This document shows positions 1 through 62,024 of a stretch of 62,024 bases of DNA, in pieces (position 1 is the stretch's first letter; each line of letters begins with the position of its first letter). Position numbers and translations under genes: made by a program. The stretch is from Paludibacter sp. (GTDB taxonomy: Bacteria; Bacteroidota; Bacteroidia; Bacteroidales; Paludibacteraceae), in contig JAAFGX010000015.1 of assembly GCA_010365115.1 (NCBI GenBank), positions 1 through 62,024 of the forward strand. Direction: 5' to 3'. The notes under the pieces were generated by a model, which was given only the letters and a program-made list of their open reading frames with translations, searched no databases and was not told the DNA's origin.

Positions 1-45
1 GTTAATTTCAATTATTTAAGCACTACAAATTTATATTCATGTTAA

Positions 46-273
46 ATCGAAATGCTTAATTTTAAAAGAATGAGACTTTATACAGTACACTCAACTATTA
101 AAAGCATGAAAACACAAGCAAGTGCGGACAGTCCTTATTTTTATTTCAACAGATCAGTAGGGAATGTTGCTGAAAATATTGGCAATGACAATCACAAAAT
201 ATGGTATCCCATTCCAAAGCGTGAAATAGCTGTGAATGAAAATTTGGTTCCCAATCCTGGCTACGGAAATTAA
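46..273 (+). pseudogene. SusD-like C-terminal remnant
   Basis: The frame is open from 46 after an in-frame stop at 43-45. It ends in a WYPIPKREIAVNENLVPNPGYGN-type tail, which is the characteristic end of SusD/RagB glycan-binding lipoproteins (a WxPIPxxEIxxNPxLxQNPGY-like ending). About 70 residues remain of a usual 500-650, and there is no signal peptide or lipobox, so this is the tail of a SusD gene whose upstream part is lost or frameshifted. It sits 23 bp before a beta-helix enzyme gene, so the original locus was probably a SusCD-plus-enzyme operon. The first codons after the stop do not look SusD-like, and the break point may lie between 46 and about 110. Alternatively the window start cuts a gene with a frameshift near base 45. 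Confidence 0.65.
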
Positions 274-296
274 TTATTTAAAGTAAATTTAATTCA

Positions 297-2207
297 ATGA
301 CATTTAAAAATTTATATATACTAATACTGCTTTGTTGCGGAACATTTTCCGTGGCTCAGTACCCTGCACTCAAACCTTTGTTGGATGCACAACGCAACAA
401 TGCGGTGATAGACATCCCCAAAGGAAAGTATTTGATGGACACACAAAATGGTGGTGGCTATAATTTTAGCAATCTTACTAATGTGAGCATCAATCTAAAT
501 GGGTCGGAAATAATTTGCAACAAAGCAAGCAATGTTTTTACATTTACCAATTGTACAAATGTTACTGTCAAGGGCTTTTCTGTTGATTATGACCCACTTC
601 TTTTTACACAAGGAATTATTACCGCTGTCGATGCTTCGAGAAGATGGTTCGAGTTTGTTGTTGATGAGGGTTATCCTATAACCAATATAATAGCATCGAG
701 AACTCAATTTTTTGATGCCACAACACGTGAGCTCAAAAGAAATTCATTCACAACCTACGATGGTAGTTTTACGCTATCGGCTGTTACTGGAGCGCCCCGA
801 AAGTTTAGAGCAACAAAACCCTATGTTTGGAATGCCAATGAAACGGTGGGCGACTACGTGGTAATGAGTTGTAGCGGATCTGGGCATGCATTTTATATGT
901 ACAAATGCAACGATATGGTTATCGAGGATGTCACTTTTTACGGAGCAGCTAGTTTCACTTTTTTCGAAAACGAAACCAATAATTCTCACTATCTCAATTG
1001 TAAAGTTACAAAAAAAATAAATGAATTAGAAAGACCTTCTCCTCGGTTAAGGTCGTCGAATATGGATGGTATTCACAGCAAAAATGCACGCAAAGGACCC
1101 ACAATTGAAAATTGCGAAGTGAAATATGGTGGCGATGACTGCATTGCTATAAATGGTGCAATGTATCCAATTATTGCTGTGGATCGTGCCAATAGAACAG
1201 TTACGCTGTTAAGCACTTCTACCTCATCGTATTTGCAAATTGCCGATACCATGCAATTTGTGTCTTTCAGCGGAAAAAAGGTGGGTATTTCCATCATGGA
1301 AGCTGGCAGGGCGGTAACGGCTACAACTGCTGAAATAGCTGCATTTCTGGCCAAATATCCTGATTTGAAAAGAAAGGAGAATTACAACAATGGTATTCAA
1401 ATAAGAGTGGACGAAGTTCCCGCTGGTTTGGCGGTGGGCGACGTCATTTATTCTCGCGATAAAATAGGTTCGGGTTTTGTAATTAAAAACAATGATGTTG
1501 GCCACATTCGCTCGCGTGCCATACTTATCAAAGCCTCCGATGGTATAATAACAGGAAACACTATTTCCAATTGCGAAATGGGCGGTATTGTCATTTCTCC
1601 TGAATACGATTGGATGGAAGCTGGATTTTCGTCGAATTTGGAAATTAGCCACAATACCATTAGCAATTGCATGTTTGGTCGCTCATCAACTGGCGGAAAA
1701 GCAGGAGCACTTAGCGTGATGTGCGTAGGTGGCAGCAAATCGATAGCTCCTGTTGGTGCTTACAATAATATTTCTATTCACAACAATACAATTGCCGATT
1801 GTCCACGTCCATCGGTTGTAGTTACGTCGGTTGATGGACTAAGTTATTTTTCTAACACCATTACTCCTGACTTATCAACTGTTAGAACGCATGGGCAAAA
1901 CTTTGGCGTTCCCAACAATGTGGATTATTGGACTCGTAACGTGACGATGCATCCAAATACTGGCATTGATAACGCTGATGTCGATAAGTTGAATATTTAT
2001 ATTTCAAATAATCAACTGCATGGCATTGAAAGATTTATGGGAAGCAAACTCAAAATATTTAGCATCGATGGCATATTGTTGAAAAGTTTGGTAGTCGACA
2101 ATACAAATCCGAATATTGATTTAAAACAAAACCGCGACTCAATATGCATTGTAACTGTTGAGGTTCAGGGCATTGTGCAAGCACAGAAACTAATTGTCAG
2201 AAACTAA
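297..2207 (+). CDS. Secreted right-handed beta-helix protein with T9SS sorting domain
   Basis: A 636-residue protein with an N-terminal signal peptide (about residues 1-20, ending near SVAQ) and a long parallel beta-helix rich in N-x-(I/V) turns. The helix carries a GGDDCIAING stretch near residue 280, the kind of acidic pair that forms the active site in GH28, GH87 and GH110 beta-helix enzymes. The last ~75 residues (SNNQLHGIERFMGSKLKIFSIDG onward, ending QKLIVRN) have the layout of a type A T9SS C-terminal domain, so the protein should cross the outer membrane through T9SS. It is likely a polysaccharide-active hydrolase or lyase. Its motif FTNCTNVTVKGFSVDYDP resembles the corresponding stretch of the GH110-like neighbour at 2483, but I cannot assign a family. 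It follows a SusD remnant by 23 bp, consistent with former operon membership. Confidence 0.75.
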   Translation: MTFKNLYILILLCCGTFSVAQYPALKPLLDAQRNNAVIDIPKGKYLMDTQNGGGYNFSNLTNVSINLNGSEIICNKASNVFTFTNCTNVTVKGFSVDYDPLLFTQGIITAVDASRRWFEFVVDEGYPITNIIASRTQFFDATTRELKRNSFTTYDGSFTLSAVTGAPRKFRATKPYVWNANETVGDYVVMSCSGSGHAFYMYKCNDMVIEDVTFYGAASFTFFENETNNSHYLNCKVTKKINELERPSPRLRSSNMDGIHSKNARKGPTIENCEVKYGGDDCIAINGAMYPIIAVDRANRTVTLLSTSTSSYLQIADTMQFVSFSGKKVGISIMEAGRAVTATTAEIAAFLAKYPDLKRKENYNNGIQIRVDEVPAGLAVGDVIYSRDKIGSGFVIKNNDVGHIRSRAILIKASDGIITGNTISNCEMGGIVISPEYDWMEAGFSSNLEISHNTISNCMFGRSSTGGKAGALSVMCVGGSKSIAPVGAYNNISIHNNTIADCPRPSVVVTSVDGLSYFSNTITPDLSTVRTHGQNFGVPNNVDYWTRNVTMHPNTGIDNADVDKLNIYISNNQLHGIERFMGSKLKIFSIDGILLKSLVVDNTNPNIDLKQNRDSICIVTVEVQGIVQAQKLIVRN

Positions 2208-2236
2208 TATAAATCTTTTTTTAAAACTACAATATC

Positions 2237-2380
2237 ATGAAAAAACTATTACTTCTCACTATCGTATTTGCAGCACTTCAAGTGCAAGCAACAAAATTGT
2301 ATGTAAACCCCAATCATCCCAATGCGAATGATACCAATTGGGGCGATTCGCCCGAAGCTCCATGGATGACAAAGCAATAG
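2237..2380 (+). pseudogene. 5' stub of a secreted beta-helix gene
   Basis: An ATG at 2237 opens a 47-codon frame encoding a clean signal peptide (MKKLLLLTIVFAALQVQA). It is followed by KLYVNPNHPNANDTNWGDSPEAPW, which matches the start of mature secreted beta-helix lyases and DUF1565-type proteins (yVxPxGxDxNxGxSxxxPW). The frame stops at 2380, exactly where the repeat helix should begin. The following 100 bp has no continuation in any frame that I recognise. I read this as a truncated remnant rather than a functional peptide. Confidence 0.6.
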
Positions 2381-2482
2381 GAAATAAGTGTTTGACAATT
2401 ATCTACATCAATCTCTCGTATTATTCTAAAGAATTTTTTAAAATATAAAATCAAATATCCAACAATTTAGAAACTTACAAAT

Positions 2483-4309
2483 ATGTATTCAAATAAAATT
2501 ATATGTTTGCTTCTGGCACTTTTTCTGTTTGCGCCAACTTTTGCAACCAGCAAAGTAATTGAGCTTTCGGCTTCTGAAATCAACAAAAATACGGATGATA
2601 TGACACCGTACATTTACAATTTACTTTCAAAAGCTGAAAATAAAAAAGGTAACTTTAAATTAGTGTTTCCGAAAGGGACTTATCACTTTTGGCCCACCGA
2701 GGCTTTTGGGAAATACCATGCCATCACCAACCACGACAATGGTTTTCGTTACTTTGCGTTTCCAATAATTGGAATGAAAAATGTGGAAATAGAAGGCAAT
2801 GGATCAGAATTTATTTTTCACGGTCAAATCATTCCTTTTCTTGTTGAAAATACTACAAATTTTAAAATATCGAACGTAAATATCGATTGGGAAGTGCCCT
2901 TTTATCTCGAAGGAAGCGTTGTAGCTGCGAATGATGCGAATACTTCGGTGGATTTACGCATTACGCCAGGATTCGACAATTACAAAATACAAAACAACAG
3001 ATTGATTATCACTGGCGAAGGCTGGGAAGAGAATTTTTTGGGTGAAAATATCTGTTTCAATCCCCAAACTAAAGCCGTACAATACCGCACCGATGATTGG
3101 CACTACATTGCCAAACCTTGGAGCATGGATGTGAAAGCGACACAGTTAAGCCCAGATGTGGTGCGTTTGGAAACAAGATTTGTTCAAAAAGCTCCTCCCA
3201 TTGGCACTATCATGACTTTTAAAGGCACTTTTGATAACAACCGCCATAGTCCCGCGTTTCATTTTAGCGATTCGAAAAATATGGCAATGAAAAATGTCAA
3301 TATTTATCATGCTGGTGGAATGGGTGTTATAGCTGAAAAAACCGAAAATATCCATCTCGATAAAGTCAATGTTTCTCGTCGACCAGGCTCAAACCGCATT
3401 TTATCGGTTACTGCCGATGCCACGCATTTTTGTAATTGCAAAGGGAAAGTAGTTATTGAAAACTGCTTATTCGAAAACATGCTTGACGATGCTTGTAATA
3501 TGCACGGAACGTATACCAAAGTAGAAAAAATTGTTGATGATCGCACCGTAATTGCACGTTTGAGCCATCCGCAGCAGTTTGGTTTTAAGTTTGCCTCAGG
3601 CGATGACACACTTCAGATTGTTCGTGGCAAGGATTTGCTTCCGAAATCGAAAATGCAACTTATAAAGGTGGAAATTATCAACCACCAATTTGCAAAATAC
3701 ACGTTTAAAAAGCCCTTAAATGGAAAAATTGAAGTTGGCGACGGACTCGAAAATATTGAGTGGTATCCTGTTTTTGAGTTTAAAAATAACATTGTACAAA
3801 ATAATCGCGCCAGAAGTATCCTGATTAGTTCGCCCAAAAAAGTGCTTATTGAAGGAAATACTTTATCTTCGCAAATGACAGGCATTTTGTTCGAAGGCGA
3901 TATGGAGCATTGGTTTGAAAGTGGAGCGGTAAACGATGTGACAATACGCAACAACACATTTTTGGATGGTGCGTATGGTGGCGGATCGCCGCATGTAACC
4001 ATTTGGGTGAATCCGCATCAAAATGAAGTGAATCCCGACATAGCCTACGAACGGAATATAATTATTGAAAATAACCTTTTCAAAACATTTGGAGATGGTT
4101 TGTTGAGAGCGCAATCAGTTGATAACTTGCAATTTATCAATAATACAATTGAAGAATCAACTACTTATCTTAAATGGATGGAAGAGCCTGTAATTAATAT
4201 AAAGCTATCCAATAATATTATTATCAAAGGAAATATAAACAAGCGTTCGAAACCTTTTGAAGTAAAATTAGACGATTCGACGCGCCGAACGTCGAAAGTA
4301 ACCGAATAA
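2483..4309 (+). CDS. GH110-like alpha-galactosidase
   Basis: A 608-residue secreted protein with a signal peptide at residues 1-22. The body is a parallel beta-helix with features I associate with GH110 (bacterial alpha-1,3-galactosidases, inverting): KLVFPKGTYHFWP near residue 60, NFKISNVNIDWEVPF near 130, NIYHAGGMGVIAEKTENIHLDKV near 275, and an acidic NMLDDACNMHGTY segment near 335 that probably holds catalytic aspartates. The family trims terminal alpha-linked galactose from blood-group-like or other galactosylated glycans. The C-terminus has no T9SS domain, so a periplasmic location is likely. It lies 11 bp upstream of the DUF4886 gene, and a second truncated copy of the same family starts at 5298, so this was a duplicated enzyme set. 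The GH110 call rests on remembered motifs and needs a profile search. Confidence 0.72.
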   Translation: MYSNKIICLLLALFLFAPTFATSKVIELSASEINKNTDDMTPYIYNLLSKAENKKGNFKLVFPKGTYHFWPTEAFGKYHAITNHDNGFRYFAFPIIGMKNVEIEGNGSEFIFHGQIIPFLVENTTNFKISNVNIDWEVPFYLEGSVVAANDANTSVDLRITPGFDNYKIQNNRLIITGEGWEENFLGENICFNPQTKAVQYRTDDWHYIAKPWSMDVKATQLSPDVVRLETRFVQKAPPIGTIMTFKGTFDNNRHSPAFHFSDSKNMAMKNVNIYHAGGMGVIAEKTENIHLDKVNVSRRPGSNRILSVTADATHFCNCKGKVVIENCLFENMLDDACNMHGTYTKVEKIVDDRTVIARLSHPQQFGFKFASGDDTLQIVRGKDLLPKSKMQLIKVEIINHQFAKYTFKKPLNGKIEVGDGLENIEWYPVFEFKNNIVQNNRARSILISSPKKVLIEGNTLSSQMTGILFEGDMEHWFESGAVNDVTIRNNTFLDGAYGGGSPHVTIWVNPHQNEVNPDIAYERNIIIENNLFKTFGDGLLRAQSVDNLQFINNTIEESTTYLKWMEEPVINIKLSNNIIIKGNINKRSKPFEVKLDDSTRRTSKVTE

Positions 4310-4320
4310 AAATATTTACA

Positions 4321-5169
4321 ATGAAAGTTTTAAAAAGGTCATTCTTGTTGCTGATTGTGTTTGTTTTCTTGTCGCAAAACAACAGTTTTGCTGCAAAAAC
4401 AATCAAAGTGCTGGCTATCGGTAATAGTTTTTCGGTGGATGCTGCCGAAGCTTTTTTAGACGATATTGCCAAGGATGCCAAGGTGAAAATGATCATTGGT
4501 AATTGCAACTTGGGTGGCTGTTCGCTTCAGCGGCATTGGGGAATTGCGAAAGGCGATTCTGCCCTTTATGCATTTCGAAAAATTACCAACGGTGATTCTA
4601 CTTTGGCCTACATTCAAACTTTAAAACAATGTTTTCAAGCCGAAGATTGGGATTATATTACGCTGCAACAGGTTAGTCATTTTGCCGGAATAGAAGCAAC
4701 TTATTTTCCATATATCACTGATTTAATGCATTATGTTCGTGAGAATAGTAAAAACAAGAAAGTAAAATTTGCTTTGCATCAAACTTGGGCGTATGCTGCC
4801 AATTCCAGTCATTTTGGATTTAAAAATTACGACAAAAATCAATTGAAAATGTATTCAGCAGTAACCAACACAGTTAAAAAAGTAGCTGATAAATTGAACA
4901 TAAAATTGATTATTCCTTCAGGCACAGCTATTCAAAACGGACGAACGACCGACATCGGTGACCATTTTTGCAGAGATGGTTTTCATTTGAGTTTGGCGCT
5001 TGGGCGTTATACTGCCGCTTGTGTTTGGTACGAAACGTTGACTGGAAAATCCATTTTAAATACTACTTTTAAACCCGAAAATGTATCGGAGAATGATGCG
5101 AAAATAGCACGACGTGCAGCTCATTGGGCGATGAAAAATCCTTTTGAAATAACCAATATCAATTTATAA
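4321..5169 (+). CDS. DUF4886 family SGNH-like hydrolase
   Basis: A 282-residue protein with a signal peptide at residues 1-24 (ending NNSFAA), then KVLAIGNSFSVDAAE, the GNS(F/Y)S block of DUF4886 proteins. These resemble SGNH esterases, with the serine in GNSFS as the likely nucleophile. WDYITLQQVSHFAG (near residue 120) and a C-terminal DHFCRDGFHLS block (a D-x-x-H-like dyad) complete the expected catalytic layout. DUF4886 genes commonly sit in polysaccharide-utilisation loci, and a role removing acyl groups from glycans is plausible but not shown. It starts 11 bp after the GH110-like gene and is surely co-transcribed with it. Confidence 0.75.
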   Translation: MKVLKRSFLLLIVFVFLSQNNSFAAKTIKVLAIGNSFSVDAAEAFLDDIAKDAKVKMIIGNCNLGGCSLQRHWGIAKGDSALYAFRKITNGDSTLAYIQTLKQCFQAEDWDYITLQQVSHFAGIEATYFPYITDLMHYVRENSKNKKVKFALHQTWAYAANSSHFGFKNYDKNQLKMYSAVTNTVKKVADKLNIKLIIPSGTAIQNGRTTDIGDHFCRDGFHLSLALGRYTAACVWYETLTGKSILNTTFKPENVSENDAKIARRAAHWAMKNPFEITNINL

Positions 5170-5297
5170 ATATATAATTGTCTGCTCAACACAAACAATT
5201 CATTCTTTGTAATAATTCTCCTGTTTTTTATTGTTGTTGCATACAACACATCAAGTGCAACTCGTTAATTGTGAAGATGTAAAATACTAATAATACA

Positions 5298-5855
5298 ATG
5301 AATAATATTTTCAGATGGATAGCGATAATAGTTTTTCTGTCTTTATCGACAGTTATTTTGTTGGCAAAACAAAAAACTATTTATCTATCCGATTATAATA
5401 TTGATGAAAATAAGGATGTTACTGCTATTGTGAATGGGATTATTGAGAATCACAAACTAGGTGCTTTCAAATTGGTTTTTCCCAAAGGCACTTATCATTT
5501 TAGCAGTAAACAGGCAACAGGCAAAGAATTGTATATAACCAATCACGACAATGGTTTTAAAAAAATTGCTTTCAACTTGAGCGGATTGAAGAATGTAGCA
5601 ATTGATGGCCAAGGTTCTAATTTTGTTTTTCATGGAGAGATAATGCCTTTTCTAATTGAAAATTGTGAGAATGTAACACTAAAAAATTTTACAATCGATT
5701 GGGAAATTCCTTTTTTCATTCAGGGCGAAGTGATAAGCACAAATCCGTTGGAAGGCTTGACAGAATTATCGCTGTTCAAACAAGGTTTTTCATATGCCTT
5801 GCAAAATGCATCTCTTAACCCAACTTGCGGATTTCAAAACTCAATTCATTCATAA
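5298..5855 (+). pseudogene. GH110-like alpha-galactosidase, truncated by IS element
   Basis: The frame encodes a signal peptide and about 172 residues that parallel the start of the GH110-like protein at 2483: KLVFPKGTYHFSS, ITNHDNGF, IEGQGSNF-like and FTIDWEIPFFIQGEV blocks occur in the same order and spacing. The homologous part ends near 5814, at the border of the IS element, and the last ~13 codons are element sequence running to a stop at 5855. About 70% of the expected enzyme is missing, including the acidic region equivalent to NMLDDACN, so it cannot be active. No continuation appears on the other side of the element. Confidence 0.8.
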
Positions 5856-7968
5856 CCAACACATTGGTTTTATATTTCAATTTTCAGGGGAACACAATAA
5901 GTTTATTTTCAAAAGCTTTATCTTTATAATTTAGTGCTTTGTAAATTGCTTTAGCATCGCTTGAGGCTTGGCTACAGGTTTTGATTGTTATTTTTTTGTT
6001 TTCAGAATCTATCATCGAGGTTATAACGCTTTTTTGAGTGTTCATTTTCATGACAATAGTTTGCCAGGAATCGTTTATTTTTTTGCTTTTTAATTGATAT
6101 CGAACCGTTGCTACAACTTGATAAGCTAGCACTCCCAGAAAAATATGACCCTCTGTGTTTTGGTCCGTTTGGTGATGTACGGGGCGAATGGCTAAATCTG
6201 TTTTGAGTGTTCTAAAAGTGGCCTCTATTTCTGTTAATGTATTGTAAATCTCCCAAATAGCCATTTCATTAAGATTCTCTCTAGAGGTTCTTATGAAGTA
6301 AACGCCATCGGTAGCCTTTGTTTCAACTGGTTTTTTCTTATAAACAATAGCGCTTACGATTCCCTTTTTTTCAGTAACTTCGATGTCGTAAAGTTTACTG
6401 GCATAAGTATATTTTTGTTTTATCCTTCCAATTCTTTCGGCTACTTTTTCGAGCTTTTTTGTGCCTTTTGGCTTGGTTAATCCTTCAACTAAATTGAGAA
6501 GTTCAGCTTCAAATTTGCTCGAAAATTTACTTTCCATCGAAGCTTCTTTTATTGCTTTTTTGTCGCTTTTAATGTAAAGAAACGTATCATTGTCGTTTTT
6601 TCTATCTGCTACTTTTTTTGACTTTTCCTTTGTTACAAATTTCACATTAATTTCATTTCCTCTATTGTCTTGCAAGGCTACGCTTGGCTGGCTTGGGTTA
6701 ACAACGTTGTAATTTTTTAGTTTTGAACGCGTTACGCTTAGGTAGTCAAATCCGTTTTCTTTGAGCATGGTCATATTTTCATTGGTAGAAAAAGAAGCAT
6801 CCAATACAATTAGAGGCTTTCTATTGAGCGTTGATGTGGCTTCACTCAAGGCGTTGACGGTTTCCAAGAGCGTACCAGGTTCCGAAATATTTCCTTGGTA
6901 TATTTTGCTGTATTTCACAAATCCTTCGGCGTTGGTAATCAAAGCCAAAGAAGCCAATTTGGCATCGCTTCTTTTTTCTTTACTTCGCCCAAATTGTGCC
7001 AATTCACTGCCTTCTTTACGTCCTTCAAAGTAAGTATTGGTGAGGTCATAAAGCACTATTTTGTCCTGAATATCGAATAAAGTATTGGTTTTATGAGACA
7101 AATAAGGCTCTATTTCGGATTTTATTTGGTATAATTTTTTGCTCACCTCATACAAATGATGGCGTGTTAGTTTTTGATTTTCAACTCCCAAAAGCGAGGC
7201 TACATCGCTATTATTTTGTATACAATAAGCTGTTTTATGTTCCGAACAAGGATAAACGGATTTGCTAATCAAATGAATAATAGCATATTGAATCCATTTT
7301 TGCTCCCAACCTTGTTGCTCTAAAAATGAAGTAATTCCCAACTGCTCAATGGCTTGATAGCAAAGCCATTCGGCACCTATTTCTCGTACTTCTTCTGTTA
7401 CAATACTGTTTAAATCGATGGTGTGATTATTTTTCAAGCAGCTGTCAGAAAAATCAGTTGTTCCTGCTTTTGAATACGATACACCATCCTGAGAAATGAT
7501 CTTTTTTGTAAGTATTTTCTTGTAAAAAAATTGCGCCAATGCTTCTATTTCTGGGTCAATGTCCTGTGAAAACAAAGAAGAATTGCCTATCAAAAGCATC
7601 TCAATTCGGTCTGCTAAATCTTTTTTCTTCAGTTTTGTGTCCAAATAAGGTTGCAAGCCCAATGAAACAATAGTGTTGTGTCGGGTTTTATTGCCAAGTC
7701 GATAACTCTCGCATAGGCGAAGGTATTCATATACTTTTTGGCTTTTTGAATCTGTTTTAACAATGGTTTTTATAAACATTTTGCAAAGATAATACATTTA
7801 AAATTATCATGCTTAATTATTCGGGGACTACAAATGTTTTTCCATAACAACACAGAATACTATTGTGCTGTATATCAACTTATAAGCTTAATATAAGTTG
7901 AAAATAATTGGTTTTTGTGCAAAAAACTGACTTTGAGAGGTTATTGTGGGTAAAAACTGCAAGTTGGG
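5819..7968 (-). mobile_element. IS1634-like insertion sequence
   Basis: A 2150-bp element bounded by terminal inverted repeats. The left end reads CCCAACTTGC (5819-5828), and the right end, read on the other strand, begins with the same ten bases (7959-7968), with partial similarity continuing inward (GGATTT against AGTTTT). TTAA occurs immediately outside both ends (5815-5818 and 7969-7972). It may be a 4-bp target duplication, or simply an extension of the inverted repeat, since TTAA is its own complement. The single gene is a reverse-strand transposase. The flanks belong to two unrelated genes. Confidence 0.85.
5884..7779 (-). CDS. IS1634-like DDE transposase
   Basis: A roughly 631-residue transposase of the IS4/IS1634 group. 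The N-terminal block (QKVYEYLRLCESYRLGNKTRH) is the usual opening of this family. The catalytic triad is visible as IVLYDLTNTYFEGR (first Asp), IVLDASFSTNENM (second Asp) and the Y-(2)-T-x-IEATFRTLKTDL block (Glu, the Y-R-K-type signature), followed by IRPVHHQTDQNTEGHIFLG typical of IS1634. I chose the ATG giving MFIKTIVKT; another ATG 18 bp upstream is possible. The frame is intact and the length normal, so the element may be active. It lies entirely between the terminal repeats. Confidence 0.88.
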   Translation of the reverse strand: MFIKTIVKTDSKSQKVYEYLRLCESYRLGNKTRHNTIVSLGLQPYLDTKLKKKDLADRIEMLLIGNSSLFSQDIDPEIEALAQFFYKKILTKKIISQDGVSYSKAGTTDFSDSCLKNNHTIDLNSIVTEEVREIGAEWLCYQAIEQLGITSFLEQQGWEQKWIQYAIIHLISKSVYPCSEHKTAYCIQNNSDVASLLGVENQKLTRHHLYEVSKKLYQIKSEIEPYLSHKTNTLFDIQDKIVLYDLTNTYFEGRKEGSELAQFGRSKEKRSDAKLASLALITNAEGFVKYSKIYQGNISEPGTLLETVNALSEATSTLNRKPLIVLDASFSTNENMTMLKENGFDYLSVTRSKLKNYNVVNPSQPSVALQDNRGNEINVKFVTKEKSKKVADRKNDNDTFLYIKSDKKAIKEASMESKFSSKFEAELLNLVEGLTKPKGTKKLEKVAERIGRIKQKYTYASKLYDIEVTEKKGIVSAIVYKKKPVETKATDGVYFIRTSRENLNEMAIWEIYNTLTEIEATFRTLKTDLAIRPVHHQTDQNTEGHIFLGVLAYQVVATVRYQLKSKKINDSWQTIVMKMNTQKSVITSMIDSENKKITIKTCSQASSDAKAIYKALNYKDKAFENKLIVFP

Positions 7969-7972
7969 TTAA

Positions 7973-8433
7973 GCGCAAAGGAAAACAATAAAAATGCCTA
8001 TGAATATGTATTGAAACACATCCAAAAACCGATTTCTTATTTTAAAAACAGTCAAGAATTATTGAATAAATTAGTCCAAATATTTCCAGATACAGAGAAA
8101 AAAAACATTTTGCCTGCGGAATTATCAAAATTTAGCAATTTTGTTTTGTTTGTGCATCCCGATATTGGTTTAGGTTTTTACCCTAACTTGGCTCAACACA
8201 TAACCGACCCTGAAAATATTTACTATGATCAAAAAGTAAATGAAACGGAGGGTTTGGGAGTGCTAACCAGTTACTACGCACTTCCGAAAGAGCTATTAGA
8301 ATATCTGATTAATAACAATTTGCTAAAAGGAATTTGTTTGAAATCGCTATTGGGAAAAGAATATGGCAAAAAACAATTGCAAGAGAATATACAGTTTGTA
8401 GTACGTTTTTTTCAGCCCAATCTATACAATTAA
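7973..8433 (+). pseudogene. 3' fragment of a DUF3843-like gene
   Basis: A frame that is open from inside the right end of the IS runs through AKENNKNAYEYVLKHIQKP to a stop at 8433, giving about 152 residues of host sequence. LFVHPDIGLGFYPNLAQHITDPENIYYD and the ending GKEYGKKQLQENIQFVVRFFQPN look like the C-terminal part of DUF3843 proteins, a Bacteroidota family of unknown function. A TTG at 8011 is the nearest possible start, but residues upstream of it continue the same protein-like sequence, so this is a 5'-truncated gene and not a small intact one. It has no relation to the GH110 fragment on the other side of the element. The family call is from memory and moderate. Confidence 0.55.
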
Positions 8434-8669
8434 CAGTTCATCTCTCGTAAGCAGAAGGTTAATCACTTATTAAGTGGTTTCTATAAATAGCATCGGGTCT
8501 CCGACCTGTTCGCTATAAACACAAGTGTTTTAAACAATATTGTTTTTGTGATTATTTGCTTGAGCCAACCAATTCTTTTTCTGAAAATATCTAAGAGATG
8601 ATGAAACCATAATTTATCCCATAGCTTTTTCACTTGAAAAAAAGTCTTTTATCTATTAAAATATTGTTA
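8434..8669. other. Intergenic stretch with small hairpins
   Basis: No convincing gene is present. There is a GGTC/GACC hairpin at 8496-8506 and two heptamers, GGTTAAT (8457-8463) and TATTAAG (8468-8474), spaced 11 bp apart. They resemble the five operators described below but lack a third copy and a correctly spaced TAnnTTTG, so I do not call a promoter here. Confidence 0.4.
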
Positions 8670-8677
8670 TAACTTTG
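8670..8677 (+). promoter_or_regulatory. -7 element of the SARP-type regulator gene
   Basis: TAACTTTG matches the Bacteroidota -7 consensus TAnnTTTG. It lies 181 bp before the regulator start codon at 8859. No 11-bp heptamer array precedes it, so the regulator itself does not appear to be autoregulated by the same code. A clear -33 TTTG is not visible. Confidence 0.5.
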
Positions 8678-8858
8678 TGCCGCAGCAAATAGATTTGTCA
8701 ATATTTAGATAAGAATAATTGCTGTTGTTCAGCAGTTTATAAAACATAACATGCTGTTGTTTTTTGTAAATCAATTATTTATAAAGCTCGCGAAAGTTCA
8801 ATAAATGATAATTTATTATCAATTATCATTATATTTGCCTGAAATATCCAAAATAAAA

Positions 8859-11387
8859 ATGAGAATTTACTTCAAATATATTGTTCTAACTCTCTTGATA
8901 TTTATTTCCATACTTGGAAAAACACAAGGCTCGTATAACCGTGGACTTCATTTCCGTTCTTTTGAAGTGGATCAGGATAAACGTACAGGGCTCAATCTGA
9001 CGCCTGATAATAAAATAGTTACAACAAACGGTTTTACACTGAAATTCGACATACAGCTCCAGAAACAGTTAAATAACTTTGGTTATATTTTTAGGATTGT
9101 TGGAAACGATAGTGTAAATATTGACATGGTTGCAGATATAACTTCCAGTGATTATTTATTCTCGTTAGTTACTGGCGAAAAATCACTTATAAAGGTTCGA
9201 AGTCAGGAAATAAAAAACTTTAAAGAAAATTTTTGGATGACCGTAATTGTAATTTACGACAAAAAAAATAATCTGATTACCCTTAAAATTAATGATTTAC
9301 AGAAAAAAAGCAACTTCAAAACCAATAAATTGTCGAGTATTAATTTGTATTTTGGATTAAATAACAACCCTATTTTTGCAAATACCGATGTCCCTCCAAT
9401 GACAATAAAGGATATACTGATTTACGATGACAGAGATGAGTTAAAATACAATTGGAAATTGAAGAAACACGCATTGGATAAAGTGTACGATGAGTGTCAA
9501 AATAAAAAAGCGATCTGCATAAATCCGATTTGGGAAATAGACAGGCATGTGAAATGGCAGCTAAAAGCTCGTATTGTTATACCTTATGAACTTCCACAAA
9601 TTGCTTTTGACGAAGAAAGGGGCCGAATTTATTTTGCCAAACATAAAGCAATTTTTACATACGATGCCGTACTGCAGACAATAGATTCGATTGTAGCTAA
9701 AAAGGGTGAGATTTATAATTGTATGTCGAACCAGCTTCTGTTTGATAAAAATTCCGGTAAACTTATCTCCTACAACTTCGATAATGCAAATTTAGCTAAG
9801 TTTGATTTTCGGACGTTAGAATGGTCCAACGAAAATACACAAAAAACTACTCCACAATTCTGGCATCATAGTAAATATTTTGATGCAAATGATAGTAGTT
9901 TGATAACATTTGGAGGCTACGGTTACCATAAGTACAAATCGGATGTAATGCGTTATTCGTTAAAAAATAAAGAATGGAAACAGCACGATATTTCCTCCAA
10001 TATTGCCCCTCGTTATTTAGGTAGCTTAGGCTATCTGGGGAAAGACGAATTACTCTATTTTGGTGGTTACGGTAGCAAAACAGGGAATCAGGAGGAATTT
10101 CCACACAATTACTACGACCTGTATAAAGTGAATTCAAAAACCCTTAAAGTCAATAAATTATGGGAAATGGATGCTCCAAAAGAACATTTCACAAACAGTA
10201 ACTCTTTAGTTGTAAACAAAGAAAAGAATACATTTTATAATTTAGCATATTCAAACACAAGTTATTCGACCAGCCTTAAACTGTTGGAATTTTCGATAGA
10301 TAAACCCGAGTTTAAGATCGTTGGCGACACTATACCTTTTAAATTCAAAGATATTGAGTCGTATTGCGATTTATACTATTGTGCTCAAACATCAGAACTA
10401 CTGGCAGTAACAGCAGTTTCGAAGAACAATGCTTCTGATATTAATATTTATTCCATCGCTTACCCTCCATTGCGAACTCAAGATGTGTTGCAAAAGGAAG
10501 AAACAGCAAGTATATGGAAATGGTATTTATTTCTAATTCCAATACTGCTATTTCCTATTTTATACTTCGTAAAAAAAAGAAAAGACAAAATTAAAAATAA
10601 GGTAAATGCTTATCTTAATTTTGAGTACAACACTTCAAAAATGGAATTAAAACCATCTTCAATTAATTTGCTGGGCTATTTTCAGCTAATTGATAAAGAT
10701 GGAAAAAATATTACCGGGAACTTTACGGCTACCACAAGCCAAATGTTAGTGCTCATAATTTTACACACTGTAAAAAACGGACAGGGAATTTCCACTCAGG
10801 AACTTTCAGAAATTTTATGGCCTGATAAAGATACAGATAGTGCCCGTAACAACAGAAATGTTTACATGAGCAAACTGCGTCTGCTTATTAAAAATGTGGG
10901 GGATATTGAACTAATAAATCAAAATAATTATTGGTCGGCAAATATAGGGAAAAATGTTTTTTGTGATTATAAAAATGTCATGTGTCTGATTGACCATGTA
11001 AAAAAGCAACAGACACCAAACATTGAATTGGTAACTGAAATTATAAATTTAGCCTCAAGAGGTTTTTTGTTGCCTAACCTTCAGGAAGAATGGTTGGATG
11101 CCTTTAAAGGTGATTACACAAATTTAGTCATCGAGACTTTGACTTCGCTATTGCAAAACAAAGAAATTAAAAGTGACCCGATACTTGTATTACATATTTC
11201 GGATGCAATTCTTAAACACGATAGTATTGATGAAGATATAACCAAACTTAAAATCTCCACTCTATTTAATTTGGGCAAAAAAAATCAGGCAAAACAATGT
11301 TATGAAAAATTTGCTGAAAACTATAAAAACTTTATGGGAGTAACTTATAAAGCATCTTTTGATCAATTCCGCGAAAATAATTTATAA
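8859..11387 (+). CDS. Membrane-spanning kelch/LamG sensor with cytoplasmic SARP-BTAD regulator domain
   Basis: An 842-residue one-component regulator. I chose ATG 8859 (MRIYFKYIVLTLLIFISILG), which starts a proper signal peptide; an in-frame ATG at 8805 would prepend 18 unlikely residues. In order: signal peptide (1-25), a LamG-like beta-sandwich (about 30-200, FTLKFDIQLQKQLNNFGYIFRI), a beta-propeller with kelch-type repeats (about 230-540; SLITFGGYGYHK and LLYFGGYGSKTG), one transmembrane helix (about 551-571, followed by KKRKDK), a winged-helix domain (about 594-698; LSEILWPDKDTDSARNNRNVYMSKLRLLI, the SARP/OmpR-type DNA-binding signature) and a BTAD-like alpha-helical tail (about 700-842). 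The sensor faces the periplasm and the DNA-binding part the cytoplasm. SARP proteins bind 11-bp-period direct repeats. Five such arrays lie in this window, so this is the probable activator of the cluster. It replaces the usual hybrid two-component or ECF/anti-sigma regulator of SusCD loci, neither of which is encoded here. Confidence 0.8.
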   Translation: MRIYFKYIVLTLLIFISILGKTQGSYNRGLHFRSFEVDQDKRTGLNLTPDNKIVTTNGFTLKFDIQLQKQLNNFGYIFRIVGNDSVNIDMVADITSSDYLFSLVTGEKSLIKVRSQEIKNFKENFWMTVIVIYDKKNNLITLKINDLQKKSNFKTNKLSSINLYFGLNNNPIFANTDVPPMTIKDILIYDDRDELKYNWKLKKHALDKVYDECQNKKAICINPIWEIDRHVKWQLKARIVIPYELPQIAFDEERGRIYFAKHKAIFTYDAVLQTIDSIVAKKGEIYNCMSNQLLFDKNSGKLISYNFDNANLAKFDFRTLEWSNENTQKTTPQFWHHSKYFDANDSSLITFGGYGYHKYKSDVMRYSLKNKEWKQHDISSNIAPRYLGSLGYLGKDELLYFGGYGSKTGNQEEFPHNYYDLYKVNSKTLKVNKLWEMDAPKEHFTNSNSLVVNKEKNTFYNLAYSNTSYSTSLKLLEFSIDKPEFKIVGDTIPFKFKDIESYCDLYYCAQTSELLAVTAVSKNNASDINIYSIAYPPLRTQDVLQKEETASIWKWYLFLIPILLFPILYFVKKRKDKIKNKVNAYLNFEYNTSKMELKPSSINLLGYFQLIDKDGKNITGNFTATTSQMLVLIILHTVKNGQGISTQELSEILWPDKDTDSARNNRNVYMSKLRLLIKNVGDIELINQNNYWSANIGKNVFCDYKNVMCLIDHVKKQQTPNIELVTEIINLASRGFLLPNLQEEWLDAFKGDYTNLVIETLTSLLQNKEIKSDPILVLHISDAILKHDSIDEDITKLKISTLFNLGKKNQAKQCYEKFAENYKNFMGVTYKASFDQFRENNL

Positions 11388-11417
11388 AATCACAGTTAAA
11401 AAACTTTTTATTTGCGG

Positions 11418-11464
11418 CATTAATCAATTATTAAGTATTTATTAATAACATGTTTCTATTTTTG
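11418..11464 (+). promoter_or_regulatory. Triple 11-bp heptamer operator and promoter of the sulfatase operon
   Basis: Heptamers CATTAAT (11418-11424), TATTAAG (11429-11435) and TATTAAT (11440-11446) repeat with an exact 11-bp period. After a 10-bp gap comes TATTTTTG (11457-11464), a perfect -7 element. No TTTG -33 element exists, and the third heptamer occupies that position, which fits activator-dependent transcription. The start codon of the first sulfatase is 38 bp downstream. Confidence 0.78.
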
Positions 11465-11502
11465 TACTGTCTATTATAAACACTACAAAAAATCAATACT
11501 GC

Positions 11503-13083
11503 ATGTTAGTAAAAAATTTCAATCTCACGCTGGCATCACTTTTTGTTGCTGCTCCTTTGTGCAACGCTACGGCACAAAAAAAATCCACTCCGAATATTCT
11601 GGTTATAATGACCGACCAGCAACGTTGGGATGCATTGCGGTATTCGGGCGCCAATGATATTATAAAAACGCCCAACTTAGATAAATTAGCCCGCGAAGGA
11701 GCCTATTTTTCCCAAGCCTGCAGCCCTTGTCCTGTTTCGGGTCCGGCACGTACGAGTATATTGACGGGGAGATTAATTGAATCGACAGGAATCCGCACCA
11801 ACATGGATTCGGATGATGACAAAGAATGCGACTACAAAACCTTTGATCAGATTCTTGCTGTGAATGGCTATGTAGCTGAATATTACGGCAAATTTCATTC
11901 ACCAAAGTATATGGCACAGGCGTATAGCAATCCGCCTCAGTATGGATATAAAGTTCCGGAGTTGATTAAAAGCTGGGAGAAATTGTATCACTTTTATTTA
12001 AACGAAACTACAAAAAAACGGCAGCCTAAAAACGGAGAATTAATCGATTTTAGTTTTTTTGACGGTGCTAATTATAAGCCTGTTCCGATGGATCGCCGAT
12101 TTGATAAAACGCCTGCAGAGCAACTTTCTGATGAAGAGTTAAAAGTCCGACAACTTGTGCAACCCGACCATCATGGAACGCTCAACTTGAAGTCGGAGCA
12201 TTCTATAACTGCTGTTCAGGGCAGGCAAACCATTGATGCAATAGAGCGAAATAAAAGCAATAAGTTTGTAATTACCTGTTCGTTTCATTATCCACATTCC
12301 CCTATTTTGCCCACCGAGCCTTATGCAAGCATGTATAAAGCTTCGGAAATGCCCATTCCAAAAACTATTTCGGATCAAATGGCGGGAAGTCCGTACTTTA
12401 AATCAAATGGCAGGTTGCTCATGCCCGAATATGCCGACAGTGCAAAAATTGGCTATATGATTGCCAATTACTATGCGTTAGTTACCGAAATTGATGATTG
12501 GGTAGGTAAGATAATCGATAAATTAGATGAACTGAAACTGCGTGAAAATACCTTGATTATTTTCATGAGCGACCATGGTGAAATGCTAGGAGCACACGGC
12601 ATGCGTGAAAAAAACGTGATGCTGGAAGAGTCTGTTCGCGTGCCTCTTATCATTAATTATCCTTCAAAAATTTCAAGTCGGAAAATTGATACTCCGGTTT
12701 CGCTTATCAATGTATTTCCTACCATTTTGGATTATGCCGGAATAAAAGCCGAAAGTGATGGATACTCGCTGCGTAAATTAGCGAATGGGAAAAATCCTTC
12801 AACTGATTTTGCTGTAACAGAATGGAACTGGGAAAAACAAGAAGTGCCCAACTTAATGATTCGTACGAAGGAATGGAAATTGTTGATTTCGAGGAACAAC
12901 AATCAGAAAAACCTGGATGCATTGTACGATTTGAAAAATGACCCGTATGAACTCAACAATCTGCTTTTTACAAACAGAGATAAATACAAAGCGACAGCTG
13001 AAACATTAAAATCAAAATTGGTTGATTATTTGGTAAAAGTCAACTACTCATATACAGAAGAAATCAGAAAACGCACGTTTTAA
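11503..13083 (+). CDS. S1 family sulfatase, serine type
   Basis: A 526-residue sulfatase with a signal peptide ending near ATAQ (residue 25). NILVIMTDQQRWD supplies the N-terminal metal ligand (Asp38), and SGPARTSILTG the maturation motif, with Ser79 as the residue converted to formylglycine (S-x-P-x-R; two cysteines precede it but are not in the motif position). LIIFMSDHGEMLGAHGMREK supplies the second Asp-His metal pair. The enzyme hydrolyses sulfate esters on glycans. The serine form requires a radical-SAM anaerobic maturase, which is not encoded in this window. It is the first gene of a six-gene operon and lies directly behind the heptamer-array promoter. The closest paralog is the sulfatase at 15425 (shared CPVSxPARTSILTGR block). 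The subfamily and position specificity are not clear to me. Confidence 0.92.
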   Translation: MLVKNFNLTLASLFVAAPLCNATAQKKSTPNILVIMTDQQRWDALRYSGANDIIKTPNLDKLAREGAYFSQACSPCPVSGPARTSILTGRLIESTGIRTNMDSDDDKECDYKTFDQILAVNGYVAEYYGKFHSPKYMAQAYSNPPQYGYKVPELIKSWEKLYHFYLNETTKKRQPKNGELIDFSFFDGANYKPVPMDRRFDKTPAEQLSDEELKVRQLVQPDHHGTLNLKSEHSITAVQGRQTIDAIERNKSNKFVITCSFHYPHSPILPTEPYASMYKASEMPIPKTISDQMAGSPYFKSNGRLLMPEYADSAKIGYMIANYYALVTEIDDWVGKIIDKLDELKLRENTLIIFMSDHGEMLGAHGMREKNVMLEESVRVPLIINYPSKISSRKIDTPVSLINVFPTILDYAGIKAESDGYSLRKLANGKNPSTDFAVTEWNWEKQEVPNLMIRTKEWKLLISRNNNQKNLDALYDLKNDPYELNNLLFTNRDKYKATAETLKSKLVDYLVKVNYSYTEEIRKRTF

Positions 13084-13094
13084 TAGCAATTAAT

Positions 13095-14024
13095 GTGGAT
13101 AATCAGAAAAAAATCAATTTCATAAAAACATTAACAATAGCTTGTTGCTTGTTGGCCATTGCTACATTTGTAAATGGTCAGTCGAATCGCCAACCCCAAA
13201 GTGGACATGTACCTGAGCTCTCGGCTTATAATTTTGGAAGTTTAGGAAAATTAGCTCCGTCAACCCAAATTGCGCTTTTAAAAAAGACTGGTTATAAGGG
13301 AGTGATTTTAAATTCTGAGACAAAAGACGACTCGGCTAATCTGGATATATTTTTAAATGAATTGAGAAACGATAAGCACTTCAAAGTTCATGCAGTAATG
13401 GTGAGGTATAATTTTGCCGATCCATTGCAAAAGAGAGAGGGATGGAAAACAACAATTGATAGGATTGCAAATAAGCGCATAGAATTGTGGTTTATTTTTG
13501 GCAAAAAGATAGACGGAATAACCGATCGTTTTATTGAAACAAAACTGAAAGAAGTTGTTGAATATGCCAAAACGAAAAATGTACCGGTAATTCTTTATCC
13601 GCATAGCAAATGTTATATCGCTTCGGCTGAAGAAGCACTGCCCTTTGTACAAAAAATAAATGATCCAAACCTGAAACTTGCCGTACATCTTTGTCACGAA
13701 ATACGCGCCGGAAATGGCTCAAGAATAGATGCGGTTTTCGAGCATGTTAAAAAACATATCGGAGCTGTAACGATGGCAGGAACGGACTCGGTGGCTGATT
13801 TTTCGAAGCCGGTTTTAATGGATAAAAGCACTATAAAACCCATTGGACAAGGAAATTTTAATATGAGAAACTTTATTGAACCTCTTCGAAAGTCTACATA
13901 CAAAGGCAGTGTTGGTTTTATAAATTTCAAGATTGAAGATGATCCGGAAGTCTATTTGGAGAACTCAATATCAGTTTGGAGAAAATCGAATGAACTAATT
14001 AAAAACGATACGACAAGAAAATGA
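13095..14024 (+). CDS. Secreted sugar isomerase/epimerase-like TIM-barrel protein
   Basis: A 309-residue protein starting at GTG 13095, 11 bp after the sulfatase stop; no in-frame ATG gives a complete signal peptide. Residues 1-33 form a signal peptide ending near VNGQ. The remainder matches the xylose-isomerase-like (AP_endonuc_2) TIM barrel used by sugar phosphate isomerases and epimerases: LLKKTGYKGVIL, NVPVILYPHSKCYIASAEEA, NLKLAVHLCHEIRAGNG and PIGQGNFNMRNFIEPL. An extracytoplasmic isomerase-like protein between sulfatases probably acts on released sugars or has been repurposed. Its histidine and glutamate metal-site residues seem partly kept (H in YPHSK, H and E in HLCHE). It overlaps the next sulfatase by 4 bp (ATGA), so translation is coupled. 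Confidence 0.75.
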   Translation: MDNQKKINFIKTLTIACCLLAIATFVNGQSNRQPQSGHVPELSAYNFGSLGKLAPSTQIALLKKTGYKGVILNSETKDDSANLDIFLNELRNDKHFKVHAVMVRYNFADPLQKREGWKTTIDRIANKRIELWFIFGKKIDGITDRFIETKLKEVVEYAKTKNVPVILYPHSKCYIASAEEALPFVQKINDPNLKLAVHLCHEIRAGNGSRIDAVFEHVKKHIGAVTMAGTDSVADFSKPVLMDKSTIKPIGQGNFNMRNFIEPLRKSTYKGSVGFINFKIEDDPEVYLENSISVWRKSNELIKNDTTRK

Positions 14025-15382
14025 AAAAAACATTCTTATTGGCTGCAACCATTGCCGGAACAGGCATTGGACAATTAACAGCAGCAAAAAAAGCAGACAA
14101 AAACGTTTTATTTATTATAGTTGATGATTTGAACACCACTTTAGGTTGTTACGGTCATCCAGTTGTAAAAACTCCCAATATTGACCGCTTGGCAAAAATG
14201 GGCGTGCAATTCAACAATGGATATTGTAACTATGCGGTAAGCGGTCCGAGCAGATCATCGCTCCTAACAGGATTAAAACCCGAAACAATTAACATTCTCG
14301 ACAATAAAAAAACATTGGCATCGGTTCTGGGAGATAAAATTACATTGCCCAATTTATTTAAACAAAATGGTTACCACACGATGGGCATAGGCAAGGTTTA
14401 TCATGGTAAAAATGAGGATAACGACCCAAAGGGCTGGGACGAGATCCATGCGTATGGACCAACAGCCATAGGAAAAACCGGTGAAAGCAGAAATATGACA
14501 GACGGTGCTCTGAAATGGTGCGAATGGATGGCTGCTAATGGAACCGATGAAGATTTGCAAGATGGACAAAATGCCCGTAAAGCTGTAGAATTTATTAAAA
14601 GCCCAAAAGACAAACCATTTTTTTTGGCGTTGGGATTTCAAAAACCACACGATCCGTTTATTGCTCCTAAAAAATATTTCGACATGTACCCGCTCGAAAT
14701 ATGCAATCCACCCGTTTTGCCCGAAGGTTGGACACCGCCTTTTAAACATACTTTACCCAACGAAACAGCTGTTTTTGATAAGTTTACCGATCAGGACAAA
14801 CGTGAGTTTTTACGTTCGTATTATGCATGCACCAGCTATATGGATGCTCAGGTGGGTAAAGTGTTGAAGGCATTGGAAGAGTCAGGTCAGTTGGATAATA
14901 CCTTGATTATTCTTTTTGGCGATCATGGCTATCATTTGGGCGAACACAACTGGTGGAACAAAGTAACTTTATTTCAAAAAGGAACAAATGCTCCTTTTAT
15001 TGTTGCCGGTCAATCAGTTGGTAAAAAAGGTGTTAGCTCCGATGCCATGTTTGAATATATTGATATCTATCCTACTTTAGCCGATATTTTTAAACTTAAA
15101 AACACTCCAACATATATTGATGGGAAAAGTATTAAAAAAGTATTGAAAAATCCTTCAAAACCATTTCGCAGTTCGGTAAGTGCAGTAGTAAGCAGAGGAA
15201 ACATGCTTGGCAGAATGGTGAAAAATGAGAACTGGAGATACATTGAATGGGACAATGCCAAAATGGGCGTAGAACTGTACGACCAACAAAATGACCCGAT
15301 TGAATACAATAATTTGGCTCAAAATCCTGAATATGCCAAGGTAATTAATGAAATGAAGAATTTGATGCACCCAACAAAATAA
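14021..15382 (+). CDS. Iduronate-2-sulfatase-like S1 sulfatase, serine type
   Basis: A 453-residue sulfatase with a signal peptide of about 22 residues. NVLFIIVDDLNTTLGCYGHP gives metal ligands Asp35 and Asp36. The maturation motif is VSGPSRSSLLTG, with Ser74 as the formylglycine precursor. MGIGKVYHGKNEDNDPKGWDE and LALGFQKPHDPFIAPKKYFDMYP are the blocks I associate with the iduronate-2-sulfatase-like group (S1_7 in SulfAtlas naming). LIILFGDHGYHLGEHNWWNK carries the second metal-binding Asp-His. The natural substrate in this group is usually a 2-O-sulfated uronic acid or related hexose, but the group is broad. The start codon overlaps the isomerase-like gene stop. Confidence 0.9.
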   Translation: MKKTFLLAATIAGTGIGQLTAAKKADKNVLFIIVDDLNTTLGCYGHPVVKTPNIDRLAKMGVQFNNGYCNYAVSGPSRSSLLTGLKPETINILDNKKTLASVLGDKITLPNLFKQNGYHTMGIGKVYHGKNEDNDPKGWDEIHAYGPTAIGKTGESRNMTDGALKWCEWMAANGTDEDLQDGQNARKAVEFIKSPKDKPFFLALGFQKPHDPFIAPKKYFDMYPLEICNPPVLPEGWTPPFKHTLPNETAVFDKFTDQDKREFLRSYYACTSYMDAQVGKVLKALEESGQLDNTLIILFGDHGYHLGEHNWWNKVTLFQKGTNAPFIVAGQSVGKKGVSSDAMFEYIDIYPTLADIFKLKNTPTYIDGKSIKKVLKNPSKPFRSSVSAVVSRGNMLGRMVKNENWRYIEWDNAKMGVELYDQQNDPIEYNNLAQNPEYAKVINEMKNLMHPTK

Positions 15383-15424
15383 ATTAAAGTTCAAATAATT
15401 ATCAATAATAACACATTACGAAGT

Positions 15425-17017
15425 ATGGAAATTAAAAATTTTGGAATAGCCACATTAGCATTGGCAGCCCTTTTTCCAAAAATAAGTTTCGGGCAGGACA
15501 AACGCCCTAATGTGCTGATTATTATGACCGATCAGCAACGATGGGATGCCATGCGATGTGCAGGAAACCTGGAAATAAGTACACCAAATATGGATCGTAT
15601 TGCCAAAGAAGGCGTTCAGTTTACCAATGCGTATTCAGCTTGTCCGGTTTCTGTACCGGCGAGAACTTCTATTTTAACAGGAAGAACAATATTCAACAAT
15701 AAAGTATTGACAAACAATGATTCTGAAAGTGATAGTGTAGCAAAACTTCAAACTTTTGATATGATTTTATCTGCAAATGGTTATCGTACCGAATATTATG
15801 GAAAGTATCACAGTCCGTATCAGTTTGCTACCATGTATAACAACCCGGTTTATCCAACCAATAAAACAAAATCTTCAACTCTTCCTTCTAAGGTTGAAGG
15901 ACTTCGCCAATATCTTGATGAATTAGGTGTTCCAGTTACAAAACCAATTGGAAATGAATTAATTGACAATATGAGTCTTCGTACGTATACGCCATTAGCT
16001 ATTGATTTATATTATGGTGAAAAAAATGATGAATCGGAAGTGAATGTAAAAGGTAAGCCCAAGAAAAAAGGAGGTCAGGGCGATTCCTTTGGAATAATTC
16101 AAAGTGGTGATAATGCCTCGTTGGCTGCATTCGAAGGAAGTGAAGGGTTGAAAGCATTGCAAAATATGAAACCCGGTCAGCCGTTTTCGATGACTTGTTC
16201 GTTTGGACCTCCTCATCCTCCATTTATTGTACCTAAAAAATATGCTGACATGTACGATGCTCAAAAATTGTCAGTAAGCCCGAGTATTAATGATGACTTA
16301 ATCAATGCACCTTACAAAATGAGTCCAAATTCAACTGATGCTCGTTTCAAAAATCCTGAGATGAATAAGGAAATGAAAATGGTTTATTATGCCATGATTT
16401 CTCAGGTAGACGAATGGGTTGGCAAGTTATTGGATGAATTGGATCGCAAAGGAATTGCTAAAAATACGATTGTGCTTTTTGTGAGTGATCACGGTGAATT
16501 GCTTGGTGACCATGGCTTGGTAAGTAAAAATAAAATGTACGAAGGCTCGGCTCGCATTCCTTTATTAATTCGTTATCCGGGAGTTATTCCGGCGGGGAAA
16601 AAGGTAGAAACACCGGTTTCGCACCACGATATTTTTGCAACAATTCTGGATTATACCGGCATGAAAGCACCTGAAAATGACGGACGTAGTTTGCGTAAAT
16701 TGATTGATGGGAAAAAAGATTCGGTTGATTATGCCGTTTCGGTTTGGGGTGCTATAAACAATGGTGGTCCGTTTATGATACGCAAGGGCGATTGGAAAAT
16801 GATTGTTTATTTACAGATGGATGATAAAAAACAACGAAATACCAATGCATTGTATAATCTAAAAAACGACCCCTTTGAAATGAATAACTTGATTGGTTCT
16901 AATCCCGATAAATCAAAGTATGAAACAAACGTTTCCGATTTAAAACAGACGTTGAAAGACTGGATGATTAAAACCAAAACACCTTATGTCAAAGAATTAG
17001 AAAACACAAAGCTATAA
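15425..17017 (+). CDS. S1 family sulfatase, serine type
   Basis: A 530-residue sulfatase with a signal peptide ending near SFGQ (residue 24). NVLIIMTDQQRWDAMR gives the N-terminal Asp ligand, and CPVSVPARTSILTGR contains Ser76 in the S-x-P-x-R maturation motif. IVLFVSDHGELLGDHGLVSK gives the second metal pair. The protein parallels the sulfatase at 11503 block for block (DQQRWDA, EYYGKYHSPYQF, TCSFGPPHPPF), so the two arose by duplication within the operon. They differ most in the region from about residue 170 to 235, where this copy has a lysine-rich insert (KGKPKKKGGQGDSFG). That suggests related but distinct substrates. It is 42 bp downstream of the preceding sulfatase with no promoter visible between. 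Confidence 0.92.
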   Translation: MEIKNFGIATLALAALFPKISFGQDKRPNVLIIMTDQQRWDAMRCAGNLEISTPNMDRIAKEGVQFTNAYSACPVSVPARTSILTGRTIFNNKVLTNNDSESDSVAKLQTFDMILSANGYRTEYYGKYHSPYQFATMYNNPVYPTNKTKSSTLPSKVEGLRQYLDELGVPVTKPIGNELIDNMSLRTYTPLAIDLYYGEKNDESEVNVKGKPKKKGGQGDSFGIIQSGDNASLAAFEGSEGLKALQNMKPGQPFSMTCSFGPPHPPFIVPKKYADMYDAQKLSVSPSINDDLINAPYKMSPNSTDARFKNPEMNKEMKMVYYAMISQVDEWVGKLLDELDRKGIAKNTIVLFVSDHGELLGDHGLVSKNKMYEGSARIPLLIRYPGVIPAGKKVETPVSHHDIFATILDYTGMKAPENDGRSLRKLIDGKKDSVDYAVSVWGAINNGGPFMIRKGDWKMIVYLQMDDKKQRNTNALYNLKNDPFEMNNLIGSNPDKSKYETNVSDLKQTLKDWMIKTKTPYVKELENTKL

Positions 17018-17027
17018 AAACACAAAC

Positions 17028-19643
17028 ATGAAGTTAAAACAATTTGGATTAATAATTGCATTAATATTATCAACTATTTATGCTTTTTCAGGAACACCTG
17101 TTGCAAGCATAGTATTTTCGAGTCCGGTTGTATCCACTAATCTGACCCATTATACCACAACTTCTACAACAAGCGAATCGTATACTATTCAAACAACAAA
17201 AAACGGAGTTGCTTGTCGTCAAATATCGTTGTCGAAATATGGCTATTTCAATGTAAATGATATAGCAATCCCATCGACTCAAAACAATTTAATTTTCAAT
17301 ATTACTTTTTTTGATGAAGGAAGTAATAAAATTAATTTGCAGTACAATGCCAACGATGGAAATAGATATAAAGCACTTTCACTGCCACAATCAGGCTCAA
17401 ATGCATGGGTAACTGCAAAAGTGACTATTACAAATGCTGCACTTAACAATCTGCAAAACAATACTTCCGATTTCAGAATTTCAGGAATTGGTGGCGATGT
17501 TTTTATTAAAGAAATTACTATTGAAATAGGAACATTAAATCCAGAAGGAGAGCCAATTCCAGTTGCTGCGGCAAGTACTTACTCCGAGTTTACAGGTAAA
17601 TCGGTAGCCGGCTATCAGGCATGGTTTGTGGCTGGCACTCCAACTTCGGGTTGGACTCATTGGAATTATAAAACGAATGGAGCGCCGGGAAAAGGTACTA
17701 TGAGTTTCGAAGTTTGTCCCGATATTTCAGAATATCCCGATGATGTACTGAAACCAACTAATTTTGCACCCATGGGGAATGGCAATCCATTAAAATTATT
17801 TTCATCATCTTCTCAATCGGTAATTGACGTTCATTTTAAATGGATGAAGGATTATGGTATAGATGGAGCGGCTGTTCAGCGGTTTATTGGCAATATTGGA
17901 AGTGCAATTATTAACTCGCCCAGTTCAACAATATCAAAGATAAAACAAGCTGCCCAGACAAACGAACGGATTTTTTATATCTGCTATGATACTTCGTCCT
18001 CGGGTATGGATGCAACCTGGGACGAGGTAATAAAAATGGACTGGGTGTATAATGTGGAGCAAAACAACAACCTGACTACATCGCCCGCCTATGCCAAAGT
18101 GGGAAATAAACCGGTTGTTCAACTTTGGGGTTTGGGATTTAAAGGCGGTAAAAATCCGGGAACTGCTGCTGAGACCATTGCATTGATTGAGTTTTTTAAA
18201 GCACGTGGTTGTTATGTAATTGGCGGTACGCCCCGTGGCTGGCGAACCGGCACAAGCGACTCGAAAGGTGTTACTCAAAGTTCGACAGTGCCTGGTGATA
18301 ATGAAGATTTTTTACCCGTTTATCATGCCCTCAATATGATTTCGCCCTGGATGCCGGGACGAATCAAAAACAATACTGATGCGGATAATTTATTAGCAAG
18401 CACCATGACGCCAGATAAAACCTATTGCGATGGACGTAACATTCAATATATGCCGGTAAACTTTCCCGGTTTTGCATGGTCGCAATGGAAGGATGGTGAT
18501 GTAAATTGGGCGCCACGCAATGCCGGTGAGTTCATGTGGCGACAAGCCACCAATATTAAAAAACTCGGTGTGCAGAACATGTATTTTGCCATGTTCGACG
18601 AATATGATGAAGGCACAGCCATAATGAAAAATGCAACGGACTGGAGCATGATTCCTACCGACCAGTATTTTCTGACATCGAGTGCCGATGGTCTTTGGCT
18701 CTCGTCCGATTTTCAGTTGCGTGTAGCTGGAGCGGCAGTGGAGATGTTGAAAGGAAATCGGGCTGTAACTACCAATGTACCCGTAGCTCATTCCAACGGT
18801 CCGGTTTATTATCGCAATAGCTTTGAAAAACGCACCACAGCTTACAATTATGTAGATGATGTGGCCACAAAAAACGGCACATTTAATATTGATCCTTGTT
18901 TTTATCAGAATTCAGAGATTTTAAGGAACAATGTACTGAGTCCGGTTTGCGAAATACAAACAACAAATACCAAAAGCGGACTATATTCGGTAAAAACATC
19001 AGGAACAATCAGTTTAAATACTTCAGCAAAATATATTTACAAAATTGCCACTACAAAAATTGCCGTAAAACCAGACATGAAACTTTCGTTTTGGAAAAAA
19101 ACCGAAAACGATTTGGGACGCCATGTTACAGTAGATTTTATAACAAAAAGCTCGAAAAGACTCACAGATCTGGGATATGTGGATCAAAATGGAGCTTCGA
19201 TGCATCCTGCCACACCTCGTGGAACTGTTGGTGGAAATTGGGAACAATTTACGTGTAAATTTGGCAGTGGAACATTGCTGGGAGATACAATTGTCGGAAT
19301 TGAGATAGTTTATAATCAGACAGGGCCGGGTACTTTTACGGCATATTTCGATGATTTTCAGATTGATGAGCTCCCGGATGTTACCAGTGTTAGTTTTCCT
19401 GAAAGTGGAGAAGGCAAAATGATTGCCTTTCCAGGTATGTCAAACGGAAAATACAGGCTGACCATGCCCGAATCAGCAAATTATAGTCTTTATGTTTACA
19501 ATATGGAAGGAAAAATTATTTTGAATGAAAAATTCAACGGATCAGAAGCGGGTTTTGATATAAGTTCGTGTTCCAATGGAGTTTATATTCTGAAAATTGT
19601 AACTGCGGATAAAAAATACATGCAAAAATTAGTCAAGCTGTAA
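17028..19643 (+). CDS. GH99-like (GH71/99 superfamily) hydrolase with T9SS domain
   Basis: An 871-residue protein with a signal peptide at residues 1-22. An N-terminal beta-sandwich (about 25-180) precedes the catalytic barrel (about 185-570), opened by GKSVAGYQAWFVAGTPTSGWTHW, the hallmark of GH71/99-like proteins. FDEYDEGTAI near residues 523-531 has the E-x-x-E spacing (Glu525, Glu528) of the GH99 catalytic pair. A jelly-roll CBM-like domain follows (about 600-785, SFEKRTTAYNYVDDV onward), then a T9SS sorting domain (last ~75 residues, YSLYVYNMEGKIILNEKF, ending KYMQKLVKL). GH99 enzymes are endo-alpha-1,2-mannosidases or mannanases, so alpha-mannan cleavage at the cell surface is the leading hypothesis. 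It is the fifth gene of the operon, 10 bp after a sulfatase. Confidence 0.8.
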   Translation: MKLKQFGLIIALILSTIYAFSGTPVASIVFSSPVVSTNLTHYTTTSTTSESYTIQTTKNGVACRQISLSKYGYFNVNDIAIPSTQNNLIFNITFFDEGSNKINLQYNANDGNRYKALSLPQSGSNAWVTAKVTITNAALNNLQNNTSDFRISGIGGDVFIKEITIEIGTLNPEGEPIPVAAASTYSEFTGKSVAGYQAWFVAGTPTSGWTHWNYKTNGAPGKGTMSFEVCPDISEYPDDVLKPTNFAPMGNGNPLKLFSSSSQSVIDVHFKWMKDYGIDGAAVQRFIGNIGSAIINSPSSTISKIKQAAQTNERIFYICYDTSSSGMDATWDEVIKMDWVYNVEQNNNLTTSPAYAKVGNKPVVQLWGLGFKGGKNPGTAAETIALIEFFKARGCYVIGGTPRGWRTGTSDSKGVTQSSTVPGDNEDFLPVYHALNMISPWMPGRIKNNTDADNLLASTMTPDKTYCDGRNIQYMPVNFPGFAWSQWKDGDVNWAPRNAGEFMWRQATNIKKLGVQNMYFAMFDEYDEGTAIMKNATDWSMIPTDQYFLTSSADGLWLSSDFQLRVAGAAVEMLKGNRAVTTNVPVAHSNGPVYYRNSFEKRTTAYNYVDDVATKNGTFNIDPCFYQNSEILRNNVLSPVCEIQTTNTKSGLYSVKTSGTISLNTSAKYIYKIATTKIAVKPDMKLSFWKKTENDLGRHVTVDFITKSSKRLTDLGYVDQNGASMHPATPRGTVGGNWEQFTCKFGSGTLLGDTIVGIEIVYNQTGPGTFTAYFDDFQIDELPDVTSVSFPESGEGKMIAFPGMSNGKYRLTMPESANYSLYVYNMEGKIILNEKFNGSEAGFDISSCSNGVYILKIVTADKKYMQKLVKL

Positions 19644-19678
19644 AAAAAATACATCAAAATGAAAAACTGAATTTACAA

Positions 19679-21238
19679 ATGAAAAAATCAAACATAATTC
19701 TCACTTCAGTCACACTTGTATCGTCGGCTTTACCGTTTGCCGTTTCAGCGAAGGAAAAACCAAGCCAACGCCCGAATATACTTTTCATCATGGCCGACGA
19801 CCACGACTCGAAAGCTATCAGCGCTTACGGAAGTGGCCTAAACCAAACGCCGAATATTGATCGGATTGCCCAGGAAGGGATGCTATTCCGGAATTGTTTT
19901 GTAACAAACTCCATCAGTGGACCCAGTCGTGCAGCCATTATGACAGGTAAATTCAGTCATAAAAACGGATTTTATGATAATCGGGGCGAAACCGAATTTG
20001 ATGGAACGCAACAAACATTCCCAAAATTACTTCAAGCAACTGACTATCAAACGGCTATTATTGGAAAATGGCATTTGGGAAGCAAACCTACCGGCTTCGA
20101 TTATTATAGTATTCATGTAGGGCAAGGAACTTATTATAGTCCTGAATTTATTGAGCCTCAAGGTAAAAAAACATACACAGGAGCTTACGCAACGGATATT
20201 ACCTTAGAAAATTCAATAAAATGGTTGGAACAAACAGACAAAACTAAACCTTTTTGTTTGATGATGCAATTTAAAGCGCCACACCGAAACTGGATGCCTG
20301 CTATTGAAAAAATGAGTATGTATGAAGAGCATACTTTTCCTGTTCCGGCCAATTTTTTTGATGATTATGAGGGTCGACGCGCTGCAAAGGAGCAGAAAAT
20401 GAGCATCGAAAAAAGCATGAATCTGGGTGGAGATTTGAAACTGTTCGGTTATAAAAATACCGAAATGGGCGAAACACTCGAAAATGAGTTAAACCGAATG
20501 ACACCAGCCCAAAGAGCCGTTTTCGATAAAGTATATTTACCCATAAAAGATCGTTTTGAATCGGCAAAACTCACAGGAAAAGAGTTAACACTGTGGAAAT
20601 ACCAACGTTATATGCGCGATTATATGAAGTGTATTTCGTCGGTGGATGATAATGTGGGGAAAATGATTGATTATTTGAAAGCAAATGGACTTTGGGAAAA
20701 TACAATCGTGGTGTATACTTCCGATCAGGGCTTTTACCTTGGCGAGCACGGCTGGTTCGATAAACGCTTTATGTACGAAGAATCGTTCCACACTCCGCTG
20801 ATTATATCCTATCCGAAAATGATAAAGAAAGGAACAGAATCAAAAGCATTGGTTCAAAATATAGATTTCTCGGCCACTTTACTAGATTTAGTTGGATCAA
20901 AAGTGCCTACAGATGTGCAGGGCGAATCATTAAAACCGATATTAAATGAAACTAAGAATAAAGTGAGAGATGCTCTTTATTATCATTATTATGAATTCCC
21001 ACTTCCACATGCTGTGAAACGCCATTATGGGATACGCACCGACCGTTATAAATTGATTCATTTTTACGATGACATTGACGAATGGGAATTGTACGACTTG
21101 AAAAACGACCCTACTGAAATGACAAATCAAATCAACAATCCACAGTTTGTAAAGATTAAGCAAAACTTAATGGCGGGATTACAAAAGCTTCAAATAAAAT
21201 ACGACGATACAGAGCCAACGAAAAGTTATATTAAATAG
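19679..21238 (+). CDS. N-acetylglucosamine-6-sulfatase-like S1 sulfatase, serine type
   Basis: A 519-residue sulfatase with a signal peptide at residues 1-24. NILFIMADDHDSKAISAYGS supplies the first metal ligands. SISGPSRAAIMTGKFSHKNGF contains the maturation motif with Ser80. AIIGKWHLGSKPTGFDYY, MMQFKAPHRNWMP and VVYTSDQGFYLGEHGWFDKRFMYEES are the blocks shared with SulfAtlas group S1_11, whose characterised members remove 6-O-sulfate from N-acetylglucosamine. The final operon gene, 35 bp after the GH99-like gene, it is followed by 350 bp without a gene. Confidence 0.88.
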   Translation: MKKSNIILTSVTLVSSALPFAVSAKEKPSQRPNILFIMADDHDSKAISAYGSGLNQTPNIDRIAQEGMLFRNCFVTNSISGPSRAAIMTGKFSHKNGFYDNRGETEFDGTQQTFPKLLQATDYQTAIIGKWHLGSKPTGFDYYSIHVGQGTYYSPEFIEPQGKKTYTGAYATDITLENSIKWLEQTDKTKPFCLMMQFKAPHRNWMPAIEKMSMYEEHTFPVPANFFDDYEGRRAAKEQKMSIEKSMNLGGDLKLFGYKNTEMGETLENELNRMTPAQRAVFDKVYLPIKDRFESAKLTGKELTLWKYQRYMRDYMKCISSVDDNVGKMIDYLKANGLWENTIVVYTSDQGFYLGEHGWFDKRFMYEESFHTPLIISYPKMIKKGTESKALVQNIDFSATLLDLVGSKVPTDVQGESLKPILNETKNKVRDALYYHYYEFPLPHAVKRHYGIRTDRYKLIHFYDDIDEWELYDLKNDPTEMTNQINNPQFVKIKQNLMAGLQKLQIKYDDTEPTKSYIK

Positions 21239-21503
21239 CAAAGGGTCAATTATATTACTGTTGAGCGTAGGTTATTTTTATAGTTAGGCCGAACGTCTTC
21301 ATTCAGTCGTAGATAGAAGCAAGGCTCTTGACATGCATATTTAACTAGAAATGGAAAGCAGGAACTTTACTTTTAGCACTGACGAAGCGGGATGCTTCGA
21401 CATATATTGGGTGGCACAAATTTTATACAAGGAATAGTGATAATTAATTCCAAATTAATCACTTTTTGCAAAAAAAAATCATTTATTTATAATTTAAGGC
21501 ATA
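21239..21503. other. Intergenic stretch between sulfatase operon and GH92
   Basis: No gene is seen. The only structure is a CGAAGC/GCTTCG hairpin with a 5-base loop at 21383-21399, without a T-run. It may be a small REP-like palindrome or part of the end of the sulfatase transcript. The AT-rich part from about 21440 leads into the GH92 promoter. Confidence 0.4.
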
Positions 21504-21551
21504 TATTAATTATTAATTAATTCATTTTTAATTGGTGCAACTCTATCTTTG
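21504..21551 (+). promoter_or_regulatory. Triple 11-bp heptamer operator and promoter of GH92
   Basis: Heptamers TATTAAT (21504-21510), AATTAAT (21515-21521) and TTTTAAT (21526-21532) keep an exact 11-bp period. TATCTTTG (21544-21551) follows after 11 bp, one base more than in the other four arrays. The GH92 start codon is 42 bp downstream. The spacing difference may weaken or modulate activation. Confidence 0.72.
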
Positions 21552-21592
21552 ACCTCGTTATCAAAGAAAATTCATCAAGACAAAAAAAATTA

Positions 21593-23824
21593 ATGAAAAG
21601 TTTATCGACAATTCTATTCGCCTTAAGTAGTCTGTTTTTTACATTTCAACTTACAGCGGCAAAAAAAGATTTTACGAAATACGTAGATCCAAAAATCGGG
21701 AATGTATCCCAGTTACTTGTACCAACCTTCCCTACTTTCAGTTTACCCAATCAAATGATCCGGATGATCCCGATCAAGCCTGATTATATTGCCGATCAGG
21801 TTACCTCCTGGCCCATGCAGGTTGAAGCACATCGCGAAAAAGGGTTGATGCAAATGAAAGTTTCGCTTGGCCATGTCAACAATGAGACTTGGAATAAAAA
21901 AATGACTATCGATCACGACCTGGAAGTGGTTCGTCCGTGGCATTACTCTACCTATTTAGTGAAAGATGACATTACGGTAAGTTTCACACCATCAAAAAAG
22001 AGTGCTATATACAAAGTAGATTTTCCGGCATCGGCCAATAAAAATATATTGATTTCGGGAAGTGGCAAAATGCTCGTAAGCACAGCAGGTAACAATGCAT
22101 TTACCTTACATGAAACTATTTCGTATAGAGTGAGGGGAATTAACCCTACAATGCGTAACATGTCGGTTTATTGTTATGCAGAGCTTACCGAGGCAAATGG
22201 GAAAGCCTTAAAGAACATTCAGATAATACCCCAAAATAATAAATTAATCATTACTTCAACTTCAGCACAAAAAGAAACGATACAGCTGAAATACGCTATT
22301 TCATACATTAGTTTCGACCAGGCAAAAAAGAACTTGGCCATGGAAGTTGCCAATCAGAATTTTGAGCAAACCTGTGCCAAAGGAAAGCTTGCCTGGGATA
22401 AAGTAATTAATCAGATTGAAGTAACAGGAGGAACGGAAGCTCAGAAACGTTCGTTTTACACTGCACTTTACCGCACCTACGAACGAATGATTGATGTGAA
22501 TGAATATGGACAGTTTTATAGTGGATACGATGGAAAAGTACATACAAGCGATCGTCCGTTTTTTGTTGACGACTGGATATGGGATACGTATCTGGCAAAG
22601 CACCCCTTAAATTCCATTTTAAATCCGGCCATGCAAAGCGATCAACTGAACTCGTATGTGCAAATGTACGAACATAGCGGTTGGATGCCCACTTTTCCTC
22701 AGGTACATGGTAATCACTTGTGTATGAATGCGTATCATTCGGCAGCCTTGTTTATTGATGCTTACCGCAAAGGTATAAATGGATACGATTTGGATAAAGC
22801 GTATGAGGGTGTAAAGAAAAACCTCACTGAGGCTACTTTTTTACCTTGGCGTCAAGGACACAGAAAAGTGGAATTGGATGATTTTTATTATACCAATGGA
22901 TTTTATCCTGCGCTTCATCCGGGAGAAATAGAAACCGAGCCTTTGGTGGACAGCTTTGAAAAGCGACAATCCGTAGCAACTTCACTCGGAATAAGTTATG
23001 ATGCCTGGGCGTTGGCTCAAATGGCAAAAGAGATGAACAAAATGGATGATTATAAAAAATTCATGGAAGTTTCAGATAATTATAAAAAGCTTTGGCATCC
23101 CGACATGCGACTTTTCATGCCGAAGGACGATAAAGGAGAATGGATAATGATTAATCCAAAGTTGGATGGTGGAAAAGGATTTCGTGATTATTACGATGAA
23201 AATAACGGATGGACGTATGCCTGGTGGATACAGCACGATATTGATGGTTTAATTGGCTTATTGGGAGGAAAACAAAAAGCAGAAGAGCGTCTTGACCAGC
23301 TATTCAGGGAACCTTTAGGAGTCCCGAAACAAGAATACTTAGCAAACGCACCCGATGCAACCGGACAAGTAGGCCAATTTGTTATGGGTAACGAGCCTTC
23401 ACTCCATATTCCTTATTTATACAATTATTTTGGAGCACCCTGGAAAACCCAAAAACGCATTCGTTTTTTGTTGGATGTTTGGTTTAAAGATAATATATTT
23501 GGCATTCCCGGCGATGAAGATGGTGGAGGACTTTCGGCTTTTGTAGTGTTTTCATCCTTAGGATTTTATCCTGTTACTCCCGGACTACCTGTTTATACCA
23601 TCGGAAGCCCGCTGTTTGAAAAGTCAACAATAAAATTACCTGACAATAAGGCATTTACAGTAATTGCAAAAGGTTCAAGCGCTGCAAATAAATACATTCA
23701 GAAGGCTTATTTGAATGGCAAAGAAATAAATACTCCATTCTTCACACATAAAGAACTTATGGATGGAGGAACACTGGAACTGATAATGGGAAGTAAACCA
23801 AATAAGCAGTGGGGAGTGAGTTGA
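21593..23824 (+). CDS. Divergent GH92 family glycoside hydrolase
   Basis: A 743-residue secreted protein (signal peptide about 1-22) with GH92 architecture: an N-terminal beta-sandwich and a C-terminal alpha/alpha barrel. GH92 enzymes are calcium-dependent inverting exo-alpha-mannosidases. VGQFVMGNEPSLHIPYLYNYFG contains the general acid Glu (Glu601), and GIPGDEDGGGLSAFVVFSSLGFYPV the conserved acidic D-E-D block. FFVDDWIWDTY and HSGWMPTFPQVHGNH are the other family blocks. The N-terminus departs from the norm: where canonical members have VDPFIGTGGHGH...PFG, this one reads VDPKIGNVSQLLVPTFPTFSLP, and several substrate-pocket loops differ. A substituted (for example sulfated) or alternative sugar is therefore possible. 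It has its own heptamer-array promoter and may be co-transcribed with the SusCD genes 161 bp downstream. Confidence 0.88.
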   Translation: MKSLSTILFALSSLFFTFQLTAAKKDFTKYVDPKIGNVSQLLVPTFPTFSLPNQMIRMIPIKPDYIADQVTSWPMQVEAHREKGLMQMKVSLGHVNNETWNKKMTIDHDLEVVRPWHYSTYLVKDDITVSFTPSKKSAIYKVDFPASANKNILISGSGKMLVSTAGNNAFTLHETISYRVRGINPTMRNMSVYCYAELTEANGKALKNIQIIPQNNKLIITSTSAQKETIQLKYAISYISFDQAKKNLAMEVANQNFEQTCAKGKLAWDKVINQIEVTGGTEAQKRSFYTALYRTYERMIDVNEYGQFYSGYDGKVHTSDRPFFVDDWIWDTYLAKHPLNSILNPAMQSDQLNSYVQMYEHSGWMPTFPQVHGNHLCMNAYHSAALFIDAYRKGINGYDLDKAYEGVKKNLTEATFLPWRQGHRKVELDDFYYTNGFYPALHPGEIETEPLVDSFEKRQSVATSLGISYDAWALAQMAKEMNKMDDYKKFMEVSDNYKKLWHPDMRLFMPKDDKGEWIMINPKLDGGKGFRDYYDENNGWTYAWWIQHDIDGLIGLLGGKQKAEERLDQLFREPLGVPKQEYLANAPDATGQVGQFVMGNEPSLHIPYLYNYFGAPWKTQKRIRFLLDVWFKDNIFGIPGDEDGGGLSAFVVFSSLGFYPVTPGLPVYTIGSPLFEKSTIKLPDNKAFTVIAKGSSAANKYIQKAYLNGKEINTPFFTHKELMDGGTLELIMGSKPNKQWGVS

Positions 23825-23860
23825 TGATGTGATGATGTGATGATGTGATGATGTGATGAT
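23822..23860. repeat. 8-bp tandem repeat (TGATGATG x 4.9)
   Basis: TGATGATG is repeated perfectly four times plus seven bases, beginning with the TGA stop codon of GH92 at 23822-23824. Because the unit is 8 bp, every copy number keeps the first TGA in place, so repeat slippage should not alter the protein. It looks like a replication-slippage microsatellite in the GH92-susC spacer. Confidence 0.9.
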
Positions 23861-23985
23861 TCGAAGATGGTGTGCATCAATTATTTAAAATTAATTCATT
23901 GCCACGGAATTGACTTGATAGAAAATTATACGCGATTATTTTTTATTATTCGAAATTTGAAAATTATTAATTGAATTATATATTT

Positions 23986-26900
23986 ATGAAAAAAGAACTA
24001 TTTATGAAAAAGAGGTTTTATCTTCGGAGTATTTGTATTCTCATTTTATTGAGTTTACAATTCACTTTAGGAATCTCATCTTCCGGAATTCAAGCTCAAA
24101 ATGAGAATTCAAAGCTAAAAAGAATCACTGGAACCGTAAGAGACAATTCTGGAGAAGCCCTACCGGGCGCCAGTGTTATTGTCAAGGGCACCAGTGTTGG
24201 TACAACCACTGATGTAAGCGGACGCTTTAGTCTTGCAAATGTATCAGCCGAAAACACCATTGTTATTTCTTTTATTGGCATGGATGCGAAAGAAGTAAAA
24301 GTGGGGAATCAATCAGTGATCAATGCAAACTTATCAGATGGTTCTATTGGGCTTGATGAGGTAGTAGCTGTTGGTTATGGAGTACAAAAGAAGATTAATG
24401 TGGTAGGAGCCATTTCGTCCATCAAAGGAGAAACACTCCTTCAATCGGGTGGTGTTTCTACAATTGGTCAGGCGCTTCAAGGTAAGATACCAGGGCTTAC
24501 AACTATGTACACAAATGGTAAACCGGGTTCTACCGATATGAAAATTTTTATTCGTGCGCAAGGCTCATGGAACAACACGGGAACTGTGCTGGTTTTAATC
24601 GATGGTGTTGAGAGAGAGATGAACGACATTGACATGAACGAAGTAGAAAGTATTTCGGTACTTAAAGATGCTTCGGCAACTGCTGTTTATGGTGTAAAAG
24701 GTGCCAATGGTGTTATACTTATAACTACCAAAAGAGGTCAGACAGGGAAAGCTAAATTGTCGATTTCGGGAAATCTGATTGCAAAAACAATATCGAAAGT
24801 TCCTGAAAAATACGAATCGTACGAAGCCATGATGATTCGCAACGATGCTATTATGCGGGAATTGCCTTATTCCGAAGCTTCGTGGGCAGATTATATTCCG
24901 CTAGGAGTTGCCGATAAATTTCGCAATCAAACTACACAACTCGAACGGGAAATGTATCCGAACGTGGATTGGAAAGACTATATGTTTAAGGATGTAGCCA
25001 ACGACTCGCAACTCAACTTATCGATAAGTGGTGGTTCTGATTTAGCCAAATACTTTGCCAGCGTATCGTACAACGACGAAAGCGATATGACAAAAGATTT
25101 CGACACGGGAAAAGGTTACAATTCGAAGTTAAGTTACAAACGCTTGAATTACCGCAGCAATTTGGATTTCAACATAACGAAAACCACCAAACTTTCGGTG
25201 AATCTATCGGGCTCGTACAGCAAAAAAACAAACTCGCCAGCCGATGATATTCGTTTGTATTTAAGCTTATACAACATTGCACCCGACTTGTACTATCCAC
25301 GCTACAGCGATGGTTCGTATGGTTTTGCACCTGTTACCGACCAGGGATTATCAAACAGTTTGTACTATTATACAACAGCTGGTATGAATACTACCCACAG
25401 TTTTCGGTTGAATACTGACTTTGCATTGGAACAAAAATTAGATTTTATTACCAAAGGTCTTATATTTAATGGGCGATTTACAATGGATAATACCATGACA
25501 GGCTCACAAAACATAAAGGATGATGATAATATTATCCAAAAAAGATACTCCATCGACGGAGTTGAAGAATTTAAGTATCCAAACGCCGACAATTCTTATG
25601 CCTATGTAATTGAACCCTGGATATTAGAAAACTTTGATGTGGGTGGTAATAAAAACCGCCGCATGGAATATCAATTTACATTAAACTACAACCGGACATT
25701 TGGCGGCAAACACAATGTGGGTGGACTTTTACTTTTTAAACGACAAAAATATACTGAAGGAAGCAATTTCGCAACTCGTTACGAGGATATAGTTAGTCGT
25801 TTAACTTACAACTACAATACAACCTATTTTATCGAAGCCAATGGCGCTTACAACGGCTCCGAATTGTTTGGCCCTGGTTATCGTCGCGAACTGTTCCCAT
25901 CAATTGCATTGGGATGGATGATATCCAACGAAAAGTTTATGAAAGGTTTAACCTGGTTAGATAAACTCAAAATCAGAGCTTCGGCTGGTGAAGTAGGTGA
26001 CGATAATTTTATTTCGAATGAAGATAAAAAAAATGCATTACGTTGGTATTACGTATCGCAATGGACTTCGTCAACCACCACTGTTGATATGAATGCACCC
26101 GGAATATTCGCCTTAAGCAGTTCGAATGCAGGTGCAAAATCGCCTTACGGTTTGTACCTCGAAAGTGTAATTGCTAATAAGGATTTGCATTGGGAACGCT
26201 CGTTTAAAAAGGATATTGGTTTCGAATTTTCAGCTTTCAAAGGTGGTATTACCTTCGATTTCGATTATTTTGAAGACAATCGTAAAGATATTTTTATCAA
26301 AGGAGATGAACGAAGCATTCCAGATTGGTTTGGTTCAACAGCTGCTCCAGGAGCAAACCTTGGAGCTGTTAATACCAAAGGTTACGAAATTGTTATTGGG
26401 CTGAAACATAGCTTTACCAAAAACTTCAAAGTTTGGTCGGATATGAGTTATACCCATTCAAAAGACATAATTCTATCGAAAGATGATCCATACTTAAGAC
26501 CATCGTATTTAAAAAAAGAAGGGTATTCCATCGATCAAACCACTTCGTCAATACCGGGTAATATTATGCAAAATTGGGACGATGTATATATGTCGGTACC
26601 GCTTACAGGGGGCAATGACAAAAAACGGTTGGGATATTACGATGTGATGGATTTTAATGGCGATGGTAACTTTAACGGTTCATACGATAATGTGCCCTGG
26701 GGTTATCCTAACCGTCCGCAAAACACATGGAATGTAACACTAGGAAGCTCGTATAAAGGATTAAGTTTAGTAGCACAAATTTATGCACAAACAAACAGCA
26801 CACGTAGTTATTCGTTGGATAGCTTTTCGCAAAATGTAGGGAACCTATATTTCAAAGAAAATGGCGATTACTGGACGAAAGAAAATCCTGACGGTGAAAA

Positions 26901-27177
26901 AACAATTTACCCTTGGAGAATGCTCTCGGCAAATACCGAGCCACTACGCAATGTGTACGATGCATCTATGGTTCGTTTGAAAATGGTGGAACTGGCTTAT
27001 CGGTTCTCAGCAAGCAGTTGTAAAAAAATGGGGTTGACTGGTTTAAAAGTCTTTGTGAACGGAAACAACCTGTATTTGTGGACAAAAATGGCCGATGACA
27101 GAGAATATGGTGGCGGTAACAGAGGTAACTATCCTACCCTGAAACGTTTTAATTTGGGTTTTAATCTTGATTTATAA
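23986..27177 (+). CDS. SusC/RagA-type TonB-dependent transporter
   Basis: An approximately 1063-residue outer-membrane transporter. The start is ATG 23986 or 24004; both give a signal peptide ending near IQAQN. A carboxypeptidase-regulatory-like domain ([37 protein letters not shown], about residues 45-125) precedes the TonB box ([15 protein letters not shown]) and plug (SSIKGETL...[32 protein letters not shown]). A 22-strand barrel follows, ending in an aromatic-type LGFNLDL terminus. The protein imports oligosaccharides with SusD as the lid. Its SusD partner starts 11 bp downstream. I see no clear -7 element in the 161-bp spacer after GH92, so readthrough from the GH92 promoter is plausible. 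Confidence 0.95.
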   Translation: [1063 protein letters not shown]

Positions 27178-27188
27178 TACGCAATACA

Positions 27189-29216
27189 ATGAAAAAAATT
27201 AGTAAATATATAGTAATTATCTGCGCATTAATTTTCACATCATCTTGCGAAGATTATTTAGACAGACCAAATCAGGCAGAATTACCTGTCGAAGATATTT
27301 TTAAGGACTTTGCACACGCACAAGGCTTTGTTGAAGTTATGTACCGCTATGTGGTGAATGTAGCCAATAGCGGTAATCAGAACGATGGTTCCAATTTTCA
27401 GATGGCCGAAGAAGTTATTTCGTCAAACAGCGGTATGCTCCCGTACCGTTTTGATATGGGAAACATGGAATTTGCTGTATCCAAACAAGGATCGTTATCA
27501 ACTAATAATGATCTTGGTGGAATTGGGTATTTCGATCGACCCGACATGGCAGGTTCAACACCATCATGGGCACACGACCAGCCAACACAACGACCAGGCA
27601 TCTGGGATGGTTGGAGAGCCATTCGTATAGCCAATATCGTATTAGCCAATATGGATTTAATGACAGGAGCTACCGAAACTGAGCGCAACCTTATAAAAGG
27701 GCAGGCTTTGTTTTTCAGGGCTTATTTCCATAGCGAAATAATGAAATATTGGGGACGTATACCCTATATCGATTTTGTTGTTACTGGTAACGATGGCGAT
27801 TATAAACTTCCACGTCCGGCAACGTATAAAGAATGCGCCATGAAAGCTGATGCCGATTATGCAGCTGCTGCGGCATTGCTGCCCAATAGTTGGGACGACT
27901 TACAAAATGACCCAAATGCAAAGATGTTTACCTTTAAACCGGAAACTTATGGTAATAACTTGATGCGCATCAACAAAGCAATTGTGTACTCGTTTAAAGG
28001 CAAAAACCTGCTTTTTGCTGCAAGTCCGTTGATGAAAAATTCAACTTCGGCTTCAGCACCAAACACTTACGATTATGACCAGGAATTGTGCGAGATGGCT
28101 GCCTCCGATTTTGCGAGGGTAATACAAATGGACCGCGACAATGTGAATAATCTTGGATTAGCCACAGCAGCCAATTACAACCGATTGTTTTATACCGATG
28201 CCACTTCAAGTGGTCGTACTCAATGGCCCGGAACTGCTATAAACATGGGGAGTGGCGAAGGCGAGTATATTTTCAGTTCGTGTGCAGCAGCTTTGAACTT
28301 CACAAGAGCCCCAGCCACTGCTTATATGCCTTATACCAATAAAATTAATCCGGTACGTCCTACACATCGATTTATAAATCGCACATTTGGTACTGCTAAC
28401 GGTTTGGCATGCTCCGAAGATCCGTCCTACAACCCACAAAGGGAATTTGATAATCGTGACCCGCGTTTTTATATAAATCATATAATTGATGGCGATACAA
28501 TTATCAGAAGTTCGAGTGCCAGTACAAAATATAAATATGCTCAATTGTACACCACCGGTGAATCGCGCAAAGTGAACGCTGTAACCAATTTCGAAACCGG
28601 GTATTTTATTAAAAAATGGGCTGATATAACTTTTAACAACAATACATCAAGTGGTCTGCCAGCCGCCGAAAATGTCGATAAAGTAACAGACTTCAACTCG
28701 TTCCGCTTGAATATGCGCCTCACCGATGTGTACCTTATGTATGCCGAAGCGTTGGCTGCTACCACAAAATACGGTGTAAGTACAGCTCCAAACTTTAGTC
28801 ATTTATCTGGGGCACCTTCGGCAATCGAAGTAATTAATATGATTCGTGCCAGGTTTGGTATTCAAACCGTTGAAGCTGCATACAATAGTATTGGCGTAAA
28901 TATTATGGGCGACAGAAATAAGTTTATGGATGTGCTGCGTCGCGAACGTTCGATTGAATTAACTTACGAAGGTCATCGCTGGGACGATATCCGCCGTTGG
29001 GTATTGGCTCACCTGACTGATTATAAAATTAAAACAGCACTCGATTTTGAACGCAATGATTATACAGAAACTGCTCGGGGTAATTTTCAAAACGTCAACT
29101 TTGTTGAAAGAGAATTACGCACAAGGGTGTGTGAGTATCCGAAACATTATTGGTTGCCATTTACGACAAAACAAACAGAAATGTTTGAAGGTTTTTCACA
29201 AAATCCAGGTTGGTAA
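27189..29216 (+). CDS. SusD/RagB family glycan-binding lipoprotein
   Basis: A 675-residue surface lipoprotein. The signal peptide ends in a lipobox with Cys20 (IFTSSCEDYLD). EDYLDRP opens the SusD fold; GQALFFRAYFHSEIMKYWGRIPYID is the conserved TPR1-2 region; RLTDVYLMYAEALA and LRRERSIELTYEGHRWDDIRRW are the C-terminal SusD signature, and YWLPFTTKQTEMFEGFSQNPGW is the typical end. It is longer than average (500-600). It pairs with the SusC immediately upstream and caps it to deliver glycan fragments. Confidence 0.95.
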   Translation: MKKISKYIVIICALIFTSSCEDYLDRPNQAELPVEDIFKDFAHAQGFVEVMYRYVVNVANSGNQNDGSNFQMAEEVISSNSGMLPYRFDMGNMEFAVSKQGSLSTNNDLGGIGYFDRPDMAGSTPSWAHDQPTQRPGIWDGWRAIRIANIVLANMDLMTGATETERNLIKGQALFFRAYFHSEIMKYWGRIPYIDFVVTGNDGDYKLPRPATYKECAMKADADYAAAAALLPNSWDDLQNDPNAKMFTFKPETYGNNLMRINKAIVYSFKGKNLLFAASPLMKNSTSASAPNTYDYDQELCEMAASDFARVIQMDRDNVNNLGLATAANYNRLFYTDATSSGRTQWPGTAINMGSGEGEYIFSSCAAALNFTRAPATAYMPYTNKINPVRPTHRFINRTFGTANGLACSEDPSYNPQREFDNRDPRFYINHIIDGDTIIRSSSASTKYKYAQLYTTGESRKVNAVTNFETGYFIKKWADITFNNNTSSGLPAAENVDKVTDFNSFRLNMRLTDVYLMYAEALAATTKYGVSTAPNFSHLSGAPSAIEVINMIRARFGIQTVEAAYNSIGVNIMGDRNKFMDVLRRERSIELTYEGHRWDDIRRWVLAHLTDYKIKTALDFERNDYTETARGNFQNVNFVERELRTRVCEYPKHYWLPFTTKQTEMFEGFSQNPGW

Positions 29217-29252
29217 CCATTCATCTATTAAACTTATAAAAAGAATAATCAC

Positions 29253-32141
29253 ATGAAGTATATAAATAATTTTTGGGTTGCTTTTGGCATTTTACTTGTA
29301 AGCAATGCAGTAACATATGCTCAATCGGAGCAAAAAAGCCCGGCAACCGCTACGAAATATGTTAGCGATTCAGCCACAGTAGATCTTGGTTTTCAGAAAA
29401 TATCGAAACGCAATGCTGTTTCGGCTATTGCAACCGTTAAACCAAACGACAGATTGACTTTTGACGATGCAGAAGCGGCCGGAAGTCAAATGGATATATT
29501 ACTCGGGCTAACCTCCGGCAATAATATCCGCAACATTGGATCGGCCATGTATGTTATCGATGGCATTCCCGGACGCGATATAAACTTGCTAAATGCCAGC
29601 GAAATTGAAAGCATTACGGTTTTGAAAGACATAAATGCGCTGGCATTGTATGGCGCAGCAGGTAGAAACGGCGTAATCGTTGTAACAACAAAGCGTGGTA
29701 TAGCCTTTAAAACCGAGATCAAGGTAAAAATAAATCAGGGCATTAAAAGCCCAATATCCTATCCCAACTATGTGGGAGCGGGAGAATATATGGAGCTTTA
29801 TAACGAAGCCCGTAAAAACGATGGTTTAGCATTGACCTACGATTCGACATCGATTGCTCATACTAAATCGGGGTTAAACCCATACAGGTACCCTGATGTA
29901 AGTTTTTATAACAGCGATTACTTAAAACCATTCACCACCTATACAACTGCATTAACCGAGTTTAGTGGCGGCAACAAGGATTTGAGATATTATGTGAACT
30001 TGAGTTATAATAATACAGGAACAATTGAAAAGATAAACCCCGAGTTGAACAAAGGTACAAACTCATACAAAGTAAGAGGTAATCTTGATTTTCCTGTTAA
30101 CAACTGGATAAAAAGTACCGTGGATATAATGGCAAGCATTATTTCTAAAAAATCGGCTCATGCCAGCATTTTAAACGAAGCTACATCTTTTCGTCCAAAT
30201 CTGTATGCACCGTTTTTACCTGCCTCGATGGTACGAGATTCGTTGGAAACTCAATTGAATACGATGAAAAAATTTCAAGATGACAGGTATGTCCTAGGTG
30301 GTTCAGGTTCGTATAAATCAACAATACCTTTTGGACAAATTTTTGCAGGAGGATATGTTGATCATACATTCAGATCGACACAGGTAGCGAATTCCTTAGA
30401 TTTTGATTTATCGAAAATTGCCAAGGGCTTAAGTGCTAAAACCTATGTAAGTTTGGATTACTACGACTATTATACAGTATCAATCAATAATAAGTTCAAT
30501 TTCTACGATCCAAAATGGGAAAACGCGGTAGATAAATTAGATCCGCTCGATTTGCTAACTTACAATGATACGTGGTTAGCTGATTCGATTAAATCATTAA
30601 CTCCACTTGGAGACCCCGACATGAAAGATACGAAAGAGAATGTGGCAACCAAAGATTTTACCATGCGTACCGGTTTTTATGGCCTGTTAAACTATGCAAA
30701 GCTTATTGCCGGCAATCATTCAATAAATGCTATGCTTATAGCTTCAACCAATTCGTCGAAATATTCGGGTGTAAAGCAAACCGATGCCAACAGTCATGCT
30801 GCCTTCAATTTTGATTATAATTTTAGAAACAAGTATTATCTTAATTTCAATACCACCTATACTTACTCCACGAAATTAGCACCTGGCAATAACGGCGCAT
30901 TTGCACCAACTGCTGGTTTGGCATATGTAATTTCGGAAGAAAAGTTCATGAAAAATGTAAAAGCCATTGATTATTTAAAATTAAGAGGAAGTTGGGGAAA
31001 ACTGAATGTTGATATTACAAATCCAGACAAAGAAAAGAATAGTTATTTTATGTATCGGGATGTGTACGATGTCGAAACAGCTGGTTCGTATAGCTGGAAC
31101 GATGGTGGAACTCCATCGCTTAAAAGAACAGTTATCAGAAACGGTCGCAACCTGGCTCTGGGTTTTGAGCAGCGCGAAGATTTAACCGCTGGCTTCGAAG
31201 CCTCGTTGTTTAAATCATTGGCTGTGGAAATGAATTATTTCCGTACCGACAGAAGTGGTTTTGTGTCGCAAGACGCTACTTTTTATCCTTCATTTTATGG
31301 CGATTTCGCTCCTTACATCAACAGCGAACGGAATCGTTATGAGGGATTTGAGCTTGGGATTAACTATGCTAAAAGAATAGGTGATTTCTCGGTGAATGTA
31401 GGTGGAAATTTCGTGTATTCAGTATCCGAAATTATGGAAGCCGACCAATTAGAACCTGAATATGCTTATCAAAATTTAATTGGCCAGTCATTAGGCCGCA
31501 TTAGTGGTCTCGAAGCCAACGGTTTTTATACCAAAGACGATTTCAATCCGAATGGCTCTTTGAAAACCGGATTAGCTATCCCAGCTTTTGGAGCTGTAAA
31601 ACCAGGCGACATTAAATATATTGATACCAATGGCGATAAACTAATTGACACCAAAGACAATCACACCATCGGAAATAATGCATTTCCATATAGTTTTGCA
31701 GTCAATGTGTTATTGAAATACAAAGGTTTCAGCTTATTTGTGTTAGGAAAAGGACAGACAGGTGCTGAAACCACAAAAAGTAATAACTACTATTGGGTGA
31801 GCGGAAACGATAAGTATTCTGCAGTGGTTCGTGACCGTTGGACAGAAGCTACTGCTGCAACAGCAACTTATCCACGATTAACAACAGGATCTGGAACGAA
31901 TAATTTCAGAACTTCAACCTTTTGGTTATACGATAAATCGTATTTTGATATCCGAAGAGTGCAATTGACCTATGAGTTTAGCGAAAGGGTAAGTAGATCA
32001 TTGGGAATGAAAGATCTGAGCATCAACATAGCCGGTTCTGACCTGTTGACATTTGCGCCGAACAAAGATATTCTGGAACTCAATGTGGGTGGTAATCCAC
32101 AATTCAGAAATGTAACTTTTGGACTGAAATTCACATTGTAA
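29253..32141 (+). CDS. SusC-type TonB-dependent transporter lacking the N-terminal domain
   Basis: A 962-residue outer-membrane transporter with a signal peptide ending near TYAQ (residue 24). Unlike the SusC at 23986, it has no carboxypeptidase-regulatory-like domain and no obvious VxVGYG TonB box. After a short linker (VSDSATVDLGFQKISKRNAVSAIATVKP) it goes straight into a plug with MYVIDGIPGRDINLLNASEIESITVLKDINALALYGAAGRNGVIVVTTKRG. The barrel ends FRNVTFGLKFTL. It may use a degenerate TonB box or be a non-energised partner. It starts 36 bp after the first SusD gene and is followed by its own SusD, so it is the second pair of a duplicated transport module. Confidence 0.9.
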   Translation: MKYINNFWVAFGILLVSNAVTYAQSEQKSPATATKYVSDSATVDLGFQKISKRNAVSAIATVKPNDRLTFDDAEAAGSQMDILLGLTSGNNIRNIGSAMYVIDGIPGRDINLLNASEIESITVLKDINALALYGAAGRNGVIVVTTKRGIAFKTEIKVKINQGIKSPISYPNYVGAGEYMELYNEARKNDGLALTYDSTSIAHTKSGLNPYRYPDVSFYNSDYLKPFTTYTTALTEFSGGNKDLRYYVNLSYNNTGTIEKINPELNKGTNSYKVRGNLDFPVNNWIKSTVDIMASIISKKSAHASILNEATSFRPNLYAPFLPASMVRDSLETQLNTMKKFQDDRYVLGGSGSYKSTIPFGQIFAGGYVDHTFRSTQVANSLDFDLSKIAKGLSAKTYVSLDYYDYYTVSINNKFNFYDPKWENAVDKLDPLDLLTYNDTWLADSIKSLTPLGDPDMKDTKENVATKDFTMRTGFYGLLNYAKLIAGNHSINAMLIASTNSSKYSGVKQTDANSHAAFNFDYNFRNKYYLNFNTTYTYSTKLAPGNNGAFAPTAGLAYVISEEKFMKNVKAIDYLKLRGSWGKLNVDITNPDKEKNSYFMYRDVYDVETAGSYSWNDGGTPSLKRTVIRNGRNLALGFEQREDLTAGFEASLFKSLAVEMNYFRTDRSGFVSQDATFYPSFYGDFAPYINSERNRYEGFELGINYAKRIGDFSVNVGGNFVYSVSEIMEADQLEPEYAYQNLIGQSLGRISGLEANGFYTKDDFNPNGSLKTGLAIPAFGAVKPGDIKYIDTNGDKLIDTKDNHTIGNNAFPYSFAVNVLLKYKGFSLFVLGKGQTGAETTKSNNYYWVSGNDKYSAVVRDRWTEATAATATYPRLTTGSGTNNFRTSTFWLYDKSYFDIRRVQLTYEFSERVSRSLGMKDLSINIAGSDLLTFAPNKDILELNVGGNPQFRNVTFGLKFTL

Positions 32142-32159
32142 TTTTTAATTTAGAAGAAG

Positions 32160-33995
32160 ATGAAAAATAAATATAAATTTTTAGCTCTTGCATCGTTCAT
32201 TCTTATATTTAGCTCGTGCGAGAATATATTTGAACCAATGAACGAAAATCTAATTGACGAAACGTATGCAACTACCGACCCCGCAAGTGCCGAAGGTATG
32301 TTGTTGAATGCCTACGCCAATGTAGTTGGCCAGTATACTTTTACCGATGCTGCTACCGACGATGCCGTTCACAATCAGTTAACCAACGGATACCGCCGCA
32401 TGGCAACCGGTGAGTTAACTGCCATTTACAATCCACTGAATCGTTGGAACTTATTTGGCAATGTGTTTTATGCAAATAAGTTTTTACAAGTTGTGGATAG
32501 CATAGTTTGGATGAAAGACCCAAAAGGTTATTCCATACAAAACGAATTGTTCAAAAAACGTTTACGTGGTGAGGCATTGGCACTCAGGGCATTGCATCAT
32601 TGGTATATACTAGAGAACTTTGCAGGTAAAGACAACACTGGAACCCTGATGGGCATTCCATTTTATTCAGAATATATTCCTTCGAATGGCAATTTCAATG
32701 TACCCCGTCTGACTTTCGCTGAAACAGTTGCAAAAATACAGGAAGATTATGAAGCTGCTTTTAAGCTGCTTCCGTATATTTATTCTGATAATGCGACCGA
32801 TATTCCTGCAAAAGACAAGCCATTAAAGTATACCGGTACCAATTGGAAAAATGATTCAGCACTATACATATCCAAACTTCCTTATAAAGGCACAGATTGG
32901 AAAAAAGATTCAGCTTATTATATGGCCAATTATAATGCTGCTTATACGACAGTGAATAGTACAAAATTCAATCTGCGTTTAAACGGCAAAATTGTGTATG
33001 CGTTGCAGGCACGTTTAAAATTATTTGCGTCGAGTAAAGCCTTTTTGGATAGCGAAGCCGGTTACAAAGAAGCAGCCAATTATGCCACTTCGGTATTAGT
33101 TGGTAATGTAATCGCACCTGACGGTGTAGAGTTTTATAATGCCGATCCCGATAATGTGAATCCTGAGATTTTGTGGAGAAAAAATGTTTCAAGTAGTTCC
33201 ACGCAGGAGGCAAATAATTTCCCTCCTACTTTAAATGGTAAAGGAAACGTGAATCCAACTCAGAATTTAGTGGATGCATTTTATATGAAAGATGGTTACC
33301 CTATTGGATTGTCGCCAACAAACGTGTATAGTCCTCAAACACCTTATGCCAACAGAGATCCTCGTTTGGATAAATTCGTTGTGTATAATGGTGGGAAAAT
33401 GGGTACAACCACGATTACAACCACTGCTACCGACTCAAAAAATGGTGTAAATGCCGTTCCCGAACAATCGACACGTACGGGTTATTACCTTAAAAAACTG
33501 TTACGTCCCGATGTTGTTATTCCTGCTTCGGGTACTGCGGTAGCTAAAAACCATTTCGAATCCTTATTCCGCTATACCGAATTGTATTTAATTCTGGCCG
33601 AAGCACAAAACGAAATTGGCGGACCAACTTATAAAGAAGGAGCAAGCACTCAATCGGCAAAAGATATTATGAAACTTATTCGTAAAAGAGCCATGGCAAT
33701 AACTGTCGACCCTTATTTGGATGGAATAACTTCGAAAGAAGCTATGCGTACATTAATTCAAAACGAGCGTCGTTTGGAGCTTTGCTTCGAGGGATTCCGT
33801 TTCTTTGATTTGCGTCGCTGGGGTTTACCCCTGAATGAAACTGTAAAAGGACTTTACGACAATGGTACAGGTGCCGGTTATCAGTTAATTGATGTTGAAA
33901 TACGCGCATTTAATGCAGAAAAACACCGATATTTGCCCTTACCATATAACGAGATACGCAAATACACAAGTTTGACACAAAATGCGGGTTGGTAA
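32160..33995 (+). CDS. SusD/RagB family lipoprotein (second pair)
   Basis: A 611-residue lipoprotein with lipobox Cys20 (LIFSSCENIFEPMNE). GEALALRALHHWYILENFAG, YTELYLILAEAQNEIGG, LIQNERRLELCFEGFRFFDLRRWG and RYLPLPYNEIRKYTSLTQNAGW are the SusD signatures. Around residues 222-258 is an internal near-duplication: KYTGTNWKNDSALY is followed by YKGTDWKKDSAYY, probably a recent in-frame tandem expansion in a surface loop. It starts 18 bp after the second SusC gene. The two SusD proteins differ strongly outside the signatures, so they probably bind different fragments of the same glycan. Confidence 0.94.
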   Translation: MKNKYKFLALASFILIFSSCENIFEPMNENLIDETYATTDPASAEGMLLNAYANVVGQYTFTDAATDDAVHNQLTNGYRRMATGELTAIYNPLNRWNLFGNVFYANKFLQVVDSIVWMKDPKGYSIQNELFKKRLRGEALALRALHHWYILENFAGKDNTGTLMGIPFYSEYIPSNGNFNVPRLTFAETVAKIQEDYEAAFKLLPYIYSDNATDIPAKDKPLKYTGTNWKNDSALYISKLPYKGTDWKKDSAYYMANYNAAYTTVNSTKFNLRLNGKIVYALQARLKLFASSKAFLDSEAGYKEAANYATSVLVGNVIAPDGVEFYNADPDNVNPEILWRKNVSSSSTQEANNFPPTLNGKGNVNPTQNLVDAFYMKDGYPIGLSPTNVYSPQTPYANRDPRLDKFVVYNGGKMGTTTITTTATDSKNGVNAVPEQSTRTGYYLKKLLRPDVVIPASGTAVAKNHFESLFRYTELYLILAEAQNEIGGPTYKEGASTQSAKDIMKLIRKRAMAITVDPYLDGITSKEAMRTLIQNERRLELCFEGFRFFDLRRWGLPLNETVKGLYDNGTGAGYQLIDVEIRAFNAEKHRYLPLPYNEIRKYTSLTQNAGW

Positions 33996-34023
33996 TATAA
34001 TTGTTAAATCGATAAAAGAAAAA

Positions 34024-35076
34024 ATGATGAAAAAGATAAATAAAACAGCCATTCTATTGTTTGCAATTTTTGCTATGTTCTCCTGCGAAAACGCACCAAT
34101 TGAGTTCGATGATTTCGGTGTAACAGCATGTTACTTCCCGTATCAAACACCTGTACGTACCATTATATTAGGTAAATACGATGACGGTTTCAACGACAAT
34201 GACAATAACCGCCAGTTCGAAATTGGTGTTATCATGTCGGGTGTTTACGAAAATAAAATAGATAGGAAAGTGTATTTTGAAGTAGATACTGCCTTGCTTT
34301 CGGATGTTGCTGGCGTAAAATATTTGCCTGCAACCTACTACACTGTCGAAACAGTAAGTCCGGTTATTATTCCCAAAGGCGATACCAAAGGACGAATCCT
34401 GATTAAGTTGACCGATGCGTTCTTTAACGACACTCTTGCCGTCGCTGCATTGAATAAAACCAATTATGCAATTCCGCTGGTAATAAAAAGTCAAGAAGGG
34501 CTTGATAGTGTGCTCGTTGGAAAACCGTTGGTTGCAACTCCAAACCGGAATATTGCTACAAATTGGTCAATTCTCCCAAAAGATTATACTTTGTTTGGTA
34601 TAAAATACATCAATAAATATCACGGAAACTATTTAAGACGAGGAGCCGATAAAGTGATAAATAACACTACGAATGTGGAGATTGGCACTAAAATTTATCA
34701 TAACCAATACGTAGAAAAGGATGAAGTGGTAAAGGCTAGCACATTTGATTTAAATACAATTTCAGTTCCCAATAAAATAAGGAGGTATAACGCCCCCGAT
34801 GGTGGAAACCTTACATTGAATCTGGTTTTTGCAGCTGATGGTACCTGTGTGGTTTATAACAAAGTGACCAATACTGTAATTGGAAGCGGATTGCTGAAAG
34901 AAAATGGTGATATGTGGGGTGGAAAATCACGCGATGTTATTTACCTTCAATATGCTTATAATGACCCTCTTGTTTCAAGAAACGAGAAACACGAAGTAAA
35001 AGATACGATGGTAATACGTGACAGAGGCGTTGTATTTGAAACTTTTGTGCCAACGCTGAAGACCCCAAACCCCTAA
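34024..35076 (+). CDS. DUF1735/DUF5627-type surface glycan-binding lipoprotein
   Basis: A 350-residue lipoprotein. I start at ATG 34024 (MMKKINKTAILLFAIFAMFSCEN, lipobox Cys21); an in-frame ATG at 33982 lies inside the susD gene and would spoil the signal peptide. Residues 25-160 resemble DUF1735, a beta-sandwich common in proteins encoded next to SusD (RQFEIGVIMSGVYENKIDRKVYFEV). The C-terminal half (about 185-345; GKYHGNYLRRGADK-like, WGGKSRDVIYLQYAY) resembles DUF5627. Such proteins act as extra surface glycan-binding proteins. The last four codons and the stop lie inside a CCCCTAAAGGGG palindrome, so the C-terminus appears to have been re-made by a repeat insertion. It is the last gene before a strong terminator. 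Confidence 0.72.
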   Translation: MMKKINKTAILLFAIFAMFSCENAPIEFDDFGVTACYFPYQTPVRTIILGKYDDGFNDNDNNRQFEIGVIMSGVYENKIDRKVYFEVDTALLSDVAGVKYLPATYYTVETVSPVIIPKGDTKGRILIKLTDAFFNDTLAVAALNKTNYAIPLVIKSQEGLDSVLVGKPLVATPNRNIATNWSILPKDYTLFGIKYINKYHGNYLRRGADKVINNTTNVEIGTKIYHNQYVEKDEVVKASTFDLNTISVPNKIRRYNAPDGGNLTLNLVFAADGTCVVYNKVTNTVIGSGLLKENGDMWGGKSRDVIYLQYAYNDPLVSRNEKHEVKDTMVIRDRGVVFETFVPTLKTPNP

Positions 35077-35186
35077 AGGGGCTTAAAAGCAAATAGAATT
35101 ATGTTTTGGTATTTTTATGATATCAAGTAATTTGACTTTATGCCCCGGAATATATCCCGATTTTTATAGGGAGGGGTTTGAGGCTT
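35062..35186. repeat. REP-like inverted pair (CCCCTAAAGGGG type)
   Basis: The left half (35062-35087) holds ACCCCAAACCCCTAAAGGGGCTT with a CCCC/GGGG hairpin. The right half (about 35154-35186) holds CCC/GGG and GAGGGGTTTGAGGCTT, an imperfect reverse complement of the left. Paired inverted palindromes of this kind are typical of REP/BIME units in Bacteroidota. The left unit overlaps the end of the preceding gene. Related units occur at 41547 and 51748. Confidence 0.65.
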
Positions 35187-35191
35187 ATATA

Positions 35192-35243
35192 AAAAATAAG
35201 GCAGAATTGTTCAGCGATTTGTGAATAATTCTGCCTTATTTTT
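35192..35243 (+). terminator. Strong hairpin terminator after the SusCD operon
   Basis: A perfect 17-bp stem (AAAAATAAGGCAGAATT at 35192-35208 and its complement at 35227-35243) has an 18-base loop and a 3' T-run in the arm. The A-run on the 5' side makes it able to work in both directions. Confidence 0.85.
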
Positions 35244-35263
35244 ATAATCCCCGGATAAATACT

Positions 35264-35360
35264 AATACCGATTGCACAAACAATATAGTCCAATGTCGAC
35301 TATGTCTAATTGTACTATTTGTTTGAAAGTCTTCCGCAGGCGGAATTTGCAATCGGCATT
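35264..35360. repeat. Nested inverted repeat with internal TTCCGC/GCGGAA hairpin
   Basis: Outer arms AATACCGATTGCA (35264-35276) and TGCAATCGGCATT (35348-35360) pair at 12 of 13 positions. A compact TTCCGC-AG-GCGGAA hairpin (35332-35345) lies just inside the right arm. There is no coding content. It resembles a small BIME or MITE-like palindromic element. Confidence 0.6.
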
Positions 35361-35371
35361 AACAACAGTAA

Positions 35372-35403
35372 ACATTTAAAACAGATTGGACTGTTTTAAA
35401 TGT
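35372..35403. repeat. Perfect 13-bp hairpin
   Basis: ACATTTAAAACAG (35372-35384), a 6-base loop and the exact complement CTGTTTTAAATGT (35391-35403). No T-run follows, so a terminator is unlikely. It could be an operator or another palindromic repeat. Confidence 0.6.
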
Positions 35404-35486
35404 ACAGTTGGTATAAAATAAACATATAAATATTTTATTTGAGAAATTGAATCACAAAGGAGAACATAATAATCAACAAAAGAAAT

Positions 35487-35506
35487 AATTTTCAATATTG
35501 AAAATT
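35487..35506. repeat. Perfect 20-bp palindrome
   Basis: AATTTTCAATATTGAAAATT is its own reverse complement. It lies 132 bp upstream of the CBM/beta-helix gene start in a spacer with no heptamer array. A dimeric repressor or activator could bind here, but a chance AT-rich palindrome is not excluded. Confidence 0.5.
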
Positions 35507-35638
35507 CATTTGTATGTTTTATAAAATATTGATCTCTGACTTTTGTGAACCAGCGGTCAACGTAGTTAATCTTTTGCGTTCTTTTGTAGTTTCATATTTT
35601 TTATAGGTAAGATAGAAATAATCTCCATATTAAAATCC

Positions 35639-37561
35639 ATGTCAAAAAGACTTTTTGCCTGTTTTGCTATATTATTTTCAGCAATCGTACATATTTCAGC
35701 ACAAGGCGCCACTATGCCATTTAAAATGTACGAAGCCGAAGATGGAAACCTGGTTGGTGGGGCAACCATCCTTTCGATGTCAACTTTACCGACAGTCCCA
35801 ACTGTGCAGCTTGAGTCATCGGGTAGAAAGTGTGTTGAACTTAATGCAACCGGCGAATCTGTTACATGGACTACAACCGACATCACCAACACAATCGTGG
35901 TGCGTGTTTCAATGCCCGATGCGCCTATGGGCGGTGGTATTACCGATTCGTTGAATTTATATGTCGATGGTGTTTTTAGGCAATCAATGGTGTGTACTTC
36001 GAAATATGCCTGGGTATACGGTAAACAGAATTTGGTAGAAAACGATCCTTCGATTGGCACTCCCAAACGTTTTTATGATATGCATCGGGCTTTTATCAAA
36101 GGCGATCCGGTTCATGCCGGAAGTATTATCACATTAAAAAAAGAAGTTGAAAATACCGCAGCTTATTACCAAATCGATTTTATTTTGCTCGAAAATGTAG
36201 GTCCACCTCTTCCCCAACCTGCAAATACACTATCGGTTATCGATTACGGAGCGATTCCCGACGACAATATTGATGATACCCAAGCATTTAAAAATTGTAT
36301 TTCAGCTTGTCAAACTCAGAAAAAAGGAATGTGGATACCCGCAGGAAATTTTCATAATGGCGGATCGATTATTAATGCTACGGGAATCAATATTTACGGT
36401 GCCGGAATGTGGTACACTACAAACACACGCATTATTGGAGGACGACACAAATGGAATTTGACTAATTGTACAATTCAGGATTTATACATTTTCAATCCGG
36501 AAACGGGTCGGGATGTTACCTTGGGACACGATTCGGGGATGACTGTTCAGGGTGCAAAAGGTTGGCTTGTGGAGCGGGTTTGGACTCACCATTGTTTTTT
36601 CTGGTGCAGTGGCACTGATGGAATTATTCGCGATTGTCGTGCAACCGAAAGTTGGGCTGATGGTATCAACCTGAATAATGGTCCAACTGTGAAAGTCGAT
36701 TACGAAGGAATAAGACTTACTGCGCAAAACAATTTCATTGTTGGTCCGGGTGATGATGGCATTGCTATTAATTCACAAAATGGGGGAGGTGTAGCTGCTA
36801 ATATGGCCGATACGAAAATACTGAACAATACTTCCATTGCCAGTATGTGGGCTAATGGAATGCGCGTAGCAGGTGGGCGGAATAGCATTTTACGCAATAA
36901 TTTAATTACCGATCCGTCAGACGGTAGTGGTATACGTATAGGTAAATTTGGCACTGTCGGAAATCCTTGCGAATCGGTATTGGTTGAAAATAACCTGATA
37001 CTTCGTGGTTGCGGAATTCGTACCACTTACGGACATGGAGGCATTACCGTTGCCGATACTGCAACAGCCACTATTCAATCAAATACCATCATTGATTCTC
37101 CGGGAATTGGAATCGATGTGCAGAGATGCAACGCTGTTTTTATTGGAAATATTATTGATAATCCTTCATTGCAGGGGTTTTTAATCAAATCAGGTTCTAT
37201 CGGTTCAGGAACATTTACAGGCAATACGGTTACTAATCTGAAAAGCGGACAAGTTGCATTCCGGAATGATGCTCCAACTACATTCACGGTTAGTAGTTGG
37301 AATAATAGTTGGCAACCTACCGGAATAGAAACACAACCTGACAATACCGATAATAGTTTGCGAGTTTATCCAACTGTCATTCAAAACTCACTGTATATTA
37401 AAGGTTTAGAAACAAATACTGAAATAATGATTGTGAATGTGTCAGGACAAGTTGTTTTGAAAACAAAAACTACAGAACTTGTAGATGTAAGTAATTTAAG
37501 TCCTGGGATTTATTTCATTTGTGCTGAAAATAAAAAACCAGTACGATTTATCAAAAAATAA
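35639..37561 (+). CDS. CBM/beta-helix (GH87-like) protein with T9SS domain
   Basis: A 640-residue secreted protein with a signal peptide at residues 1-21. Residues 25-190 form a CBM6/CBM35-like beta-sandwich (FKMYEAEDGNLVGGATILS at its start, YYQIDFILLENV at its end). Residues 195-545 are a right-handed beta-helix opened by SVIDYGAIPDDNIDDTQAFKNC, the pectate-lyase-superfamily start. Acidic motifs WADGINLNNG and GPGDDGIAINSQNGG are in the positions of GH87 (alpha-1,3-glucanase) and GH28-type catalytic aspartates. The last ~75 residues (LRVYPTVIQNSLYIKGLETNTEI, ending KPVRFIKK) are a T9SS sorting domain. A GH87-like alpha-glucan or alpha-glycan hydrolase is my best guess. It has no heptamer-array promoter, so it may be controlled separately. 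Confidence 0.72.
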   Translation: MSKRLFACFAILFSAIVHISAQGATMPFKMYEAEDGNLVGGATILSMSTLPTVPTVQLESSGRKCVELNATGESVTWTTTDITNTIVVRVSMPDAPMGGGITDSLNLYVDGVFRQSMVCTSKYAWVYGKQNLVENDPSIGTPKRFYDMHRAFIKGDPVHAGSIITLKKEVENTAAYYQIDFILLENVGPPLPQPANTLSVIDYGAIPDDNIDDTQAFKNCISACQTQKKGMWIPAGNFHNGGSIINATGINIYGAGMWYTTNTRIIGGRHKWNLTNCTIQDLYIFNPETGRDVTLGHDSGMTVQGAKGWLVERVWTHHCFFWCSGTDGIIRDCRATESWADGINLNNGPTVKVDYEGIRLTAQNNFIVGPGDDGIAINSQNGGGVAANMADTKILNNTSIASMWANGMRVAGGRNSILRNNLITDPSDGSGIRIGKFGTVGNPCESVLVENNLILRGCGIRTTYGHGGITVADTATATIQSNTIIDSPGIGIDVQRCNAVFIGNIIDNPSLQGFLIKSGSIGSGTFTGNTVTNLKSGQVAFRNDAPTTFTVSSWNNSWQPTGIETQPDNTDNSLRVYPTVIQNSLYIKGLETNTEIMIVNVSGQVVLKTKTTELVDVSNLSPGIYFICAENKKPVRFIKK

Positions 37562-37569
37562 TATTAATT

Positions 37570-37649
37570 AGCTTGAATTGCCACCAGCTTGAATTGCCTC
37601 CAGCTTGAATTGCCTCCAGCTTAAATTGCCTCCAGCTTGAATTGCCTCC
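37570..37649. repeat. Tandem 16-bp repeat, five copies
   Basis: AGCTTGAATTGCCTCC is repeated five times (starts 37570, 37586, 37602, 37618, 37634) with only two substitutions in all. The repeat unit is the outer arm of the neighbouring palindromic element, so it grew by tandem duplication of one arm. Confidence 0.92.
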
Positions 37650-37802
37650 AGCTTTAGCTGGAGGAATAAAGATTAAATTTTTTATTGGCTTTAGCCAAAA
37701 TTATAAATATCAAACAATGTTATAAATAACAATTATTTATTTGGCTAAAGCCAATTCATTTTAATTACAATATTCTCCAGCTGAAGCTGGAGGCAATTCA
37801 AC
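37634..37802. repeat. Nested palindromic (BIME-like) element upstream of GH2
   Basis: The outer arms TTGAATTGCCTCCAGCTTTA (37637 on) and the matching reverse complement at about 37773-37802 pair almost perfectly, and each arm also contains its own CTCCAGCT/AGCTGGAG hairpin (37645-37664 and 37775-37792). Inside are two TTGGCT/AGCCAA hairpins (37685-37698 and 37741-37754). Four hairpins in symmetric order are the structure of a REP doublet mobilised by a RAYT-type transposase elsewhere. It ends 40 bp before the GH2 start codon. Confidence 0.85.
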
Positions 37803-37842
37803 AATTCATCACTATCAAATATTACAATATCAAAACACCATC

Positions 37843-40800
37843 ATGCTACAAAATTTATTAAGAAAAACATCATTTTTGTTGATTTTATTACTCTCAAACC
37901 AACTTATTTCGGCTCAGCAGTCGGAGTTTAAAACTGATTTCTCGAATTCAGCGACAGTACTCAAAACAATCGGGCGAGGAACAAATAAGATTGAAAACGG
38001 TGTGCTAAAATCGAAAGATGCTTACAGTTGTTTTGGCAACGCCGAATGGAAAAACTATTCCATAAAATTTAAAGCTCGTGCACCAAAAGGAGCAGACCAA
38101 GTTCAGATTTGGGCCGGATTCAGAGCTTTTAACCGATACGACAGATACGTAGTGGGTTTAAGAGGTGGATTGCAAAATACGCTTTATCTGAGCCGGATGG
38201 GTTATATGGGAACGGATGAATTTCTCGGTTTGCGCCCGCTTTATTTTCAACCTAAACCCGGAAAATGGTACGATGTGAAAATTGAAGTGTGCGGCAATCG
38301 TATTCGTGTTTTTCTGAACAATGAATCCGCTCCATATATAGACATTTTGGATAAAAATGCTTCTATGGCTCCGTCGGGCGAAGTTACGCTGGGAGGAAGC
38401 TGGATAGAAACTGAATTCGATGATTTGGTTATTACGCCTTTAACTGATGATTATTTAAAGAATACGCCCGTTATGGAAGTTTTCAAAAAATTAGAAGCTA
38501 ACGAAAAAGAAAAAAAACGGATCATAGAAAGAGCTTCATATAAACCATTGGTTATTAGCGAATTTACAAATGGACGCACCGAAATTTCGTTGAATGGACA
38601 ATGGCTTTTTATGCCGGAACATGAAATGAAAGATGCAAAAAAGGCGTCTCAGGAAAATGCAGAAGATAACAACTGGCACACCATGTCGGTGCCGAATTTC
38701 TGGAATCCAAGTCGTATATGGTTGCATGGCGAAATGTTCGACGGCCATGCAAAAGGTGTTTCGGATGTTTATTTCCAACAGGAAACCGACCGTTGTGCCA
38801 ACTATACTTTCGATTATACAACTACTAAAGTGGCTTGGTACCGTCAGTGGATAGAATTGCCAACGGATTTAAAATCGAAACACATCACCTTGAATTTCGA
38901 TGCTGTTTCCAAAATTGGCGAAGTATATATCAACGGACAGTTGGCTGGTTCACACATCGGCATGTTTGGCGATTTTTCGGTAGATGGTTCAAAATTGTTT
39001 AAACCAGGGAAAAACCTGATTGCCGTGAGGGTTGTACGTGATTTTATCGAGAATATTGAAGACGGAGAAAAAATAGTAGATGTAGCCGTTACAGTGCCTG
39101 TAACAAATAATATGTTGAAAGATATAGCGCATGGATTTTTCAAAGAAAATCCTGCAGGTATTTGGCAACCCGTGAAAATGGTCATCTCTGATAAAGTGAA
39201 AATTGAAGATGTATACATCAAGCCAACGCTCGAAGGCGCAACTTTCGATGTGACGATAAAGAATCACAGCACTAAATCAGCTACTTACGATTTAACGACC
39301 GAAATTCTGGATAAAGAAACAAAAAGTCAACTTTATGCAGGAACTACCTTGAAAAAGTTAGCATTAAAAGCCGGCGAAGAACGGAAAGTTACGTTCTCAC
39401 TATCGGGTTTAAAGCCCAGACTCTGGTCACCGAATCATCCGAATTTGTATGATTTCAATTTCAAATTGGTTGCTCGCTCGAAAGAAATTGACAATAAATC
39501 AATTACTTCCGGATTCAGAACTTTTGAAACAAAAAACGAATTTTTCTACCTCAATGGCAATCAATATTGGCTTCGGGGAGCCAACCACACACCTTATGCC
39601 TTAGCTCCAAACGATGTTGATTTGGCCAATACCTTTTTTCAATTAATGAAATCGGCCAATATGGATGTAACGCGTACTCATACATCGCCTTACAACGAAA
39701 CGTGGACGAAAGCTGCAGATGAAAATGGAATTGGAATAAGTTATGAAGGTACTTGGCCCTGGTTAATGATTCAATCATCGATGCCTGATGAAAAATTGAT
39801 AAAAATGTGGGCAGATGAATTTTTGGGAATGCTTAAAAAATACCGAAATCATCCTTCGATACTATTTTGGACTGTAAACAACGAAATGAAATTCTATGAT
39901 AATGAACCTGATATTGAGGTAGCAAAACAAAAAATGAAAATCATTTCGGATGTCGTAAAACGTATGCGCGAAACAGACCCAACACGTCCCATCTGTTTCG
40001 ACTCCAACTACAAACGTATCGATTCGGAAGTCCGATTTGGAAAAGATTTTTACAAAAACATTGATGATGGTGATATCGATGACGATCATAAATACATAAA
40101 CTGGTACGCCTATACTTTATTCCGGTATTTCAAAGGTCATTTTCAGAGCAAAGTCTATCCGGGACGCCCGCTTATTAGTCAGGAACTGTCGACCGGCTAT
40201 CCAAACGGCGAAACCGGACATGCGACCCGTTTTTATAACTTGGTGCATCAAAATCCGCAATCGCTTATTGGATATCAATCCTACGAATATGCAAATCCAC
40301 AGGCTTTTTTGGATGTAAACTCATTTATAACCGGCGAGATTGCCGAAGCGCTTCGTCGCACCGGCGATAAAACGGCCGGAGTTTTACATTTTGCACTGCT
40401 CACATGGTTTCGCAATGTGTACGATGCTAAAAATATTGAGCCTTACCCAACCTATTATGCAATGAAACGAGCTATGCAGCCTGTGTTGGTAAGTGCCGAA
40501 ATTTGGGGACGAAACCTGTATGCCGGAGAAATGTTGCCAACAAGAATTTGCGTGGTGAACGATAAAGAAAACGGAGCGGAAGTAGGTGAAACGAAGCTTT
40601 ATTGGGAATTGCAATCGGAGTGTGGCGATGTATTGGTGAAAGGTTCGGAAATATTTCCAGCTGTAAAGCATTCGACTCGTCAATGGATTACGCCCAATAT
40701 TCAAATTCCTGAAAATTTACCATCACCAAAAATTGCAGCTAAATTAAAACTTAAACTGACAGAAAACGGAGTTCCTATTTCCGAAAACGAATACAAGCTC

Positions 40801-41481
40801 AATATCGCTCAAAAAGAGTGGAGTTACGCTACTGTAAATCACGCTAAAAAAATTGCGTTAGTCGATTTTAATGGCATCAACAAAGCCATGGATTTTTTGA
40901 AAGTAAAACATACTACCTTCACAACTCTTTCGGCAGCCTTTGTAGCTAAACCTGATTTGTATATCGTTTCGGGTATCGACAGCACAAAATGCACTCAGGC
41001 AGAGTTGGCACAACTAAGAACTTTGGTGGACAAAGGCGCTAAAGTGTTGTTGTTGAACTCGCCGGATGCAACTAAAAAATTGTATCCTGAATATATTACA
41101 GGTTGGATAGTGCCTACCGAAGGCGATATTGTTAATATGGAAGTGCCTGAATCGCCTGTATTTGATGGCATTGGATTGTTTGACATTCGCTATTTCAACA
41201 ACAATAAAGCTGAAATTCCTACAGTTTGTAAAATGGCATTTCAGATAAACAGAAGTCTGGATGTGATAGAATTAGCCAACCAAACCAAAATACACGGCTA
41301 TATAGTTGGCGAAATGATGGAACGTTCGGAGTATGTAAAAACGATAAAAGGCTTCTCCATACTTCGCATCAACAAAGGCGGTTCGGCTATCGTTTCGGGT
41401 ATGAATTTAGAAAAAGCCACCACCGACCCCATTGCCGGAAGGTTATTAGTAAATATGATCAATGATTTGTTGAACAATTGA
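37843..41481 (+). CDS. Large GH2 family glycosidase with LamG-like and amidotransferase-like domains
   Basis: A 1212-residue secreted enzyme with a signal peptide at residues 1-25. In order: a LamG/DUF1080-like domain (about 27-205; WKNYSIKFKARAPKGADQVQIW), GH2 sugar-binding jelly roll (about 245-440; EISLNGQWLFMPE), immunoglobulin domain (about 445-565; RTFETKNEFFYLNG at its end), TIM barrel (about 570-860) and a C-terminal region whose last ~200 residues (KKIALVDFNGINKAMDFL, KPDLYIVSGIDS, KGAKVLLLNSP) look like a class I glutamine-amidotransferase-fold domain, as in some beta-galactosidases. The acid/base is Glu681 (LFWTVNNEMK) and the nucleophile Glu781 (LISQELSTGYP). It is a retaining beta-glycosidase, with beta-galactosidase, beta-mannosidase or beta-glucuronidase activity all possible. 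The CotH gene follows after one base. Confidence 0.88.
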   Translation: MLQNLLRKTSFLLILLLSNQLISAQQSEFKTDFSNSATVLKTIGRGTNKIENGVLKSKDAYSCFGNAEWKNYSIKFKARAPKGADQVQIWAGFRAFNRYDRYVVGLRGGLQNTLYLSRMGYMGTDEFLGLRPLYFQPKPGKWYDVKIEVCGNRIRVFLNNESAPYIDILDKNASMAPSGEVTLGGSWIETEFDDLVITPLTDDYLKNTPVMEVFKKLEANEKEKKRIIERASYKPLVISEFTNGRTEISLNGQWLFMPEHEMKDAKKASQENAEDNNWHTMSVPNFWNPSRIWLHGEMFDGHAKGVSDVYFQQETDRCANYTFDYTTTKVAWYRQWIELPTDLKSKHITLNFDAVSKIGEVYINGQLAGSHIGMFGDFSVDGSKLFKPGKNLIAVRVVRDFIENIEDGEKIVDVAVTVPVTNNMLKDIAHGFFKENPAGIWQPVKMVISDKVKIEDVYIKPTLEGATFDVTIKNHSTKSATYDLTTEILDKETKSQLYAGTTLKKLALKAGEERKVTFSLSGLKPRLWSPNHPNLYDFNFKLVARSKEIDNKSITSGFRTFETKNEFFYLNGNQYWLRGANHTPYALAPNDVDLANTFFQLMKSANMDVTRTHTSPYNETWTKAADENGIGISYEGTWPWLMIQSSMPDEKLIKMWADEFLGMLKKYRNHPSILFWTVNNEMKFYDNEPDIEVAKQKMKIISDVVKRMRETDPTRPICFDSNYKRIDSEVRFGKDFYKNIDDGDIDDDHKYINWYAYTLFRYFKGHFQSKVYPGRPLISQELSTGYPNGETGHATRFYNLVHQNPQSLIGYQSYEYANPQAFLDVNSFITGEIAEALRRTGDKTAGVLHFALLTWFRNVYDAKNIEPYPTYYAMKRAMQPVLVSAEIWGRNLYAGEMLPTRICVVNDKENGAEVGETKLYWELQSECGDVLVKGSEIFPAVKHSTRQWITPNIQIPENLPSPKIAAKLKLKLTENGVPISENEYKLNIAQKEWSYATVNHAKKIALVDFNGINKAMDFLKVKHTTFTTLSAAFVAKPDLYIVSGIDSTKCTQAELAQLRTLVDKGAKVLLLNSPDATKKLYPEYITGWIVPTEGDIVNMEVPESPVFDGIGLFDIRYFNNNKAEIPTVCKMAFQINRSLDVIELANQTKIHGYIVGEMMERSEYVKTIKGFSILRINKGGSAIVSGMNLEKATTDPIAGRLLVNMINDLLNN

Positions 41482-41482
41482 T

Positions 41483-44236
41483 ATGAAACAGTCTATAAAT
41501 CAATCTTTAACCAAAGACAATAAAAACACTGGGCTAATCCAAAAGTCCCCCCAACGGGGGGATTTAGGGGGGCTGAAACTACTAAGATTATTTTGTATTG
41601 CAGCGGCTATTTTAATTTCATTCCAGAACAATGCTCAAATTGTAATTTCTGAAATTTTAGCGTCTAACAAAAATTCAATTAAAGATCAGTTTGGTCAAAA
41701 CTCAGACTGGATAGAGCTCTACAACAATTCAACCACCACAATAAATCTATTGAATTGGACACTTACCGATGATTCCACTCAACCCAACAAATGGGGTTTC
41801 CCTTCAGTTAACCTTGCTCCGGGACAATACATGATTGTTTTTGCTTCTGATAATAATATCAAAGAACCCTTACCCTATCTTCATACCAACTTCAAACTTA
41901 CAGCCTCGGGTGAATATTTGGCACTTTATAATAACTCAGGTATACTTGTTTCAGGTATTATACCTGGATTTCCTCAACAATATGAAGATGTATCCTACTG
42001 TTTGGTTGATGGCGAATATATATACATTAACACTCCCACTCCATGGGCTGCAAACAGTGCAGAATTATATATTCTTCCACCCTATTTCTCAACTCAACGC
42101 GGTCTTTTTTCTGCTCCATTTCAGTTGAGTTTAACATGCCCAACTACTAGTACAACTATAAAATACACAACAAATGGCAGCGCTCCGAACTTGCTGAACG
42201 GAACAGATTATCAAGCACCTCTAACCATCGAATCGACGAAAGTTATTCGTGCTGTATCCATATTAAACAACAGCCTGAGCGTTTCGGCAACAAATACTTA
42301 TATTTTCCCTGACCAGGTTTTGCAGCAGCCTGATGTTTTGCCCATGTATCCAACTAAATGGGGTACAGGTGTTATTGCAGACTATGGCATGGATCCGGAA
42401 ATTTGCAATAATCCTAAAAACAGCAATAATATTGTAAGTTCCTTCTCTCAACTTCCAATTATTTCATTGGTTTCGAAGCCTTCAAATTTCTTTTCAGATG
42501 AAAACAATGACTCTACCGGTGGCATTTACGTTTACACAACAAATAACTGGGAACGTGCTGCTTCGGTTGAGATTTTTGGAAGCGGCAATGCTGATAATCT
42601 GCAAATAAACTGTGGTGTGCAATTGCAGGGAGGACAAAGCCGTTTACCTAGCAATTCACCCAAACATTCGTTCAGGCTGGTTTTTAAACCGAAATATGGA
42701 CCTGCAAAAATGGAATATCCTTTATTTCCGGCTCATGCGGATGCTACCAGCAAATTCAACACCATACATATTAAAGCAGGATATAACAACACATGGTTTC
42801 ACTCAAATGGCGATCAGCGCAAAGGTGCTCAGTACATTCGGGACGTGTGGGCAAAAAACACCTTGCACAAAATGGGACATGTAAGTGTGAACACCCGTTA
42901 TGCCCATTTATTTATAAATGGCTTGTACTGGGGATTATTCAATTTATCGGAACGTATCGACAAAGAATTCATGGAGACATATTTTGGAGGTTCTGAATCG
43001 AATTATGATGTTATAAAGGATTATATCGAAGTGGTTGATGGAAACCTGAGTGCCTGGAATGAAATGATTGCAGCTGTTCAGGCCGGCGTGGAAAACAATG
43101 CTGATTATTACAGATTACTCGGGAAAAATCCGGATGGCACGGACAATTTAGCATATCCTGTTTATTTAGAACCTGTTAATCTTATTGATTATATAATTTT
43201 GAATTTTTACGGTGCAAATCAGGATTGGGACCAACATAACTGGGCTGCTGGCAGAGAAAGGGTTGATGGAAGAAAAGGGTTCAACTTTTTTGCCTGGGAT
43301 ACTGAGCGTATATTGGAAAATGTAAATACGAATATTGTGACTAAGAACAGTACGGGTTATGTGACTGAGATTTTCCAAAAGCTGATGAAAAATCCGGAAT
43401 TCAAAATGCTTTTTGCCGACAGGTTGCATAAACATCTTTATACCAATGGCTGTTTAACACCTGATTCCATTATTGCCGACTGGGAAAAATTTGCGAGAGA
43501 AATACAACCGGCTGTTTTTGCTGAATCGGCACGTTGGGGAGATTATCGGAGAGATGTTAGACAAAGCAGTTCGGCGTTACTTTACACCGAAGATATCTGG
43601 CAAACGGAGAAAAAACGTTTAATTGAAACCTATTTTCCAATTCGTTCCGGCATTCTTATCAACCAGTTTAAAGCGGCAAATATGTATCCGAATATTGAAG
43701 CTCCCCTCTTTAATTCATACGGAGGAACTGTAAGTAATACCTTCAAGCTGGGAATGTCTGCCGCTGAAGGCACCATATATTATAGCTTGAAAGGCGATCC
43801 ACGCCAAACAGGAAGTAGCATAGCAGCTGACACTTACGCCTACAACACCCCGATTACTATTTCTGATAATTTGGTCACGGTGAGAGCGCGTGCCAAATCG
43901 GGAAATATTTGGTCGGCCGTTACTGAAGCTACTTTCAGTAATGACATACTTCAATCCCTTGAACTTAATCGCCAAAATACACCTCAACTATACAATTATC
44001 CTAATCCAGTAAGAGATTTCACAACTATTGAATGTAACCTGCCGGAAAGTGGCAATGTGCAAATACTTGTTCTGTCGATGCAGGGTAGCGTTATTGAAAC
44101 CATCAATTTAGGTTATCATATTTCCGGCAATTTCAAGTATCGTTACAATGCATCTAACCTTAAAAACGGGGTGTATATATACCAGATTCAATGCGGCATA
44201 CATAAGTTGAACTCAAAAATGACAGTGATAAAATAA
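41483..44236 (+). CDS. CotH-kinase protein with lamin-tail and T9SS domains
   Basis: A 917-residue protein. The only ATG gives an unusual N-terminus: about 30 polar residues including KSPQRGDLGGL precede a signal peptide core (LLRLFCIAAAILISFQNNAQ). Those residues are encoded by a C6/G6 palindrome, so a repeat has inserted into the start of the gene. Then a lamin-tail domain (about 55-190; IVISEILASNKNSIKDQFGQNSDWIELYN), a chitobiase-C-like domain (about 200-280; TIKYTTNGSAPNLLNGTDY), the CotH kinase-like domain (about 320-640; LFINGLYWGLFNLSERIDKEFMETYFGG), a second chitobiase-C-like domain (about 745-835) and a T9SS sorting domain (ending HKLNSKMTVIK). CotH proteins are atypical kinases; in Bacteroidota this layout is found on surface-exported proteins of unknown role. 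It is co-transcribed with GH2. Confidence 0.82.
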   Translation: MKQSINQSLTKDNKNTGLIQKSPQRGDLGGLKLLRLFCIAAAILISFQNNAQIVISEILASNKNSIKDQFGQNSDWIELYNNSTTTINLLNWTLTDDSTQPNKWGFPSVNLAPGQYMIVFASDNNIKEPLPYLHTNFKLTASGEYLALYNNSGILVSGIIPGFPQQYEDVSYCLVDGEYIYINTPTPWAANSAELYILPPYFSTQRGLFSAPFQLSLTCPTTSTTIKYTTNGSAPNLLNGTDYQAPLTIESTKVIRAVSILNNSLSVSATNTYIFPDQVLQQPDVLPMYPTKWGTGVIADYGMDPEICNNPKNSNNIVSSFSQLPIISLVSKPSNFFSDENNDSTGGIYVYTTNNWERAASVEIFGSGNADNLQINCGVQLQGGQSRLPSNSPKHSFRLVFKPKYGPAKMEYPLFPAHADATSKFNTIHIKAGYNNTWFHSNGDQRKGAQYIRDVWAKNTLHKMGHVSVNTRYAHLFINGLYWGLFNLSERIDKEFMETYFGGSESNYDVIKDYIEVVDGNLSAWNEMIAAVQAGVENNADYYRLLGKNPDGTDNLAYPVYLEPVNLIDYIILNFYGANQDWDQHNWAAGRERVDGRKGFNFFAWDTERILENVNTNIVTKNSTGYVTEIFQKLMKNPEFKMLFADRLHKHLYTNGCLTPDSIIADWEKFAREIQPAVFAESARWGDYRRDVRQSSSALLYTEDIWQTEKKRLIETYFPIRSGILINQFKAANMYPNIEAPLFNSYGGTVSNTFKLGMSAAEGTIYYSLKGDPRQTGSSIAADTYAYNTPITISDNLVTVRARAKSGNIWSAVTEATFSNDILQSLELNRQNTPQLYNYPNPVRDFTTIECNLPESGNVQILVLSMQGSVIETINLGYHISGNFKYRYNASNLKNGVYIYQIQCGIHKLNSKMTVIK
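41547..41573. repeat. REP-like palindrome inside the CotH gene start
   Basis: CCCCCC-AAC-GGGGGG (41547-41561) is followed by ATTTAGGGGGGCT, a member of the same C/G-rich palindrome group as those at 35062 and 51748. It lies in frame at codons 22-30 of the CotH gene and is translated as part of the N-terminal extension. Confidence 0.75.
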
Positions 44237-44608
44237 ATTATTTTTTAATGACTATCGGCTTTTGCACCCATAAATGAATTATGATAGGTTATTGTTAGAT
44301 TTTCTTCAATCAAGTAACATCCACGAAATAGGAAAATAAGATGGACTATTTTTAAGTGTAAAATAACATTGTTAATCGTCAACATTAGCTAATAAGGTTT
44401 AAGATAGGGAGAGAGATTATTACTACTAAGGTAAAAAAAAAACAAAAATAAGGTTATTAAATAAAAAGATTAAATCGATAAAAATTCAGACGTTTATATT
44501 GTATTAAAACCTTAGTATTTTATTCAACCTTAGTATAAATGTAGGGACTCTCAATCTCCCTGTCCCTGCGGATATGCTATTTAATGAAATAAAAGTGGTA
44601 CTGGCGAG
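44237..44608. other. Intergenic stretch after the CotH gene
   Basis: AT-rich and without a recognisable gene. I find no convincing terminator hairpin, only short A and T runs. The stretch leads into the palindromic element at 44609. Confidence 0.4.
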
Positions 44609-44763
44609 TGGAATTTTTGAAATCCCATCTTCTTGTATTCTAGGATTTTCAATCCTTTCTTACAATACAAATAATGATTATATTTGAAAATGCAAAAATA
44701 TAAGAACGGAACGCAGTTCCTAAGAACAGTGAGAGTTGGGATTCCAAAATCCCAACAAACAAT
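44609..44763. repeat. Nested palindromic (BIME-like) element before truncated OMP gene
   Basis: Four small hairpins in symmetric order: GGAATTTTTGAAATCCC (from about 44609), AGGATT/AATCCT (from about 44642), GGAAC/GTTCC (44706-44718) and TTGGGATT/AATCCCAA (44737-44756). The first and last are complementary to each other, and the second and third occupy equivalent inner positions. The layout is the same as the element at 37634 although the sequence differs. Its right half forms the first ~25 codons of the truncated outer-membrane gene. Confidence 0.7.
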
Positions 44764-45457
44764 AGCTTTTGCACATAAAAGAAACGATATATCCGGCAGA
44801 ACAAAGTATTTTCAAAAGTATAATGCACAGTTTGAAACAACCAAAGAAGTGATTGTAAAAGAAAAAATTAAAAAGGATTTTTTTAAAGGTTCTATTGTGT
44901 TAGGTATGAATCAGTTTAGCATGAATGTAAGAGATAATGTACATCCGATAAACAGTCAGAATTTTGGGACTTTTATCGCTCCTTCTCTTGGAGCAGAACT
45001 CGAATTTACACTTCCTTATTCAAATGACAAATGGAGTTTTTTACTTCAACCCACTTATAATTCTACAATTTCGGGAAAAATTCAGAGTTTACGTTATTAC
45101 GATGATGAACCCATGGAAAGTGAGTTTTCATATCAGGCAATTGAGATTCCTTGTGGTATAAGATATCGTTATTTTTTTAATAATAAATTTTGCATCAATG
45201 CAACCGGCTATGTTTCTACCGGTTTTTTGTCATGGAATAATACAACCATTAAGGTTGATCGGTTAAATTTTGATGTTTTAGAAAGAACTCATCGTTTTGC
45301 ATTCGGATTAGGCGCTGATTATAAAAAGTTTAGCATAGAGATCAAAGCTTGTGAAAGTAGGAATTTCTTTGTTAAGTATCGAACCTGGAAAACAGATTTC
45401 AAGGCACTTTCAGTGTGTTTAAAATATAGATTAGTTGATTTAAAAATCAACCGATAA
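44684..45457 (+). pseudogene. 5'-truncated outer-membrane beta-barrel paralog
   Basis: From about 44807 (KYFQKYNAQFETT) this 257-codon frame parallels the C-terminal 190 residues of the intact protein at 45510 (TYFEQYNAQFETT, PINSQ...G, LEFTLPYSNDKWSF, GIRYRYFFNNKFCINATGYVS, ending LKYRLVDLKINR). The first ~200 residues of that protein, including its signal peptide, are missing and replaced by sequence from a palindromic element, so the product cannot be exported to the outer membrane. It is an inactive tandem duplicate. Confidence 0.8.
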
Positions 45458-45473
45458 ATGTAATTTGATTCTC

Positions 45474-45481
45474 TATTTTTG
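45474..45481 (+). promoter_or_regulatory. -7 element of the outer-membrane barrel gene
   Basis: TATTTTTG matches TAnnTTTG and lies 28 bp before the ATG at 45510. There is no heptamer array upstream, so this gene is outside the proposed regulon. Confidence 0.55.
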
Positions 45482-45509
45482 TTTGATACAATCAATAGCA
45501 ACATAAATT

Positions 45510-46682
45510 ATGAAAAAACAGATCATTACAATTCTTGCCATTTTCCTTGCAAATCTTATTTACGGTCAAAAATCGTATGTGCAAGGTTACTTTGTAACGA
45601 ATAATGGAGAAAAAACCGAATGTTTCATTGAGAATAAAGATTGGGAATCGAGTCCCAAAGAAATTTTTTATAAACTGACGGATGATAGTAAACCGCTAAA
45701 GATATTTATTGATTCCATTAGTTTATTCGAAATCCCGGGTTACGATAAATATATTTGCAAACATGTACAAATAGATAAGTCAAGCGAGGATATCAGCAAC
45801 TTATCGCCAGTAAAAAACCCGGTTTGGCAAACCGAAAAGCTTGCGCTAAAAGTGTTGGCCGAAGGTAAAGCATCGTTGTATATGTATAGCAATCCGGATA
45901 TTACTCGTTTTTTTTACGCAGCTAATGATTCTGCTATCCGACAGTTAGTATATAAAAGTTATCAGGTAACTAATGCAAATGGAACAAGTTTTGTCGCTAC
46001 GAATAATAATTTTCGTCAACAGTTATTTGTCGAGGTAAATAATCCGACTTATAAATACGACTTGTCGAAGCTAAATTACGAAGAAAAAGAATTGAAAACT
46101 TATTTTGAGCAATATAATGCACAATTTGAAACAACTAATGCATCACCAATAAAGGCAAAAGTTAAAAGAGATTCATTTAAGGCGGCTGTAATGGTTGGTA
46201 TTAATCATTCAAGAGCGAGTTATCCAATAAATAGTCAGGAATCTGGATCAATAATTTCCCCGATGTTTGGTGTAGAACTCGAATATACCCTTCCCTTTTT
46301 CAATAACAAATGGAGTTTTATTGTACAACCCGTTTACAATTTAAAAATATCTGAAAAACAACAAAGTCAGTCCGCTAATAGTGAGTATTATTATCACGGA
46401 ATTGATATCCCTTTAGGCGTTAGATATCGTTATTCTGTAAATAATAAACTGAAGATTAATGCAACCAGTTATCTTACAAATAGGATGTTATCGTGGAGTA
46501 ATATTTCGGATGACCCACAGATTCTTGGATTTGGCATTGGAGTTGATTACAATAATTTGGGAATTGAACTTAAATATACGGGTACTCAAGACTTTTTTAA
46601 ATACAAATTGTGGTATGCAAATTATAATGTAATTTCTTTAGGTTTCAAATACCGTTTAGTCGATTTAAAAACCAACCGATAA
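45510..46682 (+). CDS. Outer-membrane beta-barrel protein, function unknown
   Basis: A 390-residue protein with a signal peptide at residues 1-19 (MKKQIITILAIFLANLIYG). The N-terminal half (about 20-200; GYFVTNNGEKTECFIENKDWESSPKEI) is a soluble domain seen in many Bacteroidota outer-membrane proteins of unknown role. The C-terminal half has alternating amphipathic strands (AAVMVGINHSRASYPINSQ, FGVELEYTLPFFNNKWSF, LGFGIGVDYNNLGIELKY) typical of an 8- to 10-stranded barrel, ending GFKYRLVDLKTNR. The truncated copy upstream shows a tandem duplication. I cannot link it to glycan breakdown. It is convergent with the phosphoesterase gene 4 bp away. Confidence 0.78.
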   Translation: MKKQIITILAIFLANLIYGQKSYVQGYFVTNNGEKTECFIENKDWESSPKEIFYKLTDDSKPLKIFIDSISLFEIPGYDKYICKHVQIDKSSEDISNLSPVKNPVWQTEKLALKVLAEGKASLYMYSNPDITRFFYAANDSAIRQLVYKSYQVTNANGTSFVATNNNFRQQLFVEVNNPTYKYDLSKLNYEEKELKTYFEQYNAQFETTNASPIKAKVKRDSFKAAVMVGINHSRASYPINSQESGSIISPMFGVELEYTLPFFNNKWSFIVQPVYNLKISEKQQSQSANSEYYYHGIDIPLGVRYRYSVNNKLKINATSYLTNRMLSWSNISDDPQILGFGIGVDYNNLGIELKYTGTQDFFKYKLWYANYNVISLGFKYRLVDLKTNR

Positions 46683-46686
46683 ATTG

Positions 46687-47508
46687 TTAGTCGGTTGGTA
46701 GTTCAATGTATTTGTGACTGATACTATCTTTGAAAACTGTTACCACTCTGAATCCCGATTTTGCTTTTCCTAATTGCTTGCCTACAGCCGAAGTGGTTAT
46801 CATCTCAATTCCATCGTATTGAGCCTGAGCATTATTGTGATAATGCCCAGCGAAAATCAATTTCACCCCATTGGTTTTAAAAAGTTGCATATATTCCAGT
46901 CGTTTCTTCTGAGGGATGTTGGAATAGCTGTCTTTTTCATTGATATCAGCTGTAAAAAACGGATGGTGGGTAAATACAATTTTGCGCGCACTGGCCGGTT
47001 TTTTCATCAAAGATTCTTTCAACCAATTCAGTTGTTTTACTTCCAGATCAGTTCCCGAATTGATAAGGCAACTATTTATGCCAATAAATTGGACGCCTTT
47101 ACACCTAAAATCAAATTTATCAGTTGGATAATACTTAAAATAGAAATCCATTTTTTCTTTATCAGGGATTTGTCCCACATCGTGATTCCCGGGGATTAAA
47201 TACACCGGAATATTTTTGCTTATTAATAACGTAAGTTGTTTAAATGCTTTTATTTGATTTGTATCCGTCCTGTTGTTCACGAAATCGCCTGTTATTATTA
47301 CAAACTTTGGTTTTATGTTGTTGACATAATTTATGGCAGATGAATACAATCGAATTTCTTCATCATTATTTATATTCTTGCTGAACATACCCATTTGGAT
47401 ATCGGTCAACTGAACAAATGTAAATAACTCCCTGGGCGATTTCCCCCAAACCTGAAATGAAATACACAGTATGGATAAGGATATTAAAAGTTTTTTAGTT
47501 GAATTCAT
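46687..47508 (-). CDS. Secreted calcineurin-like metallophosphoesterase
   Basis: A roughly 273-residue protein on the reverse strand. I chose the ATG at 47508 (MNSTKKLLISLSILCISFQVWG, a good signal peptide); an upstream ATG at 47550 adds 14 unlikely residues. All five metallophosphatase motifs are visible: FVQLTDIQMG, VIITGDFVNN, YLIPGNHDVG, KIVFTHHPFF and LIFAGHYHNN. The fold binds two metals and cleaves phosphomono- or diesters in the periplasm. It may remove phosphate from glycans or serve phosphate acquisition. It is transcribed towards the barrel gene, away from the GH92 operon, and has its own promoter. Confidence 0.88.
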   Translation of the reverse strand: MNSTKKLLISLSILCISFQVWGKSPRELFTFVQLTDIQMGMFSKNINNDEEIRLYSSAINYVNNIKPKFVIITGDFVNNRTDTNQIKAFKQLTLLISKNIPVYLIPGNHDVGQIPDKEKMDFYFKYYPTDKFDFRCKGVQFIGINSCLINSGTDLEVKQLNWLKESLMKKPASARKIVFTHHPFFTADINEKDSYSNIPQKKRLEYMQLFKTNGVKLIFAGHYHNNAQAQYDGIEMITTSAVGKQLGKAKSGFRVVTVFKDSISHKYIELPTD

Positions 47509-47567
47509 AAGTGTTGCAGTTGAAAAATTAAAATTAAAATTACATGCCAAATACTAATTTAATATCG

Positions 47568-47575
47568 CAAAAGTA
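47568..47575 (-). promoter_or_regulatory. -7 element of the reverse-strand phosphoesterase
   Basis: On the reverse strand this reads TACTTTTG, a TAnnTTTG match, 60 bp before the start codon at 47508. No heptamer array with 11-bp period lies upstream of it. Confidence 0.5.
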
Positions 47576-47640
47576 GTGTATTACTTCTTATTACCAATAA
47601 TAAATGATGTTTTTCTGACATAAAACAAAATATATTCAGT

Positions 47641-47687
47641 GATTAAGTATTTATTAATTCAATTTTAATACCATGAATATATGTTTG
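47641..47687 (+). promoter_or_regulatory. Triple 11-bp heptamer operator and promoter before the second GH92
   Basis: Heptamers GATTAAG (47641-47647), TATTAAT (47652-47658) and TTTTAAT (47663-47669) with exact 11-bp period, then a 10-bp gap and TATGTTTG (47680-47687). ATTAAGTATTTATTAAT (47642-47658) is identical to bases 11430-11446 of the sulfatase operon promoter. The first start codon downstream (47706) belongs to a gene remnant; the GH92 start is at 47941. Confidence 0.78.
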
Positions 47688-47705
47688 TAATCAAAATGAA
47701 ATTCC

Positions 47706-47801
47706 ATGAAAAAAACCACCCTTTTATTATTAATCACATTAATATTTAGCAGTCAGTGTGTATTTGCCGATTTTACTATTGGCGTAATTCCCGACACGTG
47801 A
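47706..47801 (+). pseudogene. 5' stub of a metallophosphoesterase gene
   Basis: An ATG at 47706 opens a 31-codon frame: signal peptide MKKTTLLLLITLIFSSQCVFA, then DFTIGVIPDT and a stop. FTIGVIPDTQ is a common start of the mature domain of calcineurin-like phosphoesterases, so this is the beginning of a lost gene. It sits 18 bp after an intact heptamer-array promoter, which now must drive the GH92 gene through a leader that contains the stub. The rest of the stretch to 47941 shows no gene. Confidence 0.62.
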
Positions 47802-47940
47802 TAACAAAAACTTTAGAACTAGATTTATCAAATATGAAATCAAGAATTTATTTTATAAAATAAAAGATAGGTTTGTGCAACGAATTATTAAAACATAATT
47901 ACGAGTGAAAATATAAATTAATTAGAAATATACATATTCC

Positions 47941-50226
47941 ATGAAAAAAAACAAATTCATTCTTCTATTCTTATCACTTATTTTATCGCTAATGGTTTCA
48001 GGCACAACTTGTAAAACTGCCAACCTGACAAAGTTTGTTGACCCATTTATCGGCTCTGGTGGTCACGGACATGTGTTTGTAGGAGCAAGTGTGCCTTTTG
48101 GCGCTGTACAAATTGGTCCAAACAATATTTACAAAGGCTGGGATTGGTGCTCGGGTTATCATTATTCCGACAGTCTTATTATAGGTTTTTCGCAATTGCA
48201 CCTGAGCGGAACGGGTATTGGCGATTTGGCAGATGTGCTGATTATGCCCTTTACCGGCGATGTAAGATTAGACAAGGGAGTACAAAATTATCCACACAAC
48301 GGCTATCTTTCCACTTTCAGTCATAAAAACGAAACTGCCAAACCAGGATATTATGCCGTAAAAATGGATAATGGCGTTTCTGTTGAATTAACGGCATCCG
48401 AAAGGGTTGGCTTTCATCAATATCAATTCCCAAAAGGCATAAATGCACATGTGATAATTGACCTCAAAGAAGGAATAAATGACAAAAGTACTGATACCTA
48501 TCTGGAACAAGTTGACGAATATACACTCAAAGGCTACCGCCACTCATCCGGTTGGGCGAAAGAGCAACAAGTGTTTTTTGCTATCCGGTCGTCAAAACCA
48601 TTAAAAAACCTGATTATTTACAACGACAATAAACCCTTAGAAGGAAAAAAAGGAAAAGGCAAGTCGGTAAAAGGAGTAATTGGTTTTGAACAGGGTGATT
48701 TTGTACAACTTAAAGTGGGTATTTCGCCCGTAAGTGCAAATAATGCACTTGCCAACATAACTGCCGAAATTCCGGATTGGGACTTCAACTCAATAGCAAA
48801 ACAAGCCGATTCAAAATGGAATAAAGAGCTCGCTCGCGTTGAAATTGAAACCAAAAACGAATCGGATAAGCGAATTTTTTATACTGCACTTTTTCATGCC
48901 TTAATTCATCCTTCGCTTTTCAACGATAATAATGGTGATTATCAGGGAACTGACAATAAAGTGTATACCAAACCCGGTTTTCAAAACTATTCCATTTTTT
49001 CGACATGGGATACCTACCGTGCTGCACATAGCCTGTTTACGATTTTTGCGCCTGAAAGAGTTGATGATTTTGTAAATAGTATGTTGGCTATAAATGACCA
49101 GCAAGGTTTTATGCCAATTTGGCATCTGAATGGTTACGAAACAGAATGTATGACAGGAATTTCAAGTTTGCAAATTGTAGCCGAGGCTTATCTGAAAGGA
49201 TTTAAAGGCTTTGATGCAGAACGCGCCTATCAGGCACTCCGAAAAACAGCCATGTCTGACTTACGTGGGCTTAACTATTTGAGAGACTTTAAAGTAATTC
49301 CATCAGATGCAAAAGTTTTAAAAGCCATCCCTTCGGATGCTTCATCTATACGTACAGTGGCTCAGGCTATGGAACTATCAATTTCCGATGGTAGTATTGC
49401 ATTAATGGCAAAGGCTTTGGGTAAAAAAGACGACTATAAATATTTCAGCAAGCGTGCAAAAAATTACCAACTCTTTTACGATAAGTCAGTTGGCTTTTTC
49501 AGAGGCATAAAAGCCGATGGGACCAGGAGTGAACTTTTTGACCCTTTCAAATCGACAAAACCCTGGGCAGCTGACTATGCCGAAGGTAACGCCTGGCAGT
49601 ATTTGTGGTTAGCTCCGCAAGATGCCCCAGGATTAATAACCTTTTTGGGCGGAAAAGATATTTTCAATGAACGATTAGATAGCTTTTTTAGCCTAAATAC
49701 GCCTGATGATACCGAAATGCTTTCAGACATAACCGGTCTTATTGGTCAGTATGCACATGGCAATGAGCCAAGCCACCACATAGCTTATTTGTATTCCTAT
49801 TCTGGTCAGCAATGGAAAACAGCCGAGAAAGTCCGTTACATTTTGAAAGAGTTTTACCACGATGACCCGGACGGTGTGATTGGTAACGAAGATTGTGGTC
49901 AAATGTCTGCCTGGTATATTTTTTCAGCACTCGGTTTTTATCCGGTTTTCCCTGCATCCGGAGATTATATATTTGGTAGCCCTTTGTTTGATAAAGCATC
50001 TATCAATTTGTCTGGTGGAAAAAAATTCACGGTGGAAGCAGTAAATAACAGTCCTGAAAATATTTATATCCAGAAAGTGGAACGAAACGGAAAACCCTAT
50101 TCAAAATTATCTATTTCACACAATGACTTGATGCGTGGAGGTACACTTAAATTCTATATGGGCGCCAAACCAAATTATAATTTTGGAACGAAAACCACAG
50201 ACAGGCCTGTATCGGCAATACTTTAA
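47941..50226 (+). CDS. GH92 family exo-alpha-mannosidase
   Basis: A 761-residue secreted enzyme (signal peptide about 1-25) with canonical GH92 blocks throughout: FVDPFIGSGGHGHVFVGASVPFGAVQIGP at the start, FSTWDTYRAAHSL, GYETECMTG, IGQYAHGNEPSHHIAYLYSYSG with the general acid Glu609, and VIGNEDCGQMSAWYIFSALGFYPV with the acidic pair near 650. GH92 enzymes are calcium-dependent inverting exo-alpha-mannosidases acting on N-glycans and mannans. It differs from the divergent GH92 at 21593, so the two probably remove mannose from different linkages or substituted sites. The promoter lies 254 bp upstream and is shared with a gene stub. The esterase gene follows after 62 bp. Confidence 0.95.
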   Translation: MKKNKFILLFLSLILSLMVSGTTCKTANLTKFVDPFIGSGGHGHVFVGASVPFGAVQIGPNNIYKGWDWCSGYHYSDSLIIGFSQLHLSGTGIGDLADVLIMPFTGDVRLDKGVQNYPHNGYLSTFSHKNETAKPGYYAVKMDNGVSVELTASERVGFHQYQFPKGINAHVIIDLKEGINDKSTDTYLEQVDEYTLKGYRHSSGWAKEQQVFFAIRSSKPLKNLIIYNDNKPLEGKKGKGKSVKGVIGFEQGDFVQLKVGISPVSANNALANITAEIPDWDFNSIAKQADSKWNKELARVEIETKNESDKRIFYTALFHALIHPSLFNDNNGDYQGTDNKVYTKPGFQNYSIFSTWDTYRAAHSLFTIFAPERVDDFVNSMLAINDQQGFMPIWHLNGYETECMTGISSLQIVAEAYLKGFKGFDAERAYQALRKTAMSDLRGLNYLRDFKVIPSDAKVLKAIPSDASSIRTVAQAMELSISDGSIALMAKALGKKDDYKYFSKRAKNYQLFYDKSVGFFRGIKADGTRSELFDPFKSTKPWAADYAEGNAWQYLWLAPQDAPGLITFLGGKDIFNERLDSFFSLNTPDDTEMLSDITGLIGQYAHGNEPSHHIAYLYSYSGQQWKTAEKVRYILKEFYHDDPDGVIGNEDCGQMSAWYIFSALGFYPVFPASGDYIFGSPLFDKASINLSGGKKFTVEAVNNSPENIYIQKVERNGKPYSKLSISHNDLMRGGTLKFYMGAKPNYNFGTKTTDRPVSAIL

Positions 50227-50288
50227 GATAGATTGAGCAGATATAATTTATTTATGTTATCTTGCAATAAATTTAAATACAAAAAAAA

Positions 50289-51743
50289 ATGGAATTTAAA
50301 AACGGAATTCGCAGAGTCTTTATCCTGGCTCTTTTAATCGTTTCGATAGTAAGTTTACAAGCAAAAGTGAAATTGCCTTCCATACTTGCAGACAATATGG
50401 TTTTGCAACAAAAATCGGAAGTCAAACTTTGGGGTTGGGCTGAACCCAATACGAAAGTGAAAATCACAAACTCATGGGATAAAAAATCGTATGTAACAAT
50501 TGCTGATAATAATGGCAATTGGCTACTCAAAGTGAACACGCCCGCAGCTGGAGGACCATACGAAATAATCATTAGCGATGGCGAAAAGCTTGCACTCAAA
50601 AATATTCTTATTGGGGAAGTTTGGTTTTGTTCAGGGCAATCGAATATGGAAATGCCAATGCAAGGATTCGACCGTCAACCCATAAAAGGGGGAAATGATA
50701 TTATTGCAAAAGCGAAAGCCACTGTGCCGATACGAATATTTAATACAGATGTTGAAGCCGGAAAAAGAATACGACAGTTCAGCAAACAAGTGCAGACAGA
50801 CATAAAAGGCCAATGGTTGGAGAATAACTCTGAAAATGTGGCAGTTACTAGTGCTGCGGCTTATTATTTTGCCCGTTATGTTCAGGAAGTATTGAATGTT
50901 CCGGTTGGTATCATTGTCTCTTCGTTGGGTGGGTCGGCAGTTGAAGCCTGGATGAGTAGAGAAGCCATTGAACCCTTTAAGGAAATTGATCTTTCTATTT
51001 TAGATAACAATGTTGAAATTAAAAATCCGCAACAAATACCCTGTGTTTTGTATAATGCTAAATTGGCGCCACTAATTAATTTTGCGATAAAAGGTTTTTT
51101 ATGGTACCAAGGTGAAAGTAATCGTAAAAATGCAGATTTATACGCAAAGCTGATGCCTGCTTTTGTGAGCGATTTACGTGCCAGGTGGAATATTGGCGAA
51201 TTTCCTTTTTATTTTGTACAAATAGCGCCCTATAAATACGATGGTGTTGACAGTACTTCAGCAGCCCGTTTACGTGAAGTTCAAACTCAGAATATGGCGG
51301 ACATTCCCAATTCAGGAATGGTATCGACGCTGGATGTTGGAAATGTCAATTTTATTCATCCGGTTGATAAAGAAACGGTTGGCGAAAGGTTAGCTTTGTG
51401 GGCTTTAGGCGCAACCTACGGACTGAAAGGTTTTGAATATGCTACTCCGGTTTATAAATCGATGGAGAAAAAAGAACAGAAAATATACATAAATTTCAAG
51501 AATGCCGAACGGGGTATTTCTCCCATGTGGACTGACTTAAAGGGATTTGAAATTGCAGGAGCTGATCAGGTTTTTTATCCGGCAAAAGCAGAAATTGAAA
51601 CATCCACCACCCGACTAGCCGTTTCGAGCGATAAAGTTCCAAATCCGGTTGCCGTAAGATATGCCTATAAGAATTATTGTGAAGCAAGCATTTTTGGAAT
51701 ATCCGGAATTCCGGTAGCTCCTTTTAGAACAGATAATTGGTAA
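50289..51743 (+). CDS. Sialate O-acetylesterase-type SGNH esterase
   Basis: A 484-residue secreted protein with a signal peptide at residues 1-24. GEVWFCSGQSNMEMPM holds the SGNH block I serine, IKGFLWYQGESNRKNADLY is block III, and NFIHPVDKETVGERLALWAL carries the catalytic histidine. This is the layout of sialate O-acetylesterases and related glycan O-acetylesterases, with the usual N-terminal beta-sandwich (VKLPSILADNMVLQQKSEVKLWGWAEP). In glycan loci such enzymes remove acetyl groups from various sugars, and no sialidase is encoded here, so sialic acid need not be the target. It lies between GH92 and a sulfatase, apparently in the same transcript. A C/G-rich palindrome directly follows the stop. 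Confidence 0.87.
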   Translation: MEFKNGIRRVFILALLIVSIVSLQAKVKLPSILADNMVLQQKSEVKLWGWAEPNTKVKITNSWDKKSYVTIADNNGNWLLKVNTPAAGGPYEIIISDGEKLALKNILIGEVWFCSGQSNMEMPMQGFDRQPIKGGNDIIAKAKATVPIRIFNTDVEAGKRIRQFSKQVQTDIKGQWLENNSENVAVTSAAAYYFARYVQEVLNVPVGIIVSSLGGSAVEAWMSREAIEPFKEIDLSILDNNVEIKNPQQIPCVLYNAKLAPLINFAIKGFLWYQGESNRKNADLYAKLMPAFVSDLRARWNIGEFPFYFVQIAPYKYDGVDSTSAARLREVQTQNMADIPNSGMVSTLDVGNVNFIHPVDKETVGERLALWALGATYGLKGFEYATPVYKSMEKKEQKIYINFKNAERGISPMWTDLKGFEIAGADQVFYPAKAEIETSTTRLAVSSDKVPNPVAVRYAYKNYCEASIFGISGIPVAPFRTDNW

Positions 51744-51747
51744 GATA

Positions 51748-51790
51748 ACCCCAAGCCCCTCCCAGTAAAACGGGGATAAATTGCGGGGAT
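51748..51790. repeat. REP-like palindromic remnant (CCCC/GGGG type)
   Basis: ACCCCAAGCCCCTCCC (51748-51763) is followed by CGGGG (51771-51775) and GCGGGGAT (51783-51790), an imperfect relative of the units at 35062 and 41547. It starts 5 bp after the esterase stop codon, again at a gene end. Confidence 0.55.
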
Positions 51791-51933
51791 GTGAAATACC
51801 ATCATTTACTTTCGCTGGCTGCATTTTATGTTCATAATTCATTGATAATATCATGAAAATCAATAATATTACATTTGAAAATTGAAATAGAATTAACGTC
51901 ATAACTTTTTGCGCAAAACACTTATTGCACTAC

Positions 51934-51962
51934 CCGTCTGACCGCTTTGAGCGGTCGGACGG
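51934..51962. repeat. GC-rich palindrome CCGTCTGACCGCT/AGCGGTCGGACGG
   Basis: A 13-position stem with one mismatch and a 3-base loop (51934-51962), GC-rich in an AT-rich spacer, 31 bp before the sulfatase ATG. It lacks a T-run. In this position it could impede or stabilise the transcript between esterase and sulfatase, or be a separate REP type. Confidence 0.65.
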
Positions 51963-51992
51963 ATGATAGATACAAACAATAGATAAAATAGA

Positions 51993-53615
51993 ATGAATTC
52001 AACGAACCTACAACTCAAAATCACACTTTCTCTCGCAGCATTTTCAGTCGTTGCACCCATTGGGGCAAAGCCAAAAACAACGAAGAAGCCGAATGTAATT
52101 CTCATTTTCAGCGACCAACACAAGGCGGACGTGTTTGGATATCAGGGTCATCCGGATGTAAAAACCCCTAACCTCGATGCGATGGCAAAAGCTGGAGTTG
52201 TGTTTAATCGTGCTTATTGCCAGAATGCCATTTCGGCACCATCGCGCATGTCCATGTTTACAGGCCTTTATCCCCGTACCATTGGCGCTATGGATAATGC
52301 GCCGCTCACTACCAATATTGTGAAAAATGCTGTGTCGTTACAAGCTGCTTTGCAGGCAAATGGTTACGACACCTATGCTTTTGGCAAACGGCATCTCGAT
52401 TCGGGCGCTGATAAAGGTTGGACAATTGAAAAAAGCCATCTTGCCAAAGAATCACTGTCAGAAAATTATGTAAGTTGGATTGAAGCACAAGGTCTGGCCG
52501 ATGAATTTGGCGAAGATTGGGCTGCGGAATTTGGAAAATATCCGGATGGAAACTCAAAAGCCGGAACAAAATTTCCGACAGCCAAAATGGGAACACGCAC
52601 TACACGATTGCAGGAGAATATGACTATGGAGGCTTATTCAACGGAACTCACATTAGATGTTATTCGTAATCACAAAAAAAGCGACACGCCATTTTTCTGT
52701 TTTACCTCGTTTTATCGTCCGCATCAACCTTATAACCCACTTCCAAAGTATCTGTCCATGTACGACATTACGAAATGGGGCAAAGGCACGTTGCAAAACG
52801 ATGGACTTGAAATGCCCGAATCAATGCATCAACCTGCCGATGAACTTCCTCCGATGCTTTCGGCTTTGCGTAAAAGCAAATCGGGAATCTGGTGTTTGGG
52901 ATTGGCAGCCGAGGACGAACAATTGTACCGAAACTACATAGGCTCCTATTATGCCTTGGTAACTGAAATTGATGCCCGGGTGGGTGATATTTTTGCCGAA
53001 CTGGAAAAAACAGGAATGGCAGAAAATACGATTGTCATTTATTCCTCCGATCATGGCGATTTTGTAGGCGGACATGGAATGATTGAAAAAGCAGCAATGG
53101 GACACAATGTGTACGAAGAAACATTGCAAGTACCCATGATGTTTTTCTGGAAAGGAAAATTTCCTGCCGGTTATGAAAACAACGATTTAGTAGGATTAAT
53201 TGATTTGTATCCAACCATTATGGAACTTACAGGCAGTAAAAAACCGCAGACCAATTATAATCTTCAAGGCATTTCGCTGGCTAAAACAGTAACTGCAAAA
53301 AAACAAATCAATCGCAACTACATGGTATCCGAAAACTATAGTCAGGCAACAGTTATTACCAAAGACTATAAATTGGGCATTATGCTCGACCCAACTGCCG
53401 CTGCCGCTAATCGGGATTATCGTGAGTTTGGCAATATGCTCTTTGAGCGTAAAAGCGATAAACACGAAGTAAAAAACCGTATTAATTCCACAGCTCTACA
53501 ACCTGTTATCAAAAAGCTTACGAGTTATTATGCCGAATTCGAAAAACAAATTTCGGACGAAGGAAAAGCCGAGATGGTAAAAAAACATGATGCATCCACG
53601 AAAAAGAGAAATTAG
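51993..53615 (+). CDS. S1 family sulfatase, serine type
   Basis: A 540-residue sulfatase with a signal peptide of about 25 residues. NVILIFSDQHKADVFGYQGHPDVKTPNLD gives the first metal ligand. NAISAPSRMSMFTGLYPR contains the maturation motif with Ser81. YAFGKRHLDSG has the active-site Lys and His region, and IVIYSSDHGDFVGGHGMIEKAAMG the second metal pair. It does not closely resemble any of the four sulfatases in the 11-21 kb operon, so it brings a further specificity that I cannot name. It is the last gene of the unit starting at 47680 and is followed by a strong terminator. Confidence 0.92.
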   Translation: MNSTNLQLKITLSLAAFSVVAPIGAKPKTTKKPNVILIFSDQHKADVFGYQGHPDVKTPNLDAMAKAGVVFNRAYCQNAISAPSRMSMFTGLYPRTIGAMDNAPLTTNIVKNAVSLQAALQANGYDTYAFGKRHLDSGADKGWTIEKSHLAKESLSENYVSWIEAQGLADEFGEDWAAEFGKYPDGNSKAGTKFPTAKMGTRTTRLQENMTMEAYSTELTLDVIRNHKKSDTPFFCFTSFYRPHQPYNPLPKYLSMYDITKWGKGTLQNDGLEMPESMHQPADELPPMLSALRKSKSGIWCLGLAAEDEQLYRNYIGSYYALVTEIDARVGDIFAELEKTGMAENTIVIYSSDHGDFVGGHGMIEKAAMGHNVYEETLQVPMMFFWKGKFPAGYENNDLVGLIDLYPTIMELTGSKKPQTNYNLQGISLAKTVTAKKQINRNYMVSENYSQATVITKDYKLGIMLDPTAAAANRDYREFGNMLFERKSDKHEVKNRINSTALQPVIKKLTSYYAEFEKQISDEGKAEMVKKHDASTKKRN

Positions 53616-53640
53616 AAGTTAAAAAATCCACTTATAATGA

Positions 53641-53686
53641 AAAAATGGGCAATAATCAAAAGAAACTTTGATTATTGCCCATTTTT
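53641..53686 (+). terminator. Hairpin terminator after the fifth sulfatase
   Basis: A perfect 20-bp stem (53641-53660 and 53667-53686) with a 6-base loop, beginning with AAAAATGGGC and ending GCCCATTTTT. The U-rich end and the A-rich start suit bidirectional termination. It cleanly separates this unit from the next promoter 18 bp away. Confidence 0.9.
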
Positions 53687-53703
53687 ATTACAAAAAACTT
53701 CCA

Positions 53704-53750
53704 AATTAATTATATTTTAAGTCCAAATTAAGCGCACCCACATATCTTTG
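53704..53750 (+). promoter_or_regulatory. Triple 11-bp heptamer operator and promoter of the beta-helix pair
   Basis: Heptamers AATTAAT (53704-53710), TTTTAAG (53715-53721) and AATTAAG (53726-53732) have exact 11-bp period. A 10-bp gap precedes TATCTTTG (53743-53750). TTAAGTCCAAATTAAG (53717-53732) is identical to 57945-57960 in the next promoter, including its distance to the -7 element. The ATG is 43 bp downstream. Confidence 0.8.
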
Positions 53751-53793
53751 TCCTAAAATAATTCTCAATAACCAATTTAATACAAAAAAAATT

Positions 53794-55773
53794 ATGCAAA
53801 AAAATTACTTTCTTAAAGCAGTATTCACAGTACTACTTTGCAGCTTCTTTTCTTTGAGTTACGCAGCCGACATTTATTTGTCAACTACAGGAGTTGATAC
53901 CAACGATGGAACGACAGCGTTAACTGCCGTTGCTTCTTTTTCTCAGGCACAAACTCTTGCCGCTTCGGGCGATATTATTCATGTATCGGGAATGATTGAT
54001 TTTACGTTAGATCCTGCAAACACTGAATCACCTCAGGTGGGGATTACACTTGATAAGAACTTAAGCATTCAAGGTGCTTCAAATACAACTGATGGTTTTG
54101 ATGGAAAAAGCCTAACACGTTTTATCCAAACCGCAGGATTTAACCTTACCATGACTAACTTAAAGCTAACCGGAGGTTTAATTGCCGTTGGTAACGGTGG
54201 TGCCATTAATATTACAGGTGGAACTATTAGCCTTACAAATATTGATCTTGATTCGAATAAAGCTTTGTATGGTGGTGCCATTTATGTAGCATCCGGAACA
54301 GTTATGTTGGATGGATGTACGATACAGAATAATGATAATTCAGGCATTTTATTATCAAACGGTGGGGGTATTTATGTAAAACCTACTGCAGCCGTTACCT
54401 TGAATGTCAATAATACATTACTGAAAAATAACAAAACGGCCGCTGAAGGTGCTGCTATTTATTACGGAGATGCACTAGTTACAACTTGCACTATGAAGTT
54501 TACAAACTGTGCTATTATATCAAATACTACTGGTGGAACTACACTTGGTGGAGGAGCCTTTATTAATAATTCTACTCCTAGCGCTACAGTAGGCGTAACT
54601 TTCATTAATTCTACTATTTATGACAATGCTGCTGGTGGTATTTCTAGTGGTGGTATGGCAGTTTCAAATTTAAGGACAGGTTCAGTAATTGATTTTAGAA
54701 ATTGTACGATAACAGGAAATAGGGTTATGTCTGGAACTTCTGCAGGTGCAGGTGCTGGTATACGGGCTTTTACTGCTGTTAATACAAATGGGGGTGTTGT
54801 AAAATTTTATAATAGTATACTTGAAAACAATTACTGTCCGGGTGCAGCAGTAAGTTCTACTAACTATACCACAGATTTTGCATGGCAAGGTGAAGGTTTT
54901 ACTGCAGGTACTAACTTAATTATTGAGAATTCTTTCCTTGGAAGACCTGGTTCACCAACAAACGCAAAATGGTCACTTGCTACTAATTCATTTCCTACCA
55001 CCAAATTAAATTATGTTTCTTTAATTGACAATGATGTGAGAAAATCATATAAAGCTAAGTTTGCTCCATTTAATTCAACGGGAAATTATTTACCATTGTA
55101 TTATGGTTCTGAAGCAATTAATTATGGTACATCTACATATCTAACTAGTTTAACTCCTTCGGTTACTACCGACCAATTAGGTAACACCCGTCCCTTTACA
55201 GACGGTAAATGTTATGCCGGTTCAGTTGAAATAGCACCAATAACAACTGCCCCTGCAGCTCCAACAACGTTAGTAGCGACACCAGGTGATACTGAAATTT
55301 CTATTGCCTTTACCGAAGGTTCAACAGGTGGTTTAGCCATTACAAATTACAAATATTCTACCGATAATGGAGTTACTTATACTGCCCTTGACCCTGCTGT
55401 AACCACAAGTCCGATTGTAATTACAGGCTTAGCCAACAATATTGAATATACAGTAAAATTGAAAGCAGTAAATGCCAATGGCGATGGTGCCGAAAGCGTG
55501 GCAAGCAATGCGGTTACTCCAACCGGAACTACCGGATTGGATAATGTAATCAGTAAAGTTACTATCTTTAGAAACTCGAACAAACAGATTGTTGTGAACA
55601 ATGCTTCTCAAAAAACAGGAACAATAACTGTTTGCAATGCAGTTGGTCAGCGAGTTGCAAGTGTAACGTTAAATGCTGCTACAACCACTATCAATAAATC
55701 ATTCACTTCGGGAGTGTATTTGGTAATGCTAAATATTGATGGTAAAACCAGTTCAACTAAAATAATTTTATAA
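53794..55773 (+). CDS. Secreted beta-helix protein with FN3 and T9SS domains
   Basis: A 659-residue protein with a signal peptide at residues 1-25 (ending LSYAA). Residues 27-480 are a glycine-rich parallel beta-helix of the choice-of-anchor-Q or polymorphic-OMP style (IYLSTTGVDTNDGTTALTAVASF at its start; repeated GGAI(Y/F) and TFINSTIYDN turns; a TTDQLGNTRPF closing motif). Residues 485-590 form a fibronectin type III domain (APTTLVATPGDTEISIAFTEG), and the last ~70 residues a T9SS sorting domain (GTITVCNAVGQRVASVTL, ending SSTKIIL). It may be a surface lyase or an adhesin-like glycan binder; no catalytic residues are obvious. The paralog at 55852 follows in the same unit. A heptamer-array promoter drives it. 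Confidence 0.8.
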   Translation: MQKNYFLKAVFTVLLCSFFSLSYAADIYLSTTGVDTNDGTTALTAVASFSQAQTLAASGDIIHVSGMIDFTLDPANTESPQVGITLDKNLSIQGASNTTDGFDGKSLTRFIQTAGFNLTMTNLKLTGGLIAVGNGGAINITGGTISLTNIDLDSNKALYGGAIYVASGTVMLDGCTIQNNDNSGILLSNGGGIYVKPTAAVTLNVNNTLLKNNKTAAEGAAIYYGDALVTTCTMKFTNCAIISNTTGGTTLGGGAFINNSTPSATVGVTFINSTIYDNAAGGISSGGMAVSNLRTGSVIDFRNCTITGNRVMSGTSAGAGAGIRAFTAVNTNGGVVKFYNSILENNYCPGAAVSSTNYTTDFAWQGEGFTAGTNLIIENSFLGRPGSPTNAKWSLATNSFPTTKLNYVSLIDNDVRKSYKAKFAPFNSTGNYLPLYYGSEAINYGTSTYLTSLTPSVTTDQLGNTRPFTDGKCYAGSVEIAPITTAPAAPTTLVATPGDTEISIAFTEGSTGGLAITNYKYSTDNGVTYTALDPAVTTSPIVITGLANNIEYTVKLKAVNANGDGAESVASNAVTPTGTTGLDNVISKVTIFRNSNKQIVVNNASQKTGTITVCNAVGQRVASVTLNAATTTINKSFTSGVYLVMLNIDGKTSSTKIIL

Positions 55774-55783
55774 ATAATTTCAG

Positions 55784-55822
55784 ATCTCAGCACTCAACCG
55801 GGTGTTGGGATTTAAAATTTTC
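55784..55822 (+). terminator. Possible attenuating hairpin between beta-helix genes
   Basis: ATCTCAGCACTC (55784-55795), loop AACC, and GGGTGTTGGGAT (55800-55811) form a 12-bp RNA stem with G-U pairs, followed by TTTAAAATTTT. It is weaker than the operon-end terminators and could reduce expression of the second paralog, which has no promoter of its own. Confidence 0.5.
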
Positions 55823-55851
55823 AATTAATACAAACAACTAAAAAAACCATT

Positions 55852-57813
55852 ATGAAACACAATTTCTTATTAAAAGCAGTATTCACGCTTATTATGTGTG
55901 GATCTATTACTTTGGCTTCAGCAGTCGATATTTATGTGTCAAATGGCTCAGGCGATGACACCAAGGATGGTCTAAGTTCTTCAAATGCTGTTAAAACCAT
56001 ATCAAGAGCATTTACAATTTCATCTGTAGGCGATGTTATACATGTGATGGATATGATTAATATAAATCAAGAACCAACAAAAGCGGGAGCAAGAGCAGAT
56101 ATTAACATTGCTGGAACGTCACTTTTTTCACCTACAGGTGTGGTTTACAACACATGGAATGTAGGTGGCAATTTAGGTATTATCCCACTCACACGTTCTA
56201 TTACAATAGTAGGTGACGATAAAGCAAGCTGCGGTTTTGATGGAAATAATACCAGCTGCTTGATTCGTCAGGATTTAAGTGCACTTGGTGCCAATAATGG
56301 AGGTCCAGGTGTTCCCGATATCACTGTGATTACCTACAAAAACCTCACTTTCAAAAATGGTAAAAGTAACGACTCATCTGGTGGAGGTGGTGTGTATTTA
56401 AGAGGTGGGTTCCCTATAGTATTTACATCTGCCTATTTTGAAAACTGTGACTTTTTGACAAATACAGGAAACCAAGGTACTACGTTGAAAACCGGAGGTG
56501 GATTATTTATGAAACACGGACAGTTATCATTAAAAAAATGCCGTTTTGCCGAAAATATGGCTTCGAAAGGTGCTGGTATGTATTTGGAAGGTGGAAATAC
56601 AACAATTGATAGTTGCTTATTCGAAAACCACGACCTGAGCGCGGTTGCAAGTTCAAATGCCGCAGCAATTTTAACCACAATGGGTGCTGCTGGTACTATT
56701 ATCAATTTAGATGTGAAAAATACTGTTTTTAAAAACAATAAATCAGCAAGCTATGGTGGAGCATTCGTAAGTACCGAAACAAATCCTACTGTGGCCACAA
56801 CGGGAAGCTCGAATATAAAATTCACAAACTGTGCATTTGTTGATAATGTATGCGGTACGAGTTTAGGTGGTGCTGCTTATGTTAGTAATATTAATGTTGG
56901 TACTACGCAAGATGTTTCATTTGTCAACACCACATTTTACAACAATCAAACTGGTGCAAATACCGCAGGTGCTATAGCTGTAAATTCATTGTTGGTTAAT
57001 TCAAAATTTAATTTGATTAACTGTACAGTAAGTGGCAATAAAGTAACAGGCGTTACTGGTGCAGGTGGTGCAGGTGTACGTTTTCTGAAAGGTTCGTCGG
57101 CTGGTACTCGCACTATTAAAAACTCTATACTTGAAAACAATGTAGCTGTGGATGCCAATATGACTGCGATGTCCGATTATGCCGACTTAGGTATGGAAAT
57201 CAATGTGGATCCTGGTACTTTTGTTGAAACTCCTTCGTATACAGCGGGAACTAATTTAATAATTGAAAAATCTATTATTGGTTTTTGCCAGAATGCTGAT
57301 TTTGCTACTCAGTTCCCAATGAATAATGTGAATTATGTATTCGACCTTAATGGAAGCATTGCCAACTCGTATGTGGCTAAATTAGGAGTTTTCAACGAAG
57401 AAATGAATTATTTCCCATTAATGACTGGTTCGCCAGCGATTGCATATGGTAATTCAACATTCTTATCTTCACTAACACCTGCTGTTACAACCGACCAGAT
57501 TGGACGTAATCGTCCTGCAGTAAATTGCTCGGCAGGAGCTTACGAATTTGCAACTATTTCAGGTTTAAACTATACGGTGAACAATTCAATTACAGTGTAT
57601 AAAAATGCCAACAACCAAATTACGGTAAAAAATAACGCCGAAACAACGAATGTAGGAACAATTACAGTTTGCAATATGGTTGGACAGATTATTACGAGTG
57701 CACCTTTAAATGGTTCGGTTACCACTATCAATAAACAACTTACTTCAGGTATTTACTTGGTATTGGTAAATATTAATGGCAACGTTAGCACTAAAAAAGT
57801 AATGTTGAATTAA
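55852..57813 (+). CDS. Secreted beta-helix protein with T9SS domain (paralog)
   Basis: A 653-residue paralog of the protein at 53794. The signal peptide (FLLKAVFTLIMCGSITLASA), the opening IYVSNGSGDDTKDGLSSSNAVKTIS, the closing TTDQIGRNRPAVNCSAGAYEF and the sorting domain (GTITVCNMVGQIITSAPL, ending STKKVMLN) correspond block by block. It lacks the FN3 domain and has a longer first third. The DxGR..R...GAYE closing motif is the choice-of-anchor-Q type. The two probably act on or bind related parts of the substrate at the cell surface. It is transcribed with the first copy, with a weak hairpin between, and ended by a strong terminator. Confidence 0.8.
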   Translation: MKHNFLLKAVFTLIMCGSITLASAVDIYVSNGSGDDTKDGLSSSNAVKTISRAFTISSVGDVIHVMDMININQEPTKAGARADINIAGTSLFSPTGVVYNTWNVGGNLGIIPLTRSITIVGDDKASCGFDGNNTSCLIRQDLSALGANNGGPGVPDITVITYKNLTFKNGKSNDSSGGGGVYLRGGFPIVFTSAYFENCDFLTNTGNQGTTLKTGGGLFMKHGQLSLKKCRFAENMASKGAGMYLEGGNTTIDSCLFENHDLSAVASSNAAAILTTMGAAGTIINLDVKNTVFKNNKSASYGGAFVSTETNPTVATTGSSNIKFTNCAFVDNVCGTSLGGAAYVSNINVGTTQDVSFVNTTFYNNQTGANTAGAIAVNSLLVNSKFNLINCTVSGNKVTGVTGAGGAGVRFLKGSSAGTRTIKNSILENNVAVDANMTAMSDYADLGMEINVDPGTFVETPSYTAGTNLIIEKSIIGFCQNADFATQFPMNNVNYVFDLNGSIANSYVAKLGVFNEEMNYFPLMTGSPAIAYGNSTFLSSLTPAVTTDQIGRNRPAVNCSAGAYEFATISGLNYTVNNSITVYKNANNQITVKNNAETTNVGTITVCNMVGQIITSAPLNGSVTTINKQLTSGIYLVLVNINGNVSTKKVMLN

Positions 57814-57870
57814 TCGAAAAAATTCAGCATAAGAGTCTTGAATCTTGATTCTTGGTTCTAACATCTTAAG

Positions 57871-57916
57871 AAATGGCAATAATTGAATGTTTTTTCAATT
57901 ATTGCCATTTTTTTAT
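57871..57916 (+). terminator. Hairpin terminator after the beta-helix pair
   Basis: A 17-bp perfect stem (AAATGGCAATAATTGAA at 57871-57887 and its complement at 57894-57910) with a 6-base loop, followed by a T-run to 57914. The same kind of GGCAATAAT stem is used at 53641. Confidence 0.9.
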
Positions 57917-57931
57917 CTTAAAGCACGTCTG

Positions 57932-57978
57932 TATTAAGCATTAATTAAGTCCAAATTAAGTCCACACTTCTACTTTTG
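57932..57978 (+). promoter_or_regulatory. Triple 11-bp heptamer operator and promoter of the phosphoesterase unit
   Basis: Heptamers TATTAAG (57932-57938), AATTAAG (57943-57949) and AATTAAG (57954-57960) have exact 11-bp period; in the last two the repeat extends to AATTAAGTCC. After 10 bp comes TACTTTTG (57971-57978). This is the most regular of the five arrays. The ATG is 46 bp downstream. Confidence 0.82.
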
Positions 57979-58024
57979 CCAATGAAATTCAAGTTGCATA
58001 TTACAATCAGAACATTTAAAGTCT

Positions 58025-59407
58025 ATGAAGAAAAAATACACAGCAATTTTTCTTTTCTTATTCAGCTTCGCAAACATTGGTTGGTGCGGCAAAATTATTT
58101 ACCCCTGGCGAGCTACCACTGCCATTGTGAAAGCCGGTGAAAGTTTCGAAGTCTGGTTCAATGCCGATACAGGGCAAACCGTAAACTCAGTAACATTGCA
58201 TGGACCCTACAACACAGTTGCAACAACTAAAAAAATTGAAAGAGGAAGCTGGGTTTATGATGTTACATCACAAAACAGATATAACACAAGAATTACAGTT
58301 ACCGTTCCATCCAAAGCACCTGCCGACCGGTATGATATTATTTTGAACACTTCCAACGGACAAGACACATCATTGGCAGGTTTAAAAGTTATCAAAAAGT
58401 ATAAACCGCATTATTATATCCTACATTTCTCCGATGCGCATGCTTTTCAGAAAGGCACTGAAACTGTCTTGCAACGACTCTCAACCATTATTGAGATGGC
58501 CAATATCATTAACCCTGAATTAGTATTCAATACGGGCGATAATTTGTATCGACCTACCGACGACCGTATGAACCAACTATTTATTGGCAACAATCAGCTT
58601 GGCACAAAAGGACTAAACAAGTTGAATGCTGCTACATTTACCGTTGCGGGAAACCACGATATCGATTTTGATAATTTGCCTGAAGAAGGTTTCTATAAAG
58701 AAAAAGCCGATTGGTGGAACAAGTGGTGGGGACTGCAAGCCTATAATTTTAGTTATGGGAAAGGACGTTTCATGGCATTTAATAATGGCTGGCACGGATT
58801 TAAGCCCGTACAGCAAATTACGGCAATCGACTCGTGGCTTCAAAAAGAGGGTGCCGGAAATCTGAGAGTTGGTGCAGCACACATCCGCAATAAAGAAATG
58901 AATGGTTTCGACAGCGTTGCGAATCCCGGATTAATACTGATCGGTCATAACCATCATATTGCCAGCCAAAATCCTTCCCCGTTAAATAACAAACCCATTC
59001 AATACATTGTCAATTCGGTGCGGGATAATATGGAATTTAATTTATTCAAAGTAGATGCCAAAACTGGAAGTTACAAAGCTGTTGGCAGTACTACCGCCCA
59101 AGTGGTATATGTAGAGAATCCAACTGAAAAAGAGTCACCCGATTTATACAAACCAAGACTCACCGCCACTTATTCGAATGCGAATGATGGTACGAACGCA
59201 ACAAATACAGCAACAATAACCAATAAATTCGATTTCCCGATTGAAAGCGCAAAAGTTCGTTTCATTCTTCCGTTTGGGAAAAAATATACTATTTCAAAAG
59301 GACATATTGAGCAATCTTTTGATGGAACTTCGGTACATGTTGTGGATGTAACTTTCCATCTGGAACCGAATAGTACAACCCTAATTGAAATTGCTCCTTC
59401 AAGGTAG
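58025..59407 (+). CDS. Secreted calcineurin-like phosphoesterase with flanking beta-sandwich domains
   Basis: A 460-residue protein with a signal peptide at residues 1-21 (ending IGWC). Residues 25-130 form an Ig-like domain (IYPWRATTAIVKAGESFEVWFNADTG). The phosphoesterase core (about 135-350) has YILHFSDAHAF, ELVFNTGDNLY, TVAGNHDIDF, RVGAAHIRN and LILIGHNHH, so all metal-binding motifs are intact. The last ~110 residues are another beta-sandwich (ATYSNANDGTNATNTATITNKF). It is the first gene after the most regular heptamer-array promoter, so it belongs to the glycan programme. A role in removing phosphate from phosphorylated (for example phosphomannose-type) glycans is plausible but unproven. 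Confidence 0.85.
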   Translation: MKKKYTAIFLFLFSFANIGWCGKIIYPWRATTAIVKAGESFEVWFNADTGQTVNSVTLHGPYNTVATTKKIERGSWVYDVTSQNRYNTRITVTVPSKAPADRYDIILNTSNGQDTSLAGLKVIKKYKPHYYILHFSDAHAFQKGTETVLQRLSTIIEMANIINPELVFNTGDNLYRPTDDRMNQLFIGNNQLGTKGLNKLNAATFTVAGNHDIDFDNLPEEGFYKEKADWWNKWWGLQAYNFSYGKGRFMAFNNGWHGFKPVQQITAIDSWLQKEGAGNLRVGAAHIRNKEMNGFDSVANPGLILIGHNHHIASQNPSPLNNKPIQYIVNSVRDNMEFNLFKVDAKTGSYKAVGSTTAQVVYVENPTEKESPDLYKPRLTATYSNANDGTNATNTATITNKFDFPIESAKVRFILPFGKKYTISKGHIEQSFDGTSVHVVDVTFHLEPNSTTLIEIAPSR

Positions 59408-59570
59408 TTTCTATAATTAAATTGCAGCATATAGTCACATTTTTCTAAAGTTAACCTTACCGAATGTCTTAATAGTTTACACGTTTATTCATTAATCACT
59501 TATGTATTTTCTGAATATTAAAACAATTCTATTTTCACTATATTCATTCACTTTTTTAAAATCAATCATC

Positions 59571-61973
59571 ATGAAAAAAACTTTATTAAAAATCTCATTC
59601 TTGTTTCTCAGCTTTTTAATAGCTGCACCTTCTGCTAATTCGCAGGATGTAGGAGCCACATTTTGTTGGCATTACAACGAAATTTACGGCGGTGACTCTT
59701 ATGCATTCAACAAATCCCTTGCAAAAAAAGGTCTTCCCGCCGACAACACCAATTGGTCGGCAACTACCGAATGGTGGGAAAACATGGCCGAAGAGATAGA
59801 GTATTCCGGAATTGATTTTGTTGCCATGCTCTCCAGGGGTACCACACCCAATGCACCGGACAGAGGAAATGGCAACCCGAATCATATTAGTAAATTGATT
59901 GATGCCATGAACTTAACGGGAGCTAATTTCAAAGTGGCTATTTTCGACGATTGTCCGAATTCATGGACAGGTGCTAAAAACTGGAATGAATCCGGAGGCG
60001 CATCCTACTCAACGGATAGTCCAAAGTTCGATTGTGCCGTTACAGCAAACTGGCAGTATATTTATGATATGAATATCAAGCCCACCTGGCAGGCTATACC
60101 CGATTCAAAAAGGTACAAAATTGATGGCAGGCCTGTTATATGGTTCTGGGGTGCTAAACCTTCGTGGATGACTAATTTGCAAGGGAATCTATCGAAGATT
60201 CTTACACATATCAAAACAAAATGTCAGGCAGATTTTGGTTTTACGCCCTATTTAATCATTGAAAAAAGTTGGTTGGATAATGATAATACTATTACCACTG
60301 CACATGCCGATGGTGTACATGGATGGTTTACGTCAGCTACACAAACATCTTATTCACTTTGGAAAAAAGATGATGGAACATTGTGGAATGGGCAAAAATT
60401 CGGTGCACTGGCTCCGGCTTTTGGCTATGCAGGACATGAACCATTTCTGGATCCTAAGATGGGTTATGCCACCGGCAATGAAAGAAGAATGAAAGCCGGT
60501 CTTGATGCTACGGTAGGTGCCGACGCAAGGAGTACGTTGGTGGAAGGATTTACAGATGCAGCCGAATCTGCAGCTTTATGGCGCAGTAACGATACTGAGT
60601 ATTATGATTATCCAAATGAGCGTCTTAATATGCTAAGAAGGTATACAACTAGTCCTTATCCAAGTACGTTAAAAGTACAAGTCGAAGCCTGTGATGTAAT
60701 TTATGATTTAACAACCGGAAACAGCGGTGGCGCTTACAGACGTGGCGGAAATCTGGATATTCTTAAATGTTCAGATACAAATGCTGGCTGGTATGTTACT
60801 GCAACACAAGCCAACGAATGGATGGAATGGAAAGAATTACCACTTTTGGCCAGTACTAAATTCCAATTAAGGTATAAATCAACAGCTTCATCTTCTATTA
60901 AGTTCTCAGTTGATGGAACGTCATTATCAACGATAACACTGCCTTCGACAAGTGGTGTCTGGACAACCATTGATGCCGGTACTTATAGCACTGCAAGCAA
61001 TAGTTTACATACTGTACGATTAACAATTGTGTCAGGAACTCCCGACATTAATTATTTCTTGAGAGTAAATGGCAATGTAGCAGTTACCGGGGTAACTTTG
61101 ACTCCTGCCACAGCTACATTATCAGTTGGTAATACACAGCAGCTGACAAAATCAGTTACACCATCGAATGCTACAAATCAAACAGTAACTTATTCATCAA
61201 ATAATAGTTCAGTTGCTACTGTAAATTCAAGTGGTCTTGTAACTGCAATTTCCGCAGGAACAGCTACCATTACTGTTACAACACAAGATGGTAATAAAAC
61301 AGACACTTCAGTTATTACAGTTACTAGTGGAATTCAAACTTTACAGGCAGAAAATGCTACATTGAGCGGTGCCATAATTAATACAAACCAGACAGGTTAT
61401 CATGGTACAGGTTTCGCCGACTATGTAAATAATTCGGGCGATTATATTCAATGGACAGTAAATGTAGGTTCTGCCGGCAGTTACGATTTAACTTTTCGTT
61501 ATGCACTTCCCAATGGTGGTCGTCCACTCGAATTAAAAGTAAATGGAACAGTAAAAGTGGCTTCGTTAGATTTCCCTGCAACAGTTTTGTGGAATACATG
61601 GGAAACGATAACAACCAAACAGACTTTAGTTTCAGGAAGTAACACTATTCGACTTACAACCATTGGAAGTAATGGAGGTAATATTGACGAATTGTTTGTT
61701 ACACCAATGTCAGCCTACGTTGATGACTGCGATGTGATAACAGGATGGAGTTCGGCAGGAACAAACGCTCTTTCTCTTTACAGTACTGATAAAAAACAGG
61801 GAGCAAATTGTATTCAAATGGTTGGAAGTGGAACTGATGAATTTAAAAAAGTCTTTTCACCTGCTTATAATTCAGGAGCAACTACTGCTAATGGAGTTTT
61901 GAAATTCTGGTATTATGTATCTGATGCTACTAAGGAACTGTCAATATATAATATACTCATAATTCAAATATAA
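59571..61973 (+). CDS. DUF5010/GH99-like glycosidase with Big2 and CBM domains, 3' end disrupted
   Basis: An approximately 800-residue frame. ATG 59571 starts a proper signal peptide (MKKTLLKISFLFLSFLIAAPSANSQ); an ATG at 59502 would add 23 residues. The catalytic region (about 25-355; FCWHYNEIYGGDSYAFNKSLAKKG, GIDFVAMLSRGTTPN, FGFTPYLIIEKSWLDND) looks like DUF5010, a family related to the GH71/99 barrels. Then a DUF5010-C-like beta-sandwich (about 360-500), a Big2 domain (about 503-590; VTGVTLTPATATLSVGNTQQL), a CBM6/35-like domain (about 592-705; LQAENATLSGAIINTNQTGYHG) and the start of another jelly roll (about 706 on). After FWYYVSDATKEL the sequence turns to AT-rich low-complexity coding and stops, with no T9SS domain, so the 3' end appears cut by an insertion. 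Confidence 0.72.
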   Translation: MKKTLLKISFLFLSFLIAAPSANSQDVGATFCWHYNEIYGGDSYAFNKSLAKKGLPADNTNWSATTEWWENMAEEIEYSGIDFVAMLSRGTTPNAPDRGNGNPNHISKLIDAMNLTGANFKVAIFDDCPNSWTGAKNWNESGGASYSTDSPKFDCAVTANWQYIYDMNIKPTWQAIPDSKRYKIDGRPVIWFWGAKPSWMTNLQGNLSKILTHIKTKCQADFGFTPYLIIEKSWLDNDNTITTAHADGVHGWFTSATQTSYSLWKKDDGTLWNGQKFGALAPAFGYAGHEPFLDPKMGYATGNERRMKAGLDATVGADARSTLVEGFTDAAESAALWRSNDTEYYDYPNERLNMLRRYTTSPYPSTLKVQVEACDVIYDLTTGNSGGAYRRGGNLDILKCSDTNAGWYVTATQANEWMEWKELPLLASTKFQLRYKSTASSSIKFSVDGTSLSTITLPSTSGVWTTIDAGTYSTASNSLHTVRLTIVSGTPDINYFLRVNGNVAVTGVTLTPATATLSVGNTQQLTKSVTPSNATNQTVTYSSNNSSVATVNSSGLVTAISAGTATITVTTQDGNKTDTSVITVTSGIQTLQAENATLSGAIINTNQTGYHGTGFADYVNNSGDYIQWTVNVGSAGSYDLTFRYALPNGGRPLELKVNGTVKVASLDFPATVLWNTWETITTKQTLVSGSNTIRLTTIGSNGGNIDELFVTPMSAYVDDCDVITGWSSAGTNALSLYSTDKKQGANCIQMVGSGTDEFKKVFSPAYNSGATTANGVLKFWYYVSDATKELSIYNILIIQI

Positions 61974-62024
61974 TAGTTACCTTTGTATAAAAAACAATGG
62001 AAACTAACGAAGTTATCAAAACTA
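61938..62024 (+). other. Probable left end of an inserted element with partial gene
   Basis: Homology of the upstream gene ends near 61938. TACCTTTG (61978-61985) is a good -7 element just 11 bp before an ATG at 61997, whose frame (METNEVIKT) runs off the window. A very short leader and a strong promoter at the edge of a broken gene suggest an insertion sequence, but too little is visible to name it. Confidence 0.4.

Follow-up and report, generated by a model that had tools for sequence, protein, structure and literature searches.

A three-repeat switch at twelve promoters of a Paludibacter genome very probably binds a membrane-spanning regulator

The window analyzed here, a stretch of 62,024 nucleotides from contig JAAFGX010000015.1 of Paludibacter sp. 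(assembly GCA_010365115.1), contains a gene for a putative regulator and five arrays of short direct repeats, each with genes behind it:

8805..11387, plus strand: regulator gene, 860 aa
10626..11384, plus strand: C-terminal domain of the regulator, 253 aa, with a modelled SARP fold (AF2 and Foldseek)
11418..11464, plus strand: array 1, heptamers 11418-11424, 11429-11435 and 11440-11446, TAnnTTTG 11457-11464; sulfatase gene downstream at 11503
11503..21238, plus strand: genes behind array 1 (Pfam), sulfatases 11503, 14021, 15425 and 19679, xylose-isomerase-like protein 13095, secretion-tail protein 17028
21504..21551, plus strand: array 2, heptamers 21504-21510, 21515-21521 and 21526-21532, TAnnTTTG 21544-21551
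21593..35076, plus strand: genes behind array 2, GH92 21593, SusC-like receptor 23971 and SusD 27189 (Pfam), with further genes at 29253, 32160 and 33982, outside the Pfam scan
47641..47687, plus strand: array 3, heptamers 47641-47647, 47652-47658 and 47663-47669, TAnnTTTG 47680-47687; then a 31-codon ORF and GH92 (47941)
47941..53615, plus strand: genes behind array 3 (Pfam), GH92, SASA esterase, sulfatase
53704..53750, plus strand: array 4, heptamers 53704-53710, 53715-53721 and 53726-53732, TAnnTTTG 53743-53750
53794..57813, plus strand: genes behind array 4 (Pfam), a pair of secreted proteins, with a beta-helix match in the first of them
57932..57978, plus strand: array 5, heptamers 57932-57938, 57943-57949 and 57954-57960, TAnnTTTG 57971-57978
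58025..61973, plus strand: genes behind array 5 (Pfam), metallophosphoesterase (58025) and a DUF5010 protein with CBM35/CBM6 (59502)

At all five places, three NWTTAAK heptamers with a period of exactly 11 bp precede TAnnTTTG, just as originally predicted, and the gap between the last heptamer and TAnnTTTG is 10 bp (11 bp in the array at 21504); a scan of both strands of the window yields no further array of this kind. The proposed heptamer letters apply to all five arrays, but copies 1 and 2 are better described as WTTAAKY: in the 12 arrays of the genome, the next base after the heptamer is a pyrimidine in all 24 instances of these two copies, a feature that copy 3 does not keep. Similarly, array 3 does stand before the second GH92 unit, but not directly before the GH92 gene, inasmuch as a 31-codon signal-peptide-like ORF intervenes and the GH92 ATG is 253 nt away. 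Array 2 precedes the GH92 gene and, probably, the SusC and SusD genes after it as well; the gene runs behind arrays 1, 2 and 3 appear to form one unit each.

When the complete genome (4.79 Mb; estimated contamination of the assembly, 7.2%) is searched, the pattern matches strictly at 12 places and its reversed version at none. The strict matches are confined to two contigs, with five in the window and seven, which the original prediction had missed, on contig C60; the latter contig also encodes an NrtR-type regulator. Allowing two mismatches at the 10-bp spacing adds no site genome-wide, and on contigs C59 and C60 the next-best candidate before a TAnnTTTG has four core mismatches. All 12 sites have TAnnTTTG, an element that the search pattern itself required; its distance to the first ATG of an ORF of at least 60 aa is 16-65 nt in 11 of the 12. 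The genes after the 12 promoters code mostly for sulfatases, GH92, GH38, GH99-like and GH130 proteins and phosphoesterase, as judged from a Pfam scan that covered 29 of the 32 listed genes of the window and 21 of the 39 listed genes of C60. Since the core of the array consists of A and T only, it could be thought that A+T-rich DNA resembles the code by chance; however, 100 dinucleotide shuffles of the window sequence produced no array, the reversed control remained empty in this genome and in the 300 genomes considered below, and the pyrimidine in copies 1 and 2 had not been part of the pattern, so that a chance origin is hardly credible.

The proposal that the arrays replace the -33 element is also supported beyond the window: no TTTG is found 15-23 bp upstream of TAnnTTTG at any of the 12 sites. 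Each site may well be the only promoter of its unit, as originally proposed; the window as a whole contains a single match to TTTG-N17-20-TAnnTTTG, on the minus strand at 20051. Promoters of ECF sigma factors have a -10 element that is unlike the housekeeping TAnnTTTG.

What protein could bind such arrays? Array 1 starts 30 bp after the end of the regulator gene, which has one match in its own genome, and like arrays are found 3' of the regulator gene in two other loci (L072 and L073) and, with one core mismatch, in a third (L074). The encoded protein begins with an N-terminal hydrophobic helix followed by a beta-sandwich (residues ~48-239), a Kelch propeller (~252-552), a probable transmembrane helix (~571-592), which was called from the sequence and the model rather than by a dedicated predictor, and a winged helix with a BTAD-like helical domain (~619-857) that is probably cytoplasmic, behind the transmembrane helix. 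In the AF2 model of the C-terminal domain (pLDDT 94.4), an OmpR-type winged helix is followed by an all-helical, BTAD-like part. A Foldseek search of the PDB with this model gave six matches below E 0.001, all of them to AfsR (8k60/8hvr) or EmbR (2fez/2ff4), with E from 1.9e-6 to 9e-6, TM 0.54-0.59, rmsd of ~6 and 14-15% identity over 247-254 aligned columns, and the next match had E 0.04. Hence, by its model, the C-terminus of the regulator has the SARP fold, as do antibiotic regulators from Streptomyces.

Support from sequence comparisons is weak. Among 53 family members (Pfam, E<=0.1), Trans_reg_C matched 15 (best 0.0032) and BTAD six (best 1.4e-4), and families without any relation to these scored about as well there (UTP20_C, 3.4e-4); with NCBIfam, AfsR matched three of the 53 (best 0.035) and the response regulator RprY seven (best 8e-4). 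The regulator of the window alone gave Trans_reg_C at E 0.007-0.037, under the cut-off, and no BTAD; the Pfam scan of this one protein yielded nothing significant, nor did sequence searches of the PDB, in which no SARP was matched significantly.

The usual glycan regulators of Bacteroides, namely HTCS and SusR-like proteins, whose predicted sites are also direct repeats, might be considered as binders of the arrays. However, the repeat spacing in PMC3878776 is 21 bp for HTCS and 67/77 bp for SusR, as against 11 bp here; no HTCS or DUF6377 match was obtained among the 29 scanned proteins of the window and the 21 of C60; the regulator lacks the histidine kinase, receiver and AraC domains by which an HTCS is recognized; and the protein at the SusR place of a sus locus (L206), which is a DUF6377 protein, shows no similarity to the regulator C-terminus (hhalign probability 0.3%), so that kinship with SusR was rejected. 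We therefore regard an HTCS or SusR-like binder as very unlikely. The claim that no described Bacteroidota regulon has this layout stands as far as the open-licence literature searched goes.

Outside the phylum, the layout is already known, which the original prediction had overlooked, as it had the probable binding protein: as described in PMC10972967 and PMC10936776, it is that of the classical SARP operator of Actinobacteria. SARPs bind direct heptamer repeats, in some cases three copies, with a period of 11 bp (or 22 bp), which cover the -35 region close upstream of the -10 element, and side-by-side protomers of AfsR touch sigma region 4 and RNA polymerase, activating from the -35 position (PMC10936776). 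In the SARPs covered by these accounts, the SARP domain is N-terminal, which is usual but perhaps not defining. It could be envisaged that the Kelch-SARP protein binds the arrays as a repressor and releases the promoters upon sensing a glycan; yet the arrays occupy the -33 place at 12 promoters that have no TTTG there, and AfsR activates from the same position (PMC10936776), so that repression seems a very improbable mode of action.

The regulator is present in 23 of 300 genomes of the family, and its gene also occurs in cultivable relatives such as Bacteroides or Dysgonomonas strains. The code of the window was found in 10 of the 300, at 54 sites, and a second code, TAACC with a period of 11/12 bp, in eight others, at 14 sites, the control being empty in both cases. 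All 18 code-bearing genomes are among the 23 with the regulator, and none of the 277 regulator-free genomes contains a strict code (hypergeometric 9e-25, a value that ignores shared ancestry); in five of the 23 (G022, G102, G112, G192 and G202), neither strict code was found. When 384 genomes of the order were surveyed for a looser TTAA triple, it turned up in 11 of the 27 that have the regulator but also in 44 of the 357 that lack it, and its reversed control matched in 17 of the 384.

These looser triples raise the question of whether the arrays could be boxes of the Pho type, with an ordinary response regulator of the OmpR/PhoB kind as their binder. Ten such places were examined, nine from regulator-free genomes and one, preceding a GH3 gene, from a genome with the regulator (G606). 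The nine precede genes for two OmpR-family response regulators (L214 and L215), a phosphate-selective porin (L216), five small CarboxypepD_reg-like proteins (one called by Pfam, four by likeness) and a 138-aa ORF 473 nt away; before the response regulators and the porin, TTAA triples with an 11-bp period stand 11 bp upstream of TAnnTTTG, so that the geometry alone is not diagnostic. Moreover, in seven of the 12 window-type arrays copy 3 has the sequence TTAATA, as those triples do, and phosphoesterases belong to the regulon. The letters of copies 1 and 2, however, differ: of the 18 such copies in the nine arrays from regulator-free genomes, 13 read TTAAYA, compared with none of the 24 in the window-type arrays, where the heptamer is followed by a pyrimidine. 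The Pho-type pattern with up to three mismatches matches 12 places in the own genome (reversed control, two), none with fewer than two mismatches, nine of them being window-type arrays and three lying elsewhere. Given also that the window-type sites are confined to two contigs, that both strict codes occur only in Kelch-SARP-bearing genomes and that the regulator has no receiver domain, unlike PhoB-type response regulators, we consider the Pho-type reading unlikely.

The association of array and regulator can be followed in 102 regulator loci (L072-L100 and L109-L181, leaving aside L101, where the full homologue is absent, and the duplicate contigs L102-L108). Here, TTAA triples at 11/12 bp before TAnnTTTG gave 50 rows, as compared to one in reversed sequence; 46 of the rows are distinct, two contigs having been counted twice (L084/L166 and L085/L145). 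Of these 46, 29 are no more than 700 bp away from the regulator gene, in a zone holding 9.7% of the DNA, and in 35 the distance to TAnnTTTG is exactly 11 bp. When every copy of an intergenic triplet contains TTAA, the favored spacings are (11,11), (12,11), (12,12) and (11,12), with 38, 21, 13 and 10 cases, respectively, and at most five for any other spacing; for intergenic triplets overall, with duplicate contigs removed and dinucleotide runs filtered, (11,11) reaches 121 versus 8-46. The latter histogram also includes tandem 11-bp arrays unlike the operator, in L078, L093, L099 and other loci.

De novo scoring before TAnnTTTG missed the TAACC clade because its spacing is 11/12, and it was the flanks of the regulator genes that revealed TAACC. 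Helix and code were compared in 98 of 110 loci, leaving out L079, L101 and L108, which are broken or short, and nine with identical C-termini; in 61 of the 98, the sequence examined contains no exact array of either code. The recognition helix reads R-G-V-T-I in all eight TAACC loci and in none of the 29 TTAA loci, 28 of which have NNR-x-V instead. On a tree built with the helix masked, the code changes twice, and none of 500 shuffles was as low. The best explanation, judging from these sequences, would be that the letters and period of the operator change together with the recognition helix, and the best reading of the distribution is that the same regulator-operator module recurs across Bacteroidota.

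Taken together, the genome-wide specificity of the pattern, the absence of a -33 TTTG at 12 of 12 sites, the association with a single regulator family among 300 genomes and the fold of the regulator lend good support to the original prediction that the promoters share an operator whose repeats, one helical turn apart, stand in for the -33 element. The three-repeat switch of the 12 promoters very probably binds the membrane-spanning regulator encoded at 8805-11387. That the arrays are, in full, operators of a transmembrane SARP-type one-component activator of glycan-utilisation operons appears to us highly probable. As to binding, activation and ligand, we infer the following sequence of events. 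The periplasmic sandwich and Kelch propeller would sense a glycan breakdown product, and the signal would pass via one transmembrane helix to the cytoplasmic SARP-type domain, whose fold is known from model and Foldseek. Protomers would then settle side by side on the successive repeats, which are spaced by one helical turn, filling the position at which a -33 TTTG is lacking, and, by analogy with AfsR and sigma region 4, would engage the RNA polymerase, enabling it to use the TAnnTTTG -10 element. In this way, the regulator would control at least 12 promoters, the substrate of the regulon being, presumably, a decorated alpha-mannan.

On a broader scale, it seems reasonably likely that transmembrane SARPs form a class found throughout the phylum Bacteroidota, made up of activators that sense glycans and read DNA in a modular way. 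A few residues of the recognition helix would determine which repeat letters a subclade uses, WTTAAKY with an 11-bp period or TAACC with an 11/12-bp period, while the distance to TAnnTTTG would hardly vary. Such SARPs would join HTCS, SusR and ECF systems as a fourth type of regulator of polysaccharide loci. An orphan family of membrane sensors is here paired with its operator by sequence alone, and therefore regulons of uncharacterised glycan clusters become readable from DNA. Activation in the manner of SARPs, which is familiar from the control of antibiotics in Actinobacteria, would extend to carbohydrate sensing in Bacteroidota; in the open-licence PMC literature, we found no publication that connects SARP-type domains to the regulation of glycan use in Bacteroidota. 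The question is thereby posed of how a protein anchored in the membrane can cover three consecutive helical turns and stand in for the contact at -33, and the joint variation of helix and repeat letters could serve to work out a recognition code and to build inducible promoters.

Among the known systems, the SARP family (AfsR, ActII-ORF4, DnrI, PimR; also EmbR) shares with the regulator the winged helix and BTAD-like fold, as modelled, and the operator geometry of direct repeats with an 11-bp period in the -35 place near the -10 element, the distance to the latter being 10-11 bp to TAnnTTTG here and 8 bp in the SARP paper. Unlike in actinobacterial SARPs, the domain comes last in the protein, after a Kelch sensor and a probable transmembrane helix, the protein belongs to Bacteroidota and is encoded beside glycan-utilisation genes, and the operator letters are WTTAAKY or, with an 11/12-bp period, TAACC. 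HTCS and SusR-like regulators are likewise membrane-bound, with a periplasmic sensor and direct-repeat sites before glycan operons, but differ in the DNA-binding domain (AraC-type or a DUF6377 protein) and in the repeat spacing of 21 or 67/77 bp (PMC3878776). OmpR/PhoB response regulators, with the probable Pho-type boxes of Bacteroidales, have like arrays of the 11-bp geometry before TAnnTTTG; they possess a receiver domain and no sensor or membrane part, and their boxes are mostly TTAAYA in copies 1 and 2, unlike the window-type arrays. In ToxR/CadC-type regulators, the winged helix is N-terminal and cytoplasmic and the sensor C-terminal and periplasmic. These proteins, outlined in part in PMC10269533, have in common with the regulator a one-component design with an extracytoplasmic sensor, one transmembrane helix and a cytoplasmic OmpR-type winged helix, whereas in the regulator the order is reversed, the sensor being N-terminal and the DNA-binding part C-terminal, and a BTAD-like domain is added.

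The original prediction placed five arrays in the window, each consisting of three NWTTAAK heptamers in direct repeat with an 11-bp period, followed by TAnnTTTG, the Bacteroidota -10 consensus. A check of the sequence bore out all five exactly; the pattern search over the 62,024 nt returned these triples and no other on either strand, and none arose in 100 dinucleotide shuffles. Across all 207 contigs of the 4.79-Mb genome, there were 12 matches to the strict pattern versus 0 to the reversed pattern, and these arrays are confined to two contigs, with five in the window and seven on a second contig, C60:

Window, 11418-11464: array 1
Window, 21504-21551: array 2
Window, 47641-47687: array 3
Window, 53704-53750: array 4
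Window, 57932-57978: array 5
C60, 6510, minus strand: strict site
C60, 18956, minus strand: strict site
C60, 19040, plus strand: strict site
C60, 34751, minus strand: strict site
C60, 41874, minus strand: strict site
C60, 48002, minus strand: strict site
C60, 58022, minus strand: strict site

Permitting two mismatches at 10-bp spacing gave no extra site in this genome, and the next-best candidate on the two contigs carries four core mismatches. The anticipated lack of a standard -33 TTTG also held, none being present 15-23 bp upstream of TAnnTTTG at 12/12 sites. The search pattern preset TTAA and the following K, but not the pyrimidine after copies 1 and 2; since this pyrimidine is nevertheless found in 24/24 cases, WTTAAKY describes these copies better. 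At 7/12 sites, copy 3 has the sequence TTAATA.

In the window, the sites are followed by genes for sulfatases, GH92, SusC/SusD, a SASA esterase, a metallophosphoesterase, a DUF5010 protein, and secreted proteins, one with a beta-helix match; on C60, the genes behind them encode sulfatases, a cupin and GH38, phosphoesterases, GH130, a sodium symporter, a DUF5010 protein, and GH99-like proteins with scores under the Pfam cut-off (the gene scan covered 29 of the 32 genes listed for the window and, on C60, 21 of 39). Presumably grouped into operons, these targets look like a set for the breakdown of sulfated or otherwise decorated alpha-mannan. The gene stretches 297-8433 and 35639-46682 of the window are free of sites. 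The first ORF behind array 3 (47706-47801) has 31 codons, is signal-peptide-like and ends in a stop; a first gene may have been lost here and left this ORF behind, and the GH92 gene there begins 253 nt past TAnnTTTG.

Across 300 genomes of the family Paludibacteraceae, the arrays are linked to one regulator, the Kelch-SARP protein, whose gene in the window (8805-11387) ends 30 bp upstream of array 1. A homologue is found in 23 of these genomes. Ten genomes carry the strict WTTAAK array (54 sites, control 0), 10/10 of them within the 23. The flanks of more distant homologues carry a second, TAACC-type array with 11/12- or 12/12-bp spacing, which occurs in 8/300 genomes (14 sites, control 0), again 8/8 within the 23 and without overlap with the first 10. 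The TAACC pattern was derived partly from the same loci, so that those sites match by construction, and its real test is that none of the 277 genomes without the regulator has it and that it found extra sites away from the source flanks. Therefore, either code is present in 18/23 regulator genomes versus 0/277 others; the hypergeometric value, 9e-25, is too strong owing to shared ancestry. The five regulator genomes with neither code are G022, G102, G112, G192 and G202; the match in G102 is weak and contains a stop, and the gene in G192 is broken in the assembly. By eye, the G102 match (L101; G102:C135, ~9933-10631) resembles the beginning of a usual SARP/BTAD protein rather than a Kelch-SARP, and may represent a soluble relative. 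One family genome without the Kelch regulator has two near-identical TTAAG-type triples before TAnnTTTG (G021:C10:86583 and 112308).

The code also goes with the recognition helix: R-G-V-T-I is found in 8/8 TAACC loci versus 0/29 TTAA loci, and NNR-x-V in 28/29 TTAA loci and in the window protein, with one TAACC locus (L096) fitting both motifs. The exception among the 29, L095, has an intermediate helix, NLKGVT, and its adjoining repeats read TTAACC. A tree computed after masking the helix requires two changes of code, L095 being the second, and 0/500 shuffles are as low, a result to be read with the weak support of the deep branches and with near-copies, which favour such clustering.

In named genomes, 133 relatives were found; the best 80 of the 133 loci, which were retained, include Paludibacter, Bacteroides, Dysgonomonas, Draconibacterium, Tamlana, Polaribacter, Echinicola and Fulvivirga. 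In 100 distinct loci, intergenic triplet clusters at (11,11) number 121, some of them unrelated tandem arrays, compared with between 8 and 46 at each of the 80 remaining spacings; if every copy of a triplet has to contain TTAA, the counts are 38 at (11,11), 21 at (12,11), 13 at (12,12), 10 at (11,12) and <=5 elsewhere. TTAA triples at 11/12 bp before TAnnTTTG gave 50 rows (36 perfect) versus 1 in reversed sequence. The 46 distinct rows come from 41/100 loci; 29 lie <=700 bp from the regulator gene, in 9.7% of the DNA, and in 35 the last TTAA stands exactly 11 bp from TAnnTTTG, 9-14 being permitted. An exact array of either code is absent from the stretch examined in 61/98 loci, including the two of Draconibacterium and that of Echinicola. 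In three regulator-family loci there are longer arrays of tandem 11-bp units that have a different sequence (L078 5003-5070, L093 8344-8450, L099 18274-18400). Two loci have runs of TTAA-type repeats, perhaps operators with extra copies, in which 11- and 12-bp spacings are mixed and which lie several kb away from the regulator gene (L112 8638-8700, L110 8902-8960).

Alternatively, the arrays could be Pho boxes bound by a PhoB-like response regulator of the OmpR family. A looser pattern, the TTAA triple without flanking letters, was found among 384 genomes of the order Bacteroidales in 44/357 regulator-free genomes versus 11/27 regulator genomes (Fisher 4e-4; reversed control, by row count, in 17/384), and nine places from regulator-free genomes include two before OmpR-family response regulators and one before a phosphate-selective porin, the rest being five before small CarboxypepD_reg-like proteins (one Pfam-confirmed) and one before an unidentified ORF. 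The 11-bp triples at L214, L215, L216 and L209, which precede OmpR-family response regulators, the phosphate-selective porin and a small CarboxypepD_reg protein, are mostly TTAAYA. Such triples of regulator-free genomes are probably the Pho box of Bacteroidales. As an account of the window arrays, this reading is highly improbable: copies 1 and 2 read TTAAYA in 13/18 regulator-free cases but in 0/24 of the window type, and the genome studied here has no place within one mismatch of the Pho-type pattern. Because the regulator-free arrays match in geometry but differ in copies 1 and 2, the geometry is common to OmpR-fold activators, and it is the letters and the linkage that separate the systems.

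The Kelch-SARP regulator, to which the window arrays are linked and which very probably binds them, begins at the N-terminus with a hydrophobic helix, followed by a beta-sandwich and a Kelch propeller; one transmembrane helix, probable on the basis of its sequence and model, then leads into a cytoplasmic tail. Sequence search of the tail gave a weak Trans_reg_C match under the cut-off (best E 0.007). Its AlphaFold2 model (53 sequences, pLDDT 94.4) predicts a winged helix followed by an all-helical domain, and Foldseek against the PDB returned six matches at E < 0.001, all AfsR, in transcription initiation complexes (8k60, 8hvr), or EmbR (2fez, 2ff4), with 247-254 aligned columns, TM 0.54-0.59, rmsd of about 6 and 14-15% identity; the next match has E 0.04. 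The genome holds no second copy of the gene; C60 encodes another, NrtR-type regulator (1746-2531) and, by eye, a 68-aa helix-turn-helix-like ORF (2769-2975). Just before the regulator gene lies a DDE transposase gene (5884-7797, minus strand), between a short ORF (5298-5855) with a beta-helix-like start by eye and no Pfam match and a fragment (8011-8433) whose match covers just the end of DUF3843, which suggests insertion and decay within 5298-8433. Domain and sequence comparison placed the regulator in neither SusR nor HTCS, as characterized in an excerpt of PMC3878776.

According to excerpts of two papers, SARP operators consist of direct repeats with a period of 11 or 22 bp, the 3' repeat lying 8 bp from the -10 element (PMC10936776), and the repeats are heptameric, sometimes three in number, and overlap the -35 region (PMC10972967). 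AfsR binds as two adjacent protomers, each on its own repeat, with sigma region 4 resting on them in place of a -35 element (PMC10936776). The window arrays share this geometry, with TAnnTTTG at 10-11 bp, so that both the fold, as predicted, and the operator of SARPs are encountered here. The regulator would then work like a SARP; the arrays, their confinement, the linkage and the predicted fold are shown, and its binding, activation, ligand and polymerase contacts are inferred from them. Unlike in the SARPs covered by those excerpts, its domain follows a probable transmembrane helix. The putative mechanism and the operator would be those of SARPs, already known, while the architecture, the phylum and the role appear to be new within the literature searched.
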